From Pirellulaceae bacterium (GTDB taxonomy: Bacteria > Planctomycetota > Planctomycetia > Pirellulales > Pirellulaceae), in NCBI GenBank assembly GCA_020852965.1, contig JADYZV010000024.1, forward strand, positions 1-64,000: 64,000 bases of DNA, in the 5' to 3' direction. Shown in pieces: positions 1 to 64,000 of this stretch (positions are counted from its first letter, which is position 1; each line of letters opens with the position of its first letter). The notes below the pieces were generated by a model that made no database searches, had not been told where the DNA came from, and saw only the letters and a program-made list of their open reading frames with translations. The position numbers and the translations under genes were made by a program.

Positions 1-98
1 AGCAAGCATTGGGACACTCCATTTTGATACTAGACTCAATCCGTTCCCATGCATCCTTCGCGAAACTCTTGCCTAAGACAAGCCCCACGCTAATATTC

Positions 99-737
99 TC
101 ATACAATTTTGATGCGATTGCCGTGGGTCGCGGATAATGGCAGTTCCATTGCATTGTTCCCGTTGTACTGCGGCAATCGCGACTTATACATTGGTGCGAT
201 CGCGTCGGGCAGCTCAAAAACGATTCCGTACTGTTTGGCGAGTGCCAAGTCTTTGTCGTGGAGGGCAACGATCGAGATACCGCTGGCTTCAGCGGTCTCC
301 TTTGCTTTCTCGGGCAGTTCAGGGGTCAAGACAACCAGCTTTGCGCCCGCGTTTTCGATCTTGTCCAGCGATTGCTGCATGGCTCGCAGCTGAATATTGC
401 AGTACGGGCACCAACCGCCGCGATACCACATCAAGACGACTGGGCCTTCGCTCCACAACTTGCTGAGCGTGACCGAATCTCCCTTCCATCCCTTCAATGT
501 TCCATCAACGGCGTCTTCACCGACTTGCTTGGCTGAGTTTTCGATGCCGCTTTCGCGAACGTCTGCGATGCCTTTAGCGAAGGTCGCGAGACGATCGGCT
601 GGTGCTTGCTTGGCAAAGCCGGCGGCTTTTTCAGCCAACTGTTCCGAGAGTGTTCGAGAGGTCGACGTTTCTTGTGCCATTGTGGGAATCGCCAATAGAG
701 CTGTCAGGAGAAAGGAGCGTGTTAGCGTTTTGAACAT
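99..737 (-). CDS. Secreted peroxiredoxin-like (AhpC/TSA family) protein
   Basis: The 212-residue product has a thioredoxin fold of the AhpC/TSA peroxiredoxin-like type and probably reduces peroxides or exchanges thiols outside the cytoplasm. Residues 1-21 form a Sec signal peptide ending in a small-residue cleavage site. After a helical stretch rich in Ala, the core follows with a PVVLMWYRGGWCPYC motif; the cysteines are about C110 and C113, so the active site is CPYC. Later residues LVVLTPELPEKA and the DxxLAxQYGI stretch fit the second half of the fold. No reductase partner is adjacent. The specific substrate cannot be read from the sequence. Confidence 0.85.
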   Translation of the reverse strand: MFKTLTRSFLLTALLAIPTMAQETSTSRTLSEQLAEKAAGFAKQAPADRLATFAKGIADVRESGIENSAKQVGEDAVDGTLKGWKGDSVTLSKLWSEGPVVLMWYRGGWCPYCNIQLRAMQQSLDKIENAGAKLVVLTPELPEKAKETAEASGISIVALHDKDLALAKQYGIVFELPDAIAPMYKSRLPQYNGNNAMELPLSATHGNRIKIV

Positions 738-944
738 TGGTTGTTAGGCCTTTAGGTGAGTAAGTGTGATTTTCGAGTGTGTTCCGATACTAGCTATCAA
801 GGCGCAGCGTCGGCAAGGATGTTTGACTCAACTGCAAACGGATTGCGTAAATCCAAGGTGATTCATACTTAAAAGATTCGATTCAAATCAAACGTCTTTG
901 CTGACGCTACAGGTTATGATACCAAAGCAGACTGTTTTTTGTTG

Positions 945-967
945 CTAGGAGGTAGTTCTACCCCTAG
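945..967. promoter_or_regulatory. Imperfect palindrome, possible operator
   Basis: CTAGG-A-GGTAG-TT-CTACC-CCTAG reads as a 10-bp inverted repeat with one extra A and a two-base centre. The centre is too short for an RNA loop, so a dimeric DNA-binding protein is more plausible than a terminator. It lies in the 230-bp gap upstream of the minus-strand peroxiredoxin gene and just before the repeat pair at 979-1243. No regulator is assigned. Confidence 0.3.
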
Positions 968-978
968 TCGTCGATTAC

Positions 979-1243
979 CTCGTTTTCCGGCAAACTGATG
1001 AATAAACTGGGTTTGTTTAACGCCGAGCCGCAGCAGGCCGCAGGTGCGCGAGGTGAGCTGATCAACAAGTGAGTCTCTGGCGTATCACAGCACCAACCAA
1101 CCCACTTTCGCGGACTGCGCAGGCGACGGCACCTGCATTCGTTTTCCGACAAACTCATGAACATAATCGGATTGTTCAACGCCGAGCCGCAGCAGGCCGC
1201 AGGTGCGCGAGGTGAGCTGATCAACAGGTGGGTCTCTGGCGCA
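979..1243 (+). repeat. Two direct-repeat units 160 bp apart
   Basis: Units at about 979-1083 and 1140-1243 share a virtually identical core of some 55 bp (1018-1068 and 1178-1228) and similar flanks starting with CGTTTTCCG. The intervening bases show no other gene. The pair looks like a tandem duplication of a small dispersed element; each copy begins a short ORF. Confidence 0.8.
998..1072 (+). CDS. Micro-ORF, copy 1 of repeated 24-residue peptide
   Basis: ATG at 998 opens 24 codons beginning MNKLGLFNAEPQQAAGARGE and ending in LINK before TGA. The same peptide core recurs in the ORF at 1157. No good ribosome binding site is visible, and the conservation is at DNA level as well, so this may be only the repeat element read in one frame. 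No function is known to me. Confidence 0.25.
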   Translation: MNKLGLFNAEPQQAAGARGELINK

Positions 1244-1285
1244 CACCAACCCCAATATCTAACCGGCCAAGCGCTCAACAACTGA
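1157..1285 (+). CDS. Micro-ORF, copy 2, 42 residues
   Basis: ATG at 1157 opens 42 codons beginning MNIIGLFNAEPQQAAGARGE. The first 24 residues match the ORF at 998 with conservative changes. Copy 2 reads on past the position of the copy 1 stop because the AAG-TGA of copy 1 is AGG-TGG here, and it ends in ALNN. Copy 1 could be a truncated form. Coding status is unproven. Confidence 0.25.
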   Translation: MNIIGLFNAEPQQAAGARGELINRWVSGAHQPQYLTGQALNN

Positions 1286-1306
1286 GATTAATGCATTACC
1301 CCCTCC

Positions 1307-3906
1307 TCACCCCAGCACCCTCACAAACTCACCGATAACCCTCACCTCCGCTGCATCCTCAGCCGAGATTTTCAGCGGCTGATACTCTGGATTCAACGGA
1401 ACGAGTTCGATCGTCTGATGCTCCCAGCCATCTTCGTTCGACTGCTTGGTTGAACGATACTTCTTCACCGTGTATCGGCCGCCATCCTCGGGATCGAAGT
1501 GCTTGTGCAATTGAACTAACACCAATCGATCCTGCCTCGAGCCCGCCGGACAAGGTCGGAATAGACACCAAGCTCCACTCGGTATCCTCGGTCGCATCGA
1601 CTCTCCTATAACCTGCGCCGCGAACATGCCCGGCGAGACGGCTTGGTCAGCGACTCGCACCCAGCCTATCGCTTCAGGAGCTCCATCATCGCCGAAACCA
1701 CTCGCCGCAGCGATCAAGTCGTAGACCGGCACGTGTGTACGATACTGAGCCCTCTTGGCTACGCTCGGCTCGATCGCTAGGCCCGGTTCCGCGGCGACTG
1801 GCTCCTCGGCGACTGGCGGTTCGAGAGTGGCAGCGTCGGCCGGCGAGCGAACGCCCAGCGGTCGAGCACTCCACTGGTCTTGCTTCAATTCAAACAAGAC
1901 CTTGAAGTCTGTCCCTGGCAGTCCCGCATTGCTGCCGAACCAACTCCGCAGAAGTTCGCCGAGTTCGTTGGTTGTCCCTCCCTTCGGCTTGGCAACATTG
2001 CAAGCCACCTTAACCAATTTGAACTCCCACAAGCTGCCATCGGGCAGTCGCACTTCCACCAAGCCCTGCGGACGACCGGGCTGCTTTGCCTTGTCAGGCA
2101 AAAATAGAATCGGCCGACCGCCTGAATGCGATACCTTGGCTTCAAAGGCTGTCTGTAGATCGCTGGTGTCCGTCAGTCGATGCGACTTGGAATAGGCCGC
2201 CAAGCGCCAATCCACCAGCTCTTCAGTCATCGACTCCAGTGTGCTTCGGAGCTCTTCGGGGCAGTCGATCGTCAGTCCCAACAGTTCGCCATCCAGGCTA
2301 AACCAGCGCTGGCCATTCTGAACATCCAGCCAGCGATCGATGGGCCATTGGCGCCACCACGCCCCCCACTGCTCGTCGGTTGCTTGTTGGTGATCTAGGG
2401 CATGTCGGCCTTCGAGCAGATCGCGGCGCAGCACGGGGTGCTGAAGCATATACCGCCGGCAGCGCTGGGAGAACACGCACAGATCCACTCGATTGAACAG
2501 ATCCCCATGGTCCAGCAGCACCCGCAGCAGGACCATCTTGTAGGATTTGTTGAGACTGGTGGTTTCGACGGTGACCAGCCAGTTCGCGAACTGCGCTAAA
2601 ACCTTTTGTTCGCTATCGCTCAGATCGGCCTCCGAGTCGACAAACTCAAACCAACTCCCCGCCCCCTTGCTGACCGTTCTGGGCAGGATGCTATGAGCGA
2701 ACAGTTCCCCTGCCTGCGGGCGGCGGGCCAATTCATCGCGCAGGGCGCGATAGGTCTCTAAGCCCGCTTGAGAGCCAGTCGGAATGAACTGCGCGAGCAC
2801 ATCTTGCGCTTCCAGTTCGACATCCAGCAAACAGCCCGGCGGAAGTTCAGGCGGCTCGCCTGCCAGCCATTTTTTGAGTTCCGTCCAACCGGCATGTTTG
2901 CCCACCAGCGACAGCAGATGCAGCATCCGCTGTGCAAAGATGCGGTGGTTGCCCACGAAGTCGATAACCAACAGCCGCGTTTTGCCGTCGGCCGCCCGCA
3001 GCCCGCGCCTAGTTGTTGCAGGAAGATGACCTTGGACTCGGTCGGTCGCAGCATGACCACGCGATCCACGGTGGGAATATCGAGGCCTTCGTTGAACATA
3101 TCCACCACGCACAGCGTATCGAGCTCGCCTGCGCGCAGGGCCTCCAACGACTCGATCTGTCCATCGCTCCCATCGCCCGAGAATACCGCTGCCGACGTCG
3201 CGCCTTTGCTGCGCAGCCAATCCCGCGCAAACGCGGCGTGTCGGCGCGAGCAACAGAACACGATCGTCCGCTCGGCAGGATGCTGCTTCATGGCCGACCA
3301 CAGCCGGTCCATCCGCTCGCTGCGCTCGACTCGCTCTTCAAGCTCCGCCAGATCGAAGCGACCATTGCGCCAGGGGATCTGCTCAAAGTCAACCGTATCG
3401 CGGATCCCCACGTATTGGAACGGCACCAGCGAATCCTCGGCGATCCCATCCCCGATAGTGGCATGGTAGGCCAAGTTGTCATCGAAGATGCTGGCCACAT
3501 CAATTCCATCGCCGCGTTCTGGAGTGGCCGTTAGCCCGAGCACAAAAGCGCAGTTGAGCCGCGCCATGACGCGGCGATAGGTGGGAGCGTGAGCGTGATG
3601 AACCTCGTCGATAATCGCATAAGCGAACTGTTCGCAGCTCAAGCGTTCGAGCCCCTCGGGGCGAGCCAACTTTTGCACAGACGCAATAACCAGCTCGCCG
3701 GCCAAGTCGCTTTGCGAGCCGATATACCACGAGGTCGTCACTGGCCCAAATGCGTCTTGGAGAACCGACGACAGGGCCGATTCGGCATGAACCAAAATAT
3801 GCGAGCGGTGTGCCACGACAAGCACGCGCGGGCGTCGTCCGAGTTGTTCGCCAAATTGTCGGACATCAAACGCCGCCAACCATGTCTTGCCCATCCCCGT
3901 CGGCTT
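1307..3906 (-). pseudogene. Superfamily 2 helicase with C-terminal S24 (LexA-like) domain, 5'-truncated and frameshifted
   Basis: Reading leftward from about 3906, the frame opens directly at a Walker A motif (PTGMGKT) preceded by an in-frame TAA, so the N-terminus is missing. DEVHHAH (motif II), GLTATPERGDG and a helicase C domain follow. In motif VI, expected QQLGRGLRAADGK, one base is missing near 3007: one frame stops making sense after QQLGAG and the sense continues in another frame as LRAADGKTRLLVIDF. About 570 further residues end in an S24/LexA-like domain with VIGESMRP (serine) and YTVKKYR (lysine). Planctomycete relatives combine helicase and S24 parts, perhaps for damage or phage sensing; that is inference. 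The long C-terminal part is otherwise intact, so the frameshift may be recent. Confidence 0.8.
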
Positions 3907-4081
3907 TTAGCTCGCCAGCCAACTTGTGGATGAACTTCTCCGATGGTTAGTCACCGAATTGCAGTTTTTCGTTTTCGACCTTACTGATGTATGAAACGCT
4001 AAAGCCCATCCGATCGGCCTAATCGGCCTGCTTGATGTCACCGTCAGTTCGTAGCTGTCGCACTCGATCGCCGAATCGCAT
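3905..4081 (-). pseudogene. XRE-family HTH regulator remnant with two nonsense codons
   Basis: From ATG at 4081 the reading is MRFGDRVRQLRTDGDIKQAD, then TAG (4021-4019), then ADRMGFSVSYISKVENEKLQ with the recognisable XRE helix-turn-helix, then TAA (3949-3947), then a PSEKFIHKLAGEL tail. The tail runs straight into the truncated helicase without a gap. This is a small XRE repressor-like gene inactivated by two stops and fused by deletion to the neighbouring helicase remnant. It may once have controlled the defence genes here. Confidence 0.7.
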
Positions 4082-4161
4082 GATTATGTCCTTTGGACAT
4101 CCCTTGGGTGGTCTGCCCCTAGTTGTGGTCGCCCTAGCCAAAACGTAAGCTACTTGCACGT

Positions 4162-6714
4162 TTGGGTCAACTTACGACCGCAAATTGGGCAGCCACCGGA
4201 GGGAACATCTTGAAACCGTTGACCAAAGCCGAGAAGGCGGAACTGAAGAAGCTATTTGACTCAGGCGACGCGTTACCGGAGTCTTGGCTGTCTCGCTTGT
4301 TTCCCGGTGGCGTGGCGGCTTCGGGAACACAGGACACGATCGGCAAAGAGTATCGGTTGGTTTACGAAGGCAAACTGACGCGAGAAGAAGTACTCGCTCA
4401 AACGCCGGCGGCTCCATGGCAATTGGTCCGGTCGTTTTGCGACGAGCGACCACACGAGGACGGATGGCAAAATTTACTTGTCTGGGGCGACAACCTGATG
4501 GCAATGCGAGAGCTGCTTGCCGATCAACGCGGCCCCAACCGCTTCGGCACGCGAGACAAGATCAAGCTGGTCTACATCGATCCGCCGTTCGCCACTAAAC
4601 GTGACTTTATGAAGGACAAGGAACGCGCATATCGTGATAAAGTCGTCGGTGCAAAATTCATTGAGTTTCTTCGCACTCGACTGATATTGCTCAGAGAACT
4701 AATGGCTGACGATGGCAGTATCTACGTTCATCTTGATACGAAGAAAAGCCACTATATAAAGGCCGCCCTCGATGAAGTTTTTAGCGAGCACAACTTCCAA
4801 AGCGAGATCATCTGGAAGCGAACGTCCGCTCATTCGGATTCAAGTGGATATGCTAATGTTCATGACGTTATTCTTTACTACTCAAAAAAAGAGCAGCCAC
4901 TATTCAATACAGTTTACACAGACTACAGCGAGGCGCATATCAAGCGGCGATACAGCCATTTCGACCCGGATGGACGTCGCTATACGGATGGTGACCTTGT
5001 GGCAACGGGATTGAAGGGCGGTGGGTACGATTATGTTTGGAAAGGAGTGGAGCGAAACTGGCGTTGCCCGATCGAGACTATGCGCCGGTACGAATCAGAA
5101 GATCGCTTGTATTACACTCGTGAAGGCCTAGCAAGGATTAAACGATACTTTGATGAGGTAAAAGGGAATCCGCCGGCGGATGTTTGGTCTGATATTTTTC
5201 CAGTCAATTCACAGGCAGGTGAGCGAGTAAACTACCCGACCCAAAAGCCTGAATCATTGCTTGAACGAGTTTTAAGGGCTTCCTCAAATCCGGATGACAT
5301 TGTGTTGGACTGTTTCTCCGGATCCGGAACTACACCTGTGGTGTGCGAGAAGCTAGGCCGACGCTGGATCGCAATCGACTGCGGAAAGTTGGCGGTGTAC
5401 ACAGCGCAGAAACGCCTATTTTCGCTTTCGACTCAGATTGGTTCCGGCGTGAATGACACTCGCGAGCCAGCAGCACGCGTTGAAGACTGGTCTGACCACG
5501 AAAAAAAGGCTCGCGGTGCACTTTTTGTCACGGAAAAGGCACGTAAAGGCGAATGTGACATCACGATCGACCTACTCGAAGATTTGGCAGCACTAGCCGA
5601 TAAGCACAAGCTTGTTAAAGACGATACGCCTCTATCGATCGTTTGTCCTGAAGCGAAGTTGAAGATCAGAGCGGACCGGCTATACGAGCCGGACGAAGGG
5701 CCGGGAGCCAAAGCGATTAAAGTGGGCGGAATGGAGTTTCGCATCTCCTTCATCGAGCCGAAAGAAAAGCCAGAGAAGGAAAAGCCGCTACTGGCCAAGC
5801 AGTTCGCGCTGTACCGGGCGGGAGTCTACGACATGGCGCAGATTCAGTCGTTGCCCTGGGACGCCTATCGACCGCTTGTGATGAAATTGTTCGGCGTCCG
5901 CGAGGCTCCTCACACTCGCTACGGCTACGACATGGACGGCTACGTTCGCGGCGACGCAACGCTGGTTTGGAACTGTCCCGAAAACCCGAAGCTGTCACTC
6001 GATCGAGAGTATGTCGAGAGCCTGCACAAAATGGTTCGCGGCAAATCGGGAGAGCGGATCTATGTCATCGCGCCGGTCGTCGCAATGGCGTTCATGGAAG
6101 ATGAAATTACGGTCGGCAAGACGACCTATGTCTTTTTGAAGGTTCCCGTTTCCGTGCTGATGCGGTTAATCGAACACGGTGTCCCTGCCGCGCTGCCGCA
6201 GCCAATGAGGGAGGACGACGTCAATGAGGTCATTGACGCGGTCGGATTTGATTTCGTGTCGCAGCCGTTGGTCGAATACTGCGTTCGGAAGTCCGATCCG
6301 ACTGATGGATTGCTGCAATCGTTCATGGTGGAAGTGACACTGTTTAAAGCCCAAACGCTGGCGACTGACGCGGATGACTTTCGCAACTTTGAAACGCTGT
6401 CGATGGTCATGCTAGACCTGAACTACGACGGCGATGTGTTTCGCTTGAGCGAAGTTCATTGGGGCGAGGAATTGGTCAAGGAAGCTGGCGGAATCGACGA
6501 AGCGAAGACGCTGGCGATTTCAATTCCCGCAGACAGCTTTGTTGGAGATCGCATGATGATGATTCTGTGTGACCGCTACGGAAACGAAAAAACGCTGGCG
6601 ATCGACAAGACAGAGTTCAAGGCAAAGAAGCGGACGACGAAAACTGCAACAGCTAACAAAGCTACCACCAAAAAGAAACCCGCCAAACGGAAAACGACGG
6701 GAGGTTCACGATGA
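4162..6714 (+). CDS. mod: Type III restriction-modification system, methyltransferase (Mod)
   Basis: This 850-residue adenine-specific DNA methyltransferase has the beta-class motif order: the catalytic VYIDPPF motif near residue 137 comes before the AdoMet-binding VLDCFSGSGTT near residue 382. The region between them is the likely target recognition part. A long C-terminal extension ends in a Lys/Thr-rich tail. The frame opens at a TTG at about 4162, but a GGAGG six bases before a later TTG (about 4209, reading MKPLTKAEK) makes that the better start; no ATG competes. It overlaps the res gene by four bases (ATGA), so the two are translationally coupled. It protects host DNA and provides recognition for Res. 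Confidence 0.92.
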   Translation: MGQLTTANWAATGGNILKPLTKAEKAELKKLFDSGDALPESWLSRLFPGGVAASGTQDTIGKEYRLVYEGKLTREEVLAQTPAAPWQLVRSFCDERPHEDGWQNLLVWGDNLMAMRELLADQRGPNRFGTRDKIKLVYIDPPFATKRDFMKDKERAYRDKVVGAKFIEFLRTRLILLRELMADDGSIYVHLDTKKSHYIKAALDEVFSEHNFQSEIIWKRTSAHSDSSGYANVHDVILYYSKKEQPLFNTVYTDYSEAHIKRRYSHFDPDGRRYTDGDLVATGLKGGGYDYVWKGVERNWRCPIETMRRYESEDRLYYTREGLARIKRYFDEVKGNPPADVWSDIFPVNSQAGERVNYPTQKPESLLERVLRASSNPDDIVLDCFSGSGTTPVVCEKLGRRWIAIDCGKLAVYTAQKRLFSLSTQIGSGVNDTREPAARVEDWSDHEKKARGALFVTEKARKGECDITIDLLEDLAALADKHKLVKDDTPLSIVCPEAKLKIRADRLYEPDEGPGAKAIKVGGMEFRISFIEPKEKPEKEKPLLAKQFALYRAGVYDMAQIQSLPWDAYRPLVMKLFGVREAPHTRYGYDMDGYVRGDATLVWNCPENPKLSLDREYVESLHKMVRGKSGERIYVIAPVVAMAFMEDEITVGKTTYVFLKVPVSVLMRLIEHGVPAALPQPMREDDVNEVIDAVGFDFVSQPLVEYCVRKSDPTDGLLQSFMVEVTLFKAQTLATDADDFRNFETLSMVMLDLNYDGDVFRLSEVHWGEELVKEAGGIDEAKTLAISIPADSFVGDRMMMILCDRYGNEKTLAIDKTEFKAKKRTTKTATANKATTKKKPAKRKTTGGSR

Positions 6715-9308
6715 GCATTCAGTTCAAGATTGCTGATCAAGTGTTGAAGATGCCCAAGGTTGATTCCGACGCCGAAGACATCATCGCCAAGTATTCGTCG
6801 TTCTTGGCGGCGATGTCATCGGATCGCTATGAGTTTCAACGCGCTGCGGTGGCGGCGGCGCTGCGATTCTTGCTTTCGCCGAAGTATGTCGATTTGGAAA
6901 CGCTGGCTCGTGAGAACTTTCACGCTTCACCGAAAATTGCTCAGCGTCATGACAACTGCGATGCATTCTTAAATCGAATGCCACTTCGGAAAGTGAAGTC
7001 CGCTTCGTTGGATTTGGCAACGGGGACGGGCAAGAGCTTCGTGATGTACTCGATCGCTGCAATTGCTCTGGCCGAAGGAATTGCTGAGCGCGTCCTCGTG
7101 CTTTGCCCCTCATTGACGATTGAAGAAGAACTGATCGAAAAATTTCAGATGCTCGCCGGCAACGCTGAATTGGTCGGCATCATGAAGGACTTGGATGCTA
7201 AGGTGGTCATCCCGGCGATTGGAACCGGACGTGACACAGTTCACACCAAGATGATCTGTATCGAGAACATTCACGCTGTCTACGAGAATACAGGTTCTTC
7301 AATCCGCGATAGTTTTCGCGGTGCGGGCGAGCGGTCATTGGTGCTCAACGACGAGGCGCACCACCTATTTTCGGGCGGTGGTGGCGATCCGAAGAAGTGG
7401 ATGGAGTTTTTGCAAGATCCAGAGTTCGGATTCGATAAAATTATCAACGTGACGGGCACGCCGTACACCGACGACGATTACTTTTGTGACGTGATCTTCC
7501 GGTTTGGACTCAAAGACGCAATCGAACGCGGTGTGGTTAAGAAACCCGACTACAAAATCGAGGACACGCTGAAGAAGCAGTCATGGGAAAAGACCTATTC
7601 GTTTCATCAGCACAACGTCAACGAATACGGCAATCAGGTCAAGCCGATCAGCATTGTCGTGACGCAAGAGATTGCGACCTGCGTCGAGGTGTATCGTGAG
7701 TTGATTGATTTCTTGATCGAAAAAGAAGGCATCAGCAAAGCGGAGGCCGAGGCAAAGGCAATTTGGGTGACGTCGAGCGTGCCGACCACTGGCAACACGG
7801 GTGACCGAGTCAAAGCTGCTTACGGGCCTCGCAACGACAAAGACTCTGCGGAGAAGCGACGCAAAGAAAACCTGGAGACGCTCAAGCGGGTCGACGTTCC
7901 TGGTAACTCGGTCGAATGGATCGTGTCGGTGTCGATGCTGACCGAAGGATGGGACGTGAAGAACGTCTTCCAAGTCGTGCCGCACGAATCCCGGGCGTTC
8001 AGCTCAAAACTTTTGATTTCGCAGGTGCTTGGTCGCGGCTTGCGGGTTCCGCCGAATATGGACGAACAACCGACCTTGCTGATTAACAACCACGAAGCTT
8101 GGTCCGAACCGATTCGTCGGATCTTGCGAGAAGTGCTGGAGGTCGAAGATCGCTTGACGTGGGGGTTCGACGAGCGTCGCAAGTCGTACGCTTTCCCGAT
8201 CTTCAACTTGCAGTATGAAGTAAAACAAACGTCGGTCGAAGTCAAACGCGAGCGAGCTTCGGATCCGGAGGTGACCTTCCTACGTCAAGCGAGGTCAACG
8301 ACGCATTATTCGACCTTCAAAGACACCGGAACGTTGACGGCGTCCATTGCCGACAAAGAACTGCTTGAATTAGAAGATGCAGTCACAGCGTTGCGTCTAT
8401 TCTTGAAGCTGAAAGACGAGAAGATTGCCGCGAAGTGGACGAAGACCAAGATCCGCGATTACATCGTAGAAGCTTTGAAAAAGGCGGGGCAGGACACTAC
8501 GTTCCTTAGTCGTGAAAACTACCTGCGAATGCAACAGGCGTTCGGTCCGCTCTTTCGGGAGTTGGACGTTGAGCACCCGCGATTAAGCCAAGTAGCCGAT
8601 TCGCTTGTCTCTGTCGACCTTTCTGCGACGCCGCGGCAATCCTTTTCTGAAAATCTGCTTAAGGAGCACGGGACGCTTTACACGGTCGAAGGTGACGACA
8701 AGTCGTTCACTGGCGAAGAGAAAGTGCTTTGGGATCGCTACCAAAAGCTGCACGGAATGTGGAAGGAGTACGAGACCGATGCAAGCGAGGATGCTCAGGC
8801 GATCGGGCCTCGCCTGCAAGTCGTTTCGTCGGACAAATTCAAGACGCCGTGGAACGCTCATTTTGTGACGTATGAACCGGAACGTCAGTTCACAGATCTT
8901 CTGTTTGCAAACGCGGCATTTTTCGATTCGATCGTGAAGATCCCCAATGTTGGCGTCTATTCGTTTCCGTATTCCTATAAACCCGCAGGAAAGGGTAAGT
9001 CGCACGTGACAAACGATCGGTTCAACCCCGATTTCTTCCTGAAGGTAGCCGGCAAGAACAATGTTATCGTCGTTGAGATTAAGTCGGTCGGTGATGACCA
9101 GCCACGCAATCGAGCGAAATGCCGAGACGGGCTGAAGCATTTTGAAGACCTGAACCAAGCGATTGCCGCTGCGGGCGAACCATGGCGATATCACTTTTTG
9201 TTCCTGTCGCCTGAAGATTATTCACATTTTTTTGACACGGTGAAAACGGGCAACTACGACACTTGGCGATCGAGTCTGATGCAAGAATTACTGTCAAAGC
9301 AAGGTTGA
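6711..9308 (+). CDS. res: Type III restriction-modification system, restriction helicase-nuclease (Res)
   Basis: The 865-residue ATP-dependent restriction subunit has Walker A DLATGTGKSF near residue 101, a DEAH-type box (NDEAHH) near 213, a TGTPYTDDD motif, and motif VI SQVLGRGLRVP near 450. A C-terminal PD-(D/E)XK nuclease follows, with NPDFF and VVEIKSVG between about 770 and 795. ATG overlaps the stop of mod. Both subunits look intact, with every catalytic motif present, so this system may be functional. It would translocate or slide on unmethylated DNA and cut it. Confidence 0.92.
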   Translation: MSIQFKIADQVLKMPKVDSDAEDIIAKYSSFLAAMSSDRYEFQRAAVAAALRFLLSPKYVDLETLARENFHASPKIAQRHDNCDAFLNRMPLRKVKSASLDLATGTGKSFVMYSIAAIALAEGIAERVLVLCPSLTIEEELIEKFQMLAGNAELVGIMKDLDAKVVIPAIGTGRDTVHTKMICIENIHAVYENTGSSIRDSFRGAGERSLVLNDEAHHLFSGGGGDPKKWMEFLQDPEFGFDKIINVTGTPYTDDDYFCDVIFRFGLKDAIERGVVKKPDYKIEDTLKKQSWEKTYSFHQHNVNEYGNQVKPISIVVTQEIATCVEVYRELIDFLIEKEGISKAEAEAKAIWVTSSVPTTGNTGDRVKAAYGPRNDKDSAEKRRKENLETLKRVDVPGNSVEWIVSVSMLTEGWDVKNVFQVVPHESRAFSSKLLISQVLGRGLRVPPNMDEQPTLLINNHEAWSEPIRRILREVLEVEDRLTWGFDERRKSYAFPIFNLQYEVKQTSVEVKRERASDPEVTFLRQARSTTHYSTFKDTGTLTASIADKELLELEDAVTALRLFLKLKDEKIAAKWTKTKIRDYIVEALKKAGQDTTFLSRENYLRMQQAFGPLFRELDVEHPRLSQVADSLVSVDLSATPRQSFSENLLKEHGTLYTVEGDDKSFTGEEKVLWDRYQKLHGMWKEYETDASEDAQAIGPRLQVVSSDKFKTPWNAHFVTYEPERQFTDLLFANAAFFDSIVKIPNVGVYSFPYSYKPAGKGKSHVTNDRFNPDFFLKVAGKNNVIVVEIKSVGDDQPRNRAKCRDGLKHFEDLNQAIAAAGEPWRYHFLFLSPEDYSHFFDTVKTGNYDTWRSSLMQELLSKQG

Positions 9309-9333
9309 GCCGAACTAGGAAGGTGACTTGTTA

Positions 9334-11010
9334 ATGCCCCGAACGAGTACTGAGCTCGAAGAGATCCTGCGCGGTTTGATTGGCAACTGGGAGAATGAAG
9401 TTGTCGAATTCAAGTCCGTGGGCGATTCGTATTCGACATCTGACATCGGCAGGTACGTTTCAGCTCTATCCAATGAAGCCAATCTTCGCTCAATCGACAC
9501 GGCGTGGCTGATTTTTGGCGTTGATAACAGGACGCGACAGGTCGTCGATTCACAATACCGCCGCGACCGAGAGCGATTGCAAAGCCTAAAGAAGCAAGTG
9601 GCGGATGGAACTTCACCCTCACTTACTTTCCGCGAGATCTACGAAATCCATCTCGATAGTAAGCGAGTCGTCATGCTCGAGATTCCTCCAGCGCCCCGTG
9701 GTGTGCCAATCAGTTGGAATGGACATTACTTTGCGCGATCCAATGAGAGCCTAACTGCACTTCCAGATGATAAACGCGACGAAATTCGTAACCAAACCCT
9801 TGCAGCGGACTGGACCGCCGCGATCGTGCCTGACGCTCAACGCCGGCACCTCGATGACGAGGCGATCAATAAGGCGCGAGGCAATTTTGCACTGCGACAC
9901 CAAAACACGTTCAAAAAAGAAGAAGTGAGGCACTGGGACGACGCGACATTCCTGGATAGGGCAGGGTTGACTGCCGACGGGCAAATCACTCGCACCGCAT
10001 TGCTGTTGGTGGGAAAATCGACATCGACGCACTTTCTAAGTCCGTACCTCGCACAAATCGTATGGAAATTGGTTGGTCCTGAGCAAGGTAATCAGATTTT
10101 CACGCCTCCCTATCTATTGGCCACGACCGCGCTCTATTCAAAAATCCGTAATATCCAGATTCGCATACTGCCCACAGATTCTTTGATTGCGGTCGAAGTT
10201 GCCAAGTACGACCAGGGCATCGTCCTCGAATCGCTTCACAACTGCATTGCTCATCAGGATTACAGTCTCGGAGCACGGATCGTTGTCACGGAACAGCCGG
10301 ACCGTCTCATTCTCGAAAACTCGGGGAGCTTCTTTGAGGGACATCCGGATGACTATGTGCTGGGGAACAAGACGCCCCGGAACTACCGCAATCCGTTTCT
10401 CATGCAGGCGATGACGCGACTGAATATGGTGGACACGCTGGGCTACGGGATTCATCGAATGTATGTCGGCCAGGCAAGGCGGTACTTCCCATTGCCTGAT
10501 TACGACGTGGCGGAACGAGGCACGGTTCGACTGACAATACACGGGGCGATCGTCGATCCTGCGTACAGTCGGATTTTGATCGAAAAAACCAATCTCCCAT
10601 TAGAAGTCGTTTTCGCCCTCGACCGTGTTCAGAAAGGTATGCCGATCGACGATCAGTCGCTAAAGAAACTACGTAAAGCAAAGCTAGTCGAAGGCCGAAA
10701 GACAAGTTTGCATGTTTCTGAACATGTGGCCTCGCTCACTGGCGAGAAAGCCCAATACATCCGCACTCGCGCGCAGGACGACGACCACTACAAGAAGTTA
10801 ATTTCAGACTTTATTGAGAGATTTGGGGTAGCATCGCGAGAAGACATCGACGAGTTGCTGTTGAAGCATTTGAGCGATGCACTCGACGACGACCAGAAAC
10901 GTACGAAAGTGAGCAATTTGCTGACGGCGATGCGACGTGCGGGCACGATTCACAATGCGGGGTCGAGGGCAAATCCTAAATGGAAACTGGGTTCGGAGCC
11001 AGAAGAATGA
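9334..11010 (+). CDS. AlbA_2 (Schlafen-like) domain ATP-binding protein
   Basis: The start is ATG at 9334, with AGGAAGG some 12 bases upstream; a TTG two codons earlier is possible. The N-terminal ~140 residues are an AlbA_2/Schlafen-type domain (ENEVVEFKSV). The middle holds a RecG-like GHKL ATPase C-terminal module (LENSGSFFEGH, NPFLMQAMTRLNMVDTLGYG), and the C-terminus looks like winged-helix DNA binding. Such proteins often accompany restriction systems and may act as regulators or extra effectors; the role here is inferred. It follows res by 25 bp in the same direction, so it probably belongs to the same transcript. Confidence 0.85.
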   Translation: MPRTSTELEEILRGLIGNWENEVVEFKSVGDSYSTSDIGRYVSALSNEANLRSIDTAWLIFGVDNRTRQVVDSQYRRDRERLQSLKKQVADGTSPSLTFREIYEIHLDSKRVVMLEIPPAPRGVPISWNGHYFARSNESLTALPDDKRDEIRNQTLAADWTAAIVPDAQRRHLDDEAINKARGNFALRHQNTFKKEEVRHWDDATFLDRAGLTADGQITRTALLLVGKSTSTHFLSPYLAQIVWKLVGPEQGNQIFTPPYLLATTALYSKIRNIQIRILPTDSLIAVEVAKYDQGIVLESLHNCIAHQDYSLGARIVVTEQPDRLILENSGSFFEGHPDDYVLGNKTPRNYRNPFLMQAMTRLNMVDTLGYGIHRMYVGQARRYFPLPDYDVAERGTVRLTIHGAIVDPAYSRILIEKTNLPLEVVFALDRVQKGMPIDDQSLKKLRKAKLVEGRKTSLHVSEHVASLTGEKAQYIRTRAQDDDHYKKLISDFIERFGVASREDIDELLLKHLSDALDDDQKRTKVSNLLTAMRRAGTIHNAGSRANPKWKLGSEPEE

Positions 11011-11173
11011 CTTGTTCAAAATGCAGAAAGAAAGTAGCGAATCGCAGAAAGGAATCGGCGAAAAACACCGAGAAATGCCTGTTTTTCGTATTTTTCGGGC
11101 GATGCTACGCAGAAAGGAAAACGTCCATTGGATCCGGTGGGCCGAAACAAATTCTCCATACTAAGGGCAACGC

Positions 11174-11796
11174 ATGCTTGGCATCACCAATCTGAATATC
11201 CGACTATCTCCCGGTCGAGCAGCCCTTGTTGGTCGGGACACTTTCTTTAACCGAATTGTCGGCGGACCGGTGGTGCTGCTGGAGTGGTTGGAAGCTCAGT
11301 TGGGGGGGCGCAAGCGGATGTGCATCGTGCGGCACGCGTAATGCAGTACGCCGATGCGCTGGCCAAAGTGAGGGGAGCCTGCTTCGCGCGAAGTCTGGCT
11401 GCAGATCGCTGGGAAACCGCGTCGGAGTTGCTGCAGCGCCGCGATGAGTTGATGCTGTGTGGATGGGATGGGGTGAGCAGCGTTGGGTGCCCTCGAATCA
11501 CCGGCGACTTGGCGTTGGCCGAAAAGGAATACGTCGCTTCGTTCCCGAGTGTGGCTGAAAGAATTGCAGCGGTCACGGAGGCTCTTGATGCGGGCCAAGT
11601 ATTGCCGCGTCACGAACTGAAGTTGACTGAGCCAATCGACCTTTGGCCGGCGGCTTGGCAAATGGTCTTGAGTCGGCTGAATGTTTGCGATCCAGAGAGA
11701 GTTTCACCTTGCGCGCCGGTGTCTTCGTCATTGATGGCGGCCAATGTGGTGTGTGGTCAAACCTCTTCGTCAGCCTCAGTCGGCAAGCTATCGTGA
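11174..11796 (+). pseudogene. 5' fragment of a large gene, frameshifted in a G-run
   Basis: From ATG 11174 the reading is MLGITNLNIRLSPGRAALVG and continues to VVLLEWLEAQLGG. At a run of seven G (11302-11308) this frame runs to a stop at 11341. The sense continues one frame over as ADVHRAARVMQYADALAKVR and on through EALDAGQVLPRHELKLTEPI to about residue 165, after which the sequence degenerates. I take it as the N-terminal part of a large planctomycete protein, possibly of the helicase/PD-(D/E)XK nuclease kind seen in such islands, but I cannot name the family. It converges with the truncated gene at 11573-12595. Confidence 0.6.
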
Positions 11797-12595
11797 GGCC
11801 GGCTAGCAATTTCTCGATAGTTCTCGGGGACTGTTCGTATCGCTTCATCAAAATGAAAGAGGTGCTTGCGGAGCGCTTCACGCAGTTCTCCAAGACGGGA
11901 ACAATCAATGACGTTTCCGTATGACTGACGATTCGTCGAGCCAAGGCGGCCGGAACTTTCTCAAGATGCTCGCGATCCCCAACAAGATCGCTTGAAACAA
12001 GCTGCCCTATCGCCGCTTGCATTGACATGTCGGCAGGAGCTCTCGCGAGTTCTGCATTCAAATTCGAAGAGTTCAGCAACGAACCATCAAGGCAAACGAT
12101 GGTCTCAAATTCTTCTGCGGCAGTAGCCGTGATGGACGACCCCTGATCGAGCCGAACGCATTCGGCGTAATAGTCGCATAGCCGGCGAAACCTCGCCCAA
12201 CGCGATCCACGGCGATCAATTATCCACGAAACAGGCTGTGTACTGGGCGCCACGGTAAGAGTGTCGTCGTTGGGACGACTCGCGACGGTAGAGTCCGTAA
12301 GCTGCGGAAATATCGGAGTAGAAGGAGAGGCAGATGGCGATTTCCCTGTTGTCACGTTCCTGCCAAGATCTGCTCTTGCATTGACAGCAAACCATTTCGT
12401 ACCGCGGAAGGCGACCTGCCCTTCTGCCTGGAGTTTAAGCAGGCACTGGTTAATATCACTTGGACGCGACTTCAAAGACCTCGCCAACTCGCGAGTTGTC
12501 ATACCAACGGAACGACCACTTAGTCTCTGCAGGAGTTTTTCTTCGATAAACGATAGATTTCCGTTTCCCACAATGGTCCCGCGATTGCCAGTCAT
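11573..12595 (-). pseudogene. Winged-helix N-terminal fragment of a larger (perhaps helicase) gene
   Basis: ATG at 12595 is preceded by GGAG four bases upstream. Residues ~15-70 form a winged helix (IEEKLLQRLSGRSVGMTTRE and following). After a low-complexity linker comes a conserved-looking segment SRWARFRRLCDYYAECVRLD that resembles the N-terminus of long planctomycete nucleic-acid ATPases. From about residue 245 (near 11860) on, the composition turns basic and random, as if the gene were cut and now read through foreign sequence. It overlaps the tail of the opposite-strand fragment 11174-11796. I infer that a deletion removed the C-terminal halves of two convergent genes. The ORF could still make a protein. 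Confidence 0.5.
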
Positions 12596-12741
12596 GATGC
12601 TCCAACAAAAAGCCCATGATAACGCGCGAGCTTTAGTGATGGCAGCCTACGAGCTTGTACCGTCACAGGATTGGTATAGGAGGCAGTGCACCTGGTCTTT
12701 TACAACGACCTAGGTCACAGCATTTTTCAACTGAAAGCTGG

Positions 12742-13230
12742 TTATTGTAGATCAGTTGCTGTTCGAGGCTTTTCAATCGCACGCTTTATGGCTTGCATCG
12801 ATTTTCCGATAGGGAGTCCGGCGAAGGGGAACTGTAGCTCAACAGCCGTTTGGTGGAAGGCGGATTCGATCGCTGCTCGGTATTCCTTGCCGCCGAGGCC
12901 AATGATGAATGCGAAATCCGAAAGGCGTTGGTCGACAACCTGGTGCCGCAATACATCGGTCGAGACTGGAGCGGAGGACTTGCGTTTGAAGGTGACTTCG
13001 TAGGGGCCGAGCAGGACGAAGTCGGGCGAGATGAAACCGTACTTGGCGCTCAGGATCAGCCATGCGTCACCGAAGGTTTCTGCGTATTGGCGATTTAGCT
13101 TGAAGGGTGTGCCGGTGTTGGCGTCTTTCGCTGGCGTGGGACCGGCGGTGGAGTGTTTGTCCCAAATCTTGCTGCGACCGCAGGGGACTATTACGAGTCG
13201 ACTGGAGGGCTGACGGCTCTTGGTGGGCAT
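12742..13230 (-). CDS. DUF6884-family protein, third gene of the McrBC-type operon
   Basis: This 162-residue protein begins with a basic stretch followed by RLVIVPCGRSKIWD, the mark of the DUF6884 family. LILSAKYGFISPD and a C-terminal helix follow. Its biochemical role is not established; members often sit beside restriction or other defence genes. The ATG follows the McrC stop codon without a gap (TGA then ATG), so it is translationally coupled to mcrC and should be part of the same defence operon. A nucleotide- or base-processing role is conceivable but only inferred. Confidence 0.75.
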   Translation of the reverse strand: MPTKSRQPSSRLVIVPCGRSKIWDKHSTAGPTPAKDANTGTPFKLNRQYAETFGDAWLILSAKYGFISPDFVLLGPYEVTFKRKSSAPVSTDVLRHQVVDQRLSDFAFIIGLGGKEYRAAIESAFHQTAVELQFPFAGLPIGKSMQAIKRAIEKPRTATDLQ

Positions 13231-15705
13231 TCAGTTGGATCGGCTTTGGATAAAGTTCTTGAGGGAAACGTAATGCTGCTGATCCTCGGCGGTCCGCAAT
13301 AGAAAACCATTCATGCCGTCGTAGCGGATGCGATCGCCGGAGTCCAAGTGAAACCAAGCTCGCCCCTTGGGATTGTTCGGGTCGGGAACTCGCAGTGGGT
13401 CGAGACGGATGCTGTGGGGCGCGCGGCTGGCTCTGAGCCACTCAAGCAGACGCCACTCGGGTTCAGTCTCTAGCGCGATCTCGCTGACCGATCGGGCGCG
13501 CTCCAAACCAAGTCGAGTGGTCCATCGGCCTTGAGCTGGCATGGTGTCGCCAGCGGCGAATTCGATCGAATGAGCTAAGATTCGCAATGGGCTGAGATGG
13601 TAGAGCACCATTTTTTCATCGTGTCGCGCGGCCCATGGTGTGTGGATCTCGGAGCGGTCGAGGATCTCAATATGCTCGACATCGGCCACGTAGCGGATTC
13701 CGTTTGGCTCGTCGAAACCGGCGGGAATGTAGATAGCTACCTGCTTGACCATGCTCTGACGCCGCTGAGTCTTGGCGAGCGGGTGATAGTAGCGACATTC
13801 GCTTTTAACCCAGTCCAAATGCTCACGCGTCCCTGGGGACCTCAGAGTGCCGACCAGTACGGGCTCGCTGGCGGCAATGCGCCAGTCGCGAGCTTGTGCG
13901 TCGGCGAGATTGGCGATGGCGCGATCGGCCATGGACCAACCACCTTCACGCACAGCCGACAATAGCCACTCCTTCAACAAAGCGGTATTGCTGGGGAGTA
14001 CGGGAATGGCACCCACGCCCAGCCGCTGGAGCGATTGCCATAGCCGACTGTCGCGGAAGTCCTCGCCTGGCAAACAGTTCATGGGGAATAACGCGGCAGC
14101 TTGTACGACGGAACGCTTCAACTCGGGTGGCTGTGATGGATTGCCATCGACCTCAAGAATTGCGTCACGGTAGCGGTGCAGAACATTGATGGCGTCTGTC
14201 GGTGGACCAAAGGATTTGAACTGCTGCCGATACTGATCGCTCGCATCGATGCGATACTTCGCGTCGGCAACCAATTGAATAATCGGCCAACCATCGTCTT
14301 CGAAGCGAATGAGGATATCCGGCTTTTGAGGTATCAGCGTGGTCTCCTGGCTGGCGTACCGCGCGTTGTACTTAACACGAATCGTGCGGTGTCGCCCCGT
14401 TCGAAAGATAGCTTGCTGAGTCTCGCCTTGCTTCAACTGAACGGACAGTCCCGACGGACGCACTCGAAACAGTGCATCAAGATTGCTTGGCGGTCCGTGC
14501 TCATCCTGAATAATGCGGACAACGGCTAAATAGGTCCAGTACTCGTACAGCACTTCCAAGTCCTTGACCGCGAGCTGGATCAAGTCGCCTTCCAAGCGGA
14601 GGCCCATCTTGAGGAACATCAGCAACCGATAGGCCTCGCGGTATCCGGGAGCGGAAACCAACTGCAGTGAAGCGAATCCGGTGGGCGGATCGCCATCAGC
14701 CTCTTTCATTGGTTCCAGGTTCAACAACCGCGATACTCGACTCTTCAGCCGTGTCACCCCATCGCGAGTTGCTGTTCGTCGTGAAGATAGCTCCGATTCG
14801 GAATCGTAGATGGCTGCGATTCGACCAAGCGTTCGCTGGGCAGCGACCAGTTGATGACGCAGCCAGCGATGTTCCATCGTGTCCAAAGTCAATTCAGCCG
14901 GACGCTGCGCGATTTGCTCACGAGCCGTGATACCGCCAAGCTGAACCACGCCACCCTTTCCTTGACCACGCCGCACTTGAGAGCGCACTCGTGAGTCTAC
15001 TCGGCGAATTCGCTCTAGCCGCGTAATCCGCTCGCCTCGCACCAGCCCTCGCGTCGGCCTTTGGGCGATATGATTCATGGCTACGTCGAGTTCGTCGATG
15101 ATCTGCTCGATCAACACGAGCCATTCCAAGTCCGTTGGCGGACGATCACTCGAGAGCTTGCCGAGTTGATACGTCGACCGCAAGTATTCGTAGGCCAGCT
15201 TGGTCAAGATCGACTGTACATCGGCGACGATGTCTTGATAATCCGTTTGATAGTCGACCTTCGTCGGGAACACCTCGATCTCAAAATCAAGCGTGTGCTT
15301 GCCGTTGACGTAAATCGAAAACAGACTGCGACCGATTTGGCCACGGAAATTCACTGAGCCATGAAGCACGCGGCCGAACTCCTGCGCGTTGAGCCCCTCA
15401 GTGATGAACGGGTCGCGATGTCTAAGTTCAACTATGTCGCCATCGTTGGCGCCACGCAGGTAGAGCTGGTACTGCGTCTGCTCGTAGAGTGGCGGGCCGC
15501 TCGGGTCTTGGACATCGCGGGCCAATACGTCAGGAATGCCGCTGCGCATCGTCGATTCGTGTAGTTTCAGTCTGCTGTCATGCGGCACTATTCTCAGGCG
15601 GCCCATAACCGGCAGCGATCGAGCGAGCACGGCCTGATCGGTCTTGCTGACACGATGCCAGTCGAGCGTAAATCGGTTGGTAGCAATGCGGAATAGAAGC
15701 TTCAT
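13231..15705 (-). CDS. mcrC: McrC-like protein, DUF2357 plus PD-(D/E)XK nuclease
   Basis: The start is ATG at 15705 (MKLLFRIATNRF), two bases after the McrB stop; the longer open frame upstream lies inside mcrB. The product is 824 residues. The N-terminal half fits DUF2357. The nuclease centre lies near residues 455-485, with KPDILIRF then VADAKYRID giving the D...DxK pattern. A C-terminal section of about 300 residues (WAARHDEKMVLYHLSP) has no family that I recognise. In McrBC systems this subunit stimulates the McrB GTPase and cuts modified DNA. The catalytic residues are present, so it is probably active. Confidence 0.85.
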   Translation of the reverse strand: MKLLFRIATNRFTLDWHRVSKTDQAVLARSLPVMGRLRIVPHDSRLKLHESTMRSGIPDVLARDVQDPSGPPLYEQTQYQLYLRGANDGDIVELRHRDPFITEGLNAQEFGRVLHGSVNFRGQIGRSLFSIYVNGKHTLDFEIEVFPTKVDYQTDYQDIVADVQSILTKLAYEYLRSTYQLGKLSSDRPPTDLEWLVLIEQIIDELDVAMNHIAQRPTRGLVRGERITRLERIRRVDSRVRSQVRRGQGKGGVVQLGGITAREQIAQRPAELTLDTMEHRWLRHQLVAAQRTLGRIAAIYDSESELSSRRTATRDGVTRLKSRVSRLLNLEPMKEADGDPPTGFASLQLVSAPGYREAYRLLMFLKMGLRLEGDLIQLAVKDLEVLYEYWTYLAVVRIIQDEHGPPSNLDALFRVRPSGLSVQLKQGETQQAIFRTGRHRTIRVKYNARYASQETTLIPQKPDILIRFEDDGWPIIQLVADAKYRIDASDQYRQQFKSFGPPTDAINVLHRYRDAILEVDGNPSQPPELKRSVVQAAALFPMNCLPGEDFRDSRLWQSLQRLGVGAIPVLPSNTALLKEWLLSAVREGGWSMADRAIANLADAQARDWRIAASEPVLVGTLRSPGTREHLDWVKSECRYYHPLAKTQRRQSMVKQVAIYIPAGFDEPNGIRYVADVEHIEILDRSEIHTPWAARHDEKMVLYHLSPLRILAHSIEFAAGDTMPAQGRWTTRLGLERARSVSEIALETEPEWRLLEWLRASRAPHSIRLDPLRVPDPNNPKGRAWFHLDSGDRIRYDGMNGFLLRTAEDQQHYVSLKNFIQSRSN

Positions 15706-15707
15706 GG

Positions 15708-18700
15708 CTACAACCAGAACGAAGTGTAACCTTCGGAAATCAAACGCTCCCACATCAAACACAGCCGAGCCGCCGTGCGTGGAAAGGTGGCTTCCGCGAT
15801 GGCATCCGGTCGGTCCGCAGTGGCCCAGCTTGCAACCGCCGCCTCTACCTCGGATTCGGTCATTGGCTTTCCATGAGCGAGTCCCAATAAGCCGATCATA
15901 GTTCGCCGGATCGCATTGCTTCCACCGACCAAGCGTGGTAACACCTTCATCATCAATGCGAGATCGAGCGGATCGACCGACGCTCCGCCCCGAGTTCGAA
16001 ACGAGGCTTTGAGTTCCTGTGCGTTCATCAAGAACAGGATCACTTCGTCGCGTGTGCGATATCCGACCTGCAACTGGCTGTAGACCAAGCACTGATTCAC
16101 GCTCTTCAGCACCTCAGTCGCACGTTCCGCAGCTTCGCGAAATTGCGAAGTGGCTTGGTCGCATTCCGCGATACGCGTTGCTCGACAGTACCAGAATGCG
16201 GGTGGCCAATAGACAGAGGACGCTGGCTCGGACGTTGAAGTCGACTGGTCCAAATCCAAATCGACTTCAGACAGTTCCAATGTAAAAGCCCGATCGAGTA
16301 CTTTGCGGCTGAATCCGTGCGAGCTTTCGTCCATGTTCACTGTTCCGACGATGCCAAAGTTTGCCGGCATCGTCTGCTCTTGCCACTGACGGTATTCGGT
16401 CGGAAGGGTTTGCGCGATCAGTTTCGTTGATTCGTAGCCCCCCGTTGGAACGCGACGGCGATCTTCGATTGCGCTGAGCACTTCGGCGAAATAGTGCTCA
16501 ACCCGAGCCAAGTTCATTTCGTCCAATAGGCACACATGAAATCGCTCGGTATCTGTCGATGCGATCCTGGCTGCGGCCAGAACAACGCCGGCGCGGAAAC
16601 GGTCCTGTAAGTCGACGTATCCGAGGACATCGGAGCTATCGGTCCAGTCGGGCCGGACCGATACACGGTCGATCTTGCCGGTTGTTAGCTCTGCGATCAG
16701 TGCGGGCAGTTTTGATTTACCCGTACCTGAAACACCAGCCAGAATGACGAATGGCTTGGTGCGCATGGCTGTGATATAGGTCGCAATATGCCAGGGCTGA
16801 AAGGTGAATCCTTTGGCAGCAATTGCCTGTATTAAACCCTCTGTTGCCTCTGCAAAATCGGTTTCAGCGATTAGCTCAATCTCCTCGTCTTCGGTTTCGT
16901 CATCAGCGCAGTCGATTGTATCCAACCCTGGAACACGCTCGTAAGCCCCTTTCATCTCGCATAAAAAAGGGAGATTGGAGTCCATCGGCGTAAGTGTTTG
17001 CATGGGCAAGGTCATGCTTGGCGGCATCGGATATTCGGTTGTTTCCCGCCAATCGATAGTCCGTGACGATGGGTGAGGATTTTGCTCCTCGTCATACTTA
17101 TAATCGCCGGTAACGATACCCCAGCCGCAAATTTTGCTCCGCCCACGCTTAGCGAAAACTACATCCCCAGGTTTCATCACTTTGCAAAACAACCACAACA
17201 TACGCGCCGCAGCCTTACTCTCAGCATGTTTTTCGAGTTCAGCTTGCGATACATATTCAGATAGATCGCCGGCTTCAAACCAGCCGATGTTCGCGATACC
17301 TTCCGCCTGCCATTGCTCCCAAAGTATCGCGTTTTGCCCCGGAGCCATAATCCAATACTTCGGCATATAATCCACCACGATGTTATCGGGCCACCATTTA
17401 TTCTTGATCGCAGCTAAAACTTGCTCGCTGCAATTCTCGTCCTGCAGCATTTGCCAATAGGCTTCCTGGAGCCTCGCATGCGTGACTCGCTCTCGTATCT
17501 TTCCCGGCGTCGGCGCGGAGACGTCCAGTAGTTCGGTCGTGTCGTAATGAGCGAGCAGCCAGAACAAATCGCTGGCTAGACGACCGAAAGCTTCGGCCAA
17601 CTGCTGCTCACCGACTTCTTTTCCATGACTGCGCATGCGAGCGATAAACAGCGGTAGTAGCCAATCAAACGAGATGCGATTGTCCGCCAACTCGCCGTCG
17701 CGAATCGCTTCGATCACCAAAGTTAAGATCACTGGCTTATAGAGCATCATGGCCTGCATCGAGTGGATCAGCGCGATGAAGTGCTCCGCGCGTTGTTGAT
17801 CGCTTTCAAACGCAACTGCTGTTTGCCGATCGGCCTTCAGTCCCAGCTCGGGCGCTTGCAGGTAGCAAACCTGGATTGCTACCGTATTATCGATTTCGTC
17901 TCGTTTAGCCTCCCCTCCCTTGCTCTTTAACAAGGCTAGCTTGGCCTTAAAAGCCGACAGCGTGGCTCGCGCCGGGCTCTCCGAATCCAAGCGCTGAACC
18001 GTGCAACCTCGATCGTCAACATCTGAGATGCAGAATCTGCTTTCGCGACTAGGGCTCATGAAGACGACGCGTTCATCGGCGTACTCACGCATCAGCGTCA
18101 GGAAGTCGACGCCGCTGTCGTCATCGGATAATGTCTCCAGTTGTTGCTCGACCCAGCGCTGGTATGTGGTGAGGAGGGTTTGTAAGGCTGTGGTCAACTC
18201 GGCGGAGGATTCTTGGAGGTCGTCGAGCGCGGCGAATCGCTCGACTATCATGCCTTTGGTGTAGCCCCGTGCGCGGTGGCCGGTGCCGATGGGCGTGCGA
18301 TGGGGATTGTCGCCGATCGCGTCGATGAATCCGGCTTCCTTTAGTTGTTGTTGGCTTTGGCGGCCGAGCTGCTGCGAGACGTCGGCAGCCTTTTCGTCCT
18401 CGCGGCCGCGGTAGGCTTTGGCGGCAATGCCGAGCCCGAGGCGGATGCCGACGGGCGAGTCGGGCGAGAAGTGGATGACCGGATAGACTCCCTTCTGGGC
18501 GCTGCGCGTTTGCCGGGTGTCGAAGAAGGCTACCCAGGGAACCGATGCCCAATTGCCCTTGCCGACCGAGGCTTCGACTTGCCAGTGGTCGCTGGGGCAG
18601 AGGACAGGTGCGAGCGAGTTACCGAGCGAGATCAATTGTCGCTCGAGCTGCTTGACTTCGGAATCGCGGCTCATCGCCGCTGGACGCTGAGGGTAGATGG

Positions 18701-18773
18701 CAAGCAGACGGGCGCAGGCTGACCAGAATTCAGCCGATTGAGAAGTCGATTGCTCGGATAGGGAACTAGTCAT
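15708..18773 (-). CDS. mcrB: McrB-like AAA+ GTPase/ATPase with DUF3578 and EVE-like domain
   Basis: The chosen start is ATG 18773 (MTSSLSEQ); an in-frame TTG lies 14 codons upstream. Of 1021 residues, the first ~40-220 match the MrcB N-terminal type (DUF3578), with YPVIHFSPDSPVGIRLGLG. Residues ~470-605 look like an EVE/PUA-like modified-base reader (KYWIMAPGQNAILW, KPGDVVFAKRGRSK, GWGIVTG). The AAA_5 motor follows, with Walker A GVSGTGKSK near 680, Walker B LLDEMN near 748 and GTVNMDESSHGFSRKVLDRA near 790. It would recognise modified DNA and drive translocation for McrC. Linking a DUF3578 part and an EVE-like reader in one polypeptide is noteworthy. Confidence 0.88.
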   Translation of the reverse strand: MTSSLSEQSTSQSAEFWSACARLLAIYPQRPAAMSRDSEVKQLERQLISLGNSLAPVLCPSDHWQVEASVGKGNWASVPWVAFFDTRQTRSAQKGVYPVIHFSPDSPVGIRLGLGIAAKAYRGREDEKAADVSQQLGRQSQQQLKEAGFIDAIGDNPHRTPIGTGHRARGYTKGMIVERFAALDDLQESSAELTTALQTLLTTYQRWVEQQLETLSDDDSGVDFLTLMREYADERVVFMSPSRESRFCISDVDDRGCTVQRLDSESPARATLSAFKAKLALLKSKGGEAKRDEIDNTVAIQVCYLQAPELGLKADRQTAVAFESDQQRAEHFIALIHSMQAMMLYKPVILTLVIEAIRDGELADNRISFDWLLPLFIARMRSHGKEVGEQQLAEAFGRLASDLFWLLAHYDTTELLDVSAPTPGKIRERVTHARLQEAYWQMLQDENCSEQVLAAIKNKWWPDNIVVDYMPKYWIMAPGQNAILWEQWQAEGIANIGWFEAGDLSEYVSQAELEKHAESKAAARMLWLFCKVMKPGDVVFAKRGRSKICGWGIVTGDYKYDEEQNPHPSSRTIDWRETTEYPMPPSMTLPMQTLTPMDSNLPFLCEMKGAYERVPGLDTIDCADDETEDEEIELIAETDFAEATEGLIQAIAAKGFTFQPWHIATYITAMRTKPFVILAGVSGTGKSKLPALIAELTTGKIDRVSVRPDWTDSSDVLGYVDLQDRFRAGVVLAAARIASTDTERFHVCLLDEMNLARVEHYFAEVLSAIEDRRRVPTGGYESTKLIAQTLPTEYRQWQEQTMPANFGIVGTVNMDESSHGFSRKVLDRAFTLELSEVDLDLDQSTSTSEPASSVYWPPAFWYCRATRIAECDQATSQFREAAERATEVLKSVNQCLVYSQLQVGYRTRDEVILFLMNAQELKASFRTRGGASVDPLDLALMMKVLPRLVGGSNAIRRTMIGLLGLAHGKPMTESEVEAAVASWATADRPDAIAEATFPRTAARLCLMWERLISEGYTSFWL

Positions 18774-18860
18774 GCAAGGCTCAAAGGGGGCGGGTGAAAA
18801 GGGATATTCTAGCAACTGGTGTGGCGGGGTGGTGGTTCGGTCGAGGGAAGTGGGGAAGCG

Positions 18861-18888
18861 ATGAGCGGTGAGCGGTGAGCGATGAGCG
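18861..18888 (+). repeat. Four 7-bp tandem repeats [A/G]TGAGCG
   Basis: ATGAGCG-GTGAGCG-GTGAGCG-ATGAGCG sits about 90 bp upstream of mcrB. It is a simple-sequence tract that could vary in copy number by slippage. There is no evidence that it regulates mcrB. Confidence 0.7.
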
Positions 18889-19109
18889 GTGGGAGAAGGG
18901 TGGGATGTACGAAGGAGTGTTGTGCGTGGGTAAGCCTAAGCGGGGGGCGGGGTTTTTCGACGAAAACCTACAGAGGTTTCAAAACCATTCTGGGCTGACA
19001 GTACAATGCTATTTTTTTACTGAGTTATTCCGCAGCGGCGTAGAGCAAACATAAGGGAAGTATTGTGAGAATTGCAACTTGGAATCCAGCAGAAAAAAAT
19101 CCCAGAGCG

Positions 19110-19208
19110 TGAACGGGCGTTTTTGCAGGCAAGAAATGAATTGCTCGGCGGCCGGCTTCGACCCTTGTAGCGGCCCCGAGAGAAAAAAGGACGCCTGTCG
19201 CCCGTTCA
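19110..19208. ncRNA. Strongly foldable element: nested long-range stem, candidate structured RNA or hairpin repeat
   Basis: Three nested helices close one domain. TGAACGGGCG (19110-19119) pairs perfectly with CGCCCGTTCA (19199-19208). GCAGGC (19125-19130) pairs with GCCTGT (19193-19198). CTCGG-C-GGCCG (19144-19154) pairs with CGGCCCCGAG (19171-19180) with one bulged C. About 26 base pairs form in 99 nt, far beyond chance. No ORF explains it. It lies 475 bp upstream of the aldo/keto reductase. Being palindromic, the strand cannot be decided. Confidence 0.5.
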
Positions 19209-19236
19209 GGGCTTTCGCTGCTCAGCGCTACCTTCA

Positions 19237-19282
19237 CCTGGGATTGGCATCCCAGGCTATCACATGCCGTCCCTATCGGGAC
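19237..19282. repeat. Two short perfect hairpins following the nested stem
   Basis: CCTGGGAT-TGGC-ATCCCAGG (19237-19256) and GTCCC-TATC-GGGAC (19269-19282) follow one another. Both have tetraloops, and they come straight after the folded domain at 19110-19208. The text around GCCGTCCCTATCGGGACTA resembles a phrase I remember as common in planctomycete intergenic regions, so this may be part of a dispersed family. Confidence 0.6.
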
Positions 19283-19312
19283 TAGAACCAAATTCGGTTC
19301 AGCCGTGAATTA

Positions 19313-19408
19313 AAGATTTCGTCGCGTATTGACTTAAACAACTCGTCGCGCAGTGAGTCAAGCGTTGCTTCGCGCAGTAAGTTAAGGGTTGCTTCGCGCA
19401 GTGGGTTA
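19313..19408 (+). repeat. Four 24-bp tandem repeats
   Basis: Units at 19313, 19337, 19361 and 19385 are each 24 bp and share the core TCGCGCAGT(G/A)(A/G)GTTA; the first unit is the most diverged. Units 3 and 4 are the most alike. There are no spacers, so it is not a CRISPR array. With the preceding hairpins it fills the 770-bp gene-free space between mcrB and the aldo/keto reductase gene. Confidence 0.8.
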
Positions 19409-19584
19409 AAAAACAATAGATGCTGGGAGTACTAATTGTTCCATGTGATCGTGAATTGCCGGACAGAAGCTATGGATACCCAAATGAAATACGAGATTTG
19501 TAGGAGTGATAGCCGACTTACATTCGACGGCGCTTCTGGAAATGGAATTTCGCACTTTAGTGATGAAAGTAGCAAGAGATAGAC

Positions 19585-20430
19585 ATGGAGCCAGTTAAGA
19601 CGATGCATGGTGTCAAACTTCCCACGTTTCTGTACGGGACAGCTTGGAAAGAAGCTGCGACTCAGGAGCTGACCGAACTAGCCATCGCGCAAGGATTTCG
19701 CGGTATCGATACTGCCAATCAACGCAAACATTACGATGAAGCTGCAGTTGGACGCGGAATTAGAGCAGCGATGGCTGGTGGCCAGGTTGCGCGCGATGAA
19801 CTGTTTCTACAAACCAAATATACCTTCCAGCGGGGACAAGATCATCGGCTGCCTTACAATCCGGCATCGCCAATTGCGACTCAAGTGGAGGAGTCGTTTG
19901 CTGGTTCCCTGGAGCACTTGGGCGTCGATCAAATCGACTCGTATCTCCTGCATGGCCCTAGTCGTGCTGCGGGACTCGGCGCAGACGACTGGGCGGCTTG
20001 GCAGGCAATGGAGAGGATCCATGAAAGCGGTCGTGCTCGCCTGCTTGGGGTGAGCAATGTTTCTCTGGAGCAACTCGAGATTCTGTGCCAGGACGCCAAG
20101 GTCAAACCGCATTTTGTACAAAACCGATGCTTTGCCGTGAGCGGATGGGATCGCGCTGTCCGCTCGTTTTGCAAAACCAACGGTATTGTCTATCAGGGTT
20201 TTTCGCTATTGACGGCCAACCGAGGCGTGATGGCCAGCCAACAATTGGCGACTCTCGCGCAGCGCCACGGTTGCTCACCAGCTCAGCTTATTTTCCGATT
20301 TGCCATCGACCTGGGGATGATCGCGCTTACCGGAACAACGGACGCACAGCATATGCAATCGGACCTAGCGGTACTCGACATGCATTTGCAGCCTGAGGAA
20401 ATTTCGGCGATCGAGTGCATAGCGGGGTAG
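19585..20430 (+). CDS. Aldo/keto reductase
   Basis: This 281-residue NADPH-dependent oxidoreductase has the (beta/alpha)8 barrel of the AKR family. The catalytic set is visible: Asp and Tyr in GIDTANQRKHYDEAAVG, Lys in LQTKYTF and His in YLLHGP. GVSNVSLEQLEIL and the C-terminal ALTGTTDAQHM fit the cofactor-binding part. It reduces carbonyl substrates to alcohols; the substrate is unknown. It stands alone, convergent with the DHH gene. Confidence 0.9.
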   Translation: MEPVKTMHGVKLPTFLYGTAWKEAATQELTELAIAQGFRGIDTANQRKHYDEAAVGRGIRAAMAGGQVARDELFLQTKYTFQRGQDHRLPYNPASPIATQVEESFAGSLEHLGVDQIDSYLLHGPSRAAGLGADDWAAWQAMERIHESGRARLLGVSNVSLEQLEILCQDAKVKPHFVQNRCFAVSGWDRAVRSFCKTNGIVYQGFSLLTANRGVMASQQLATLAQRHGCSPAQLIFRFAIDLGMIALTGTTDAQHMQSDLAVLDMHLQPEEISAIECIAG

Positions 20431-20552
20431 AGTCAACTCCAAACGCTGCACGTTCAGTTCCAACATTCGGTGTTATTTCTTCGTAGCATTCGAATGGCTT
20501 CACGATCCTCCGGCGATTGCCAAGTGAAGCCAACTAAAACGCAGACTTGAAA

Positions 20553-21629
20553 CTACTGCATCCCTTTGGCCTCGTCGCGCTTGACGAGTTTCGTGCCTTC
20601 GACCTCGTGAACGTCGCAGGCTTTAAGCCATTTCGTGAGTAGTTCATCCGGAAGTGACTTCGTGAGGTGCGAGTCATCAGAGGTTTCGCTCAGCATCGCG
20701 CTGGATCGGTAGGTATGCCCGGCCGCTAGCCCCAAGCGGTCGATCGTTTGTTGTAGCAGCCTAGTCGCGTTGCCGCCCCCTGGTTCTGTACGTGCCGAAA
20801 GAAGCACACGATGGTTGTGAGTCGCTGCGCAGAGAACTCGGTTCAGTCCTTCGAGTCGAACCAATAAATCAGCCACTTCACCGATCGTTTCAGGACACGA
20901 CGCATGAGGTAGCATGCAGAATGCTGTGTCACCGTGGATGGTGCAACTTTGGAGTGCATGCACGAAGTCACCAAAGTATTCACGGGGTAGTGGAGCATTC
21001 TCGATGTCGCCCAACATACTCAGGTTGGCGCGAGTCATCAACCACTCAAGCACCGAGCGGTCAAACGCTTCGTAGGACGGATTGCATCCCCGCGTTTCAC
21101 TTCGGAGTCCGTGCAGCAGAGCTGTCGCCAACTTCTCTCCAGGTTCGATCCCAAGCTCGATCAAGTAGCTGGCCGCGATAGCGGAGGCTGATGACACTTT
21201 GGTGCGAATGTCGACGATCGGAGGATGCGCACTCGTCACGTCTGTGTTTGGGAGAGCATGGTGGTGGATCACGGCTACGGGATCAAACAACTGAGTTTCC
21301 ATAAGGTGCCGGCTCGAAGTCGGTTCGCAATCGACGAAGATCAAGGCGACGTTGCTCACGACAAAGTATTCTTCAAGCAGTTCGATCGGTGGCTCGAGCA
21401 GCTCAAGCAGTCGTCTGTTTTCACTGCGGAGAATCTCCCCACCAGCGATGACACGCGTGTCGCAGTTGGTTTCTTCGTCAATCAAGAGTTTGATGGCCCA
21501 ACTCGCGGCGATACCGTCGGCGTCGGGCGTATCGTGTGTGACGATGACCACGAATTCGTAGGGCTGAACTCGTTTGAGTAGCTCTGTCGCTTTCGTCATG
21601 CTCAACGAGTTGGTGTGGTATTCATTCAT
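20553..21629 (-). CDS. DHH-family phosphoesterase (nanoRNase/pAp phosphatase type)
   Basis: The 358-residue protein has the metal-binding motifs THDTPDADGIAAS near residue 30, FVDCEP near 97 and a histidine cluster VIHHHALP near 117, typical of DHH/RecJ-like phosphoesterases. The DHHA1-like C-terminal half contains a GGGN loop (TEPGGGNATRL) that binds the substrate end. It probably degrades nanoRNA or pAp, or another phosphodiester. The HHH in place of plain DHH is seen in this branch. No operon partner is clear. Confidence 0.85.
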   Translation of the reverse strand: MNEYHTNSLSMTKATELLKRVQPYEFVVIVTHDTPDADGIAASWAIKLLIDEETNCDTRVIAGGEILRSENRRLLELLEPPIELLEEYFVVSNVALIFVDCEPTSSRHLMETQLFDPVAVIHHHALPNTDVTSAHPPIVDIRTKVSSASAIAASYLIELGIEPGEKLATALLHGLRSETRGCNPSYEAFDRSVLEWLMTRANLSMLGDIENAPLPREYFGDFVHALQSCTIHGDTAFCMLPHASCPETIGEVADLLVRLEGLNRVLCAATHNHRVLLSARTEPGGGNATRLLQQTIDRLGLAAGHTYRSSAMLSETSDDSHLTKSLPDELLTKWLKACDVHEVEGTKLVKRDEAKGMQ

Positions 21630-21745
21630 TTCTCACCCCACTGTCGATGCCATTTCGGAGTTTCAATCCGTAAGTGAACTGTCAACATTCCTCTGAACTA
21701 AAGGTGGCAACTGCGGATAGCGCCCAACGCCTCAATAGGGGGCTT

Positions 21746-22228
21746 TCAGTCTCCAACACCAATATCAACTTGAATCGCCTCGTATATTAAGTCGGTTTCC
21801 GTTGCCTGAAAGTCGCGTACGTCTTCGATCAACTTGGCAAGCCGCCTGCGCATGTCAGCCACGTTCGAGCTGATCTGCGAGGTCCGCTCAGTAGCAAACT
21901 TTTCTCGTAGTTCACGGATGTTAGCGACCAATCGATCGTAGGCGTCACGAAGTTCAGCGATTTGACGCGCCAATCGCGGATGTTGTAAAAGCAGATCAGC
22001 CAGCAATCCATCTTCACTGCGCAGCTCCGCAGCCTGTGCCGTCATCACCGACTCCAACTCCGTCAGCTGCTTCAGCACGTCGTCCCGCCACTGCGTCTCA
22101 CGCGTGGGCGTCGCTCGGGCCAAAGCTTTTTCGAGCTTCTGAACCCCTATCCGCATTCCTCGACGAGTTCGTTTGCTACCCCCTACGGCCATCTCGCGAT
22201 GCGTGCTTTGCGATGTTGTCTGTGTCAT
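21746..22228 (-). CDS. Coiled-coil protein of unknown function
   Basis: The chosen start is ATG 22228 (MTQTTSQSTHREMA), with AGGGAG eight bases upstream; a longer frame exists. The 160-residue product has a basic N-terminus (KRTRRGMRIG) followed by almost continuous amphipathic helix with heptad-like leucines (LKQLTELESV, RQIAELRDAYDRLVANIREL). I recognise no family. It is divergent from the Hsp20 operon over a shared 390-bp region, which suggests a stress role. A weak sigma-54-like element lies at 22269-22284. Confidence 0.6.
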   Translation of the reverse strand: MTQTTSQSTHREMAVGGSKRTRRGMRIGVQKLEKALARATPTRETQWRDDVLKQLTELESVMTAQAAELRSEDGLLADLLLQHPRLARQIAELRDAYDRLVANIRELREKFATERTSQISSNVADMRRRLAKLIEDVRDFQATETDLIYEAIQVDIGVGD

Positions 22229-22518
22229 GAGTGGTCTCCCTGCCGAATCGAGAAGCCCAAGCCTTTTCAGCAAACAGCGGGCCGAAAAGCTGGCTTCTCC
22301 GATAGGTCTTAGCCGGTAGGCGTGAGCCCCGACTCACGAAAGTCGGCCTAACGTTCGTCGACAGAACTGTGTTTGAGCTACGACGGTGACGATCGAACGA
22401 TCCGCAGTGACACTTTGGCACAACAAACGACAAATTTGCGCGACAAAATAGCGTTGAAGGGGCGCCGCGCTCTATTGGGGAAGATTCAAAATATCTGTCG
22501 GAGACCGGGGGGCACGAT

Positions 22519-22534
22519 TGGCACGCCCGTTGCA
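22519..22534 (+). promoter_or_regulatory. Sigma-54 promoter of the Hsp20 operon
   Basis: TGGCACGCCCGTTGCA matches the -24/-12 consensus TGGCAC-N5-TTGC(A/T) fully. It ends 84 bp upstream of the first Hsp20 ATG. It shares an ACGAT prefix and the downstream CTGCCAATTTG stretch with the promoter at 35046. Confidence 0.85.
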
Positions 22535-22617
22535 TTTAGTCGCAATCGGCAGCAAAAAACTGCCAATTTGGAAACGACACACTTTGATAGTTTTCTTTGC
22601 AATTGGAGGATCGAACG

Positions 22618-23052
22618 ATGTTAAACACTCGCTGGCAACCTGTTGCGGAATTGAATCGACTCCGAAGCGAATTGGAGCGTGCGTTTGGGCAAGCTGGACA
22701 GGGGCGTACTGCTGCCAGTGCAAGGGTCTTCCCGCCGCTCAACCTATGGGAAAGCGACGACAACCTGTACGTGGAAGCCGAGTTGCCTGGGTTTGAGATG
22801 GAGGAATTGGAAATCTACGTCACCGGAGGCAACCAACTTTCGATCGCGGGTGAGCGTAAGCCACCGGAATTCGAAGGCGGTGCATGGCATCGACAAGAAC
22901 GAGCGTTCGGAAAGTTCCGCCGCACATTTGACCTGCCCTGCGATGTCAACGCCGACGCTGTTTCCGCAACCTTCGCACACGGCATCCTGACGTTGACGAT
23001 GCCCAAAGTCGAAGAAGTGAAGCCACGACGAATCGAAGTCAAGGCTAGTTGA
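22618..23052 (+). CDS. hsp20: Small heat shock protein Hsp20, first of three
   Basis: ATG 22618 follows a GGAGGA. The product has 144 residues with an alpha-crystallin domain from NLWESDDNLYVEAELPGFEM to the beta strand HGILTLTMPK, and ends with KPRRIEVKAS. It is an ATP-independent holdase that keeps unfolding proteins soluble. The PGFEMEELEIYVTGGNQLSI motif is typical. It is the first gene of a three-gene Hsp20 operon behind a sigma-54-type promoter, where a sigma-32-like or HrcA control would be more usual. Confidence 0.93.
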   Translation: MLNTRWQPVAELNRLRSELERAFGQAGQGRTAASARVFPPLNLWESDDNLYVEAELPGFEMEELEIYVTGGNQLSIAGERKPPEFEGGAWHRQERAFGKFRRTFDLPCDVNADAVSATFAHGILTLTMPKVEEVKPRRIEVKAS

Positions 23053-23109
23053 TCGCAGTGTTGCGATGGACATTCCAATAACAATTCAAAAGCTAAAGGA
23101 GACAAAGCG

Positions 23110-23502
23110 ATGAGTACGACGATGACCGGTAACGAAAAACAATCGGGCGCGAACTCTAGCCCGGAACAGACCTATCAGTCGACCTATGTGCCTCGTTTTG
23201 ACATTTGGGAAGGTGAAGACGAGTTGCTGCTCTTGGGCGACCTGCCCGGTGTCAAAGTCGACGACTTGGATATTCGATTTGAAAATCGTGAGTTGACGAT
23301 TCACGGCAATGTTTCATCCCGTTACGAAGGCGAAATGTTGTTTGGCGAATACGGCATCGGCGATTTCCACCGGAGCTTTACGATCGGCGATGCGATCGAC
23401 GCCGAAAAGATTTCTGCGGAAATGTGCAACGGAGTTTTGAAACTGCATCTGCCAAAGTCCGAGAAGGTCAAGCCACGTCGGATCGAGGTGAAGGCGAGCT
23501 GA
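23110..23502 (+). CDS. hsp20: Small heat shock protein Hsp20, second of three
   Basis: This 130-residue Hsp20 has a 35-residue disordered N-terminus and an alpha-crystallin domain (YVPRFDIWEGEDELLLLGDL, then FGEYGIGDFHRSFTIGD, then GVLKLHLPKSE). The C-terminal KPRRIEVKAS is identical to that of the first copy, indicating a duplication. A strong AAAGGAGA stands before the ATG. It lies 57 bp after copy 1 in the same transcript. Different N-terminal arms suggest that mixed oligomers form. Confidence 0.93.
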   Translation: MSTTMTGNEKQSGANSSPEQTYQSTYVPRFDIWEGEDELLLLGDLPGVKVDDLDIRFENRELTIHGNVSSRYEGEMLFGEYGIGDFHRSFTIGDAIDAEKISAEMCNGVLKLHLPKSEKVKPRRIEVKAS

Positions 23503-23596
23503 TCGTAGACAATCCAAAGTCGTTGCGCCCTCCGTGGGCGCGATGCGATGTTAGCAGATCGCGGGCAGCGACATTTCACGAAAGGAGGAAAATCAA

Positions 23597-24079
23597 ATGA
23601 TTGACAAACTGATTCCTTGGAAAAAGAAGAATGGTGAATTGAAAGTCCGCCACGATGACTATCCGATTTCGCGTCTCCGCGACGAATTCGATCAAGTCTG
23701 GGACCGATTTTGGGATGACTGGAACATGGGCGGATTGCGCAAGTGGAGCGATGGTTCGCGAATGCTGGGTACGCACGTCGATTTCGAGGACCAAGACACC
23801 GAGTACGTCTTGCGTGCCGAGCTGCCTGGTTTTGAGCCGGGTGACTTCGATGTCAAGCTCAGCGGCAACGTGCTGACGCTTAAAGCAGAGCACAACGAAG
23901 AAGGTACCGAGAAGAACGGAAGTTACCGTCGCTACGGCAGCTTTTACGAATCGTTTACTTTGCCACAAGGTGTGCAAGCGGACAACATCGATGCGAAGTA
24001 TCACCGCGGCGTGCTGGAGGTTCACTTGCCAAAGAGCGAAGAGTGCAAGGGCAAACGCATTGAAGTCAAGTCGACGTGA
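23597..24079 (+). CDS. hsp20: Small heat shock protein Hsp20, third of three
   Basis: This 160-residue Hsp20 is preceded by AAAGGAGG. The N-terminus has a DQVWDRFWDDWNMGGL segment, as in the longer class of bacterial Hsp20. The crystallin domain runs from HVDFEDQDTEYVLRAELPGF to YHRGVLEVHLPKSEE. It ends in CKGKRIEVKST, so it is more diverged than copies 1 and 2. The terminator-like hairpin at 24149 follows. Confidence 0.93.
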   Translation: MIDKLIPWKKKNGELKVRHDDYPISRLRDEFDQVWDRFWDDWNMGGLRKWSDGSRMLGTHVDFEDQDTEYVLRAELPGFEPGDFDVKLSGNVLTLKAEHNEEGTEKNGSYRRYGSFYESFTLPQGVQADNIDAKYHRGVLEVHLPKSEECKGKRIEVKST

Positions 24080-24148
24080 GGGTAGGTGGCCCCAAACCTA
24101 GGGGACGTCACCGTATGTCGATCTCTGCTGGTGTGTTGACCGAAGAAT

Positions 24149-24171
24149 GACCCTGCGGTTCTCGCAGGGTC
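24149..24171 (+). terminator. Hairpin downstream of the Hsp20 operon
   Basis: GACCCTGCG-GTTCT-CGCAGGGTC is a perfect 9-bp stem 70 bp after the last Hsp20 stop. The following GTGGTATTT is only weakly T-rich, so termination is likely but not certain. Confidence 0.7.
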
Positions 24172-24276
24172 GTGGTATTTAGCGGTAGCAGTTAGGAATT
24201 GATCCGACACGAACCTCAGGAATGAGGTAAGTGCATGCCGGTTGCTAGCAGTCGTGAAGGAACGGCAGCGATTCCT

Positions 24277-24307
24277 AGACCCCCATACCACTAGACCCCC
24301 ATACCAA
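24277..24307. repeat. Tandem duplication at the 3' end of the chemotaxis-kinase gene
   Basis: TAGACCCCCATACCA occurs twice in direct succession. The left copy repeats the last codons and stop (GMGV-stop on the minus strand) of the gene ending at 24291. The duplication leaves a spare copy of the gene's end after the true stop. Confidence 0.7.
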
Positions 24308-27300
24308 CCAGCGATGCGACCATCTCCATCAGCGGTACAGCATCGACAGGTTTGGGGAAGTATCCGTTACAGCCCACTTTGAGGCACGCTTCGCGTTCTC
24401 CTTCCATCGCGTCGGCGGTCAACGCGATGATGGGACATACGAAGCCTTGACGCCGCAGTTCCGCGACCGCTTCGCGACCGTTCATCACCGGCATCTGCAT
24501 GTCCATGATAATCAGCGCAAAGGGACTACCTTCCTCTCGCGCCGCGCATGCCGCGTCGACTGCTTGCCGTCCGTCTTCCGCCACGGTGACTTCCGCACCA
24601 CACTTCTCCAGAAAGTACTTCGTCACTCGCCAAATATCTCGGCGATCATCGGCCACCAACACGCGGGCTTCAATTCTCGGCAATTCTCTGGCGTTTGAGG
24701 TCTGCGAACTCCCACTTTGGTGGTCTTGTCCAGAAACCATCGAATTGCGTTGCATATCGCTGACCGGCAACGTCAAGCGAAATCGACTGCCTCTACCGAG
24801 TTCACTTTCGACTGAGATTTCGCCCCCCATCGCCTCGGCCAAGCGGCGACTGATACTCAGGCCCAAGCCCGTCCCACCAAATCGCCGTGCGGTTTCGCCC
24901 GATGCTTGCGTGAACGGTTGGAAAAGCTGGGCAACCTGGTCCTCGCTCATGCCAACGCCAGTGTCGGACACAGTGACATCCAGCGTCGCCAAACACTCTG
25001 CGGATGAGCTTGGTCCGTCTACATTCCGCCCACGGGGTGTGCAGCGACGATCGGACATTCCGACGCTGACCCGCACCTCGCCCTCATCCGTAAACTTGAG
25101 CGCATTGCCGATCAAGTTCACCAAGATTTGACGCACGCGAACTTCGTCCGCTGTAATTTTGGCGGGAACTTTGGAAGTCCACTCAAAATGCAGTGGCACG
25201 CCTTCCGCCGTGGCTCGCACATTCATCAATGTGCGTACATCTTCGATCACTTCACGAACGTCGATCAACTCCTCGTCGATCGTCATTTTCCCCGCTTCGA
25301 TCTTCGACAGGTCTAAAATATCGTTCAGCAACCTCAACAGATAGTTACCATTGCGTTGTATCGTTCCGGCGAGCTCTCGAACCGTCGAATCATGGGACTC
25401 TGAATTGAGCATCTCTGCGAACCCCAACACGGCCGTCATTGGCGAACGCAGCTCATGGCTCATGTTCGCCAAGAACGAACTCTTGGCTTCGCTGGCCAGT
25501 TGAGCCTCTTGGTGCGCCCGCTCAAGCTGCTGTTGCGTCTTACGCAATTCCGTGATATCGCGACTGATCTCGACCACATAAGGTTCGTCGCCGTTCATCC
25601 TCAGCAACTGATACCGGGTCGAAACTGTGATTTGGTCTCCTGCCTTCGTTCGCTGTTCCAACACCCCGACCCATTGGTCTGTCTCCAATAGCGACTGGCG
25701 AATCTCGCGCCACGGAATCGGATGGCGGGTGCCAAGCAGTTCGTGGACCTTCTCTCCGATCGCTTCCTCGGATGAGTAGCCATACAGGCGAATCGAACCC
25801 CGATTCCAGCTCGCAATAGTGCCTTCCAAGTCGGAAAAGATGATCGAGTCGTGCGAGGCGTCAAACACCTTGCCCATCTGTTCCAACCGTGTTCGCATTC
25901 GCAAGCGATCACTGATATCTTGGAACGTCACCACCGCGCCTTCACGTCGTCCGCCACGGAACAGGGGACGACTCCAATACTCCACTGGAATGCTCGTCCC
26001 GTCGGCACGCCAAAACACTTCATCGTCCACGTGCATGGTCGTTTCGCCGCGCGACGCATGATAAATGCGACAATCCTCCATTGGGTAGCACGACTTGTCG
26101 GAATGCGAATGATGAACCAGGTCGTGCATGTTTTTGCCCAGCACTTGGTTCTCATTCTCGTATCCGAGCAATCGCAGCGCGGCGTCATTACAAAACGTGC
26201 AATTGCCATCCATATCGACGCCGTAGATCCCTTCGGTTGTCGTATCCAAGATCGTCTGCATCCATTCCGCGTTCTCGCGAACCTCCGCCTCGGCCTGTTT
26301 CAACGTGGCGACATCGATCAGCGTTAAAACGATTCCCGATACACCATCTTCGCGCCGGTACGGCACAATTCGCAGCAGGAAGGGCGTGCCATCGCGATCG
26401 GTCACGTTGGCTTCCTTCTGATTCTCCGAAGCTCGAACTTCACGCAAATCGTCAATCAGCGAGGTGCCTTGAATGTTTCTCGCAAAGCCTTCAATCGAGC
26501 GCCCGATATCATGCTCCACCAGATGAAACACGCGCGCGATCTCGGGAGTGAACCGGCGAATGTAGAGTTCGTCGTCCAAGAAGATCACACCGACGCGCGT
26601 TGTCGCTAGCAGGTTGTCCATGTCCTCGTTGGCCTGCGCTAATTCCTCGACACGTCGCTGGTGTTCGGCATTGACCGTGTAAAGCTCTTCGTTGACGCTG
26701 TGCAATTCCTCGTTCGTACTTTGCAGTTCTTCGTTCGACGCAACGAGTTCTTCGTTCGACGCTTGCAGCTCTTCGTTGGCCGTTTCCATCTCTTCCACAG
26801 TCGCCTGCAAATTCTCTTGCGTGTACCGCAACTCCGATTCCAACGCCACAACTCGCTTTTCCGTCAAGTCATTGACATCGACCAATGTTTCGCTCACGGC
26901 CCGGGGCGCTGCTGGCTCCGCCGTTTCAAACTTGATGTGCAAGTTTGTAGTAAGAGCTGATGGGTCGCGCAATGGTTCGACCGTCAGGCGCATGTACTCC
27001 TCGTGACCGTCACGTGGAATGCGAACCCCCGTGTACCGCACGACGTCCTGCTTTCGCAATGCATGCTGGAGTGCTCCTGCCACCGGTGTCTTCAAGTGTT
27101 CGTCGATGATCTCCAGCAAATTGTTCGATGGTCGCCCGGAACGCAGACGAAGGTACTGATGGGCATCACCGAAAATGTGTAGGATTTCGAAATGCTCGCT
27201 CACCAGCACGCTAGGCGGCATGTTCCGCTGAAGTAGTTGGTCATAGATCGACAATAACGATTGATCGACTCGCGAGGATGTGCCTGCGGGCGATGGCGAG

Positions 27301-28814
27301 GCACGCAACAGGGTTCGCGCGGGCGACTCCAGTGGCAACCGTGTTTCGATCGGCAGCCTGACGTCGCGCCGCTTCGTGTAAACTCGCCAGCGCTTATCGA
27401 CGACCTCGAACTCGTCACTGATTTCGCCGGGTGTCTCGCTCGGCCCTAACAGCAAAGTGCCCCCCATCCGCAGCGCAAAGTGGAACATCGACAGCGCTTT
27501 CTTCTGAGCGCGTGGCTGCAGGTAGATGAGCAGGTTACGACACGAAACCAAGTCCATCTGAGTGAATGGGGCATCGCGGATGACGTTGTGCGGTGCAAAT
27601 ACTATGTATCGCCGCAAGTCGCGAGTGACGTGGTAACCGTCACGTTGCTTGCGAAAGTATTTTGCACGGCGTTGTTGCGACATTTCGCTGAGTGAATCTT
27701 CAGCATAGATGCCGTTTGCCGCCGTGTGCAGCGAAATATGGTGCGCATCGGTGGCAAAGATTTTCACTTCAACCTGCGACTGCAGGCGCTGCTTTTCCTC
27801 GTCCAGTAGAATTGCCAACGAATAGGCCTCCTCGCCCGACGCGCAACCTGCCACCCAAACACGGATTGGCCGCTGGTTGCCCGCTTGCGCGAACAATTTT
27901 GGAATCACACTCTTTTCCAGAATCTCGAAGGCTGGTGGATCGCGAAAGAATTTGGTCACGCCGATTAGCAGATCCTTGTACAGATCGTTTAGCTCGGCAG
28001 AATCGACTTCTAGTTGAGTGATGTAGCCATCCAGCGAGTCAATTTTCTTTAACTCGATCCGCCGCTGAATACGCCGCCCCACCGTACTCGCTTTGTAGTG
28101 CGAGAAGTCCAGTCCGTGTTGTTGGTTCAGCAGTTGAAAGACGCGATCCATGCCGCCCGCACGCGAAGCGAATTGTTCTTGCTTGACGATTTGCTCTCGG
28201 CTAAGCCCTTTGCGAACGTACCGTGTCAGTGTCTCCGCAATTGCGGTCGGTGACAGCACAAGATCGACCGCGCCGGTCGACTGGGCATTCATCGGCATCC
28301 CCTCGAACTTTGCCGTTTCGTCCTGCGCGATCACCAGCCCACCCGCGTCATGGATACTTCGAATTCCGCGAGACCCATCGCTGCCCGTTCCGGACAAGAC
28401 GACACCCACCGCTCGCGAACCGACATCGCTGCCGAGTGATCGGAAGAACTGGTCGATCGGGTGCGCGAACGCGCGTTCTTCGTCGGCGTCACTGAGCAAC
28501 AGCTTGCCTTGGTCGATCACCATTTCCGTGCGTGGCGGGATCAGATAGATCGAGTTTGGTTCGACTCGCATTTCATGTTCGACACGGTGAATCGCCATCC
28601 GCGTGTGCCGCGCAAGCAGCTCCTCCATGTGGCTCTTGAAGTCTGGCGAAAGATGTTGGACGACGACAAACGCCATGCCGGTATCGGGCGGCATCGCGTC
28701 AAAGAATTCTTCGAGCGGCTCCAACCCACCGGCTGAAGCGCCAAGCCCAACGATATGAAAGTTCGGGCGTTCCATGCCACTTCCCTGTGAGTCCATCGCC
28801 CGAGACTGTTCCAT
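24291..28814 (-). CDS. CheB-CheR-PAS-histidine kinase-receiver fusion protein
   Basis: The 1507-residue signalling protein starts with a CheB methylesterase domain ([27 protein letters not shown]), then a CheR methyltransferase domain ([43 protein letters not shown]). A long coiled coil follows with repeated xNEEL heptads near residues 660-720, then three PAS domains. Next come HisKA ([15 protein letters not shown]), a GHKL ATPase ([23 protein letters not shown]) and a C-terminal receiver ([14 protein letters not shown]). Because the kinase and both chemotaxis enzymes are in one chain, it may couple methylation-type adaptation to phosphorelay. It stands alone; the Hsp20 operon converges on it. 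No output regulator is adjacent, so phosphate may pass to a distant partner. Confidence 0.92.
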
Positions 28815-29141
28815 CTAATTCAATTTAACCCCTCTGTAAAATCGTCGTCGCACGCTAGGCGGCGTTAGCTCATTTCGTACATCCCTACGGAGTGTGCGGC
28901 GACGGTAGGGGCTAAATTATAGCGGAAGGTAGCGAAGAGCGCAACCTAGTGACCGAGTGCCAATTTGTCGTCGCTCGTTTCGTATCCATCCCGTGAGCGC
29001 GCAGGGTTCACCCACTGAGTGTACGGCTGCGGCGACGTTCACCGCTCGACTAGCCGAAGGGCGTTAGCCCCAACTCCCGTTCTGATGTGAACGGGAATCG
29101 AGGCTAATGCGCAAACGGCTCATGTACGTGTTTCTCGCTTA
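28815..29141. other. Gene-free gap, 327 bp, with a terminator-like hairpin
   Basis: It separates two minus-strand genes. At 29061-29110 an outer GCGTTAGCC/GGCTAATGC stem (one mismatch) encloses a perfect TCCCGTTC/GAACGGGA stem (29075-29096). This would fit a terminator for the PDZ gene. Similar GCGTTAGCC phrases occur at 28863. I see no ORF or clear promoter for the fusion kinase. Confidence 0.6.
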
Positions 29142-30047
29142 CTAGAAACTCAAGTCGGGCCAATTGAACAGCTCGCGTTGCCAGGGCATCCAACTGGGAC
29201 CGGTGGGTATTTCGAATTTGGGGAACTTGAACATACTTTCGCCTCGATCGTCGAGACTTCGCAACAACTGCCCCTTTTGAGACTCTGGCAATTCCTTGTC
29301 ATCTTTGATCGCGTCGCGAACCTCTTGACGCGTCCCAGTGTACTCGCGGTCGATCGAAGTACCCTCATCGTCCTGGTACTTTACCTTGGCGGTGTACTTG
29401 CCATCGGCTCCCTTCCTCACGCTCATCGACTCGAAGTGAGTCCATTCGGTGCCCTGCTCGCTCGCATCGTTTTTCTCGGTCAGGAAGTCGGGCTTGTAAG
29501 GAATCATCGGCACGTCAAATTGCTGGTTGAACCCAGGCCACTGATTGAACCCGGACCAGTTGCGTTCTATCGGAACTGTCTTGGGCTTTTCGCCGAGTTT
29601 GACTTTGACAGTGTGCAGCTTACCCGCTCGCACGTATTCCAATTCGACTTCCGATCCAGGCTTGTCATTGCGCACTCGCTTGACGAGCTGCTCTGGGGAA
29701 TACAAGTCTTGGTCGTCGTAGCGGACCAATACGTCGTGTTTGCGAAGCCCGGCCTTGGCAGCCGGTGAGTCGTCCGTCACATCGGCGACGAGCACTCCAC
29801 GACCCTCGCCAATTACCTCAGGCAGGTGGCTGGTCAGCACAGGTGGCAATGGCTCAACACCAATTCCAAGCGTGGCTTGCTTCGCGTGGCTGTCACCGCT
29901 CTCACTGGTAGCAGTATTGGAATCGGACTCACTCTCGGTTTGTGTTGCGTCTACTTTAGCCTTCGTATCATCGGCACGCGTGTCCGAAACCACAGAGATT
30001 CCTGCGGCGCAGATAGCCACGCAAAGTAGGAGTTTCAAGGCGTTCAT
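29142..30047 (-). CDS. Secreted PDZ-domain protein
   Basis: ATG 30047 is preceded by AAGGAG. Residues 1-25 are a signal peptide. A Ser/Thr-rich acidic linker (25-55) leads to one PDZ domain (LGIGVEPLPPVL, RGVLVADVTDDSPAAKAGLRKHDVL, GSEVELEYVRAGK) at about 58-150. The C-terminal half has no protease triad, so this is a PDZ protein without the HtrA protease part. The region GKYTAKVKYQDDEGTSIDRE is a conserved-looking beta segment. It may bind unfolded envelope proteins. A perfect sigma-54 element lies 60 bp upstream, linking it to the Hsp20 set. Confidence 0.85.
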   Translation of the reverse strand: MNALKLLLCVAICAAGISVVSDTRADDTKAKVDATQTESESDSNTATSESGDSHAKQATLGIGVEPLPPVLTSHLPEVIGEGRGVLVADVTDDSPAAKAGLRKHDVLVRYDDQDLYSPEQLVKRVRNDKPGSEVELEYVRAGKLHTVKVKLGEKPKTVPIERNWSGFNQWPGFNQQFDVPMIPYKPDFLTEKNDASEQGTEWTHFESMSVRKGADGKYTAKVKYQDDEGTSIDREYTGTRQEVRDAIKDDKELPESQKGQLLRSLDDRGESMFKFPKFEIPTGPSWMPWQRELFNWPDLSF

Positions 30048-30106
30048 GTTAAGGCTCCTTGTGTTTTGAGGTTTGTAAAAACGGACTCTGCACCTCCGAG
30101 TTCATC

Positions 30107-30122
30107 TGCAACGTCCGTGCCA
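30107..30122 (-). promoter_or_regulatory. Sigma-54 promoter of the PDZ gene
   Basis: On the minus strand it reads TGGCACGGACGTTGCA, a full match to the -24/-12 consensus. The -12 end is 60 bp from the PDZ start codon. Confidence 0.85.
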
Positions 30123-30160
30123 AAAACGATTGCCGCATCACGCTCCGCATGCTGAAGATT

Positions 30161-30239
30161 GGGGTAAAGGGGTCAGGAGTCAATTGCCGGTACGGCCCTT
30201 CGGGTGCTTTGCACAATTGACTCCTGACCCCTTTACCCC
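30161..30239. repeat. Perfect 26-bp inverted repeat with a 27-nt loop
   Basis: Arms 30161-30186 and 30214-30239 are exact reverse complements. They begin GGGGTAAAGGGGTCAGGAGT and continue to CAATTG. The loop has its own GCCC-TTC-GGGT stem. This is a REP-like or MITE-like palindrome of the sort I remember as recurrent in planctomycetes. It lies between two divergent sigma-54 promoters (30107 and 30324). Confidence 0.9.
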
Positions 30240-30323
30240 TGCCGTCCACTACACCAAACCCTGAGATTAAAAATGGTCGAAGCACTAGGCGACGTTTGTG
30301 GCAGACGATGCTTGTGACCGTTT

Positions 30324-30339
30324 TGGTGCGAGTCTTGCA
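30324..30339 (+). promoter_or_regulatory. Sigma-54 promoter of the sigma-region-4-like gene
   Basis: TGGTGC-GAGTC-TTGCA keeps the invariant GG and GC with 10 bp between them and deviates at two positions from the -24 box. It ends 74 bp upstream of the start at 30413. Confidence 0.65.
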
Positions 30340-30412
30340 GCGAACGCTCAACGGAAACCGATCGTAGCATTCACGTTCTTTTCGACTTCCCTACCACCGG
30401 AGGAATACCGCC

Positions 30413-30793
30413 ATGAAAACGCAATGGACATTTCATCAATGCGATCGAGCGAAGGAGCGCGCCCGATCTTACTGGTCCAAAAAGACGCAGCGGCTTGAGC
30501 GGTTGCTGGAATCGCCGCAACCACTGTCACTTGAAGAAATGGTTCCTGATGAGCGCTGGAATGATATCTGGGATACACTCGACGCCAATGAGAAACGCGA
30601 GCGGTTAGCAAAAATATTGCAAGGGCTGCCCAAACATCAGCGACAGGCGTTGATGCTAAAAGACGTCTACGGCTTCGAGACGTTTGAGCTGGTGAAAGCG
30701 CTGGGGCGCTGCAGCGAAGACATCGAATCCGACCTATCGGAAGCCCGTGAGAAAGTTCGAGTGGGCTTGGGTGCGGTGGAGTCAACCATCTAG
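30413..30793 (+). CDS. Small sigma-70-region-4-like protein with HPF-like N-terminal helix
   Basis: The 126-residue protein starts MKTQWTFHQCDRAKERARSY, resembling the first strand and helix (W..KK..RLE.LL) of planctomycete ribosome-hibernation (HPF/RaiA-like) proteins. Its second half, LPKHQRQALMLKDVYGFETF and ELVKALGRCSEDIESDLSEA, fits sigma-70 region 4. It shares this region with the larger protein cut by the right edge (63439). No full HPF domain or sigma region 2 is present, so it may be a shortened adaptor or anti-/co-sigma factor. A sigma-54-like promoter lies upstream; RBS GGAGGA. Its role in hibernation is inferred. Confidence 0.65.
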   Translation: MKTQWTFHQCDRAKERARSYWSKKTQRLERLLESPQPLSLEEMVPDERWNDIWDTLDANEKRERLAKILQGLPKHQRQALMLKDVYGFETFELVKALGRCSEDIESDLSEAREKVRVGLGAVESTI

Positions 30794-30872
30794 GTATCTC
30801 TGTTGCACGCTCTGCAGACATCTTCAGTTCACTCGGATTTCAGCCAAGGGGTGCACGGCGACTGGCAGCGAA

Positions 30873-30888
30873 TGGTACGGAGATTGCT
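30873..30888 (+). promoter_or_regulatory. Sigma-54 promoter of the 30933 gene
   Basis: TGGTAC-GGAGA-TTGCT matches TGGCAC-N5-TTGCW with one change. It ends 45 bp upstream of ATG 30933. Confidence 0.65.
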
Positions 30889-30932
30889 CGGCGTAATTGC
30901 AATTCCTTTCACTCCTATTTGAGGATTCTTTG

Positions 30933-31376
30933 ATGACTGCCCTCCAAAGCTTTTCGCCAGTTGCGACAACTTCCGCGTCAGTGCTGTTGCGAAGCCGGCC
31001 GCCCGCCAATAGCCACCCAATGCGTCGGCGAACTAGGGTACTGCCTCTGGATCAGCAAGGCATCCGGGCAGACTGGCTTACTCGCGGGATTGAGGAAGCC
31101 AACTGTGCACTCTTCCATGCCGCGCTATATCCAATCCTGCCGAAGCTCAAAGCCCGAATTCGGAGTTGGTTGAAGTCCCATAGTGCTGACCCGTCCATGG
31201 CTCGCGATCAACTGCTCATTGCGGACCTCGCGTTGGGGGTAATCGTGTTGGCTTTCGAGAAAGGCCGCCGTTGGAGACAGAATCAATCGGTTCTCGATTG
31301 GCTTGCTAGCTTTATCCCAGTCGTCTATGCCAAGAGTCAACCAGCCTATGCGGCTCACCAAATAGCGGCCCGCTAG
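30933..31376 (+). CDS. Unknown protein in the sigma-54 cluster
   Basis: ATG 30933 has GAGG upstream; 147 residues. The N-terminal ~35 residues are low-complexity and basic (RRRTRVLPLD). A helical core follows (WLTRGIEEANCALFHAALYP, ILPKLKARIRSWL, DLALGVIVLAFEKGRRWRQN). I recognise no family and there is no signal peptide or clear membrane helix. Position between the sigma-4-like gene and csrA, together with a sigma-54-type promoter, points to a stress or translation-related role. Confidence 0.6.
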   Translation: MTALQSFSPVATTSASVLLRSRPPANSHPMRRRTRVLPLDQQGIRADWLTRGIEEANCALFHAALYPILPKLKARIRSWLKSHSADPSMARDQLLIADLALGVIVLAFEKGRRWRQNQSVLDWLASFIPVVYAKSQPAYAAHQIAAR

Positions 31377-31400
31377 TTCAAACTGGCTTACGGACTGCGC

Positions 31401-31427
31401 GGTGCAAGTTGGCATGTAACTTGCACC
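31401..31427 (+). promoter_or_regulatory. Sigma-54 promoter of csrA inside a perfect inverted repeat
   Basis: TGGCAT-GTAAC-TTGCA (31410-31425) fits the -24/-12 pattern and ends 62 bp upstream of csrA. It is embedded in a 10-bp inverted repeat GGTGCAAGTT/AACTTGCACC (31401-31410 and 31418-31427), so a repressor dimer could block sigma-54 polymerase here. Confidence 0.75.
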
Positions 31428-31486
31428 AATTATTACGTATCGGCGACGCCGTTTTCGCTTCTGAAGTTTTTATGGAGAAGAATAAG

Positions 31487-31696
31487 ATGTTGGTGCTATC
31501 ACGGAAGGTTGGCGAACGAATCCACATTGGTGACGACGTAGTGGTCACTATTACGGCAATCAAAGGAAATCGTGTGCAATTGGGAATCGACGCCTCCCAC
31601 GACGTTTCGATCTTGCGCGGGGAACTGCTTGAATTTGCTTCGCAAGAAGCTGAGCGTTTGGAGTGTATCGCACCGCAAGAGAAGCAAGTAGCGTAG
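31487..31696 (+). CDS. csrA: Carbon storage regulator CsrA
   Basis: ATG 31487 (MLVLSRKVGERIHIGDDVVV) with GGAGAAG upstream; 69 residues, the normal CsrA length. The family pattern LVLSRKxGExIxIGDDVxVxI is complete, including the RNA-contacting R at the end of the first strand and the later GIDASHDVSILRGEL segment. CsrA binds GGA-containing leaders and changes mRNA translation and stability. The longer frame starting at 31409 is not needed. Its placement in a sigma-54 cluster suggests post-transcriptional switching during stress. Confidence 0.95.
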   Translation: MLVLSRKVGERIHIGDDVVVTITAIKGNRVQLGIDASHDVSILRGELLEFASQEAERLECIAPQEKQVA

Positions 31697-31855
31697 GACA
31701 GTTTGGCATCCGCCGTACGCCATCGTGACGCTCAAAGGACAAGTTGGCGTCCAGGCTCGACTAGCTGCATAGGCACGGGAGCGGTAATTGGGAGTTAGCC
31801 TTTGTTGCTGGGAAGAGTGTAAAGAATCGCAGCAGGTGCTTGGAGGCCCCCCGCT

Positions 31856-34800
31856 TTAGGAGCGTGAGGCGACACTACGGAATGCCTTGAGTGCTTTGAC
31901 AAACTGAGTAACGAGCAGCTCGAGGTGTTTAACGGTCGCCTCCGCGTTATCGAAGTTACTTTGCTTGCCCATCAGCTCCAATGAGTAGGACAACTCGTGG
32001 GCTTCGTCGTGGCTATATGCGCCAACGAGGCTCTTGAGCCGATGGGCTGCGATCACGAGCGAGTCGGCATCGGACGACTCAATGGCTTGTCGCATGTTGC
32101 TTATGAGTTGCGGTGCATCGTGGATGACAAAGCCGATATGCTCGATCAGCAAATCGGTCTCGCCATTCATTCGTCGCAGAGCTTCGGAAATATCGAATGG
32201 TTTCGCGTCGGTGTTGTGTTGGGTCGATAGATCGGTAGCGTTTGGAGGTGCAGATGGTCCCGAAGTGATCCGCTCGACCATCGCGATCAACTCGCTGGCG
32301 TGGATCGGTTTGGCTAGGTACGAATCCATTCCGGCTGCCAAGCATTTTTCGCGGTCACCTGTCAGTGCGTGTGCAGTCAGTGCAACGATAGGAACGTGTG
32401 AACCGTTTTCTCGTTCATTGCGACGAATTTGCTTGGTGGCGACAAAACCGTCACTCTTGGGCATCTGCACATCCATCAGCACCACGTCGTACGATCTCTG
32501 CGAGACCGCCGCAACGGCTTCATCGCCATCGGTCGCCGAATCGCAGTCGTGACCACGTCGCTGCAGAATCCTCATCGCGAGTTTGCGGTTGGGTTCGTGG
32601 TCGTCGACGACCAGCACTGTGAGTTTGCGTAATGGTTCGGCGGATCTGATCGGACCGCCATCGGCGATTGTCTTGTCAGCCACGTATTGCTTGGAGCGAT
32701 TTCCCGACAAACTAGCGATAATCGCTTCCAGTAGCGACGAAGCCGAAACCGGCTTGACCAGGTATGTTTCGATGCCCAATTGCCGACAGCGAGCAGCGGA
32801 GTTGGGACGATCGGCAGAAGAAAGCATCATCACGGGGCCGCACTTCAATTCGGGTCGGCTCTTGATCCGCTCTGCAAGTTCAAACCCATCGACGCGCGGC
32901 ATCATGGCGTCGAGCAACACGAGGTCGATTGTCTCGCCCGCCAGCGAAAGTTCTTGCAGTATTTCCATTGCATCCTCGGCACAGTCGGTGAGAGTCGGCT
33001 CGATACCCCAGTGCCGCAGGATCTCATCGAGTATTCTTCGGTTGGTAGCGTTGTCGTCGACCACCAGCGCACGCTTCCCAGAAAGTTCCTCGGCGTCGAT
33101 GGCCAGCGGTGCGGAATCGGGCGGATTGGCGAGTCGCATTTGAATCGTGAAGTGGAACGTGCTGCCTTCGCCGAGACTGCTTTGTACCCAAATCTTGCCT
33201 TCCATCATGCGGATGAGTTCTGACGTGATCGTGAGCCCCAAGCCAGTACCGCCGAATCGCCGCGCCATTGACGAATCGACTTGCGTGAACGAATCAAAAA
33301 TCTGTTGCAATCGGTCTTTGGGTATGCCGATCCCCGTATCACGGACGGCGAAGTGCAAACAAATCTCATCGTCGGTCGACCATTGTTCTTCTACCTCAAT
33401 GACGACTTCGCCCTGTTCGGTGAACTTGATCGCATTGCCAATCAAGTTGTAAAGCACTTGCCGAATCCGCAGCGGGTCGCCTTCCATATATTGTGGAATG
33501 TCCATTGGCATGTGTACGGCCAACTCCAACCCCTTCTGGTGAGCCTTCACCGCAAGTGCTCTGAGTGTCTCGCGAACGAGTTCGACCAGGTTGAACCTGA
33601 TGCTCTCTATCTCCAACTTGCCGGCTTCTATCTTTGACACGTCCAACACATCGTTGAGTAAGCCTAACAGGGTATCGGCCGAAGATTGAACGCAGTTCAA
33701 GTAATCGCGCTGTTCTGCTGAGAGCTCGGTTGTTAGCGCGAGTTCGGTCATGCCGACAACGGCGTTGAGCGGCGTGCGAATTTCGTGGCTCATGTTGGCC
33801 AAAAACTCACTCTTGGCGCGATTGCTCGTTTCAGCGGACTGCTTGGCCGCCCGCAGTGCTTCTTCGGTTTGATGACGAGCCGTGATGTCGGTCTCGATAC
33901 CGATCCACCGAACAAGCTTTCCATATTCATCGTGAATTGGTATGAGTCGCAATTCGACCCAAATCGTTCGTCCGTTGCGATGGTATTGCAACAAGTCGCA
34001 GGTCATCTCGTGGCCGTTGCGCAGTGCTTGTTCGCAATTGCGAACGGCTTTCGGATCGGTGCTTGGGCCGAACAGGAGTTGGTCGAATCTGCGACCGATG
34101 ACCTCGGCTTCTGCGTAACCTGTAAACTTGCCGAATGCAGGATTTGCCCACTGGATTCCTCCGTAGGCGTCCATGACAAGAATCCCGATGGGCGATTGAT
34201 TGGCGACAAGTGAAAGTGTTTCTAGGTCGTCGCGATCGGCGGCGGCTTGACGGGCTGCTGCTTCGGAAGGGCCGTGAAGTCGGGCAATTCCAAATTCATG
34301 GCCCGGCGGCTGTCGCCCACGCTGGGCGATGACGATCGCGTCTTCGAGTGATGGAGCTTGCAGCAACTCAGCCCAGTTCGCCAGGTGATCTTCACTCAGC
34401 GGAATTAAAGGTGAAACGGAAACGCCGAGTAGGATCGAAGGCGGCGACTCAATGATTTCGCATTGCAGGGTAGCAGCCAAGTCTTGGATTTTTGAGAGGC
34501 GCTCCGATGTCAGCAGCTCCGATGTCACAATTCGCGTGACTTCCGGCACGCTAGCCACAACTTGAACCTCTGCGATGTCGTTCTCGTTGTGAGCGCGCAG
34601 CGCAAAACGGACGAAAGCGGATACGGATGCGTCGTGAAATACCTTAGCCGCTTCTGCGGTTGCGCGTGAAAGGCCTAATCGATGTTTTGAGCCGAGTCCG
34701 ACGAGAGCTGCAAAGATGCGGCAACGACGAGACAGTTGTGAGAAGTGCGAGCTTTGAGTGAGCGGAAACTCGGCAATGATTCTACGAGTGTCGCCGCACA

Positions 34801-34867
34801 CTCCGTGAGCGTCACTCACCCGATCTTCGGACCTGGGGAGCCTTATTTTGAATGGCTGATCTACCAT
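31856..34867 (-). CDS. Hybrid sensor histidine kinase, PAS-HisKA-ATPase-two receivers-HPt
   Basis: The chosen start is ATG 34867 ([11 protein letters not shown]), with AAGG nine bases upstream; a frame opens 11 codons earlier. Of 1003 residues, the first ~190 form an unknown sensor part with an RsbT-like look ([20 protein letters not shown]). Then come one PAS domain ([20 protein letters not shown]), HisKA ([20 protein letters not shown]), GHKL ATPase ([16 protein letters not shown]), two receivers (VLLDAMMP and VLMDVQMP) and an HPt domain ([15 protein letters not shown]). It is soluble by appearance. It is divergent from the NtrC-type regulator at 35139, its likely partner through the HPt. 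Confidence 0.92.
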
Positions 34868-34950
34868 GAATTCATCCCTTGGTCGGACGGCCTGAAGCAT
34901 ATCGGCCCAGTGAATGATTGATGAAGGTAATAGAAAGCAAAGTCACGCGT

Positions 34951-34966
34951 AGCAACCATCATGCCA
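34951..34966 (-). promoter_or_regulatory. Sigma-54 promoter of the hybrid kinase
   Basis: The minus strand reads TGGCAT-GATGG-TTGCT, matching the consensus except the sixth base. It lies 84 bp upstream of the kinase start and back to back with the promoter at 35046. Confidence 0.75.
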
Positions 34967-35045
34967 TGGATCGTCTTCAGCCACTATGCTAGCGGTTTCG
35001 ATCCGTGAGGCGCTCGACTGCCCCAGACACGCCTGCAGCGACGAT

Positions 35046-35061
35046 TGGCACGCTCGTTGCA
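35046..35061 (+). promoter_or_regulatory. Sigma-54 promoter of the NtrC-type regulator
   Basis: TGGCACGCTCGTTGCA is a full consensus match, 78 bp upstream of ATG 35139. The surrounding ACGAT prefix and the CTGCCAATTTG some 25 bp downstream also occur at the Hsp20 promoter (22519), which shows a common origin or a common extra binding site. Confidence 0.85.
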
Positions 35062-35138
35062 CGCCAGTTTGTCGCATCCAGCACTGCCAATTTGTCACTA
35101 TACAACACTTATCGGGAGGAACGAATCGAGGTAGAGCC

Positions 35139-36776
35139 ATGTCACGTATCTTGGTAGTTGATGACGAACCCGCCGACCTGGGGCTCATTCGTCGAGCGCT
35201 TGAGAAACTTGACCACGAAGTGATCACGGCTGGCACCGTCAAGGACGCGCTGCAACTGGTCCGCAGTAAGCAGCCTGATGTCGCCGTGTTGGACGTGATG
35301 TTGCCCGACGGAAACGGTCTAGACATGCTAAATTCGATTCGGTCGATCGACGAGCGCCTACCTGCTATCTTTGTCACTTCAAGCCGCGAGAGCGCTACAG
35401 CAATCCAGGCCATGAAACTCGGCGCAATCGATTACCTCGTCAAACCGATCGGCATCGTTGAGCTAAGAAAGGTCGTTGCACGAGCGTTGGCAATTCGCGA
35501 GCTAACTAAGAAGCCAGTCGAGATGAACGCTGAATCGGGCGTTTCCAATACCGACTCGCACGCGATGATAGGTCGCTGCTCCGCCATGCAGGAGGTCTAC
35601 AAAGCAATCGGCATCGTCGCCAATCAAGACGTGACGGTTTTGATCCGTGGCGAAAGTGGCACGGGAAAAGAATTGGTCGCCCGCGCGCTCTATCAATTCA
35701 GTGACCGGGTCAAGGGACCGTTCCTAGCAGTGAACTGCGCTGCCATCCCGGAAGCACTACTGGAAAGTGAACTGTTCGGGCACGAGAAGGGATCGTTTAC
35801 CGGCGCGGATCGAAAACGCATTGGCAAGTTCGAGCAGGCGGCAGGCGGCACACTGTTTCTGGACGAGATCGGTGACATGTCACCAGTTCTGCAAAGCAAG
35901 TTGCTGCGAGTGCTGCAAGAAAAGCGATTCGAACGCGTTGGTGGGAACGAATCGCTCAAGGCCGATGCTCGTGTCATTGCGGCGACTCACTGCAATTTGG
36001 AAGCGATGGTTTCCGATGGGAAATTTCGATCCGACCTGTATTACCGCCTGAATGGATTTTCGATTCACCTACCGGCGCTTCGCGATCGAGGCAGTGATCT
36101 CGATTCGTTGGTCGAGCATTTCCGCCGTGTCGCCTGCACTGACCTTGGTAAGAATGTGCGACAAGTCGCCAGCGATGCGATGGAGCTGTTGCGATCGCAT
36201 TCTTGGCCCGGCAACATTCGCGAATTGCAGAATGTGGTAAGGCAAGCGATATTGAAGACCAAGGGGCCGGTACTGCTGGCCGAATTCCTGCCCGAGCTAT
36301 CACTCACTCGCTATTTAACCGAGAGGCCCAACGAGGCCAGCGTGCCGGAGTCCGCGGACCCATTGCGACCACAGTCGTCACGCAACGGCAGTCTCGATGA
36401 TCTCATTGCCAGTCGATTGGACGCCAACTCATCCCAGCTCTACGACGAAGTGATCGCGGAAGTAGAAGAGCGGATCGTCAAGGCGGTCATACAACGCGCT
36501 GACGGCGACGGAACCGAGGCGGCGCGTTTGCTGGGGATCAATCCTGCGATGCTACGTAGCCGAGCTGCGCTCGACTTGTTGAACCTCGAACTGGGGCGAA
36601 ATGCGAGTGTGATGTCTCCTCTGCTCCGACCAGGCATGACGATGGAGGAGATCGAACGGGAGGCGATCAAGCGAACGTTGGACCACACCGATGGCTGCCG
36701 AAAATCCGCTGCTGAATTGTTAGGAATCAGTGTCCGCACCATGCAGCGCCGAGTAAAGGAACTGGGCCTGAAATAG
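35139..36776 (+). CDS. NtrC-family sigma-54 response regulator with two Fis-type HTH motifs
   Basis: Start ATG 35139 (MSRILVVDDE); 545 residues. The receiver has phospho-acceptor D52 (VLDVMLPDGNG) and KP at ~103. The AAA+ domain has Walker A GESGTGKE near 171, a GSFTGA loop near 218 (normally GAFTGA) and FLDEIGDM. The C-terminus carries two Fis-like HTH units: TEAARLLGINPAMLRSR near 458 and KSAAELLGISVRTMQRR near 521. It should open sigma-54 promoters when phosphorylated. Divergence from the hybrid kinase and sigma-54 elements on both sides suggest autoregulation. The double HTH is unusual. Confidence 0.93.
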   Translation: MSRILVVDDEPADLGLIRRALEKLDHEVITAGTVKDALQLVRSKQPDVAVLDVMLPDGNGLDMLNSIRSIDERLPAIFVTSSRESATAIQAMKLGAIDYLVKPIGIVELRKVVARALAIRELTKKPVEMNAESGVSNTDSHAMIGRCSAMQEVYKAIGIVANQDVTVLIRGESGTGKELVARALYQFSDRVKGPFLAVNCAAIPEALLESELFGHEKGSFTGADRKRIGKFEQAAGGTLFLDEIGDMSPVLQSKLLRVLQEKRFERVGGNESLKADARVIAATHCNLEAMVSDGKFRSDLYYRLNGFSIHLPALRDRGSDLDSLVEHFRRVACTDLGKNVRQVASDAMELLRSHSWPGNIRELQNVVRQAILKTKGPVLLAEFLPELSLTRYLTERPNEASVPESADPLRPQSSRNGSLDDLIASRLDANSSQLYDEVIAEVEERIVKAVIQRADGDGTEAARLLGINPAMLRSRAALDLLNLELGRNASVMSPLLRPGMTMEEIEREAIKRTLDHTDGCRKSAAELLGISVRTMQRRVKELGLK

Positions 36777-37417
36777 CATTCTTCCTCGCCGCAATCGCCA
36801 CGCATTCCCCGAGAAATTATCAGTCGATTTGCCGATCGGTGCGAGGTCTAAAGCAGCTTTCATCGCCAGCTTGTCTGGCATGACACAAGCTCAAATGGCG
36901 TGGACTTGAGCCGTAGCGGAAGTCGTCAAGTCTTTTGGCCAATCCGCCTTGACGTGCCCCCCCCAACTCTTGCGAGTATCGGCTACGTGGGACTCCCCTG
37001 CCAGCTTGCCTGGCCGGTAGCAAAGTTTTTTAGTAGAACGCGTCGCCCACTTCGTGTCGTTTTCCCGCCCAATCGCCGCCGCTGGCGGCGATCGGGCGGG
37101 AATGCTCTGCGCCTGCGAGCGCGAGCTAATCACAAAACTCGTTCACCGAGCGAGGCAAGCTCGCCGGGGTCTTCATGTTACGGTGCCCGAAACGGTGGAA
37201 AAGTTCTTCTACCACGGTTTTGCTAAAGTACACGCCATTCGAGGCAAGCTCACGGGGGCCCAAAATGAAACGATGTGAGATACAACGAACCGCTTGCGGG
37301 AGGGTATCTTGCCGCATGGTTTAGGCATTCATGAATAATCCGAGATTCGCGGCAATTGCTCTCACAAAGCGGGTCAACCTGTCGCGACAAATTGGCAATC
37401 GTTGCCGCACGGTCTGC
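36777..37417. repeat. 640-bp gene-free region filled with short repeats and hairpins
   Basis: Visible structures: AGCTTGT/ACAAGCT (36868-36891); CGTCAAG/CTTGACG flanking about 36918-36955; CAACTCTTGCGAGTATCGGC near 36962, which recalls a phrase I associate with Rhodopirellula intergenic repeats; a 19-bp stem at 37062-37102 (one mismatch, three-base loop GCT); and a direct repeat CGAGGCAAGCTC at about 37150 and 37240. No convincing ORF lies here. It looks like an accumulation of dispersed repeat elements between the regulator and the bestrophin gene. Confidence 0.65.
37062..37102. terminator. Long GC-rich hairpin
   Basis: The arms 37062-37080 and 37084-37102 pair with a single mismatch around the loop GCT (core AATCGCCGCC/GGCGGCGATC). 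No T-tract follows on either strand, so it may be a repeat element rather than a true terminator of either convergent gene. Confidence 0.5.
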
Positions 37418-38467
37418 TCAATCGAGTATGAAACCAACAGGAATCGCGGGTTTGGGAAGGTCGCTCTCGCCAAGTTGTTCCAGGAGATTGATTTCGATTG
37501 TTTGACAGATTGCTCGCAACGGCAAACTGTTGGCATCGTGGTCGAACGGGTTTTCAATCTCGTCACCGATTGCATCGAGCCCAAAAAATGCGTGGGAAAC
37601 CAAAAAGACGACGATCGGCGTGAGATAGTGAACCGTATCAACCAAACCGAATGGCAACGCGAAGCAATAAAACGCGACCAGCCGATGAATCAACACGGCA
37701 TAGGGAAACGGAATCGGCGTGTTCTTGATCCTTTCGCAACCACCCATAATGTTTGACAGTTCAGCGAGCTGTCGGTCAATGGCGTGAACCGACATTGCAT
37801 CGAGCCACCCGTGTTGTTTCGCTTGTTGAACGTCGCGTCCTAGTGCCGTCATGATGGCAACAGGCCGATGTTTTGATGCGACAGTGGACTCAAATTCGTC
37901 TACATCAAGCATGTGCTGAAACTGCTCCGGATTATCTTCGTCGCGTAAGTGCAGGCGCAATGAATGCGCAAACGCGATGACGCGGCGAATAAATCGCTCG
38001 CGGAACTGCGTTATCTCGAATTGCTCGCGCTCCGAAATGTCTGGCAGTGATTCAGCTTGCCGAGCAAGCGTGCGGCAGGTGTTGACCAACGCTCCCCACA
38101 GTTTTCGACCTTCCCAAAAGCGATCGTAAGATGCGTTGTTGCGAAATCCCAGGAAAATGCCCAGCGCGACGCCTATCAGCGTGAAGGGTGCTGTCGTGAA
38201 CGTGTATTGATCCATGCGGTAGTGCAGGCTCAAAAGCGTAACCCCGATCGAAACAGCCGTGGCAGCAGTGATCCGCCGCCAAGTCTTCTCCAGGCTGCTA
38301 CCATGAAACGTGACCAGTAAACGCAACCACGGTTCATTCTTTCGTCGGACAATCATCAGAGTAGTCGCATGTCGAAAAGGTAGGAGTATCGAAGCTCCTC
38401 GCCGCATACTTCGTTGGCTGAAAATACACGAGAACTGTCTGCCGAGCGCGGCGAAAACATCAATCAC
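37418..38467 (-). CDS. Bestrophin-like (UPF0187) membrane protein
   Basis: The frame opens with GTG at 38467; a later ATG (MIVRRKNEPW, ~38356) is possible. The product is up to 349 residues. The bestrophin signature FTLIGVALGIFLGFRNNASYDRFWEGRKLWG near residue 90-120 is clear (the pore-lining helix is in that stretch), with further membrane segments near 60-80 and 240-275. It likely conducts chloride or other anions across the inner membrane. The GTG overlaps the stop of an upstream 31-33 codon ORF (TAGTG), so translation may be coupled. A perfect sigma-54 element is upstream. Confidence 0.88.
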   Translation of the reverse strand: MIDVFAALGRQFSCIFSQRSMRRGASILLPFRHATTLMIVRRKNEPWLRLLVTFHGSSLEKTWRRITAATAVSIGVTLLSLHYRMDQYTFTTAPFTLIGVALGIFLGFRNNASYDRFWEGRKLWGALVNTCRTLARQAESLPDISEREQFEITQFRERFIRRVIAFAHSLRLHLRDEDNPEQFQHMLDVDEFESTVASKHRPVAIMTALGRDVQQAKQHGWLDAMSVHAIDRQLAELSNIMGGCERIKNTPIPFPYAVLIHRLVAFYCFALPFGLVDTVHYLTPIVVFLVSHAFFGLDAIGDEIENPFDHDANSLPLRAICQTIEINLLEQLGESDLPKPAIPVGFILD

Positions 38468-38568
38468 TATCTAACGTCAGGCATCAACCGTGGTGAAGCG
38501 AGGTATTGCCAATGTCGGAAACAACGCCAGAACAGCCTTGGCCATCCCCCAAATGTAGTCATCATCAT
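38467..38568 (-). CDS. Putative leader peptide, 31-33 residues, coupled to the bestrophin gene
   Basis: AAAGGAGGT precedes three consecutive ATG codons (38568, 38565, 38562); spacing favours the third. The peptide reads (MM)MTTFGGWPRLFWRCFRH and ends SPRLMPDVR; it is rich in Trp, Phe and Arg. Its TAG stop shares the G with the GTG start of the bestrophin gene. A consensus sigma-54 promoter lies 44 bp upstream of the first ATG. This strong RBS and coupling suggest a regulated leader. No homologue is known to me. Confidence 0.55.
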   Translation of the reverse strand: MMMTTFGGWPRLFWRCFRHWQYLASPRLMPDVR

Positions 38569-38611
38569 CCACCTCCTTTCTTTTGACTAAAAGACATCGT
38601 TAGAAATGCAT

Positions 38612-38627
38612 TGCAACGCATGTGCCA
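38612..38627 (-). promoter_or_regulatory. Sigma-54 promoter of leader ORF and bestrophin gene
   Basis: The minus strand reads TGGCACATGCGTTGCA, matching TGGCAC-N5-TTGCA exactly. Nothing else on the minus strand lies between it and the leader start. Confidence 0.8.
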
Positions 38628-38899
38628 ATGTCGCTTCACATTTTCCAGCGCTTGAAGTGTGGAGGTCCGCAGCGCGTAAACTACCTTCGAGCCCGATCGG
38701 AGGAGCTTACTTGAACATCAGCGAAACTGAACTGTGGGGAGTCATCTCAGAGGGCAAACACGCTTCCCTACCACAACTCCTTTTATCACCGCCGACATCT
38801 AAGCCGGATTCGCAATCTGATTTGGGTAGCACTCACGCAGCCAACCGGATCTTCGGAGAGAGGGGTAAAGGATTGTGGGGACGCGATTGCCGTACTGCA

Positions 38900-39307
38900 G
38901 GACCAACAGAAATCCGCTATGCGTTATTGCCTCATCCCGGTCGCTGGGATCGTGGCCGAGTGCCAGCGGCGACGTGGCAACAGCCCGTCACCGGCGCAAT
39001 GTCTCGCGGTGCGGCCATGCCAGGGTACAGCTTAGTCAATCCAGGCGATTCGGGCTGGGAAGTTCCGGCCATGTTCGTTCGCGATGGTCAGTTGATCGTA
39101 CGTTTATTTAACGCCAGTGGCGATGACCAACCGCAGAAGTTGAAAATAGGGTTTGACGCCGGAAAGGTTGAACTGTTGGAACTCGATGGGCGAGTGATTG
39201 AAAAGCTAATTCCTCAAATCCTTGACGGCGGTACGAAAGCAATCACTCTGCAAATTCCCCGTTTGGGGATTCGCACGCTGCGATTTAGTGAAGTGTCGAA
39301 TCGGTGA
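38900..39307 (+). pseudogene. C-terminal remnant of a GH38-type alpha-mannosidase
   Basis: The open frame 38606-39307 has meaningless N-terminal residues, but from ~38900 it reads TEIRYALLPHPGRWDRG and then SLVNPGDSGWEVPAMFVRDG, LIVRLFNASGDDQ, and VELLELDGR. That order (ALLPH, then VRLFNA, then a final beta strand ending in LRF) resembles the C-terminal beta domain of GH38 enzymes. The catalytic barrel is absent, so this is a leftover of a deleted gene. The bestrophin leader promoter overlaps its open frame. I hold the family call at moderate certainty. Confidence 0.5.
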
Positions 39308-39581
39308 GCGATCCCAAGTTTTCATTAACTTGGCTGGACTTGCAACAATGAAAAAACATTGGTTTTTGCAAGCCTGTTCCGATTGCGACGAGTGCCTGGG
39401 GGTCTTTGCGGGCTCCTGGTCGGTCTCGTGACTGCGTTACTCGCGGGATCTGCAGGGGACTACGTGCTTGGGACCGTACATTCTGGGGTAGGTATAATAT
39501 CCAACATTTGTCCGCTAGAATAATCAACTGTCGCTGACAGTCAGCTCCCCATTCAGTTTTAGTATTTTCTAGGAAGTCAAA

Positions 39582-40136
39582 ATGAGAGACTCACTCAAAC
39601 TATTTACCTTCGCATTCGGTTTCGCGATTGTTCAATACGGACTCATGCAATCCAACGCGGTTGCTCAGGTTCCTACTGCAGGCCCCGAATACGATGTTCT
39701 TCGAGACGATGTCGGGGAGTGGGATGTTGAAATCACCAATTACGCAAGTGGAACTCCTGAAGTCACCCAAGGGACTGAATCCAACAGGATGCTGGGCGAC
39801 TTTTGGCTGATCAGCAACTTTGAAGGCAAAATGATGGGATTGGAATTCAAAGGCCACGGAAGCACTGGATATGACGCCGAGGCAAAGAAATACATTGGAA
39901 CCTGGGTGGATTCTTTGAGTCCTGGAATGATGCACATGAAGGGTGAGTACGACAAGGAAAAAAAGACAATGACACTTGTCGGAATGGCACCTGGCATGGA
40001 CGGTAACCCGGCCAAACACAGGTTGACCACCGTCTACAAAGATGGGAAGCGTGTGATGACCATGTACATCACTCTCAAAGGCGGCGAGGAAACCAAATTC
40101 ATGCAGTTGGCTTACACGAAAAAGAGAAATAGATGA
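39582..40136 (+). CDS. Secreted DUF1579 protein
   Basis: This 184-residue protein has a signal peptide (residues 1-29, VQYGLMQSNAVAQ at its end). The DUF1579 core follows: VGEWDVEITNYASGTPEVTQ, DFWLISNFEGKMMGLEFKGH, AEAKKYIGTWVDSLSPGMM. The family is secreted and common in planctomycetes; no activity is established. RBS AGGAAG is seven bases upstream. It is a single gene. Confidence 0.87.
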   Translation: MRDSLKLFTFAFGFAIVQYGLMQSNAVAQVPTAGPEYDVLRDDVGEWDVEITNYASGTPEVTQGTESNRMLGDFWLISNFEGKMMGLEFKGHGSTGYDAEAKKYIGTWVDSLSPGMMHMKGEYDKEKKTMTLVGMAPGMDGNPAKHRLTTVYKDGKRVMTMYITLKGGEETKFMQLAYTKKRNR

Positions 40137-40266
40137 GCTGAGCATAAGCATCACACAAGATTTTGACCTGCAAACGTTTCTATTGCTTGTCGATTGCACG
40201 TGAATTCCGCGCTATAACAGACTCCAATACAATATCGATTGTCAGAACCGCGTGGATCGCGACCTT

Positions 40267-41832
40267 ATGCATGTGCGTAGGCAAATCATTAATTATTTAA
40301 GCCAACTTTGGTTTGCATTAGCTATTGCGACTCTCGCCGCCGCACCTGGCGTTCGAGTCGCTGTCGGAGATGCGCCTAACAGGCCGAATATAATCGTGGT
40401 CATGGCTGACGACATGGGCTTTTCCGACCTAGGCTGTTATGGCGGCGAGATCAGGACGCCTACGATTGACCGCCTGGCGGAAGAAGGCTTGCGTTTCTCG
40501 CAGTTCTACAATTGCGCTCTTTGCGGTCCCAGTCGGGCATCGCTGATGACCGGTTGCTATCCCTGGAGGGTTGGACAGTTGCGCGGGCAGAGCATCTTCG
40601 GTAACCTCACCCGAAACTGTGTCACGCTGATGCAGCTGCTCAAGGCCAATGGCTACGATACTTGTGCAGTAGGGCGGCTGGACATGGTGACGTCGGACGA
40701 CTGGCATGATCCGGCTCAAGTGGTAGGAGCAGCGAATCGTTTTCTGGGCTCCGCCAGCAATAGCCCCGGCAACTACTACCGAGAAGTCAAAGGGACCGAT
40801 TTCCCGTCGTATCCACAGGGGACGCCTTGGTTCAAAGATGGAAAACGATGGGACCGTCCCGATGGACCGTATTCCACCGATCTGATCTCGGACTTTGTGG
40901 CTGAGTTTATCGAAGAGTCGGCGGGGAGCGACAAGCCATTCTTCATCTATGTGTCGCACTACGCGCCGCATTGGCCGCTTCAGGCCGAGGAAAAAGATAT
41001 CGCGCCGTATCTTCGGTTGTATCAAGGTCAGGATAGCAAAGCGCTGATGGAGGCGCGCCTGCAACGTCAAATCGCGGCGGGCTTGATGCCGCAAGGGACA
41101 ACGCTACACGATTCGATGGTGAACGCGCAGCCGCCTCACGGCGGTTACCTGAAAACCGAGCGTATGGCGATTCATGCCGCGATGGTCGAGAGCATCGACC
41201 GCAGCCTGGCCCAATGCATGGCGGCTCTGGAGAAGGCCGGTCAACACGATAACACGCTGATTCTGGTCCTGTCCGACAACGGTGCGAGTCACCAGATGGC
41301 GTTCGACAACGGCAATGTACCGGATGGTGTCCGCCCCGGCAGCGCGGACTCGTTTCTCAATCAGGGCCCGGAGGTGGCGGCGGTGAACAATACACCGCTG
41401 CGGAATTACAAACTATCCGACTACGAAGGGGGAACCGCATCGCCGTTAGTCGCCTGGTGGCCCCGCGGGCTGAAGGATAAACGACGGATCACGGACCGCC
41501 TCACGCATGTCGCAGACATCATGCCCACTTGCCTGGAATTGGCCGGGGTTACCCATCCGAACCAATTTGAGGGGCGAGAGGTCATTCCGCTCGACGGAAA
41601 GAGCTTCGTAGGGACACTTCGCGCCGAGGACGAAGCGGCCCCACCTCGGATACTTGCTTGGCCCCAGGCCGTGCGCGACGGCGATTGGAAGCTCGTCTGG
41701 CAAAACCCAGCCAAGCTGGAGCTGTTCAACATTGGTAGGGACCGAAACGAATCGACCAATTTGGCAGCCGAGAACCCGATCCGAGTTGAGAGGATGAAGC
41801 AGCTTCACACGAAGATCTTTCTTCAACGCTAA
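40267..41832 (+). CDS. Secreted sulfatase (arylsulfatase family)
   Basis: The chosen start is ATG 40267; an in-frame GTG lies five codons upstream. Residues 1-37 form a signal peptide. The mature enzyme opens with NRPNIIVVMADDMGFSDLGC, supplying the metal-binding Asp pair, and then LCGPSRASLMTG with C86 in the C-x-P-S-R context that is converted to formylglycine. SDNGASHQM and the C-terminal NPAKLELFNIGRD fit the family. About 520 residues is normal. It hydrolyses sulfate esters, in planctomycetes often on algal polysaccharides. No maturase is in the window. Confidence 0.93.
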   Translation: MHVRRQIINYLSQLWFALAIATLAAAPGVRVAVGDAPNRPNIIVVMADDMGFSDLGCYGGEIRTPTIDRLAEEGLRFSQFYNCALCGPSRASLMTGCYPWRVGQLRGQSIFGNLTRNCVTLMQLLKANGYDTCAVGRLDMVTSDDWHDPAQVVGAANRFLGSASNSPGNYYREVKGTDFPSYPQGTPWFKDGKRWDRPDGPYSTDLISDFVAEFIEESAGSDKPFFIYVSHYAPHWPLQAEEKDIAPYLRLYQGQDSKALMEARLQRQIAAGLMPQGTTLHDSMVNAQPPHGGYLKTERMAIHAAMVESIDRSLAQCMAALEKAGQHDNTLILVLSDNGASHQMAFDNGNVPDGVRPGSADSFLNQGPEVAAVNNTPLRNYKLSDYEGGTASPLVAWWPRGLKDKRRITDRLTHVADIMPTCLELAGVTHPNQFEGREVIPLDGKSFVGTLRAEDEAAPPRILAWPQAVRDGDWKLVWQNPAKLELFNIGRDRNESTNLAAENPIRVERMKQLHTKIFLQR

Positions 41833-41849
41833 CCCATTAGCTGTTAGTC

Positions 41850-41955
41850 GTCGGCATGGCTGACGAGATGGGCTCTTCCTAACTTGGCTGCTGTGACGGC
41901 GAAATCAGCAATCCAACGATTGACCACCTTGCGGAAAAAATCTTGCGTTTTCTCG
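41850..41955 (+). pseudogene. Sulfatase N-terminal remnant
   Basis: Just after the intact sulfatase, a ~105-bp stretch repeats its 5' coding part: VVGMADEMGSS, stop, LGCCDGEISNPTIDHLAEK, aligning with VVMADDMGFSDLGCYGGEI of the intact gene at roughly 65-70 % identity by eye. One stop interrupts it and the rest is gone. It is either an old tandem duplicate or the relic of a second sulfatase gene. Confidence 0.75.
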
Positions 41956-42194
41956 CATGTAAGGAAAGTGTCGTTTCGCGCGGAGTGCGTGGATACGGAG
42001 ATATCGTTTTGTTCGATTGCGGTAGTGCCAAACAATTTTCAATTTGTCTTGTAGGTATCGCAAATGGAGACTGGAGTGGTTCCTGCGTGGCATCCCCGAC
42101 TCATCAGCCATACAAAATATTTTTCTCAAAGAATCGACGCGATTGGTTGAGAATTTGCTGGATAGTGTCACCAAAATTTGCTATTCTGCGAGGT

Positions 42195-42773
42195 ATGAGC
42201 GTAGCCATTTCAAGCAAGATGGATTCCCCGCGAGCGCGCGGTGCGGAGTCTGCAACCACGTCGACCGATGGGTTGTTTGAACTCGCCTATGACGAGCTGC
42301 GGGATATTGCGCGGGGAATGATGTTCCACGAGAAGATTGGCAATACGCTGTCGGCCACGGCGCTGGTCAACGAGGCCTACTTGCGGCTTGGCAAGGCACG
42401 TTGGGATTCACGAGGCCACTTCTTCACGTCGGCAGCCGAGGCGATGCGTCGGATTCTGATCGACCGCGCTCGCTGCAAGTGCACTAAGAAACGGAGTGGG
42501 ACACAACAGTTTGTAGAACTCGATAGTCTCACCAACTTGTCTGATATCGATTTGGAACTCCTGCTCGACATCGACCACTTGTTGATAGTCTTGGCCGGTG
42601 AAGATGCTCAAGCGGCCGAGATGGTCAAATTGCGAATCTTCACCGGGCTGAATGTGATCGACGCGGGGAAGTGCTTGAACTTGCGGAAAAACGCTGCCTA
42701 TCAGCTATGGGATTTCTGCCTGTCTTGGTTTGCGGTTCGGCTGGCATCGAATGATTTTTCGGGTTCATGCTAA
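42195..42773 (+). CDS. ECF-type RNA polymerase sigma factor (planctomycete subgroup)
   Basis: Start ATG 42195 (MSVAISSKMD); a longer frame from 41943 runs through the sulfatase relic and is not favoured. Of 192 residues, region 2 is seen in FELAYDELRDIARGMMFHEK and the ATALVNEAYLRLGKARWDSR motif is typical of the Sig-70_X6/TIGR02999 group. HFFTSAAEAMRRILIDRARC follows. The C-terminal region 4 (AAEMVKLRIFTGLNVIDAGK) is shortened or altered at the end. In planctomycetes such sigma factors commonly pair with WD40 Ser/Thr kinases, as here. Confidence 0.88.
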   Translation: MSVAISSKMDSPRARGAESATTSTDGLFELAYDELRDIARGMMFHEKIGNTLSATALVNEAYLRLGKARWDSRGHFFTSAAEAMRRILIDRARCKCTKKRSGTQQFVELDSLTNLSDIDLELLLDIDHLLIVLAGEDAQAAEMVKLRIFTGLNVIDAGKCLNLRKNAAYQLWDFCLSWFAVRLASNDFSGSC

Positions 42774-43080
42774 TTCGCATCGAAACGAACATTCGTTTGC
42801 CGGCATATCCGATGAACCGGTTGGAATCGCAGAAGTGTGATGTGCCATAGAGTCACATTGCTATCCGTGCTCCGGCCTTGCTATCCGTGCGAGAATTCGT
42901 GTCGTTCGCTAGCACGGATGGCAAGGCCGACGTACGGATGACAGGAGCAGAAGGCGACATTGCTCGCTTCCATCTATTCTGATTGCTGTCGGGCGAATGG
43001 CGAGAGCGATCGCAGAACGCGCGAACGGCTGTAAAAAGAAGCAAACGCATCGAGCTGCAGGTATGGCACGATGACGCTAC
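42774..43080. repeat. Intergenic gap with an 18-bp inverted repeat
   Basis: CGGCCTTGCTATCCGTGC (42873-42890) pairs with 42912-42929 with one mismatch, enclosing a 21-nt loop. The CTATCCGTGC phrase occurs twice on the left side (42861 and 42881). It lies between convergent genes and would fold on either strand, so it could serve as a bidirectional terminator or be a dispersed repeat. Confidence 0.75.
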
Positions 43081-46000
43081 TCAGTGGCCGACTACGATAA
43101 TCCTGTCTCGCAGGTCATCATGTCTGCACCAAAGGTAGAGTCGATTCAGGCTATCGGTCGGAAACAGAAACGCACTGTGCCTCCCTACCATTGGTTTCGA
43201 CAGTATGCTTCCAATGTGTTGTTGGGTGGGCAGGTGCCATGCGCGTAGCTGATCGTCAATTTGCAATACGAGTAAAATGCGATCATGATCGGTGAAGGCG
43301 AGTTGCCGCGTGGCCTTGGCAATAACTTGACTCCACAGAAGTTTTCCGGAACCGCGATCGTAGATTTCCAGGCTATCTGATGTTCCGAGGGCGAGCAGGG
43401 AATTGTCGCCGCTGATTGCGAAAGCGGCGTGTCCGCTTCCCCAAGAACGCAACCGACTGCCGTCGCTGACTCGAAACTCTTCCAGGCGAGTCGTATCTTC
43501 TCGGCCGTTCTTGTTATGCTGAACAATAAGAGTATCCCCCTGGTCGGCTTCCATGTGCAGACCGCTGTTCGATGTCGTGTCCCAAATTGCAATGACTTGC
43601 GCCGTCTGCCAATCGTCCATCGATTCGTGGATGCTCACCGAACGCTTGCCAACTACGTATAGCCGCTTGCCTGATGAACCAAACGAGACGCTGGGCATCG
43701 ACTCGGTCACGGCAATTCGTTGCAGTTGTTGCCACTTGCCCCCCAGGCGTCGCAGTTCAACAAACGCGCTGCCAGCCAGTGCCAACGCGTCGGCAGAGTA
43801 TGCTGTATGTTGGGGAATGGATTGCGTAAAACCGGCAATTTCGCTGTGGAAGACCTCGCGACTACTGCCTTCTACTGTATGAACTACTCCCGCAATTACG
43901 CTAGAACCCTTTTCGCTTGACGGTTTGCTCGACAGGGCCAGTAGTTGCTCGTTGGCCAATGGCACCATGGCAACCGAGTGCGCAGCGATTCTGGTGCGAA
44001 TCGGCAATACTTGGTTCAAATCCCACAGGCATGCGCGGCCGTCCTCGCCAGCGGTCAGCAGTGTGTCATTGTGGGCTAACTGAACACTGGTGACGCATCC
44101 CTCACTGGGAGCGTGCGCTTTGAACACGACTTGGATATCGAGCTGCGGTGGCTGGTCAGGAGCCGACTCGTTGACCTGCCACACTACGACTTGGCCACCT
44201 GCGAAGGCACCCGCCATGGTCAGACCATCCTGGGATACTGACAATCTACGTGCGAATGAGGGCCCTGGGGCAAATGTACCATGTTGGTGACCGCCGTGTC
44301 TGTTGGCAATTGAAAATCTATAACGATCGCCTACCACCAACCAACCGCGTTCCCTGCCAACAAAACTTAAGGTCCGTGGGGGATATTCGATGTCGACCAG
44401 TTCGATTGCGGAGCTCAATTCCTTAGTAGTAACCTCCCATCCTTGTAGCCCTATTCTACCGACTTTTGCGGGAACATAAAGTTTGTCACCCGTCGGGGAA
44501 AATTGAACTTGTTCGTAGCGAGGTCCGTCGTCGCCGCCATCAACCCACAAGTAGCGCGAGCCATCATGGGCATTCAGTATGTCAACCCCTTCATAACGAA
44601 TACCGACGGCCAGCAGCCTCCCATCAGGCGACCAAGCGATCGACTGGGCCCCCCCTTGATGTTCCTCAGTCGCATAGATCTGATCGCCAGTCTCCGCGTC
44701 CCAAAGGTAGACTACACCTTCTTTGTCGCCGCTGGCTAGCAGATTTTCAACTGGGGAGTAGGCCACCGACTCCGCTGCGTTTATATGCGGTCCCAATTGA
44801 TGCAGCAGTCTGCCCGTATCGACTTGCCAAATTCTTAGCATGCCATCGCCGCAGGTTGTAGCCACTTGGCTGCCATCGGGTGAGAGTGCTGCATCCGTCA
44901 CGCGCTGGGGATGTTGGAAAACGCGCTCAGGCGTTGGGTGGGAAACAGTGCTGAGCAGACTGCGAAGTGAGGGCGAGTTGCCATGCGAATCGCCTTCTTT
45001 GGGCGAACCGAGAAAAAGACCGTCACCGGTGTGAGGCAGATCGATGTCACTCATGCTCGCTAGATCTCCCGCTGCCATCTCCAACAGCAGTCGTTGCAAG
45101 TTGGCCGACTCCAGCACATCCAGACTCGATGGCAGTCGTTCCGCAGTTGGCAACGGCCCATCTTTTCTGACTAGGTTGTCAACTGTTGGAGCGGTCGTGG
45201 ATTGCACAATCGCATTTGAGTTTTGGCTGTCTCGATTGAGTGCCCAAGCTGCCAGTCCAATTGCCGCCAGTGTGGTGCAGAGTAAAGACGCGAAGATAAT
45301 CGGCCCACGCTGTCGTTGGGCAAATTTGGAGATCCGATATACCGTGGATGGCCTCGCTGCCAAGACTGTTTCCTGTCGTAAGAATCTCCCCAGGTCGTCG
45401 CCGAGCTCTTGGGCTGAGGCGTAGCGTCGTTCCGGTTCCTTGGCCAAGGCCCGCATGACAATCCAATCTAGCTCCTCACGTATGCGTGTATTGTCTGGAG
45501 CAGCCCATTGCGAAGGATCCGTAGGGACAAAGTTGCATTTGGCGGTCGGCCCGCCCAATCCGCGTAGGCGAACGCTTGGGGGCGGCGGGTCCACATCACG
45601 AATCAATTTGCGCAAGCCATCGAAGCCAGCCGCGTAGAGTGTTTCTGCCGTAAATGGAGGTTGGCCGGTGATCAACAAATATAGAATCGCGCCTAATGCG
45701 TAGACATCGCTTCGAGCATCAATTGGAGCATTGTCAAAGGCAACCTGTTCTGGACTCATGTACAACGGCGTGCCGATGCAATGTGCGAAGTTTGTAAACT
45801 GCGTACGTTCGCCAGCATCCTGGTCGAGTGCCTTGGCTACGCCAAAATCGATCACTTTCACCTGAGGTCGGTCGCCGAGGTGAGAGACTAGCAAGTTGGA
45901 AGGCTTCAGATCGCGATGTACGATCGACTGCTGATGAGCATGGTCGATGGCCGAACATACTTCAATCATCAGCGATAGCCGATCCGTCAATGACAGCTCA

Positions 46001-46599
46001 TGCGCGTGACAGTATTTGTCGAGTGGCGCTCCATCGACAAACTCCATTACGAAATAGGGATGGCCGCGAGTCGTTTCTCCAGAGTCGTAGACGCTGGCGA
46101 TATGTGGATGTGTCATCCGCGCCAGCGCCTGTTGCTCCGTGCGGAATCTGCGCAGGACTGCGTGAGAATCCATGCCCGGCTTGATCACTTTGATGGCTAC
46201 TTCCCTATCCAAAGGGGCTGTTTGACGTGCGCGGTAGACGACCCCCATCCCTCCTTCCCCTACTTTTTCAGCAAGCGTATAGCGGCAGTGGGGCGGTAGT
46301 TCCGGGGCATCGTGATGCTCATTGGGGGCGTCTCCCTCGATACTTTGCCATGCAGTCGGAATATCCTTTTCGCTCCATTGTTCCTCGACCAGGGGTGCCA
46401 GCTTGTCTATTGCGCGTTGCAAGACGTTGTTCGCTCTCGCCGAGTCGGCGTCCAGCAATCGTCGCACGTCATTCCGGAGCCGCTCGTCGTTGTGACAAGC
46501 GTTCAGCAGGTACTCTTCACGCCGGTCGGCAGCCAAGCCCTTGGCGATCTGATAGATGCGTCTTGCGGGAGAAGCAGCTTTGCCCGGCACCTCACTCAT
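43081..46599 (-). CDS. Ser/Thr protein kinase with C-terminal WD40 repeats
   Basis: The chosen start is ATG 46599 (MSEVPGKAASPARRIY); 39 upstream codons look non-coding. An N-terminal helical part leads to the kinase: YTLAEKVGEGGMGVVYRARQ (P-loop), AIKVIK, IVHRDLKPSNLLV, DFGVAK, and GTPLYMSPEQ. One transmembrane helix follows (IIFASLLCTTLAAIGLAAWA near residue ~440). The remainder carries WD40-type repeats (SPDGSQVATTCGDGMLRIW, SPVENLLASGDKEGVVYLW, and others). The kinase is cytoplasmic and the WD40 part is probably extracytoplasmic. The ECF sigma at 42195 converges on it and may be its partner. Confidence 0.92.
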   Translation of the reverse strand: MSEVPGKAASPARRIYQIAKGLAADRREEYLLNACHNDERLRNDVRRLLDADSARANNVLQRAIDKLAPLVEEQWSEKDIPTAWQSIEGDAPNEHHDAPELPPHCRYTLAEKVGEGGMGVVYRARQTAPLDREVAIKVIKPGMDSHAVLRRFRTEQQALARMTHPHIASVYDSGETTRGHPYFVMEFVDGAPLDKYCHAHELSLTDRLSLMIEVCSAIDHAHQQSIVHRDLKPSNLLVSHLGDRPQVKVIDFGVAKALDQDAGERTQFTNFAHCIGTPLYMSPEQVAFDNAPIDARSDVYALGAILYLLITGQPPFTAETLYAAGFDGLRKLIRDVDPPPPSVRLRGLGGPTAKCNFVPTDPSQWAAPDNTRIREELDWIVMRALAKEPERRYASAQELGDDLGRFLRQETVLAARPSTVYRISKFAQRQRGPIIFASLLCTTLAAIGLAAWALNRDSQNSNAIVQSTTAPTVDNLVRKDGPLPTAERLPSSLDVLESANLQRLLLEMAAGDLASMSDIDLPHTGDGLFLGSPKEGDSHGNSPSLRSLLSTVSHPTPERVFQHPQRVTDAALSPDGSQVATTCGDGMLRIWQVDTGRLLHQLGPHINAAESVAYSPVENLLASGDKEGVVYLWDAETGDQIYATEEHQGGAQSIAWSPDGRLLAVGIRYEGVDILNAHDGSRYLWVDGGDDGPRYEQVQFSPTGDKLYVPAKVGRIGLQGWEVTTKELSSAIELVDIEYPPRTLSFVGRERGWLVVGDRYRFSIANRHGGHQHGTFAPGPSFARRLSVSQDGLTMAGAFAGGQVVVWQVNESAPDQPPQLDIQVVFKAHAPSEGCVTSVQLAHNDTLLTAGEDGRACLWDLNQVLPIRTRIAAHSVAMVPLANEQLLALSSKPSSEKGSSVIAGVVHTVEGSSREVFHSEIAGFTQSIPQHTAYSADALALAGSAFVELRRLGGKWQQLQRIAVTESMPSVSFGSSGKRLYVVGKRSVSIHESMDDWQTAQVIAIWDTTSNSGLHMEADQGDTLIVQHNKNGREDTTRLEEFRVSDGSRLRSWGSGHAAFAISGDNSLLALGTSDSLEIYDRGSGKLLWSQVIAKATRQLAFTDHDRILLVLQIDDQLRAWHLPTQQHIGSILSKPMVGRHSAFLFPTDSLNRLYLWCRHDDLRDRIIVVGH

Positions 46600-47018
46600 A
46601 TAAATTCTCCCACTAGACTGCGAAACTCCACTCAGATCCACTATACCTCCACGGATACATGCGTGAAATCGGTAATTGTCTTCCGTTAGAAATCGACAAG
46701 CGGTTGATTCGGTCATGCCTCAGTCGTCGAAAGAAGTCAAGTGGTGTGTCCCGTACGTGACAAACGGAAATAACTCGCGTAGGATACGGCAAGTGCCGTT
46801 GATAACACAAGTTGGAACGAAACGAACCGACCGCTTTGCGTTTCCATCGATAAATGGGGGAAAGAGCAAATCAACAATGTCGAGGCGGCTCGAAATCGAT
46901 GTGACCGAATTAACAAGCAGGTGCAGGACAAATGATCGAGGTACGCACAGCATAACGATCGAGGCCACGCGAATCGAAGTGAATCTGCCCAGGCAACTAC
47001 TCGAAGGAATCCCCGACC

Positions 47019-47753
47019 ATGACGAAGTGCGATCCCGTCACAGGCGCCTGCTTGGTGCCCGACCTGAACGAGCCCGTCGAATCGGCCGCTCCGGCTGCGT
47101 CCAATGCGCGCCATGGTTGGGCCGTCCATTATATTGGCGATCCGATGTGCTCTTGGTGTTGGGGCATCTCGCCCACCGTCGGCGCATTAGAGGATTTCTG
47201 TGAAGCGGAAGGCATCGAATTCTCGATCACCATGGGTGGTCTGCGACCGGGCGGCGGCGATCAGTGGAACGCGGCCTTCAAGGACTTTTTGCGCAACGAA
47301 TGGCGACACATCGCCCAGGCCACCGGGCAGCCGTTCGGCTTCGCGTTACTAGAAGAGTCGCACTTCGACTACAACACCGAGCCAGCCTGCCGCGCCGTAG
47401 CGACCGTCAAACTGCTCCAAGCCCGGAACGAACTTCCGGCCTCGATCGCGCTAGAGTTCTTCTCGGCGGTCCAGCGCAAATTTTATGTGGACGGACAGGA
47501 CCCCAAACTGGCGGAGTTCTACGCCAGCATCTGCGCCGACTTGGCACTCAAATTTGATGAATTCCTCGCGGTGTTCAATTCGTCACAAGCCCGGCAAGCG
47601 GTTCAGCAGGATTTCGTTCGCTGTCGGCAGTGGGGCGTCCGCTCCTTTCCAACGCTGCTGCTGGAGCGCGATGGCAAGACTCAGCCGCTTGCCGAAGGAT
47701 TTGTCACGACAGAACAAGTACTCTCACGACTGCGGCAAGAAATCGCCACTTGA
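47019..47753 (+). CDS. DsbA-family thioredoxin-fold protein (FrnE-like)
   Basis: The 244-residue protein has AAGGAA upstream of ATG 47019. An unusual N-terminal segment MTKCDPVTGACLVPD leads to WAVHYIGDPMCSWCWGISPT with the CSWC active site at about residues 43-46. An inserted helical domain (WNAAFKDFLRNEW) and a C-terminal WGVRSFPTLLLERDG with the cis-Pro loop fit the family. No signal peptide is visible, so it is cytoplasmic. The 420 bp between its start and the divergent kinase hold no clear promoter. Confidence 0.88.
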   Translation: MTKCDPVTGACLVPDLNEPVESAAPAASNARHGWAVHYIGDPMCSWCWGISPTVGALEDFCEAEGIEFSITMGGLRPGGGDQWNAAFKDFLRNEWRHIAQATGQPFGFALLEESHFDYNTEPACRAVATVKLLQARNELPASIALEFFSAVQRKFYVDGQDPKLAEFYASICADLALKFDEFLAVFNSSQARQAVQQDFVRCRQWGVRSFPTLLLERDGKTQPLAEGFVTTEQVLSRLRQEIAT

Positions 47754-47924
47754 GGCGAACCTCCCTACGCCCAAATACCGCAACAGAGCTGCGGCAAGCA
47801 TTTCACTTCAAGGGTGACCGGAGCGTCTACATCGATACCATGTTGCGCCACAAATTGGCGCATCGAACCGTCACAGCCGAAATAGCTCGGCAACACCTAC
47901 TTAACAACCGCGTTCCCCTGGCTG

Positions 47925-48555
47925 TTACTCCGTCGCGACCGGCCTGACACCAAAGTTTTCGACCAAGATTGCGTAGATGGCGGGAACGACGAACAGGGTC
48001 AGCGTGGTGGTAAAGAGCAGACCGACGATCATGCACCACGCCAAGCCTTCCCATAGTGGTCCGCCGCTCAGCGCAAGCGGCAGTAGGCCACCGACGGTGG
48101 TTGCGGTGGTTAGAAAGATAGGCAGCATACGTTGCTTGCCAGCTTCGATCAGGCAGTCGCGAAATTCGGCAATCGTCAGTCCACTGATGGGACCATTTGC
48201 GTTGTTGGACTCAGTTTTCTGTTTTACCTTTTCACCGATTAAAATGTCTGCGAACTCGATGAAGATGATCGCGGTGTTCAGGACGATGCCGAACAACGCC
48301 AGGATACCCAGTTGTGGCATGAAGCCAAGCGATTTATCGAACAGGTACAATCCGAGCCAGGCGCCGACGAGTGCCAGCGGGAGCGTTGAAAGGATGATGA
48401 GCGGTTTCGACCAACCGTTGTACTGGAAGATTAGACACAACACGATCAGCAAGAATGAAATAGCGAACGAGGTCATCATCTGACCGCCTGACTTTGCGCT
48501 CTCCTCGAACGATCCGCCAGGTTCAATCCAGTAACCAACCGTTGTCCAAAACGAT
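47925..48555 (-). pseudogene. C-terminal fragment of an RND efflux transporter
   Basis: Only the last ~205 residues of a protein normally about 1050 long are present: EPGGSFEESAKSGGQ, IVLCLIFQYNGWSKPLIILS, ALFGIVLNTAIIFIEFADIL and the final membrane helices (LLFTTTLTLFVVPAIYAILV). The homology starts abruptly near 48555, exactly where the upstream adaptor gene loses its sense. Without the N-terminal half and the periplasmic pore domain it cannot pump. The frame appears clean, so the deletion is probably not very old. Confidence 0.85.
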
Positions 48556-49935
48556 TGACTCACCGTCCCAGTTGTCCAGCGTTCCCTCGATTGGTTCCAG
48601 CTTTCCCACATACATCAAATCTAGATCGACATCCTCCGGCGAGCCATCGTCGCCGATGAACGAAATGGATCGAAATACCCAGTTGCCAAGGAACGGTATC
48701 CGCAATTCGTTCTCAACGATCCTCTGGCGGCGAACCTTCACAATCTCGGGCAATGTTTCCCGCAACTTGGCGTTGGTGATGACGTGAATGAATGCAGCTC
48801 CGTCTTTTCGCGTGATTGCACTTTCCTCAACCAACGTCACGCCGTCGGGAGTTCCCATCATGTAGTTCAGACGCAGTGGCCAGACGTCTTCACTGCGCGC
48901 CACGGTGCGGGCTTCGATGGAATCCGGAAGTTTGTCGCGGAACTGTTCATTGAGGAGCAGTAATGTCATCGTAAAGGTTCGTGTTGACGGATCGGCACTC
49001 GCGTCCATGTTGTAGATGATTGCGTTGGTCTTTCGAGGTTTTCCGCTGGGCAACTTGTACACAACCGGCGCGCTGCGACGACGTCTCATCACGCGAGACT
49101 GTTTCGCTGACAGCTCGACTTCCACCTTGATTGGGTTGGTCATTTGCAACGTCAGCACGGGCGATCCCGCCGAGACTACGCTGCCGGGCACGACATTGAC
49201 TTCAGATATTTGCCCCTGATACGAGGCATACAATGTGGTATTGGCGAGATCGCGTCGAGCATCCTTCAGCGTTTGCTCGGCCTTTCGTATTTGCGACTCG
49301 GCGGATTTCAGCTCCGCTTTGCTTCGCTTCTCGTTGGCAAGCAGCGATTGGATAGCAGCTTGGCCTTGTTGAACCCGATTCTTCGCCTGGTCGTACTCGC
49401 TTCGTGAGATCGCGTTTTGGCGGTTCAATCCCTCCATGCGGTCAAATTCAATCTCCGCCAATTTCAAGTCCGCCGCAGCCGCATCCAATTCAGCGGGAAT
49501 CGAATCGCTTAACTGAATTGCGATGCCTTCCTTGGCCAGCCTTGCAACCTCCAAATTCGCCTCGGCCGACTCGACCGCAATTTGGTAGCGATCCGGTTCG
49601 ATGTTTGCCAATGGCGTTCCAGGCTGAACCAGATTGCCATCGGGATCGGTGATGCGACCGTCGATGTTCTCTCCTGGTTCCAGAACCCACTGGACGCGCC
49701 CGGCGACTTCAAAGCCGATATTCTCGGTCTTCCAAGACTTCGCGATGCCTGACGCTGAATAGGACGACTTCGGCGTCGAGCGGATCAGCGTCATCACCGA
49801 AACGGGTCTCGGAGCTTTGGCGATGTTTGATCCGTCATCAGTCTTCGAATTTTTGCAGCCAACGATTGCGATCGACGCCAGCAAACTGAGTGAGGTGACG
49901 ATCTTGTAAAGTGTGGCTCTAATATTTGAATTCAT
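48523..49935 (-). pseudogene. RND periplasmic adaptor (HlyD/MFP family), 3'-truncated
   Basis: Start ATG 49935 (MNSNIRATLYKIVT) with AGGAATG upstream. A lipoprotein signal ends in SIAIVGC. The biotinyl-lipoyl-like core (GFEVAGRVQWVLEPGENI), coiled-coil hairpin (AEIEFDRMEGLNRQNAISRS) and LPEIVKVRRQR beta-barrel region follow. The last residues are LDNWDGESIVLDNGWLLD; relatives continue DGWQL-PGM-V and end after more residues. The frame then stops and the transporter sense begins in another frame within ~20 bp. A deletion of ~2.5 kb removed the adaptor end and most of the pump. A partly functional adaptor may still be made. Confidence 0.8.
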
Positions 49936-50036
49936 CTTTGCATTCCTGAGAGCCGCGCATGGTTGAAGTAGGGTCACTGGTGGTGCGTCCGCTTCCACCT
50001 TCGAACACTCAACGTTCCAATTCGAGTAATTCGTAA

Positions 50037-50525
50037 CTATTCATGAGATTCTCCTGTGACAATTTGCTGGGGTCCGTTACCGATCGCCTTTGTCAATGGT
50101 CGGAGCAAGACCAACACGACAACCGAAATCGAGCCGGATGCCGCTGCCAATGCGAATTCTCCCATCCCTGCGACGGTGCCCAACGCGGCCGCCATCCAAA
50201 TCGAACTGGCGGTCGTGAGTCCCTGAATTTCGGAAACGTTGCCGAGTTTGATGATTGTCCCAGCACCGAGGAAACCAATCCCTGCCGCAATTCCCTGAAT
50301 GACTCGAGTGACTTCATTGGAGTCATCCGGGGCGATGGTAACTGCAGCCAGCGTGAAGATCGCCGCTCCCAGCGAGACCATCATATGCGTTCGGATGCCT
50401 GCCCATCGACCACGCAACTGCCGCTCGATGCCCAATAAGCCTCCGAGCAAAACGGCGACGAACAGGCGCAGGCAGTGCGTGCCAAATTCTTGGACAGCTT
50501 CGTGATTGAGCAACCACTCCATCAT
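50037..50525 (-). CDS. MgtC/SapB-family membrane protein
   Basis: The 162-residue protein has the MgtC signature LRLFVAVLLGGLLGIERQLRG, then RTHMMVSLGAAIFTL, GFLGAGTIIKLGN, and GLTTASSIWMAAALGTVAG; four or five membrane segments. Relatives act in magnesium limitation, acid resistance or modulate F-type ATP synthase; there is no specific evidence here. It is followed by the adaptor gene in the same direction. A sigma-54-like element lies 166 bp upstream. Confidence 0.9.
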   Translation of the reverse strand: MMEWLLNHEAVQEFGTHCLRLFVAVLLGGLLGIERQLRGRWAGIRTHMMVSLGAAIFTLAAVTIAPDDSNEVTRVIQGIAAGIGFLGAGTIIKLGNVSEIQGLTTASSIWMAAALGTVAGMGEFALAAASGSISVVVLVLLRPLTKAIGNGPQQIVTGESHE

Positions 50526-50690
50526 ACGATTGACTCCGCGTTGCTGTCCGAATAGTCGACTGGGTAGAGTATTGGGGGTCTAATCATTTTCCTGAGTCCA
50601 AACGTTTTGCATTAATTTCCCGCTACAATATAGCTTCGGAACCAATTGGCGTCATACAGTCCTTGCAACAATTCACTCTTATTCCACAAT

Positions 50691-50706
50691 CGCAATAGTC
50701 GTGCCA
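50691..50706 (-). promoter_or_regulatory. Possible sigma-54 promoter of the MgtC-like gene
   Basis: The minus strand reads TGGCAC-GACTA-TTGCG; only the final base departs from the consensus. It is 166 bp upstream of the MgtC-like start, farther than the other elements. The space 50526-50849 otherwise shows nothing. Confidence 0.5.
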
Positions 50707-50849
50707 AACCTGCACGAATGCATGTCCTTGCTGAAATGAGATGTCGCGAAGTTCGATATTCAGAAAAGTGATCTATCGACGATGCGCCGTGAGACGCGAT
50801 GTAATTGGCGAGTATATATATGACATCATCGAAGCAATCGGCAGCGAAT

Positions 50850-51890
50850 TCAGATCCCGAAAAACCACGAAGCGAAAGAGAAATAGATCACCACGCCCGT
50901 GATATCGGCGATGGATGTGATCAAGGGTGCGCTCGCCGTAGCCGGATCGAAATTGAACTTGGTGAGTAGGAAGGGAAGCAACAGGCCTATCAAACTGCTA
51001 ATCATCACCGTGAGGACCATCGTGGAAGCGGCCACCACGATGATCTCGGGTGCTCGGATACTGGCAATCATGGAAACCCCAATTGCCATCGTAATGCCAA
51101 GAAGCAATGAGACCAGGATTTCTTTGCCAACAAGCCGCAACCAGTCCTGCAACTGGACATCGCCGATCGCCAATGACCGAATCATCAACGTGGCCGACTG
51201 TGCTCCCGCATTACCCCCGCTGTCAATCAGCAAAGGTAAAAAGAAGACCAGCGACACTATCGACGTGATCAAATGCTCGAACCGTGAGATCACGAATCCG
51301 GAGAATACATTCATTAATACCAACGCGAAAAGCCAACCGATCCGCTCGCGATACAAATGGGTGACCCGGGCCGTTAGCGGATTTGCAATGGCGTGCTGAA
51401 TCGCGCCGAATTTCTGGAAATCCTCCAGCGATTCCTGTTCAGCGATGTCCATCACATCGTCCACCGTGACGATACCCAACAAGGTTCCGGAGTCGTCGAC
51501 GACGGGCAGTGCCACGGCGTCATTCTCTTGAAACTGCCTAATGGCGAGTTCCTGGTCTTCGAGCGCTGCCAGCGGAGTAAACTGGTGCCCGACAAGCTCA
51601 GAAATCCGCTGATCCAAGGAGGCCAAAACAATTTTGCTCAACTCAATTTCGTCGATGAGACTTCCATTCGTATCCACTACATAAATGGTGTTGAGCGTTT
51701 CACATTCCTTGCCATGTCGCCGAATATGAGACAACGCTTCGGCCACAGTGAACTCGGGACGAACGGCCACGAATTCGGACGTCATGAGCCGTCCAATACT
51801 CTCTTCCGGGTATGCCGGCGTCAGGTCTTCGTGAACACCGTTTGTGCTGGCTTGCACCACTAGCTGCCTCGCGATATCAACACACTGCAC
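50850..51890 (-). CDS. mgtE: MgtE-type magnesium channel lacking the N-terminal domain
   Basis: Only 346 residues against about 450 in the family: after ~25 residues it joins the family sequence at YPEESIGRLMTSEFVAVRPE, which normally follows the superhelical MgtE_N domain. Two CBS domains (IYVVDTNGSLIDEIE; LPVVDDSGTLLGIVTVDDVM) and the five-helix channel (LLIDSGGNAGAQSATLMIRS) are intact. The start overlaps the end of the UspA gene by 31 bp, so translation is coupled. Loss of the N domain removes part of the Mg-sensing gate, perhaps replaced by the UspA partner. Confidence 0.88.
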   Translation of the reverse strand: MQCVDIARQLVVQASTNGVHEDLTPAYPEESIGRLMTSEFVAVRPEFTVAEALSHIRRHGKECETLNTIYVVDTNGSLIDEIELSKIVLASLDQRISELVGHQFTPLAALEDQELAIRQFQENDAVALPVVDDSGTLLGIVTVDDVMDIAEQESLEDFQKFGAIQHAIANPLTARVTHLYRERIGWLFALVLMNVFSGFVISRFEHLITSIVSLVFFLPLLIDSGGNAGAQSATLMIRSLAIGDVQLQDWLRLVGKEILVSLLLGITMAIGVSMIASIRAPEIIVVAASTMVLTVMISSLIGLLLPFLLTKFNFDPATASAPLITSIADITGVVIYFSFASWFFGI

Positions 51891-52777
51891 TTCGCGTATC
51901 GGAGTATATGGCGAGACACGCTACCGAGGATCAATCGTTGCAACCTACCTCGGCGACGGTCTCCGGTGACGATTAAATCGCATTCATGTTCATCAGCGTA
52001 GGAAATCAATGAATCGCCGACGTGCGGTGCCGAAACTACATTCGATCTTGCATCAAACCCCCAATCCCGAATGACTTCAGCAAGCAATTCACCATGGGAC
52101 TCGGCGCGCAGCTTGGATTGCTTCCACATCTCGCTTGTCTGCTGAATGATATCTTTCCTGTAGAACGTCATCAATTGCATAACATGCACTGCGTGAAGCT
52201 GGGTTGACGGCGGCAACTCGAATTGTCTCAGGCATTTCGCAACCTCGATGTCTTTGTTGGAATTCTCGACCGCCAACATGATACGTTTCGGGCCGGTGTC
52301 GGTCCCTATCCTGATGCTGGCGGAAGTCTGCGAGCGAACGATCAGCACGGACGACTGGGCTCGGTTAGCGACGTAATCAGAAACGCTACCGAGCAGTACG
52401 CGCGAAAGTGCCGAGCGTCCGACGGCCCCCATGATGATCAGTTCCGCTCCTTGTTTTTTGGCAAACGCAGTCAGCGCTTGGCCGGGTGTACCGACGATCA
52501 CCTCAGCACTTACCGAGTGAAAAGTGTCATTTTGGAATCGCGCAACCAACTCCGTGAGCGTCGCTTCGACTTGCTGTCTTTCTCGATCGAGGAGTTCGTC
52601 AACATCCGGCGGGGATCCGGTCGTATGCCTTTCGACGAAAGGAAACGGTGGGACAACCGTCACGATTTTTAGATCGACGGGCTGATCAAACGGAAGACCG
52701 ATTAAGTAGGCCGCCGCAGCGTCGGAAGCTGGAGACTGATCGACCGCCAATAGAACACGCATATGAGTATCTTTCAT
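51860..52777 (-). CDS. Tandem-domain universal stress protein (UspA family)
   Basis: The 305-residue protein comprises two UspA domains. The first begins MRVLLAVDQSPASDAAAAYL (start could be ATG 52762) and ends IIMGAVGRSALSRVLLGSVS. The second begins KRIMLAVENSNKDIEVAKCL and ends VTGDRRRGRLQRLILGSVSR. Both carry the G-2x-G-9x-GS ATP-binding pattern, adapted as GDRRRGR in the second. It overlaps mgtE and forms a two-gene unit with it, tying magnesium transport to stress. Confidence 0.9.
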   Translation of the reverse strand: MKDTHMRVLLAVDQSPASDAAAAYLIGLPFDQPVDLKIVTVVPPFPFVERHTTGSPPDVDELLDRERQQVEATLTELVARFQNDTFHSVSAEVIVGTPGQALTAFAKKQGAELIIMGAVGRSALSRVLLGSVSDYVANRAQSSVLIVRSQTSASIRIGTDTGPKRIMLAVENSNKDIEVAKCLRQFELPPSTQLHAVHVMQLMTFYRKDIIQQTSEMWKQSKLRAESHGELLAEVIRDWGFDARSNVVSAPHVGDSLISYADEHECDLIVTGDRRRGRLQRLILGSVSRHILRYAKCSVLISRGS

Positions 52778-53284
52778 TGCCGAGAAGTATTCTTCGATCT
52801 AAAGTCACCCGCGCAGTTGAAGTGGCTGGTGAGCGGCGAGTAAGGGTGCCGAATGCATCTACTGTCAAACGTCACCGGCGGCCAAGCCCGATTCCGTTGG
52901 CATGCGTTCTTTCGGAACGATGATAACTTCGCCACCTCTGGTCTTCACTAACTTGGCCAGATCAGTGCATTTCTCGTTCCAGGGAGTCGCACACAGCCGA
53001 TGTGTTACGACGTCAATTGATTTCGGAGGACGCCAGCGAATTCACGCGGTATAATGTTGACCGAGCTATAGGATGATGTCAATTGGGTCAACGCTGGTGG
53101 ACACCCAATGGAACAGTCTCTGATTGCGTCATAGGAGTCGCTGGATTCCACGCTCGCTCGCGAACTCCGCAAAGTGGCGAAACCGGATTAACCGGTGACC
53201 GTGGCTCAAAGTGTGGCGTGGGCGCCCCCCTCTTGTTGTCGGCACGGGCTACAATGAAATATCCCTTTGGTAGGAAAGCCCCCC
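52778..53284. other. 507-bp divergent intergenic region
   Basis: It separates the UspA gene (minus) from the Ser/Thr kinase (plus). A perfect TATAAT lies at about 53050 on the plus strand, 230 bp before the kinase start, but no good -35 is at the right spacing. I see no convincing ORF, repeat or sigma-54 element in it. Confidence 0.5.
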
Positions 53285-55009
53285 ATGAAGAACGCAGCCG
53301 GTGACCTTGGTGCGACGATCGACCTGCCCAGTCGAAACGATTTGAAAGAAACCGCGATCGTGAATAGCGCCCAGTCGGAGAGAGTCGCTTCGCCCGAAGA
53401 GGTCCCAAAGAAAGGCGGTACCCGACGAGTCGGACTGGTGATCGGAAGCAGCCCGTCGATGAGCGAAGAGTACCACGAACGCTTGCGGATACGCTTGCGA
53501 ATGTCCGCGCTGTTGTTGGGAAGTGGGCTGTGCGTCTACCTGCTTTTTAAGATCTTCCATCTTTATCAAGCGACGGTAGAAGATCACCCACTGATCTTTT
53601 GGGTACACGTTGCAATCACCGCCGCAACGTTGGGTGTCGCTTGGCGGCTTAGCGTGAATTGCAAATTCGCTCTTCGCCATTTAAGAATCGTCGAGTTGGT
53701 CGTTTTTGGTGGACCAGCCCTGTTGTTTGCACTCGCCAGCTATACCATTCTAGCCGACTCGATTCAGGCTGGTTTCGTTACCGATATCACGCAGCCCTGG
53801 CTACTGCTAATTTTCACGTACACAGTACTCATTCCCAACACTTGGCAACGGGCTGCCATGGTGATCATTCCCATCTCGCTGATTCCGATTGTATTGGCGT
53901 TGTCGGCTCAATTGACGACGGAAGAGTTCACAACCGTCATGCAATCCGATCCTAACCATCAGATTACCATGATGCGAATTTGCTTAGGAATGACCTGGGG
54001 GGCGGCCATTGCCGTCTGGGGAGCGTGGTCCATTCGTTCACTCCGCCGCGAAGCCTTCGAGGCGAAGAAGATGGGCCAGTACCAGCTCAAGAAATTGCTA
54101 GGACGAGGCGGGATGGGGGAGGTTTATCTGGCCGTGCATTGCATGCTCAAGAGACCGTGCGCCTTAAAGCTGATCCGCCCAGACGTGGCCGACATCCGGC
54201 TGAATCTCAAACGGTTTGAACGAGAGGTTCAATCGACTGCGCGACTGACCCACTGGAACACAATCGAAATTTTCGATTATGGCAACACCGAGGATGGCGT
54301 TTTCTACTACGTTATGGAGTACCTGCCGGGGATGAATCTAGATGAAGTCGTGCGAATGAACGGGCCCCTTCCCGCAAATCGAGTGGTTTATCTATTGAAA
54401 CAAGTCTGCGAGGCGCTTGCCGAAGCCCACGGTCAGGGATTGATCCATCGCGACATCAAGCCTGCGAATATCTTTTCAGCGCGGCGCGGCGGAATGTACG
54501 ACGTTGCCAAGTTGCTCGATTTTGGACTGGTTCGACAAACAGGGCTGGACACCAGTCCCGATGGGCAGGATGACGATCTTACTCGCGATGGATCGATCAC
54601 GGGTTCGCCGTTGTACATGTCACCTGAGCAGGCGTTGGGCGAAGTCCCGGACGAACGCAGCGATATCTATTCATTGGGCGGAGTGGCCTACTATCTGACC
54701 ACAGGTCAGCCTCCGTTCTCCCATGACAATGCGATGCGAGTCATCCTGTCACACGCGCGTGACGTGCCGACCCCACCAAGCGAGCTAAACCCCAGCCTAC
54801 CGCCCGAGCTAGAACAAGTCATCATGAAGTGTCTGGAGAAGAAGCCCGAAGATCGTTTCGCCAACGTGCGGTTGCTTCAGCGAGCCTTGATCGATTGTGA
54901 GACGGACGAGGTTTGGAGCGCCGAAATGGCCGCCCACTGGTGGAAGCGCCACGGCTGTCCGCACAAGAAAAAACTCGACGCCGAGGTGCTGGGACTTTCG
55001 ATGGAATGA
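53285..55009 (+). CDS. Membrane Ser/Thr protein kinase with N-terminal multi-helix domain
   Basis: The chosen start is ATG 53285 (MKNAAGDLG) with AGGAAAG upstream; 574 residues. Residues ~75-250 hold about six membrane helices (SALLLGSGLCVYLLF, WVHVAITAATLGVAW, LVVFGGPALLFALASYTILA and others). The kinase occupies ~265-535: YQLKKLLGRGGMGEVYLAVH, CALKLIRPD, GLIHRDIKPANIF, KLLDFGLVRQ, GSPLYMSPEQ. This is the reverse of the usual order with the kinase first. A short C-terminal tail follows. The ligand is unknown. Confidence 0.92.
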   Translation: MKNAAGDLGATIDLPSRNDLKETAIVNSAQSERVASPEEVPKKGGTRRVGLVIGSSPSMSEEYHERLRIRLRMSALLLGSGLCVYLLFKIFHLYQATVEDHPLIFWVHVAITAATLGVAWRLSVNCKFALRHLRIVELVVFGGPALLFALASYTILADSIQAGFVTDITQPWLLLIFTYTVLIPNTWQRAAMVIIPISLIPIVLALSAQLTTEEFTTVMQSDPNHQITMMRICLGMTWGAAIAVWGAWSIRSLRREAFEAKKMGQYQLKKLLGRGGMGEVYLAVHCMLKRPCALKLIRPDVADIRLNLKRFEREVQSTARLTHWNTIEIFDYGNTEDGVFYYVMEYLPGMNLDEVVRMNGPLPANRVVYLLKQVCEALAEAHGQGLIHRDIKPANIFSARRGGMYDVAKLLDFGLVRQTGLDTSPDGQDDDLTRDGSITGSPLYMSPEQALGEVPDERSDIYSLGGVAYYLTTGQPPFSHDNAMRVILSHARDVPTPPSELNPSLPPELEQVIMKCLEKKPEDRFANVRLLQRALIDCETDEVWSAEMAAHWWKRHGCPHKKKLDAEVLGLSME

Positions 55010-55429
55010 GACGGCCAGCTACCTCACCTTGAACTTTCCATCACATGAAGGCACAGAATAATCAAAGGCTAGTGCTTCATCCAACTTTAATTTTGGGGTC
55101 GGCCGTAGTGGACGAGGTTACGAGTCCCTAGCATATGCCAAGCCCAACGAACTCGTAACCTCGTCCACTACCTTCTACCCCAATTCTTAGCTGTGACAGA
55201 GCGCTCGAGCCATGATGTCGACGACCAGAATCACTTCGAATTCGGGTGGGGCAACTACTGGAGATCGGCTAGCAGAAAATCGTTAATGGAATTGTCAATG
55301 GAATTGTCAACTGCAGACTCATGCTTGGCGCACAAGTTGATATTGCAGCAACTCGCAGGAACCAGTTGAAAGTGGTAGACTGGACGCGTTAGAGCGATCG
55401 CCGGATTCCAAAGACATAGGACTCTCAGT
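55010..55429. other. 420-bp intergenic region with a long hairpin
   Basis: It is described under the repeat at 55093-55183. The remainder contains only a direct duplication GGAATTGTCAA(TG/CT) near 55286-55312 and no ORF. The catalase start is immediately preceded by GACTCTCAGT, a weak ribosome binding site. Confidence 0.5.
55093..55183. repeat. Perfect 21-bp inverted repeat nested in a 7-bp outer stem
   Basis: Arms 55105-55125 and 55151-55171 are exact reverse complements (GTAGTGGACGAGGTTACGAG plus T), with a 25-nt loop. An outer TTGGGGT (55093-55099) pairs with ACCCCAA (55177-55183). It may also stop transcription from the kinase gene. A phrase of this kind (GTGGACGAGGTTACGAG) is one I remember from other planctomycete genomes. 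Confidence 0.9.
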
Positions 55430-56884
55430 ATGAGCAAGCACGACTCGAAGCCGACAACCACCGATGCGGGGTGCCCCGTCTCCAGTGACGAGCACTCGCT
55501 TACCGTCGGGCGTGATGGCCCAATTTTACTACATGACCACTACCTCATCGAGCAGATGGCCAATTTCAATCGCGAACGCATTCCCGAGCGGCAGCCGCAC
55601 GCGAAAGGTGCGGGAGCATTTGGGCATTTCGAGGTGACCCATGATGTCAGTGCCTACACCAAAGCGGCGGTGTTCCAGCCGGGTACGAAAACGGACACGT
55701 TGATCCGATTCTCCACCGTGGCGGGCGAGCGAGGCAGTCCGGATACCTGGCGCGACCCCCGCGGTTTCTCGCTGAAGTTCTATACCAGCCAAGGCAACTA
55801 CGACATGGTGGGAAACAACACGCCCGTGTTCTTCCTGCGTGATCCGATGAAATTCCAACACTTTATTCGGTCGCAAAAGCGTCGTGCGGATAACGGCCTC
55901 CGCGACCACGACATGCAATGGGACTTTTGGTCTCTGTCGCCCGAATCAGCCCATCAAGTTGCATGGTTGATGGGTGATCGTGGGATTCCAAAGACTTGGC
56001 GGCACATGAACGGCTACTCCAGCCATACCTACATGTGGGTCAACGCCGCCGGAAAGCGGTTTTGGATGAAGTACCACTTCAAGACAGATCAGGGTATCGA
56101 CTTTCTCACGCAGCAAGACGCCGACCGATTGGCGGGGACTGACGGTGACTACCATCGCCGCGATCTTTTCGATGCGATCAAGCGAGGCGATTATCCCAGT
56201 TGGTCGTTGAAAGTGCAGATCATGCCTTTCGAGGAAGCCAAGACATACCGCTTCAATCCATTCGACTTGACCAAAGTTTGGCCGCACGCGGATTACCCTC
56301 TAATAGATGTCGGCAAACTAACTCTCAATCGCAACCCGACCGACTTCCACACAGAAATCGAACAGGCCGCATTTGAGCCCAATAACCTTGTGCCGGGGAT
56401 TGGAATCAGTCCCGACAAGATGTTGCTCGGCCGCATGTTCGCATACGCCGATGCACATCGACATCGGCTGGGTGTGAATTATAAACAGATTCCCGTCAAC
56501 GCTCCGCAGTGTCCCGTATTCAGCTACAGCAAAGATGGGCAAGGTCGAACGCAAAACGTTTCCGATCCCGTTTACGCTCCAAACTCAAAGGGTGGACCGG
56601 CGGCCGATGGCGAGCGTTTCCCTGAGTCAGCGACTTGGTCGGCAGACGGCGAATTTACCCGCGCCGCCTATACGCTACGTGAGGATGATGACGACTTTGG
56701 TCAAGCCGGAACCTTGGTGCGCGACGTTATGGACGATGAACAACGCGAGCGACTCGTGTCGAACGTCGTGGGACATCTCAAGGGAGGTGTGTCCCAGCCT
56801 GTACTTGAACGTGCGTTCGAGTATTGGAGCAACATTGACAAGGAAATCGGTGACCGCGTTCGCAAAGGCGTCCTTGGAAGTTAA
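55430..56884 (+). CDS. Monofunctional heme catalase
   Basis: The 484-residue clade 3-like small-subunit catalase converts hydrogen peroxide to water and oxygen. The distal His is H57 ([18 protein letters not shown]), the Asn is in [10 protein letters not shown] (N129/N130), and the proximal heme Tyr is Y339 in [14 protein letters not shown]. The tail ends [11 protein letters not shown]. No signal peptide is seen. It is followed 54 bp later by the nickel superoxide dismutase gene, so the pair detoxifies superoxide and the peroxide formed from it. No OxyR/PerR-type site was identified. Confidence 0.96.
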
Positions 56885-56938
56885 CGACCCGTCACAACCT
56901 AAGTACTTCAACTTTTACAACACGAAAGAGAGACGACG

Positions 56939-57403
56939 ATGATGCGTACAACACTTTGCCTAATGACAGTCCTTGTACTCGGCCTAACCGCTCAAACGGT
57001 CCATGCCCACTGCGAAGTACCCTGCGGAATATATGACGATCAACTTCGCTTCCAATCGATGTTGGAAGATCAATCCACGATCGAAAAAGCGATCTCACAA
57101 ATTGGTGAACTTGCTGACAAGAAGCACGGCGCTCATGACTTGAATCAACTCGTTCGCTGGGTCAACACCAAAGAGGATCACGCCTCCAAGATTCAGCACA
57201 CGATCGCTCAATACTTCATGACGCAACGCATTAAAGCTGACGGCGAAAACTATGCCAAGAAACTAGCCGCAGCGCATGCCGTGATGGTTGCTGCAATGCA
57301 AAGCAAGCAATCCGCTTCGCCCGAATCAGCGGCAGTTTTGAAGAAAGCCATCCTTGACTTCTATCGTGCTTACGAAGGCAAGGAACCTGATCTGCACGAG
57401 TGA
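56939..57403 (+). CDS. sodN: Nickel superoxide dismutase with Sec signal peptide
   Basis: The 154-residue protein begins with a 23-residue signal peptide ending VHA, after which the mature chain would start HCEVPCGIYDDQ. This is the Ni-hook HCxxPCxxY: His1, Cys2, Cys6 and Tyr9 are all present, with Glu at position 3 where many have Asp. The helical bundle (SMLEDQSTIEKAISQIGELA, NQLVRWVNTKEDHASKIQHT) follows. Normally a dedicated SodX protease exposes His1; here signal peptidase would expose it, and no sodX is near. The enzyme would act outside the cytoplasm, downstream of a catalase. Two neighbouring ATGs (56939 and 56942) serve equally. Confidence 0.92.
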   Translation: MMRTTLCLMTVLVLGLTAQTVHAHCEVPCGIYDDQLRFQSMLEDQSTIEKAISQIGELADKKHGAHDLNQLVRWVNTKEDHASKIQHTIAQYFMTQRIKADGENYAKKLAAAHAVMVAAMQSKQSASPESAAVLKKAILDFYRAYEGKEPDLHE

Positions 57404-57558
57404 GCTAGTACCGTTGCACTTCCTAACATATCATTCGCCATCTGGTTGCTATCTCTCTCGACTCGGTGAAAGGAGATCACCGAGTTGACGGGTATCCAGT
57501 ATGCCGGCTTCGATTCCGAGCGCTGAGAGTCATAGAATCTCCCGATGGGAACCAAGCC

Positions 57559-58884
57559 ATGGAAAAGACGACCGGCTTCGCCCGCCTCCACGCACTGCTC
57601 GTCGACGATGATGAGCTGGCGCAGGTGTGTCGCGACCTGCCCGAATCTGCGTGCCGCGCACAGCCGCACAACTACGGCGTGCATATCGTTTCGCTGAGTC
57701 TCACGAAAATCGGCGAGGGCCTGGCCGATCCCAAGCTCGTGCTCGCCTGGTTGCTCGACGCCATAGGCACACCGACCTGGGCGCTCGGCCTGCTGGTGCC
57801 AGTGCGCGAGTCGCTGGCAATGCTGCCGCAGCTCGCAATCTCGGCGCGCATTCGGCGGCTTTCCATTCGCAAGACCGTCTACGTGTTCGGCTGTGTCGTC
57901 CAGGGCACCGCGATCATCAGCTTCGGCCTGATGGGGTGGTTTGCGCAGATGTTTTCCGGCAACCTCGCCGGCATCATCGCGGTGGTACTCATCGCGATCT
58001 TCGCTCTCGGCCGCAGCCTGTGCTCGATCAGCCACAAGGACTTGCTCGGCAAAACCGTAGACATGGGGCGGCGCGGCTCGGTCAGCGGCACCACGGGCAC
58101 CATCGCCGCCGTAGTGACGCTGCTGCTGGCGATCGGCTATTCGATCGGCTGGATTCCGCTCACAGTGCCGGTCGTCGCCGGCATGGTCGTGCTCGGCGGC
58201 GTCTGTTGGCTGCTAGCTGCGTTCGTCTTCGGAATGATTCGGGAAGAACCCGGCGCGACCGCAGGCGGCATCGACGGTCTGGCTGCAGTTATCGCGCAAC
58301 TCGGCTTGCTGCGCAGCGACGCACAACTGCGTCGACTCGTCGTGACACGTACACTATTGCTGTCGACCGCATTGGCACCGCCGTTCTATATCGCGCTCAG
58401 CGGCGACCGTGCTGTCAGCGGCCTCGGCACGCTGGGCTCCTTCATGCTCGCGGCGGCGGCGGCGAGTCTGTCCAGCGCCTACGTTTGGGGGCGGTTCTCC
58501 GACAGGTCGAGTCGTCTCGTGCTGATGCTCGCGGCGACGGTCGCCGCTTTGGCAAATGGGGTCGCTGCCTTCGTTGCCCTGGCGATGCCGACCGTGCTGC
58601 AAGGGGCCTCATGGCTGCCAGCGCTGCTATTCGTACTCATGATCGCGCACCAGGGCGTGCGGCTCGGACGTTCAGTGCATGTCGTCGACATGGCGGACCG
58701 CGACAACCGCGCAACCTACACCGCGCTCAGCAATTCAGTGGTCGGCCTGATCCTGCTCGCCGGTGGCGCCTTCGGCGTCATCGCGCAGTGGCTTGGCATC
58801 GGTGTTGTACTGACGATCTTTACTTTGATGGCGGCCCTGGCGATATTCTCGGCGGCCGGGTTGGACGACGTTCAGGCCGCTTAG
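57559..58884 (+). CDS. MFS transporter, G+C-rich, likely acquired
   Basis: Start ATG 57559 (MEKTTGFARLHALLVDDDEL). The 441-residue protein has about twelve hydrophobic segments. The N-terminal helix pair (ELAQVCRDLPESACRAQPHN then VLAWLLDAIG) and LLVPVRESLAMLPQLAISAR match an MFS subgroup found mainly in proteobacteria as I recall. Its codons are strongly G/C-ending, unlike the genes around, which suggests transfer. Substrate is unknown. Part of its 5' end is repeated at 60248-60406, and it precedes a DUF1275 gene on the opposite strand. Confidence 0.88.
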   Translation: MEKTTGFARLHALLVDDDELAQVCRDLPESACRAQPHNYGVHIVSLSLTKIGEGLADPKLVLAWLLDAIGTPTWALGLLVPVRESLAMLPQLAISARIRRLSIRKTVYVFGCVVQGTAIISFGLMGWFAQMFSGNLAGIIAVVLIAIFALGRSLCSISHKDLLGKTVDMGRRGSVSGTTGTIAAVVTLLLAIGYSIGWIPLTVPVVAGMVVLGGVCWLLAAFVFGMIREEPGATAGGIDGLAAVIAQLGLLRSDAQLRRLVVTRTLLLSTALAPPFYIALSGDRAVSGLGTLGSFMLAAAAASLSSAYVWGRFSDRSSRLVLMLAATVAALANGVAAFVALAMPTVLQGASWLPALLFVLMIAHQGVRLGRSVHVVDMADRDNRATYTALSNSVVGLILLAGGAFGVIAQWLGIGVVLTIFTLMAALAIFSAAGLDDVQAA

Positions 58885-58973
58885 CCTGTTCACCAATCAG
58901 CCAGTCAATGATGCGAAGTTGTGACGAACAAGCTGCGTGGTTGCCGACGCGGCTGACTTGCAAGTCCCAAAGA

Positions 58974-59666
58974 CTATCGCGGTCGGAAAACGAGGGCCGC
59001 GATCGTGGCAACGACCATGATCAGCACCGCAGGCATCAGCAGTGTCATTACGAGGTTTCGCGGCAAATCCACGGCAGCAACTACCACGCCGCCGATGTAG
59101 ACAATCCAAACGGTAGCCAGCAGAGCGCTGTGTCGAAACGATTTGCTTTTGCGGCGCGATCGCCCCATCAGCAGCGCGACCAAGTTCGTGAGCGTTCCGG
59201 TCAGATAGGTGGTAGCGATACCCGTGATTTCTAGTCGAATTACTGCCGCGCTCTGCACACCCATCGCGAGCGCTGACAGCACGATCAGAGCGGCCGTCGA
59301 GGTCGCGGTTCCCAACGGTTCATGTACGAAGTACCAGCCAGCGGCAAATGCGAACAGGAGGGCCGACTCGAACGTGAGCGCGAGCGTGACTGACCAGGGC
59401 CACAGGCAATCGGAGTGATCGCGTTCGACGATCCAGGCACCGGCGGCAGCGCCAGCCAAGAATCCCGCCAACGCAAGGATCGACCGCCTAATTGCGTCTC
59501 CATCAAGTTCTGCTAGCGCGATGCCAAGCAGCACCGTGTTTCCCGTCATATTCGCGGTGAACACACGATTGAGCCCCAAATAGCTGAGGGCATCGATGTA
59601 GCCGGCAGCGAAGGCGAGCGCCAGCAGTAATCCGCTTCTTATCGTAATCGAACGTGGATCAACCAT
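58974..59666 (-). CDS. DUF1275 (YoaK-like) membrane protein
   Basis: The 230-residue protein has six or seven membrane helices. The family pattern is plain: AFAAGYIDALSYLGLNRVFT, then ANMTGNTVLLGIALA, then FLAGAAAGAW, and AVIRLEITGIATTYLTGTLT. Function is unknown; some members are thought to be transporters. It converges with the MFS gene, with 89 bp between stops. Confidence 0.9.
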   Translation of the reverse strand: MVDPRSITIRSGLLLALAFAAGYIDALSYLGLNRVFTANMTGNTVLLGIALAELDGDAIRRSILALAGFLAGAAAGAWIVERDHSDCLWPWSVTLALTFESALLFAFAAGWYFVHEPLGTATSTAALIVLSALAMGVQSAAVIRLEITGIATTYLTGTLTNLVALLMGRSRRKSKSFRHSALLATVWIVYIGGVVVAAVDLPRNLVMTLLMPAVLIMVVATIAALVFRPR

Positions 59667-60010
59667 GAATCATTCTCCTGTCATGCTATCATGACATAAG
59701 GTGACGCACTGTCTACCAAGTTTGGGGAACTTCGGATTCAATATAACATCGAACTACTACCATCTTTTGAGAGGCTGATATGCATCGCTGATGGAGGCAG
59801 TGTCAAGAAGCGTGGATTACGAGCGCTGGACAGCGCAGTTTCTGGATACGGACGAATAACAACCGGATCAACAGTTTTATTACCCTAGCGAGGAGAGAGC
59901 CAACTTCGTACGGTCATGTGCCCGATGTGGACCACCCGTCTATAGCCAATGCAACTATCAGACTACACTTATTATTTTATAATGCGTAACCAAATCTCAG
60001 GAGGATTATC
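59667..60010. other. 344-bp intergenic region
   Basis: It is AT-richer toward the right. A perfect TATAAT (59978-59983) lies 28 bp upstream of the small gene at 60011, with no strong -35 at 17 or 18 bp. ATGCTATCATGACAT near 59682 is partly palindromic. I see no gene. Confidence 0.5.
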
Positions 60011-60229
60011 ATGGCGTATACAGGTAAATATAGAACACCCTCGGAACTAATGAGCGACGAAAGTTTGAGCCGTGACGAGAAAGTCGAAATGCTTGAGCAA
60101 TGGCGCGAAGATAAGGAAGCCCTCATGCGCGCTTCCGATGAAGGCATGGATGGCGATTTTCGATCAGATTTTCTCAGCAAGATTGAGAATGCGCTGATCT
60201 CACTAAAGGAGGGTACTCCTCCGAGCTAG
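60011..60229 (+). CDS. Small acidic protein of unknown function
   Basis: The 72-residue protein has AGGAGG seven bases upstream of the ATG and a TATAAT further up. It is rich in Asp, Glu, Ser and Lys (GKYRTPSELMSDESLSRDEK, EMLEQWREDKEALMRASDEG) and predicted helical. I recall similar small proteins (Y-T-G-K-Y-R-T-P start) from proteobacteria, with no known role. Together with the MFS fragment that follows, it may belong to an acquired block. Confidence 0.75.
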   Translation: MAYTGKYRTPSELMSDESLSRDEKVEMLEQWREDKEALMRASDEGMDGDFRSDFLSKIENALISLKEGTPPS

Positions 60230-60247
60230 TAGCGCAACCAGCCGCGC

Positions 60248-60406
60248 GATAAGAACCAAGCCAAGGAAACGGCGACCGGCTTCGCCAGCCTCCACGCACT
60301 GCTCGACGATGATGAACTGGCGCAGGTGTGCTGCGGCCTGCCCAAATCCGCGCGCAGCCCACCACTTGGCGATATCGCTAGCCTCCGCCACAAGCTAGAG
60401 GCTTGA
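60248..60406 (+). pseudogene. Truncated duplicate of the MFS transporter 5' end
   Basis: The stretch from AACCAAGCCAAGG to about 60350 matches 57549-57670 closely: GFASLHALLDDDELAQVCCG aligns with GFARLHALLVDDDELAQVCR of the transporter, one residue shorter. After KSAR the two copies part, and this one closes with SLRHKLEA and a stop. It has no start codon or RBS of its own. It is either a remnant of a second transporter gene or part of the same acquired insert. Confidence 0.7.
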
Positions 60407-60446
60407 ACCAGGCTCCGAAGCGCACCATGAAAAGGATAACATCCGG

Positions 60447-61034
60447 TTGAATGCCACCATCACCAGAGACTCAGCATCCCATGCGATCATCTTCGCTACT
60501 GCGTTTCCAGCTCCAGGAAAGGAGCGTCAATGGGAGCAGGCGATCGGTGATTTGATTCGCACCTCGATGACGTTTCCAGGGCATCAAGGCTCGATGGTGC
60601 TAAAGCCCGAGTCGGTTGACCAGCCGCACTATCGGGTCATTACTCGGTTTGACACGATGGAAAACATGCGGCGTTGGTATGGCTCCGATGAACGTCGCGA
60701 AAAGGTCTCACAATTGGAGCCATTGCAGATACAACCGGCGGAGGTCAAGCATCTCACCGGATTCGAGACTTGGTTCACGCCCCCCGAAACGATTGGATTA
60801 GTCGCGACGCCACCCAAGTACAAAATGGCAATGGTGGTTTGGATCGCTGTTTACCTGACGGTGCTTCCGTTGATTGCCACACTCAGACCGTGGTTCAGCT
60901 CGATGCCGCCATTGGTCGCGAGTGCGATTCTGGCTGCGATCAGTGTCGCGTCGATGACATGGATCGTCCTCCCCGCATTGACTTGGTGTTTTCGTGGCTG
61001 GCTCTACCCGAAGTCCCCACCGTCAAGCCAGTAG
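60447..61034 (+). CDS. Antibiotic-biosynthesis-monooxygenase-like (ABM) protein with membrane tail
   Basis: The frame opens with TTG 60447 (MNATITRDSASH), without a good RBS, so the start is uncertain. Residues ~10-100 fit the ABM fold (AIIFATAFPAPGKERQWEQA, HQGSMVLKPESV, HYRVITRFDTMENMRRWYGS). Two membrane helices follow (YKMAMVVWIAVYLTVLPLIA and PLVASAILAAISVASMTWIV). Such fusions are common in bacteria but have no known substrate. 195 residues. Confidence 0.82.
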   Translation: MNATITRDSASHAIIFATAFPAPGKERQWEQAIGDLIRTSMTFPGHQGSMVLKPESVDQPHYRVITRFDTMENMRRWYGSDERREKVSQLEPLQIQPAEVKHLTGFETWFTPPETIGLVATPPKYKMAMVVWIAVYLTVLPLIATLRPWFSSMPPLVASAILAAISVASMTWIVLPALTWCFRGWLYPKSPPSSQ

Positions 61035-61229
61035 GATGAACACTCGTCGGAGATTCCACCGTGTCAGATTTTCTTGACTCCACCATTCTGCCCTGAATCG
61101 GCACCGTGATTTAGGCAGGAGCGTCGTCGGCAGAGTGATGGGACATGGTTCCGCAGTCGCAAAGAAAGCGAGTCGCCAACAAATTCGCAGCGAGTGACCT
61201 GACGTTCTGGCATTTAGTGTTCGATTTGC

Positions 61230-61497
61230 GAAGATTAGTGTTCCCAGAAACTCGATGCTCAAGAAATTAGAAAGGCGATGCAATGTTCCAACAAGAAGGT
61301 TACGATCTGCTGGGAGCCGCTTTCGAGGTCTACTAGCGAACTCGGCTACGGCATGGCAGAAGTTGTCTACCAATCGGCACTGGAGATTGAGCTAGGACTT
61401 CTGCAGGAAGGGCGATTTGGAGTGGAAGCGTTTTATCATCGACGATCTCCACATCCCTCAACATCGCTGAGCAGCAGACTAGGGAACACTAATCTTC
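61230..61497. repeat. 16-bp inverted repeats flanking a GxxExxY remnant
   Basis: GAAGATTAGTGTTCCC (61230-61245) is the exact reverse complement of GGGAACACTAATCTTC (61482-61497). Extra ATTAGTG copies lie next to both arms (61213, 61498 onwards). The enclosed 236 bp contain the broken gene 61283-61430. Confidence 0.85.
61283..61430 (+). pseudogene. GxxExxY (PDDEXK-like) protein remnant
   Basis: From ATG 61283: MFQQEGYDLLGAAFEVY, then TAG. One base later the sense resumes: SELGYGMAEVVYQSALEIEL, then degenerates. AAFEVYSELGYGMAEVVYQS is the family signature. So a single inserted T near 61334 breaks the frame, and the C-terminal half with the last conserved residues is missing. Members are small PDDEXK-like proteins with repeat-associated spread; function is unknown. 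Confidence 0.8.
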
Positions 61498-61532
61498 ACT
61501 AATCGCACACTAATCGATTCGACGCCCTGATA

Positions 61533-61622
61533 AGCACCCACGCATAAGTTGATGCGCATATTTGGCCGCTTTGCCGTTAGCCAGGGTTGATTGATATGCC
61601 AGGCAAGTTATGCGTGGGTGCT
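61533..61622. repeat. 15-bp perfect inverted repeat, MITE-like
   Basis: AGCACCCACGCATAA (61533-61547) and TTATGCGTGGGTGCT (61608-61622) are perfect complements; four more bases pair with one mismatch. The inner loop is 60 nt and carries GCATAT/ATATGC as second symmetry. It lies 80 bp upstream of the pirin gene. It may be a dispersed element or a folded leader. Confidence 0.85.
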
Positions 61623-61704
61623 GAGTATACTTGGATATGAACCCGCAACGGCCGGAAGCCAATCCTGTATGGTCGCCGGTCGCACCATTTGGAGAGTGCC
61701 AAAA

Positions 61705-62403
61705 ATGATCAAAATTCGCAGAGCAAACGACCGGGGCCATGCCGATCACGGCTGGCTAAATACGTATCACACGTTTTCCTTCGCTTCGTACCAAGACCGC
61801 CAGCACATGGGATTCCGCAGTCTGCGCGTGATGAACGAAGACCGCGTCTCGCCAGGCAAAGGCTTCGGAACTCATCAGCACGACAACATGGAAATCGTTT
61901 CGTATGTCTTGGAAGGTGCCATCGAACACAAAGATTCGATGGGCAATGGGGAAGTGCTCAAGCCGGGCGAATTCCAACGGATCAGCGCGGGTACTGGTAT
62001 CTCGCACAGTGAATTCAACCCGTCGTCCAGCGAGCTGATGCATTTCTACCAGATCTGGTTGATTCCTACCCAACGCGATATTCAGCCCAGTTACGAGCAA
62101 AAAACTTTTAAAAAGTCTCAGCGTTTAAACCAATTGCAGCTCGTCGCTTCGCCCAATGGTCAAGCCGATTCGCTGACCATCCACACCGACGCAAAGATTT
62201 ATCTCCTTGACTTGGACGGTTCGCAAGCGGTTGCAATGCCGCTCGCAAACCAGCGCTATTGCTGGGCTCAGGTGTTGCGTGGTTCCGTCGAGTTAAACGG
62301 AGAGTCGTTGGAGGCAAGCGACGGTGCCGCAATCAGCCACGAATCATCAATTGAACTAAAGACGAACGAGTCGGCTGAGTTGATGTTGTTTGATCTTGCT
62401 TAG
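61705..62403 (+). CDS. Pirin-family protein (quercetinase-like)
   Basis: Start ATG 61705 (MIKIRRANDRGHADHGWLNT) with GGAGAG nine bases upstream; 232 residues. Two cupin domains: FASYQDRQHMGFRSLRVMNE, then GTHQHDNMEIVSYVLEGAIE with the metal-binding His/Glu set, GEFQRISAGTGISHSEFNPS, and a C-terminal cupin. Enzymes of this type oxidise flavonols or regulate metabolism, but the substrate here is open. It lies in a redox-stress neighbourhood (WrbA follows). Confidence 0.92.
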   Translation: MIKIRRANDRGHADHGWLNTYHTFSFASYQDRQHMGFRSLRVMNEDRVSPGKGFGTHQHDNMEIVSYVLEGAIEHKDSMGNGEVLKPGEFQRISAGTGISHSEFNPSSSELMHFYQIWLIPTQRDIQPSYEQKTFKKSQRLNQLQLVASPNGQADSLTIHTDAKIYLLDLDGSQAVAMPLANQRYCWAQVLRGSVELNGESLEASDGAAISHESSIELKTNESAELMLFDLA

Positions 62404-62617
62404 GCAGACCAAATCAGTCTTAAGTCGGGCACAGTAATTTTATTCGATACAGAGCGAATGAAATGTTGGATAATTTGTCTTGAGGTTTATGAACAATCCG
62501 AGTTAAAGGGAACCACACCATCTATTAATGCCAACAGCTAACGGCTAATGTGATGAAAATGATTGAGATGCATTCTCGCGTGAGGAAGCACGATCCAACC
62601 AAGTGGAGATTCGAGTG

Positions 62618-63229
62618 ATGAAGATTTACGTTGTGTTTTACAGTATGTACGGTCACGTGTTCAAAATGGCCGAGGCGATCGCCGAGGGAGCGAACACGGT
62701 GGGCGGAGCGGAAGTGAAGTTGTTTCAAGTCGCTGAGACGCTGCCCGGTGATGTGCTTGAAAAGATGCATGCCAAGGATGCAAAAAAGGCGTTCGCACAC
62801 GTGCCGGTCATCGATGCCAAGCAGTTGGCGGAAGCAGATGCCATTCTCTTCGGTACGCCGACGCGCTTCGGAAACATGGCTGCCCAGATGCGAGCGTTTC
62901 TGGATTCAACCGGCGGTCTTTGGAAGAACGGAGACTTAGTAGGCAAAGTCGGAAGTGTTTTTGCGTCGACTGCGACTCAACACGGCGGTCAGGAAACGAC
63001 GATTACGAGCTTTCACACAACACTGTTTCATCAGGGCATGATCGTCGTCGGCGTTCCTTATTCCTGCAAGGGGCTGAGTGAGATGGGCGAAATCAGCGGT
63101 GGAACACCCTATGGCGCAACCACGTTGGCCAGCGATGATGGATCGCGACAACCGAGCGCTAACGAACTGGCAATCGCACGATTCCAAGGGAAGCATGTCG
63201 CCGAAATTGCTAAGAAGCTGGTTGGATAA
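62618..63229 (+). CDS. wrbA: NAD(P)H:quinone oxidoreductase, WrbA type
   Basis: Start ATG 62618 ([20 protein letters not shown]); 203 residues. FMN-binding flavodoxin fold: [11 protein letters not shown] contacts the FMN phosphate, [20 protein letters not shown] and [20 protein letters not shown] are WrbA marks, and [20 protein letters not shown] is the extended loop. It reduces quinones by two electrons and avoids semiquinone formation. It lies beside pirin but 215 bp apart, so is probably separately transcribed. Confidence 0.95.
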
Positions 63230-63438
63230 ACCGCGCGACAAGTTCACGAATGGAGGTGGTCACCGCGTGGTCAACGCTCATACCGCTACTGATCATATTC
63301 GGTTCCAACTCGTCCGTTGCGAACGAGTGCAATGACATCCGTGACCAACTGCCCGGCGACGATCGCAACGGCGGTCGTCATCATCGTGGTGAGCAGTTGA
63401 AAGCAATTCCACACCACCTATCGACTTCGCGAGTGAAC

Positions 63439-64000
63439 TCAGGGAACATCTCCGCGTAGCAAATGAACTTCTCGCAAAATGTTGCGTGCGGCCTCAATGT
63501 CTGCCTGAACCTCCGTTTCATCTCGGTCTTGAATCATGGCGACCTCGTACAATTCGTAGGCCTCCAGGATGTGAAGCACAAACGCCTGCCGCTGGGCCTT
63601 CGGCATCGCGCCGAGCAGAGCGTGAATGCGATCCTTCAGCTCCCGCTTCTCTAGCTGATCTGCTGCCGCAGTGCTCTCGCCGCTGGAGATCGCGTCCCCG
63701 AGCGTGATCGTTTCGTCTTCGCCCAGTAGCCAGACCCACCAGTCTTGGTCGTCCACTTGGTGCAAATCCTCCGAATGCACCTCGGCGGCGTGCTGATCCA
63801 ACGACTTTTTTCTTCGCAGCTCTGGATTGATCTTTTCGTCGAGCGTTTCGTCGACAAGGTTTACTAGCCACAGGTCTAACGGTATCTCTCGTGGTCGTCC
63901 GGCAAACCGGAGCCATGCGCGAGCCATAACCTCATTCAGCAAGTCGTCTGCGGTCACCTGGTCGCGAGACAGCAGTTCATTCGTTTCCAGCATTCGCAAC
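63439..64000 (-). CDS. Sigma-region-4-like protein, cut by the right window edge
   Basis: At least 187 residues of the C-terminal part are visible; the gene runs off the end. RDQVTADDLLNEVMARAWLR resembles sigma region 2 and IHALLGAMPKAQRQAFVLHI then AMIQDRDETEVQADIEAARN is region 4, matching the 30413 protein closely. DDQDWWVWLLGEDETITLGD is an acidic linker between them. In planctomycetes such proteins can carry an HPF/RaiA-like N-terminus, which would be beyond the edge. The first ATG at 63999 is probably internal. Confidence 0.75.
   Translation of the reverse strand, partial: LRMLETNELLSRDQVTADDLLNEVMARAWLRFAGRPREIPLDLWLVNLVDETLDEKINPELRRKKSLDQHAAEVHSEDLHQVDDQDWWVWLLGEDETITLGDAISSGESTAAADQLEKRELKDRIHALLGAMPKAQRQAFVLHILEAYELYEVAMIQDRDETEVQADIEAARNILREVHLLRGDVP

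Follow-up and report, generated by a model that had tools for sequence, protein, structure and literature searches.

In the best-studied bacteria, heat shock is run by σ32 or by repressors such as HrcA; the combination of σ54 with a distant activator is a switch better known from nitrogen and flagella genes. A 64,000-nucleotide stretch of DNA from a Pirellulaceae bacterium (the window) raises the question of whether folding helpers can come under the second kind of control. Here an Hsp20 operon, an NtrC-type activator and a hybrid kinase lie among eight σ54-like -24/-12 elements, which a preliminary description had joined into one compact circuit with its own activator. We consider it fairly probable that the window holds a regulatory hub of a σ54-dependent proteostasis (heat-shock) regulon; this planctomycete-like bacterium seems to switch on its folding helpers through a σ54 promoter and a distant activator site.

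Features of the locus

Positions are those of the window, with the strand in brackets; matrix ranks refer to the σ54 matrix described below.

22408..22420 (+), candidate activator palindrome TGACACTTTGGCA, one mismatch, 111 bp upstream of the hsp20 -24 element
22519..22534 (+), σ54 -24/-12 promoter of the Hsp20 operon, TGGCACGCCCGTTGCA, matrix rank 1
22561..22573 (+), candidate activator palindrome TGCCAATTTGGAA, one mismatch, in the leader, +42 from the -24 element
22618..23052 (+), hsp20-1, Pfam PF00011
23110..23502 (+), hsp20-2, Pfam PF00011
23597..24079 (+), hsp20-3, Pfam PF00011
29142..30047 (-), PDZ-domain protein, Pfam PF13180
30107..30122 (-), likely σ54 promoter of the PDZ gene, exact match, matrix rank 3
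30324..30339 (+), weak σ54-like element before the sigma-4-like gene, chance level
30413..30793 (+), σ70 region-4-like protein, PF08281 at 24.5 bits, just under the cut-off of 25.7
30873..30888 (+), weak σ54-like element before the gene of a 147-aa protein, chance level
30933..31376 (+), 147-aa protein without a Pfam or NCBIfam match
31410..31425 (+), probable σ54 promoter of csrA, matrix rank 8
31487..31696 (+), csrA, NCBIfam TIGR00202 at 69.2 bits, just under the cut-off of 70.1
31856..34900 (-), hybrid histidine kinase, PAS-HisKA-HATPase-REC-REC-Hpt (Pfam)
34951..34966 (-), probable σ54 promoter of the kinase, matrix rank 7, perfect palindrome 131 bp upstream
35046..35061 (+), σ54 promoter of the activator gene, matrix rank 2
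35085..35097 (no strand), perfect palindrome TGCCAATTTGTCA, candidate activator site, upstream of the kinase promoter and in the activator-gene leader (+39)
35139..36776 (+), NtrC-type σ54 activator: REC, AAA+, degenerate HTH_8, then a second, canonical HTH_8 (Pfam, alignment, C-termini)
37418..38467 (-), bestrophin-like channel with a 33-codon leader ORF in front, Pfam PF25539
38612..38627 (-), likely σ54 promoter of the leader/bestrophin pair, exact match, matrix rank 4

σ54 elements in the window

All eight elements were found at the coordinates and on the strands given in the preliminary description, and its distance of 44-84 bp to the start codon was correct to within one base (from element end, in order, 83, 59, 73, 44, 61, 50, 77 and 43 bp). 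Four of them (22519, 30107, 35046 and 38612) match TGGCACN5TTGCA exactly, as had been said. Because the 8.37-Mb genome holds only 14 such matches (reversed-pattern control, 2), four within these 16 kb lie far above chance (binomial P = 1.4e-8), and these are confirmed as real σ54 -24/-12 elements. The looser pattern TGGCAYN5TTGCW is found 43 times in the genome (control, 11) and six times in the 16-kb region; 13 of 27 looser sites of the genome overlap an open frame of at least 150 aa, so not every match is a promoter.

The elements were also scored with a σ54 matrix trained on 90 promoters from other genomes (25 taken from upstream of hsp20 genes and 65 drawn from the composite search described below), whose core is partly circular because most training promoters were picked by the same consensus. 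The exact elements take the top four places in the window, in the order 22519, 35046, 30107 and 38612, with scores reached in none of 30 simulated windows (first-order Markov). The elements at 34951 and 31410, ranked 7 and 8, correspond to about 0.7 chance matches per 64 kb and are plausible; two unclaimed sites, at 50691 and 3800, outscore them. At 30873 and 30324 the expectation rises to 3.6 and 5.0 chance matches per window, and position is the sole argument for these two. The pattern counts and matrix scores together uphold four -24 GG/-12 GC elements with fixed spacing, leave two as plausible and place two at chance level; a set of eight equal promoters is rejected.

σ54 sites before chaperone genes

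The Hsp20 domain is present in all three genes of the operon (66-75.4 bits, Pfam cut-off 20.8); hsp20-1 scores under the NCBIfam equivalog cut-offs for IbpA and IbpB. When the same elements were sought before the hsp20 genes of relatives, as had been suggested, a corresponding site was found in 26 of the 30 best Hsp20 loci, the window's included (best 30 of 49 matches in 45 of 149 family genomes). Among the four without an accepted site are L188 and L200 (contig end cut, offset wrong), and the hsp20 of L188 (genome G041) does carry a σ54 site once properly read. Known RNA thermometers and riboswitches in the leaders are rejected, since an Rfam scan of 20000-42000 gave no match above the gathering score.

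The window's genome has one rpoN (PF04552, E 3.3e-59), and the gene is found in 226 of 241 family genomes, including every one of the 159 with a completeness of 90% or more and a contamination of 5% or less. The regulon is probably more dispersed than first proposed, since dnaK, groEL and others with σ54 sites are located elsewhere in this genome.

A palindrome upstream of chaperone promoters

The Hsp20, kinase and activator promoters each come with a palindrome, TGNCAWWWTGNCA, at no more than one mismatch; at this threshold it is seen at none of the PDZ, sigma-4-like, unknown, csrA and bestrophin promoters, and none lies near the leader/bestrophin promoter. Elsewhere in the genome it is positioned 91 bp above the -24 element of dnaK and 223 bp above that of groEL; groES and dnaJ showed none, and at the Clp gene there is a one-mismatch copy only, at -25. 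In other hsp20 leaders, palindromes or half-sites recur at +41 to +43.

Within -250/+60 and with up to one mismatch, the palindrome is found at 13 of 20 activator, kinase and Hsp20 promoters versus 3 of 53 other σ54 sites (Fisher P = 3.5e-7), the 20 having been hand-picked from sites already seen in activator genomes, with module promoters lacking a recognisable site not included, and the 53 omitting chaperone and activator-module loci (L153, L163-L166, L169, L172, L173, L177, L003, L254, L261, L265, L272). Random positions carry it in 231 of 6000 cases. It is missing from seven of the 20, including the hsp20 promoters of G039, G064, G211 and G147; omitted module loci with other genes have it at L172 and not at L163.

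A distance of 70-130 bp above the -24 element is usual for an enhancer. A search for the composite palindrome-N70-130-σ54 promoter, which used no gene information, yielded 80 places, spread over 59 of the 241 family genomes and 33 of 68 genera; the reversed pattern gave none in the 241 genomes. These counts are lower bounds, because the pattern covers only TGCCA as first half and gaps of 70-130, and by this strict pattern the composite is absent from 182 of the 241. For 75 of the 80 places the surroundings were fetched (77 records; L281 appears twice and L166 is the same place as L208), and 72 of these have a chaperone gene within 1 kb downstream (dnaK 34, groEL 26, hsp20 11, groES 1), as judged with a reference set of chaperones and window proteins only. 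The chaperone start lies within 370 bp in 71 of the 72 and at about 860 bp in L308. The three unclassified places are L228 (P-II-like by eye), L313 (contig end) and G013:C10:203749; at the last, no clear gene precedes the activator's 3' end. The CIRCE inverted repeat is found in 0 of 74 composite promoters (the best has 6 mismatches of 18), and CIRCE is rejected for these promoters on this ground.

A conserved layout of enhancer and σ54 promoter before dnaK, groEL and hsp20 offers a concrete and testable answer to the question that the heat response of Rhodopirellula baltica (see below) raises: ATP-driven, activator-gated control of chaperones. If this is true, a core stress response joins the known jobs of σ54, and a defined DNA site is at hand for finding the activator.

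The activator and the hybrid kinase

The activator has the receiver, AAA+ domain and Fis-type HTH of the NtrC family (PF00072, PF00158 and PF02954, the last in two stretches). Its GAFTGA loop reads GSFTGA; the same variant is listed for an activator of Desulfovibrio (PMC4641369). Its scores fall under the NCBIfam equivalog cut-offs for orthologues of NtrC and ZraR (ntrC 480.4 versus 558.6, ZraR 369.5 versus 760). A profile search with the activator alignment returned generic σ54 activators of many phyla at 35-49% identity and gave no named relative of this module. The Hpt domain of the kinase scores 23.3 bits, under the cut-off of 24.6.

The tandem-HTH activator is present in about 17 of 241 family genomes (G231 with a 150-aa open frame only, G147 and G021 with an insert). 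In 15 of the 17 the kinase is its divergent neighbor, and Hsp20 also lies beside the pair in G037, G039, G089, G064, G205 and G211; the PDZ gene is part of this module in G037, G205 and G211. There are also single-HTH activators whose last HTH is similar, and in G063 one of them directly follows two hsp20 genes. By pattern, seven of 14 activator upstream regions (G120, G094, G039, G089, G064, G099, G147) have no σ54 site; by eye, some of these are near misses. In four relatives, the activator's own promoter has a palindrome overlapping the -24 element and another in the leader; the window has the leader copy only. Such positions fit autorepression or tight autoregulation. Strong clustering of exact σ54 sites at the activator is seen only in the window's genome and in G037, where four of six genome-wide matches fall within 16 kb around the orthologue. 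Elsewhere the corresponding counts are 2/9 (G013), 1/5 (G106), 1/9 (G039), 1/7 each (G089 and G064), 0/8 (G094), 0/18 (G120) and 0/6 (G099); for G013, G106 and G094 the exact matches do not outnumber those of the reversed control.

In the mechanism we propose, the kinase (31856-34900), with its Hpt-like domain, would pass phosphate to the activator (35139-36776), whose C-terminal HTH would bind the TGNCA-WWW-TGNCA palindrome and open σ54 promoters. Its local targets would be the Hsp20 operon, the kinase and the activator itself, and dnaK and groEL, which have the same palindrome, would be likely targets elsewhere in the genome. The activator probably drives hsp20 and controls itself. The promoters, the palindrome, the way both are conserved together before chaperone genes, and the gene module come from the sequence analysis itself, whereas phosphotransfer within the pair, binding to the palindrome, and heat or misfolded protein as the signal are what we infer. 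Of the earlier account, the dense σ54 cluster around activator, kinase and Hsp20 operon is supported; the palindrome is at only three of the promoters.

A wider reading, which we hold tentatively and put somewhat short of an even chance, is that the family's main heat-shock response (DnaK, GroEL, GroES and Hsp20, and in the window's genome perhaps DnaJ and a Clp ATPase as well) depends not on σ32 or HrcA but on σ54, together with a palindromic enhancer that a phosphorelay-controlled activator would recognise. In the window's lineage, the activator would have acquired a second HTH behind a first that has decayed, would sit beside kinase and Hsp20, and would limit itself through sites straddling its own promoter.

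Relation to known systems

The earlier statement that no regulon of this composition had been described was too strong, because σ54 control of planctomycete chaperones and csrA had already been predicted. A 2025 PLoS One survey found σ54 promoters enriched at GroEL, GroES, DnaK, DnaJ, GrpE, IbpA, CsrA and ZraR-like groups in Planctomycetia (PMC12316311), and csrA of Pirellula sp. strain 1 was predicted to be under σ54 (Studholme and Dixon 2004, cited in PMC12316311). That survey, however, deals in enrichment of orthologous groups and states that activator specificity is not available for every organism; the accessible part of its text names neither a binding site for an activator nor a chaperone activator nor a gene module (PMC12316311). 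A literature search found no published description of the palindrome, its activator or the module.

Chlamydia belongs to the same superphylum as Planctomycetes. In Chlamydia trachomatis, a σ54 promoter precedes the hrcA-grpE-dnaK chaperone genes, an AtoS-AtoC pair is present, and rpoN falls on heating (PMC8762339); that operon, however, combines tandem σ66/σ54 promoters with HrcA repression, unlike the CIRCE-free composite promoters here. In Escherichia coli, the small heat-shock gene ibpB is reported as σ54-transcribed, beside σ32 transcription of ibpAB, and the part of the paper available names no dedicated chaperone activator (PMC4370416). In Rhodopirellula baltica, heat shock raises chaperones but does not induce rpoN, and the sigma genes named stay unchanged; its authors concluded that the cascade differs significantly (PMC2754498). 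Neither an unchanged rpoN (R. baltica) nor a lowered one (Chlamydia) excludes activator-driven control.

In the window, the genes of a hybrid kinase and an NtrC-like regulator form a pair that is linked to hsp20. A phosphorelay of such proteins, HsfB-HsfA, was reportedly described by Ueki and Inouye in 2002, and lonD is a Lon protease gene. In Myxococcus xanthus, this hybrid histidine kinase phosphorylates an NtrC-like regulator that directly controls the heat-shock gene lonD (PMC9109919). The likeness lies in a hybrid kinase and NtrC-like regulator with heat-shock genes; the difference is that the target named is lonD rather than Hsp20, DnaK or GroEL, and that no chaperone-wide element is described in the text available (PMC9109919).

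Alternative explanations

The composite occurs in 59 genomes, most of them without the tandem-HTH activator, so in those the palindrome must be recognised by some other activator, which might also be the case in the window's genome; as a mark of the window activator alone, the palindrome is rejected. The σ54 chaperone regulon would then be real but read by a different, more widespread NtrC-type protein, with the window activator a lineage-specific side branch acting mainly on itself, the kinase and the neighboring Hsp20. Some genera that lack the tandem-HTH activator do have composites before dnaK, groEL and hsp20. Of the 26 accepted Hsp20 sites, 15 belong to genomes where the search found no such activator, and single-HTH activators in genomes of this kind have a similar recognition segment, ISVRTLQRK or ISVRTLSNK. 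In the comparison of activator and composite co-occurrence, weak HTH matches appear in 230 of 241 genomes. We nevertheless regard this reading as rather unlikely: the window's genome has 18 activators with a complete AAA+ domain, of which only the window's carries ISVRTMQRR, the nearest being ISVRTLHYK (L248), and the palindrome also lies at the window activator's own promoter.

It is improbable that the palindrome serves some unrelated repressor or another regulator of chaperone genes while the activator binds elsewhere. Palindromes at +39 to +43, in the transcribed leader, and at -8, overlapping the -24 element, occupy positions typical of repression, and a further inverted repeat, GYAAGT-N15-ACTTRC, is present in 32 of 74 composite promoters. 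However, the composite palindrome lies 70-130 bp above the -24 element by construction, a spacing with no control matches. Activator sites downstream of the σ54 binding site were also reportedly seen by Jyot in 2002 for Pseudomonas aeruginosa FleQ, a precedent for sites below the promoter, though in a flagellar regulon.

The eight-promoter circuit first described, in which the local activator would drive all eight and so join folding, translation control and two-component signaling, we hold very doubtful. The eight elements all stand where promoters should, fall inside 16 kb and point towards genes, but five promoters are without the palindrome and two elements score no better than chance. For the sigma-4-like and unknown genes, no usable orthologue came up among 149 family genomes, where, besides themselves, four partial 30-35% matches inside longer open frames and three partial 23-32% matches, respectively, were found. 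In G063 and G182, csrA homologues are situated close to Hsp20 or to a similar activator, but have no σ54 site upstream; a second csrA-like gene of the window's genome (recognised by eye) is preceded by an exact σ54 match. PDZ homologues lie within 7 kb of the activator in G037, G205 and G211, and a good σ54 site stands before the one in G037 but not before the other two. The PDZ, csrA and bestrophin promoters are, by their sequence, still likely to be σ54 promoters.

Chance, given the size of the genome, has next to no probability as the source of the elements, and for the four exact ones it is already refuted. Sites with up to two mismatches do exceed the shuffled mean only a little (29 versus 21) and two of the eight score at chance level, but the binomial test, the simulated windows and the conservation before Hsp20 in relatives all argue against it.

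A chaperone promoter pattern across the Pirellulaceae

Reading of the Hsp20 and activator promoters of the window revealed a palindrome, TGNCAAWTTGNCA, that is perfect at position 35085 and carries one mismatch at 22408, 22561, 28958, and 37385. The mean for shuffled sequence is 1.4 matches (up to one mismatch), and 2 of 100 shuffles reach the observed five, so the count by itself is modest. The strongest result comes from a composite of palindrome and sigma-54 promoter, TGCCAWWWTGNCA-N70-130-TGGCAYN5TTGCW, which was sought in 241 family genomes using no gene information. Its hits number 80 places, spread over 59 genomes and 33 of 68 genera, and the reversed control gives 0. When genes downstream of the 75 places that were fetched were classed by best tblastn match within 1 kb, they proved to be dnaK (34), groEL (26), hsp20 (11), and groES (1), with 3 unclassified, and the chaperone start lies within 370 bp in 71 of 72 cases (the exception is the dnaK of locus L308, at ~860 bp). 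A gene-blind DNA pattern picks out heat-shock chaperones almost exclusively, and this conservation shows the palindrome to be part of predicted sigma-54 chaperone promoters. CIRCE was not found in the composite promoters.

Other elements recur in these promoters. CTGYCA starts at +38 to +44 from the -24 element in 26 of 74 (a raw count), and in groEL and hsp20 leaders CTGCCA or CTGTCA keeps an almost constant position, ~+41, sometimes as a full palindrome. A second inverted repeat, GYAAGT-N-ACTTRC (up to two mismatches), is seen in 32 of 74 promoters versus 4.9% of shuffles, with a 15-base spacer in 29 of the 32; GYAAGT-N15-ACTTRC is placed ~41-56 bp above the -24 element in dnaK-, groEL-, and hsp20-type promoters (loci L208-L317); inspection by eye did not show it in the promoters of the window.

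In a 2025 survey (PMC12316311), chaperone and CsrA groups of Planctomycetia are predicted to be under sigma-54 control, and for csrA in Pirellula the survey refers to a 2004 study. On heating, R. baltica induces ClpB, GroEL, DnaJ, GrpE, Hsp20, and DnaK; no regulation of rpoH, rpoE, or rpoN was observed (PMC2754498). In Chlamydia, a sigma-54 promoter is described upstream of hrcA-grpE-dnaK (PMC8762339). Literature titles and abstract beginnings, mostly from outside subscription journals, yielded no planctomycete chaperone activator or enhancer.

Sigma-54 elements of the window and its genome

The eight -24/-12 elements of the preliminary description are present, 43-83 bp from start codons, and the exact TGGCACN5TTGCA match claimed for four of them was confirmed. 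They are given here in the order of a sigma-54 matrix trained on 90 promoters from other genomes.

Elements of the window (position, strand, gene, matrix result)
22519, +, Hsp20 genes, rank 1
35046, +, activator, rank 2
30107, -, PDZ protein, rank 3
38612, -, leader/bestrophin, rank 4
34951, -, hybrid kinase, after 50691 and 3800 (~0.7 chance hits per window)
31410, +, csrA, next to 34951 in rank (~0.7)
30873, +, 147-aa protein, 3.6 chance hits per window
30324, +, sigma-4-like protein, 5.0 chance hits per window

Four of the promoters can be called secure, a further two plausible, and the remaining two unproven; the predicted sigma-54 promoters shown by sequence are those of hsp20, PDZ, activator, and bestrophin. 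Exact matches number 14 in the whole genome (8,366,829 bases on 199 contigs; 2 for the reversed pattern), and 4 of them fall inside the 16-kb stretch of these elements (binomial P 1.4e-8). TGGCAYN5TTGCW gives 43 matches (control 11), 6 inside this stretch. Some genome-wide matches are not promoters, since open frames of 204-615 codons enclose 3 of 10 exact sites found beyond the window, and 13 of 27 looser sites, including that of dnaK, overlap an open frame of at least 150 aa on one strand. The palindrome is found at -91 in the dnaK promoter (C76:35883) and at -223 at groEL (C46:67666); it is absent from the groES and dnaJ sites.

Further genes of this genome with an upstream sigma-54 site
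groES, C151
dnaJ-type gene, C46:146405
Clp ATPase (Clp_N and UVR domains), C98, one-mismatch palindrome at -25
CsbD-like gene
csrA-like gene, recognised by eye

Pfam confirmed the three Hsp20 proteins, the PDZ protein, bestrophin, and a CheB-CheR-PAS-kinase-receiver protein (24291-28814). The sigma-4-like protein (Pfam) and csrA (NCBIfam) score slightly below cut-off, and the 147-aa protein has no Pfam match. (A one-mismatch palindrome at 28958-28970 lies 143 bp upstream of the CheB-CheR-PAS-kinase gene, where a sigma-54 site is absent.)

Other sites were noted in the window. A good sigma-54 site, TGGCACGACTATTGCG (50691-50706, minus strand, matrix rank 5), lies 165 bp upstream of an mgtC-family gene (50037-50525); in genome G021 the orthologous activator has an mgtC homologue next to it, and a perfect palindrome lies alongside. 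An unclaimed sigma-54-like site at 3800-3815 (minus strand, rank 6) outscores two claimed elements. Between the PDZ and sigma-4-like promoters (30161-30239), the 26-base string ggggtaaaggggtcaggagtcaattg occurs twice in opposite orientation, a perfect inverted repeat.

The activator and its neighbourhood

The activator (35139-36776) is NtrC-type by Pfam, with two HTH_8 stretches; in the kinase (31856-34900) Pfam finds two receivers and, below threshold, an Hpt domain. One rpoN match is present in the genome, and 18 of its 25 PF00158 matches are full-length activator domains. The usual recognition segment is gone from the first HTH of the activator, and the second reads ISVRTMQRR, a segment present in 1 of the 18 activators, that of the window (L248 has ISVRTLHYK). 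About 17 of the 241 genomes, counting this one, carry a tandem-HTH activator; the C-terminal 121 residues find a nearly full match in 15 (among them G231, where the open frame is short), and an insert is present in G147 and G021. The distribution is patchy, as ten aligned relatives, all from other genera, are 53-73% identical (closest, G037), and the one same-genus relative, in G147, matches at 58%.

A divergent kinase gene neighbours the activator in 15 of 17 genomes; none was seen in G231 or in G094, where the contig ends. One pattern places sigma-54 sites between the two genes in 7 of 14 regions, and sites are also present in G205 and G211. Hsp20 genes adjoin the module in G037, G039, G089, G064, G205, and G211. 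A PDZ homologue is nearby in G037, G205, and G211; the expectation that relatives keep the same elements holds for its promoter in G037 and fails in G205 and G211. The module holds 4 of the 6 exact matches of G037. Other genomes are less clear (G013, 2/9; G106, 1/5; G039, 1/9; G089, 1/7; G064, 1/7; none in G094, 0/8, G120, 0/18, or G099, 0/6), and for G013, G106, and G094 the reversed pattern is matched at least as often as the true one.

In a hand-made set of 20 activator/kinase/Hsp20 promoters from activator genomes, TGNCAWWWTGNCA (up to one mismatch, -250/+60) is found in 13; the corresponding figures are 3 of 53 for other sigma-54 sites and 231 of 6000 for random positions (Fisher P 3.5e-7). 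Position and recognition segment together make it probable that the window activator reads the palindrome. That it would also drive dnaK and groEL here is a tentative proposal, somewhat short of an even chance. The divergent, conserved neighbourhood points to the kinase as its putative partner, and the targets point to heat as the likely signal. The nearest working analogue is HsfBA of Myxococcus, as described in PMC9109919. The single circuit first proposed, joining in the csrA, PDZ, bestrophin, sigma-4-like, and 147-aa protein genes, is unsupported and improbable. In G013, G106, G205, and G211 the activator promoter has one palindrome at -8, where it overlaps the -24 element, and another at +40/41, which suggests that the activator may regulate itself by occlusion. 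(In G013, C10:203749-203853, or L043 16750-16854, a perfect palindrome and sigma-54 promoter are aimed at the activator gene's 3' end with no clear gene between; a small RNA is possible.)

Of the family's 30 best Hsp20 loci, 26 are preceded by a sigma-54 site at a distance of 100-196 bp, and 15 of these come from genomes where the tandem-HTH activator was not found. Single-HTH activators with a similar last HTH (ISVRTLQRK, ISLRTLQRK) occur in G063, G148, G182, G233, and G236, and in G063 the gene is directly downstream of two hsp20 genes. In the window, two Hsp20 genes (22618-23502) share 83% and 87% identity with their counterparts in G055 (L362), a genome of a different genus, and among six other same-genus genomes searched hsp20-1 has matches only in G147 (66%) and G082 (40%); this identity and the few same-genus matches make horizontal transfer of the two genes likely.
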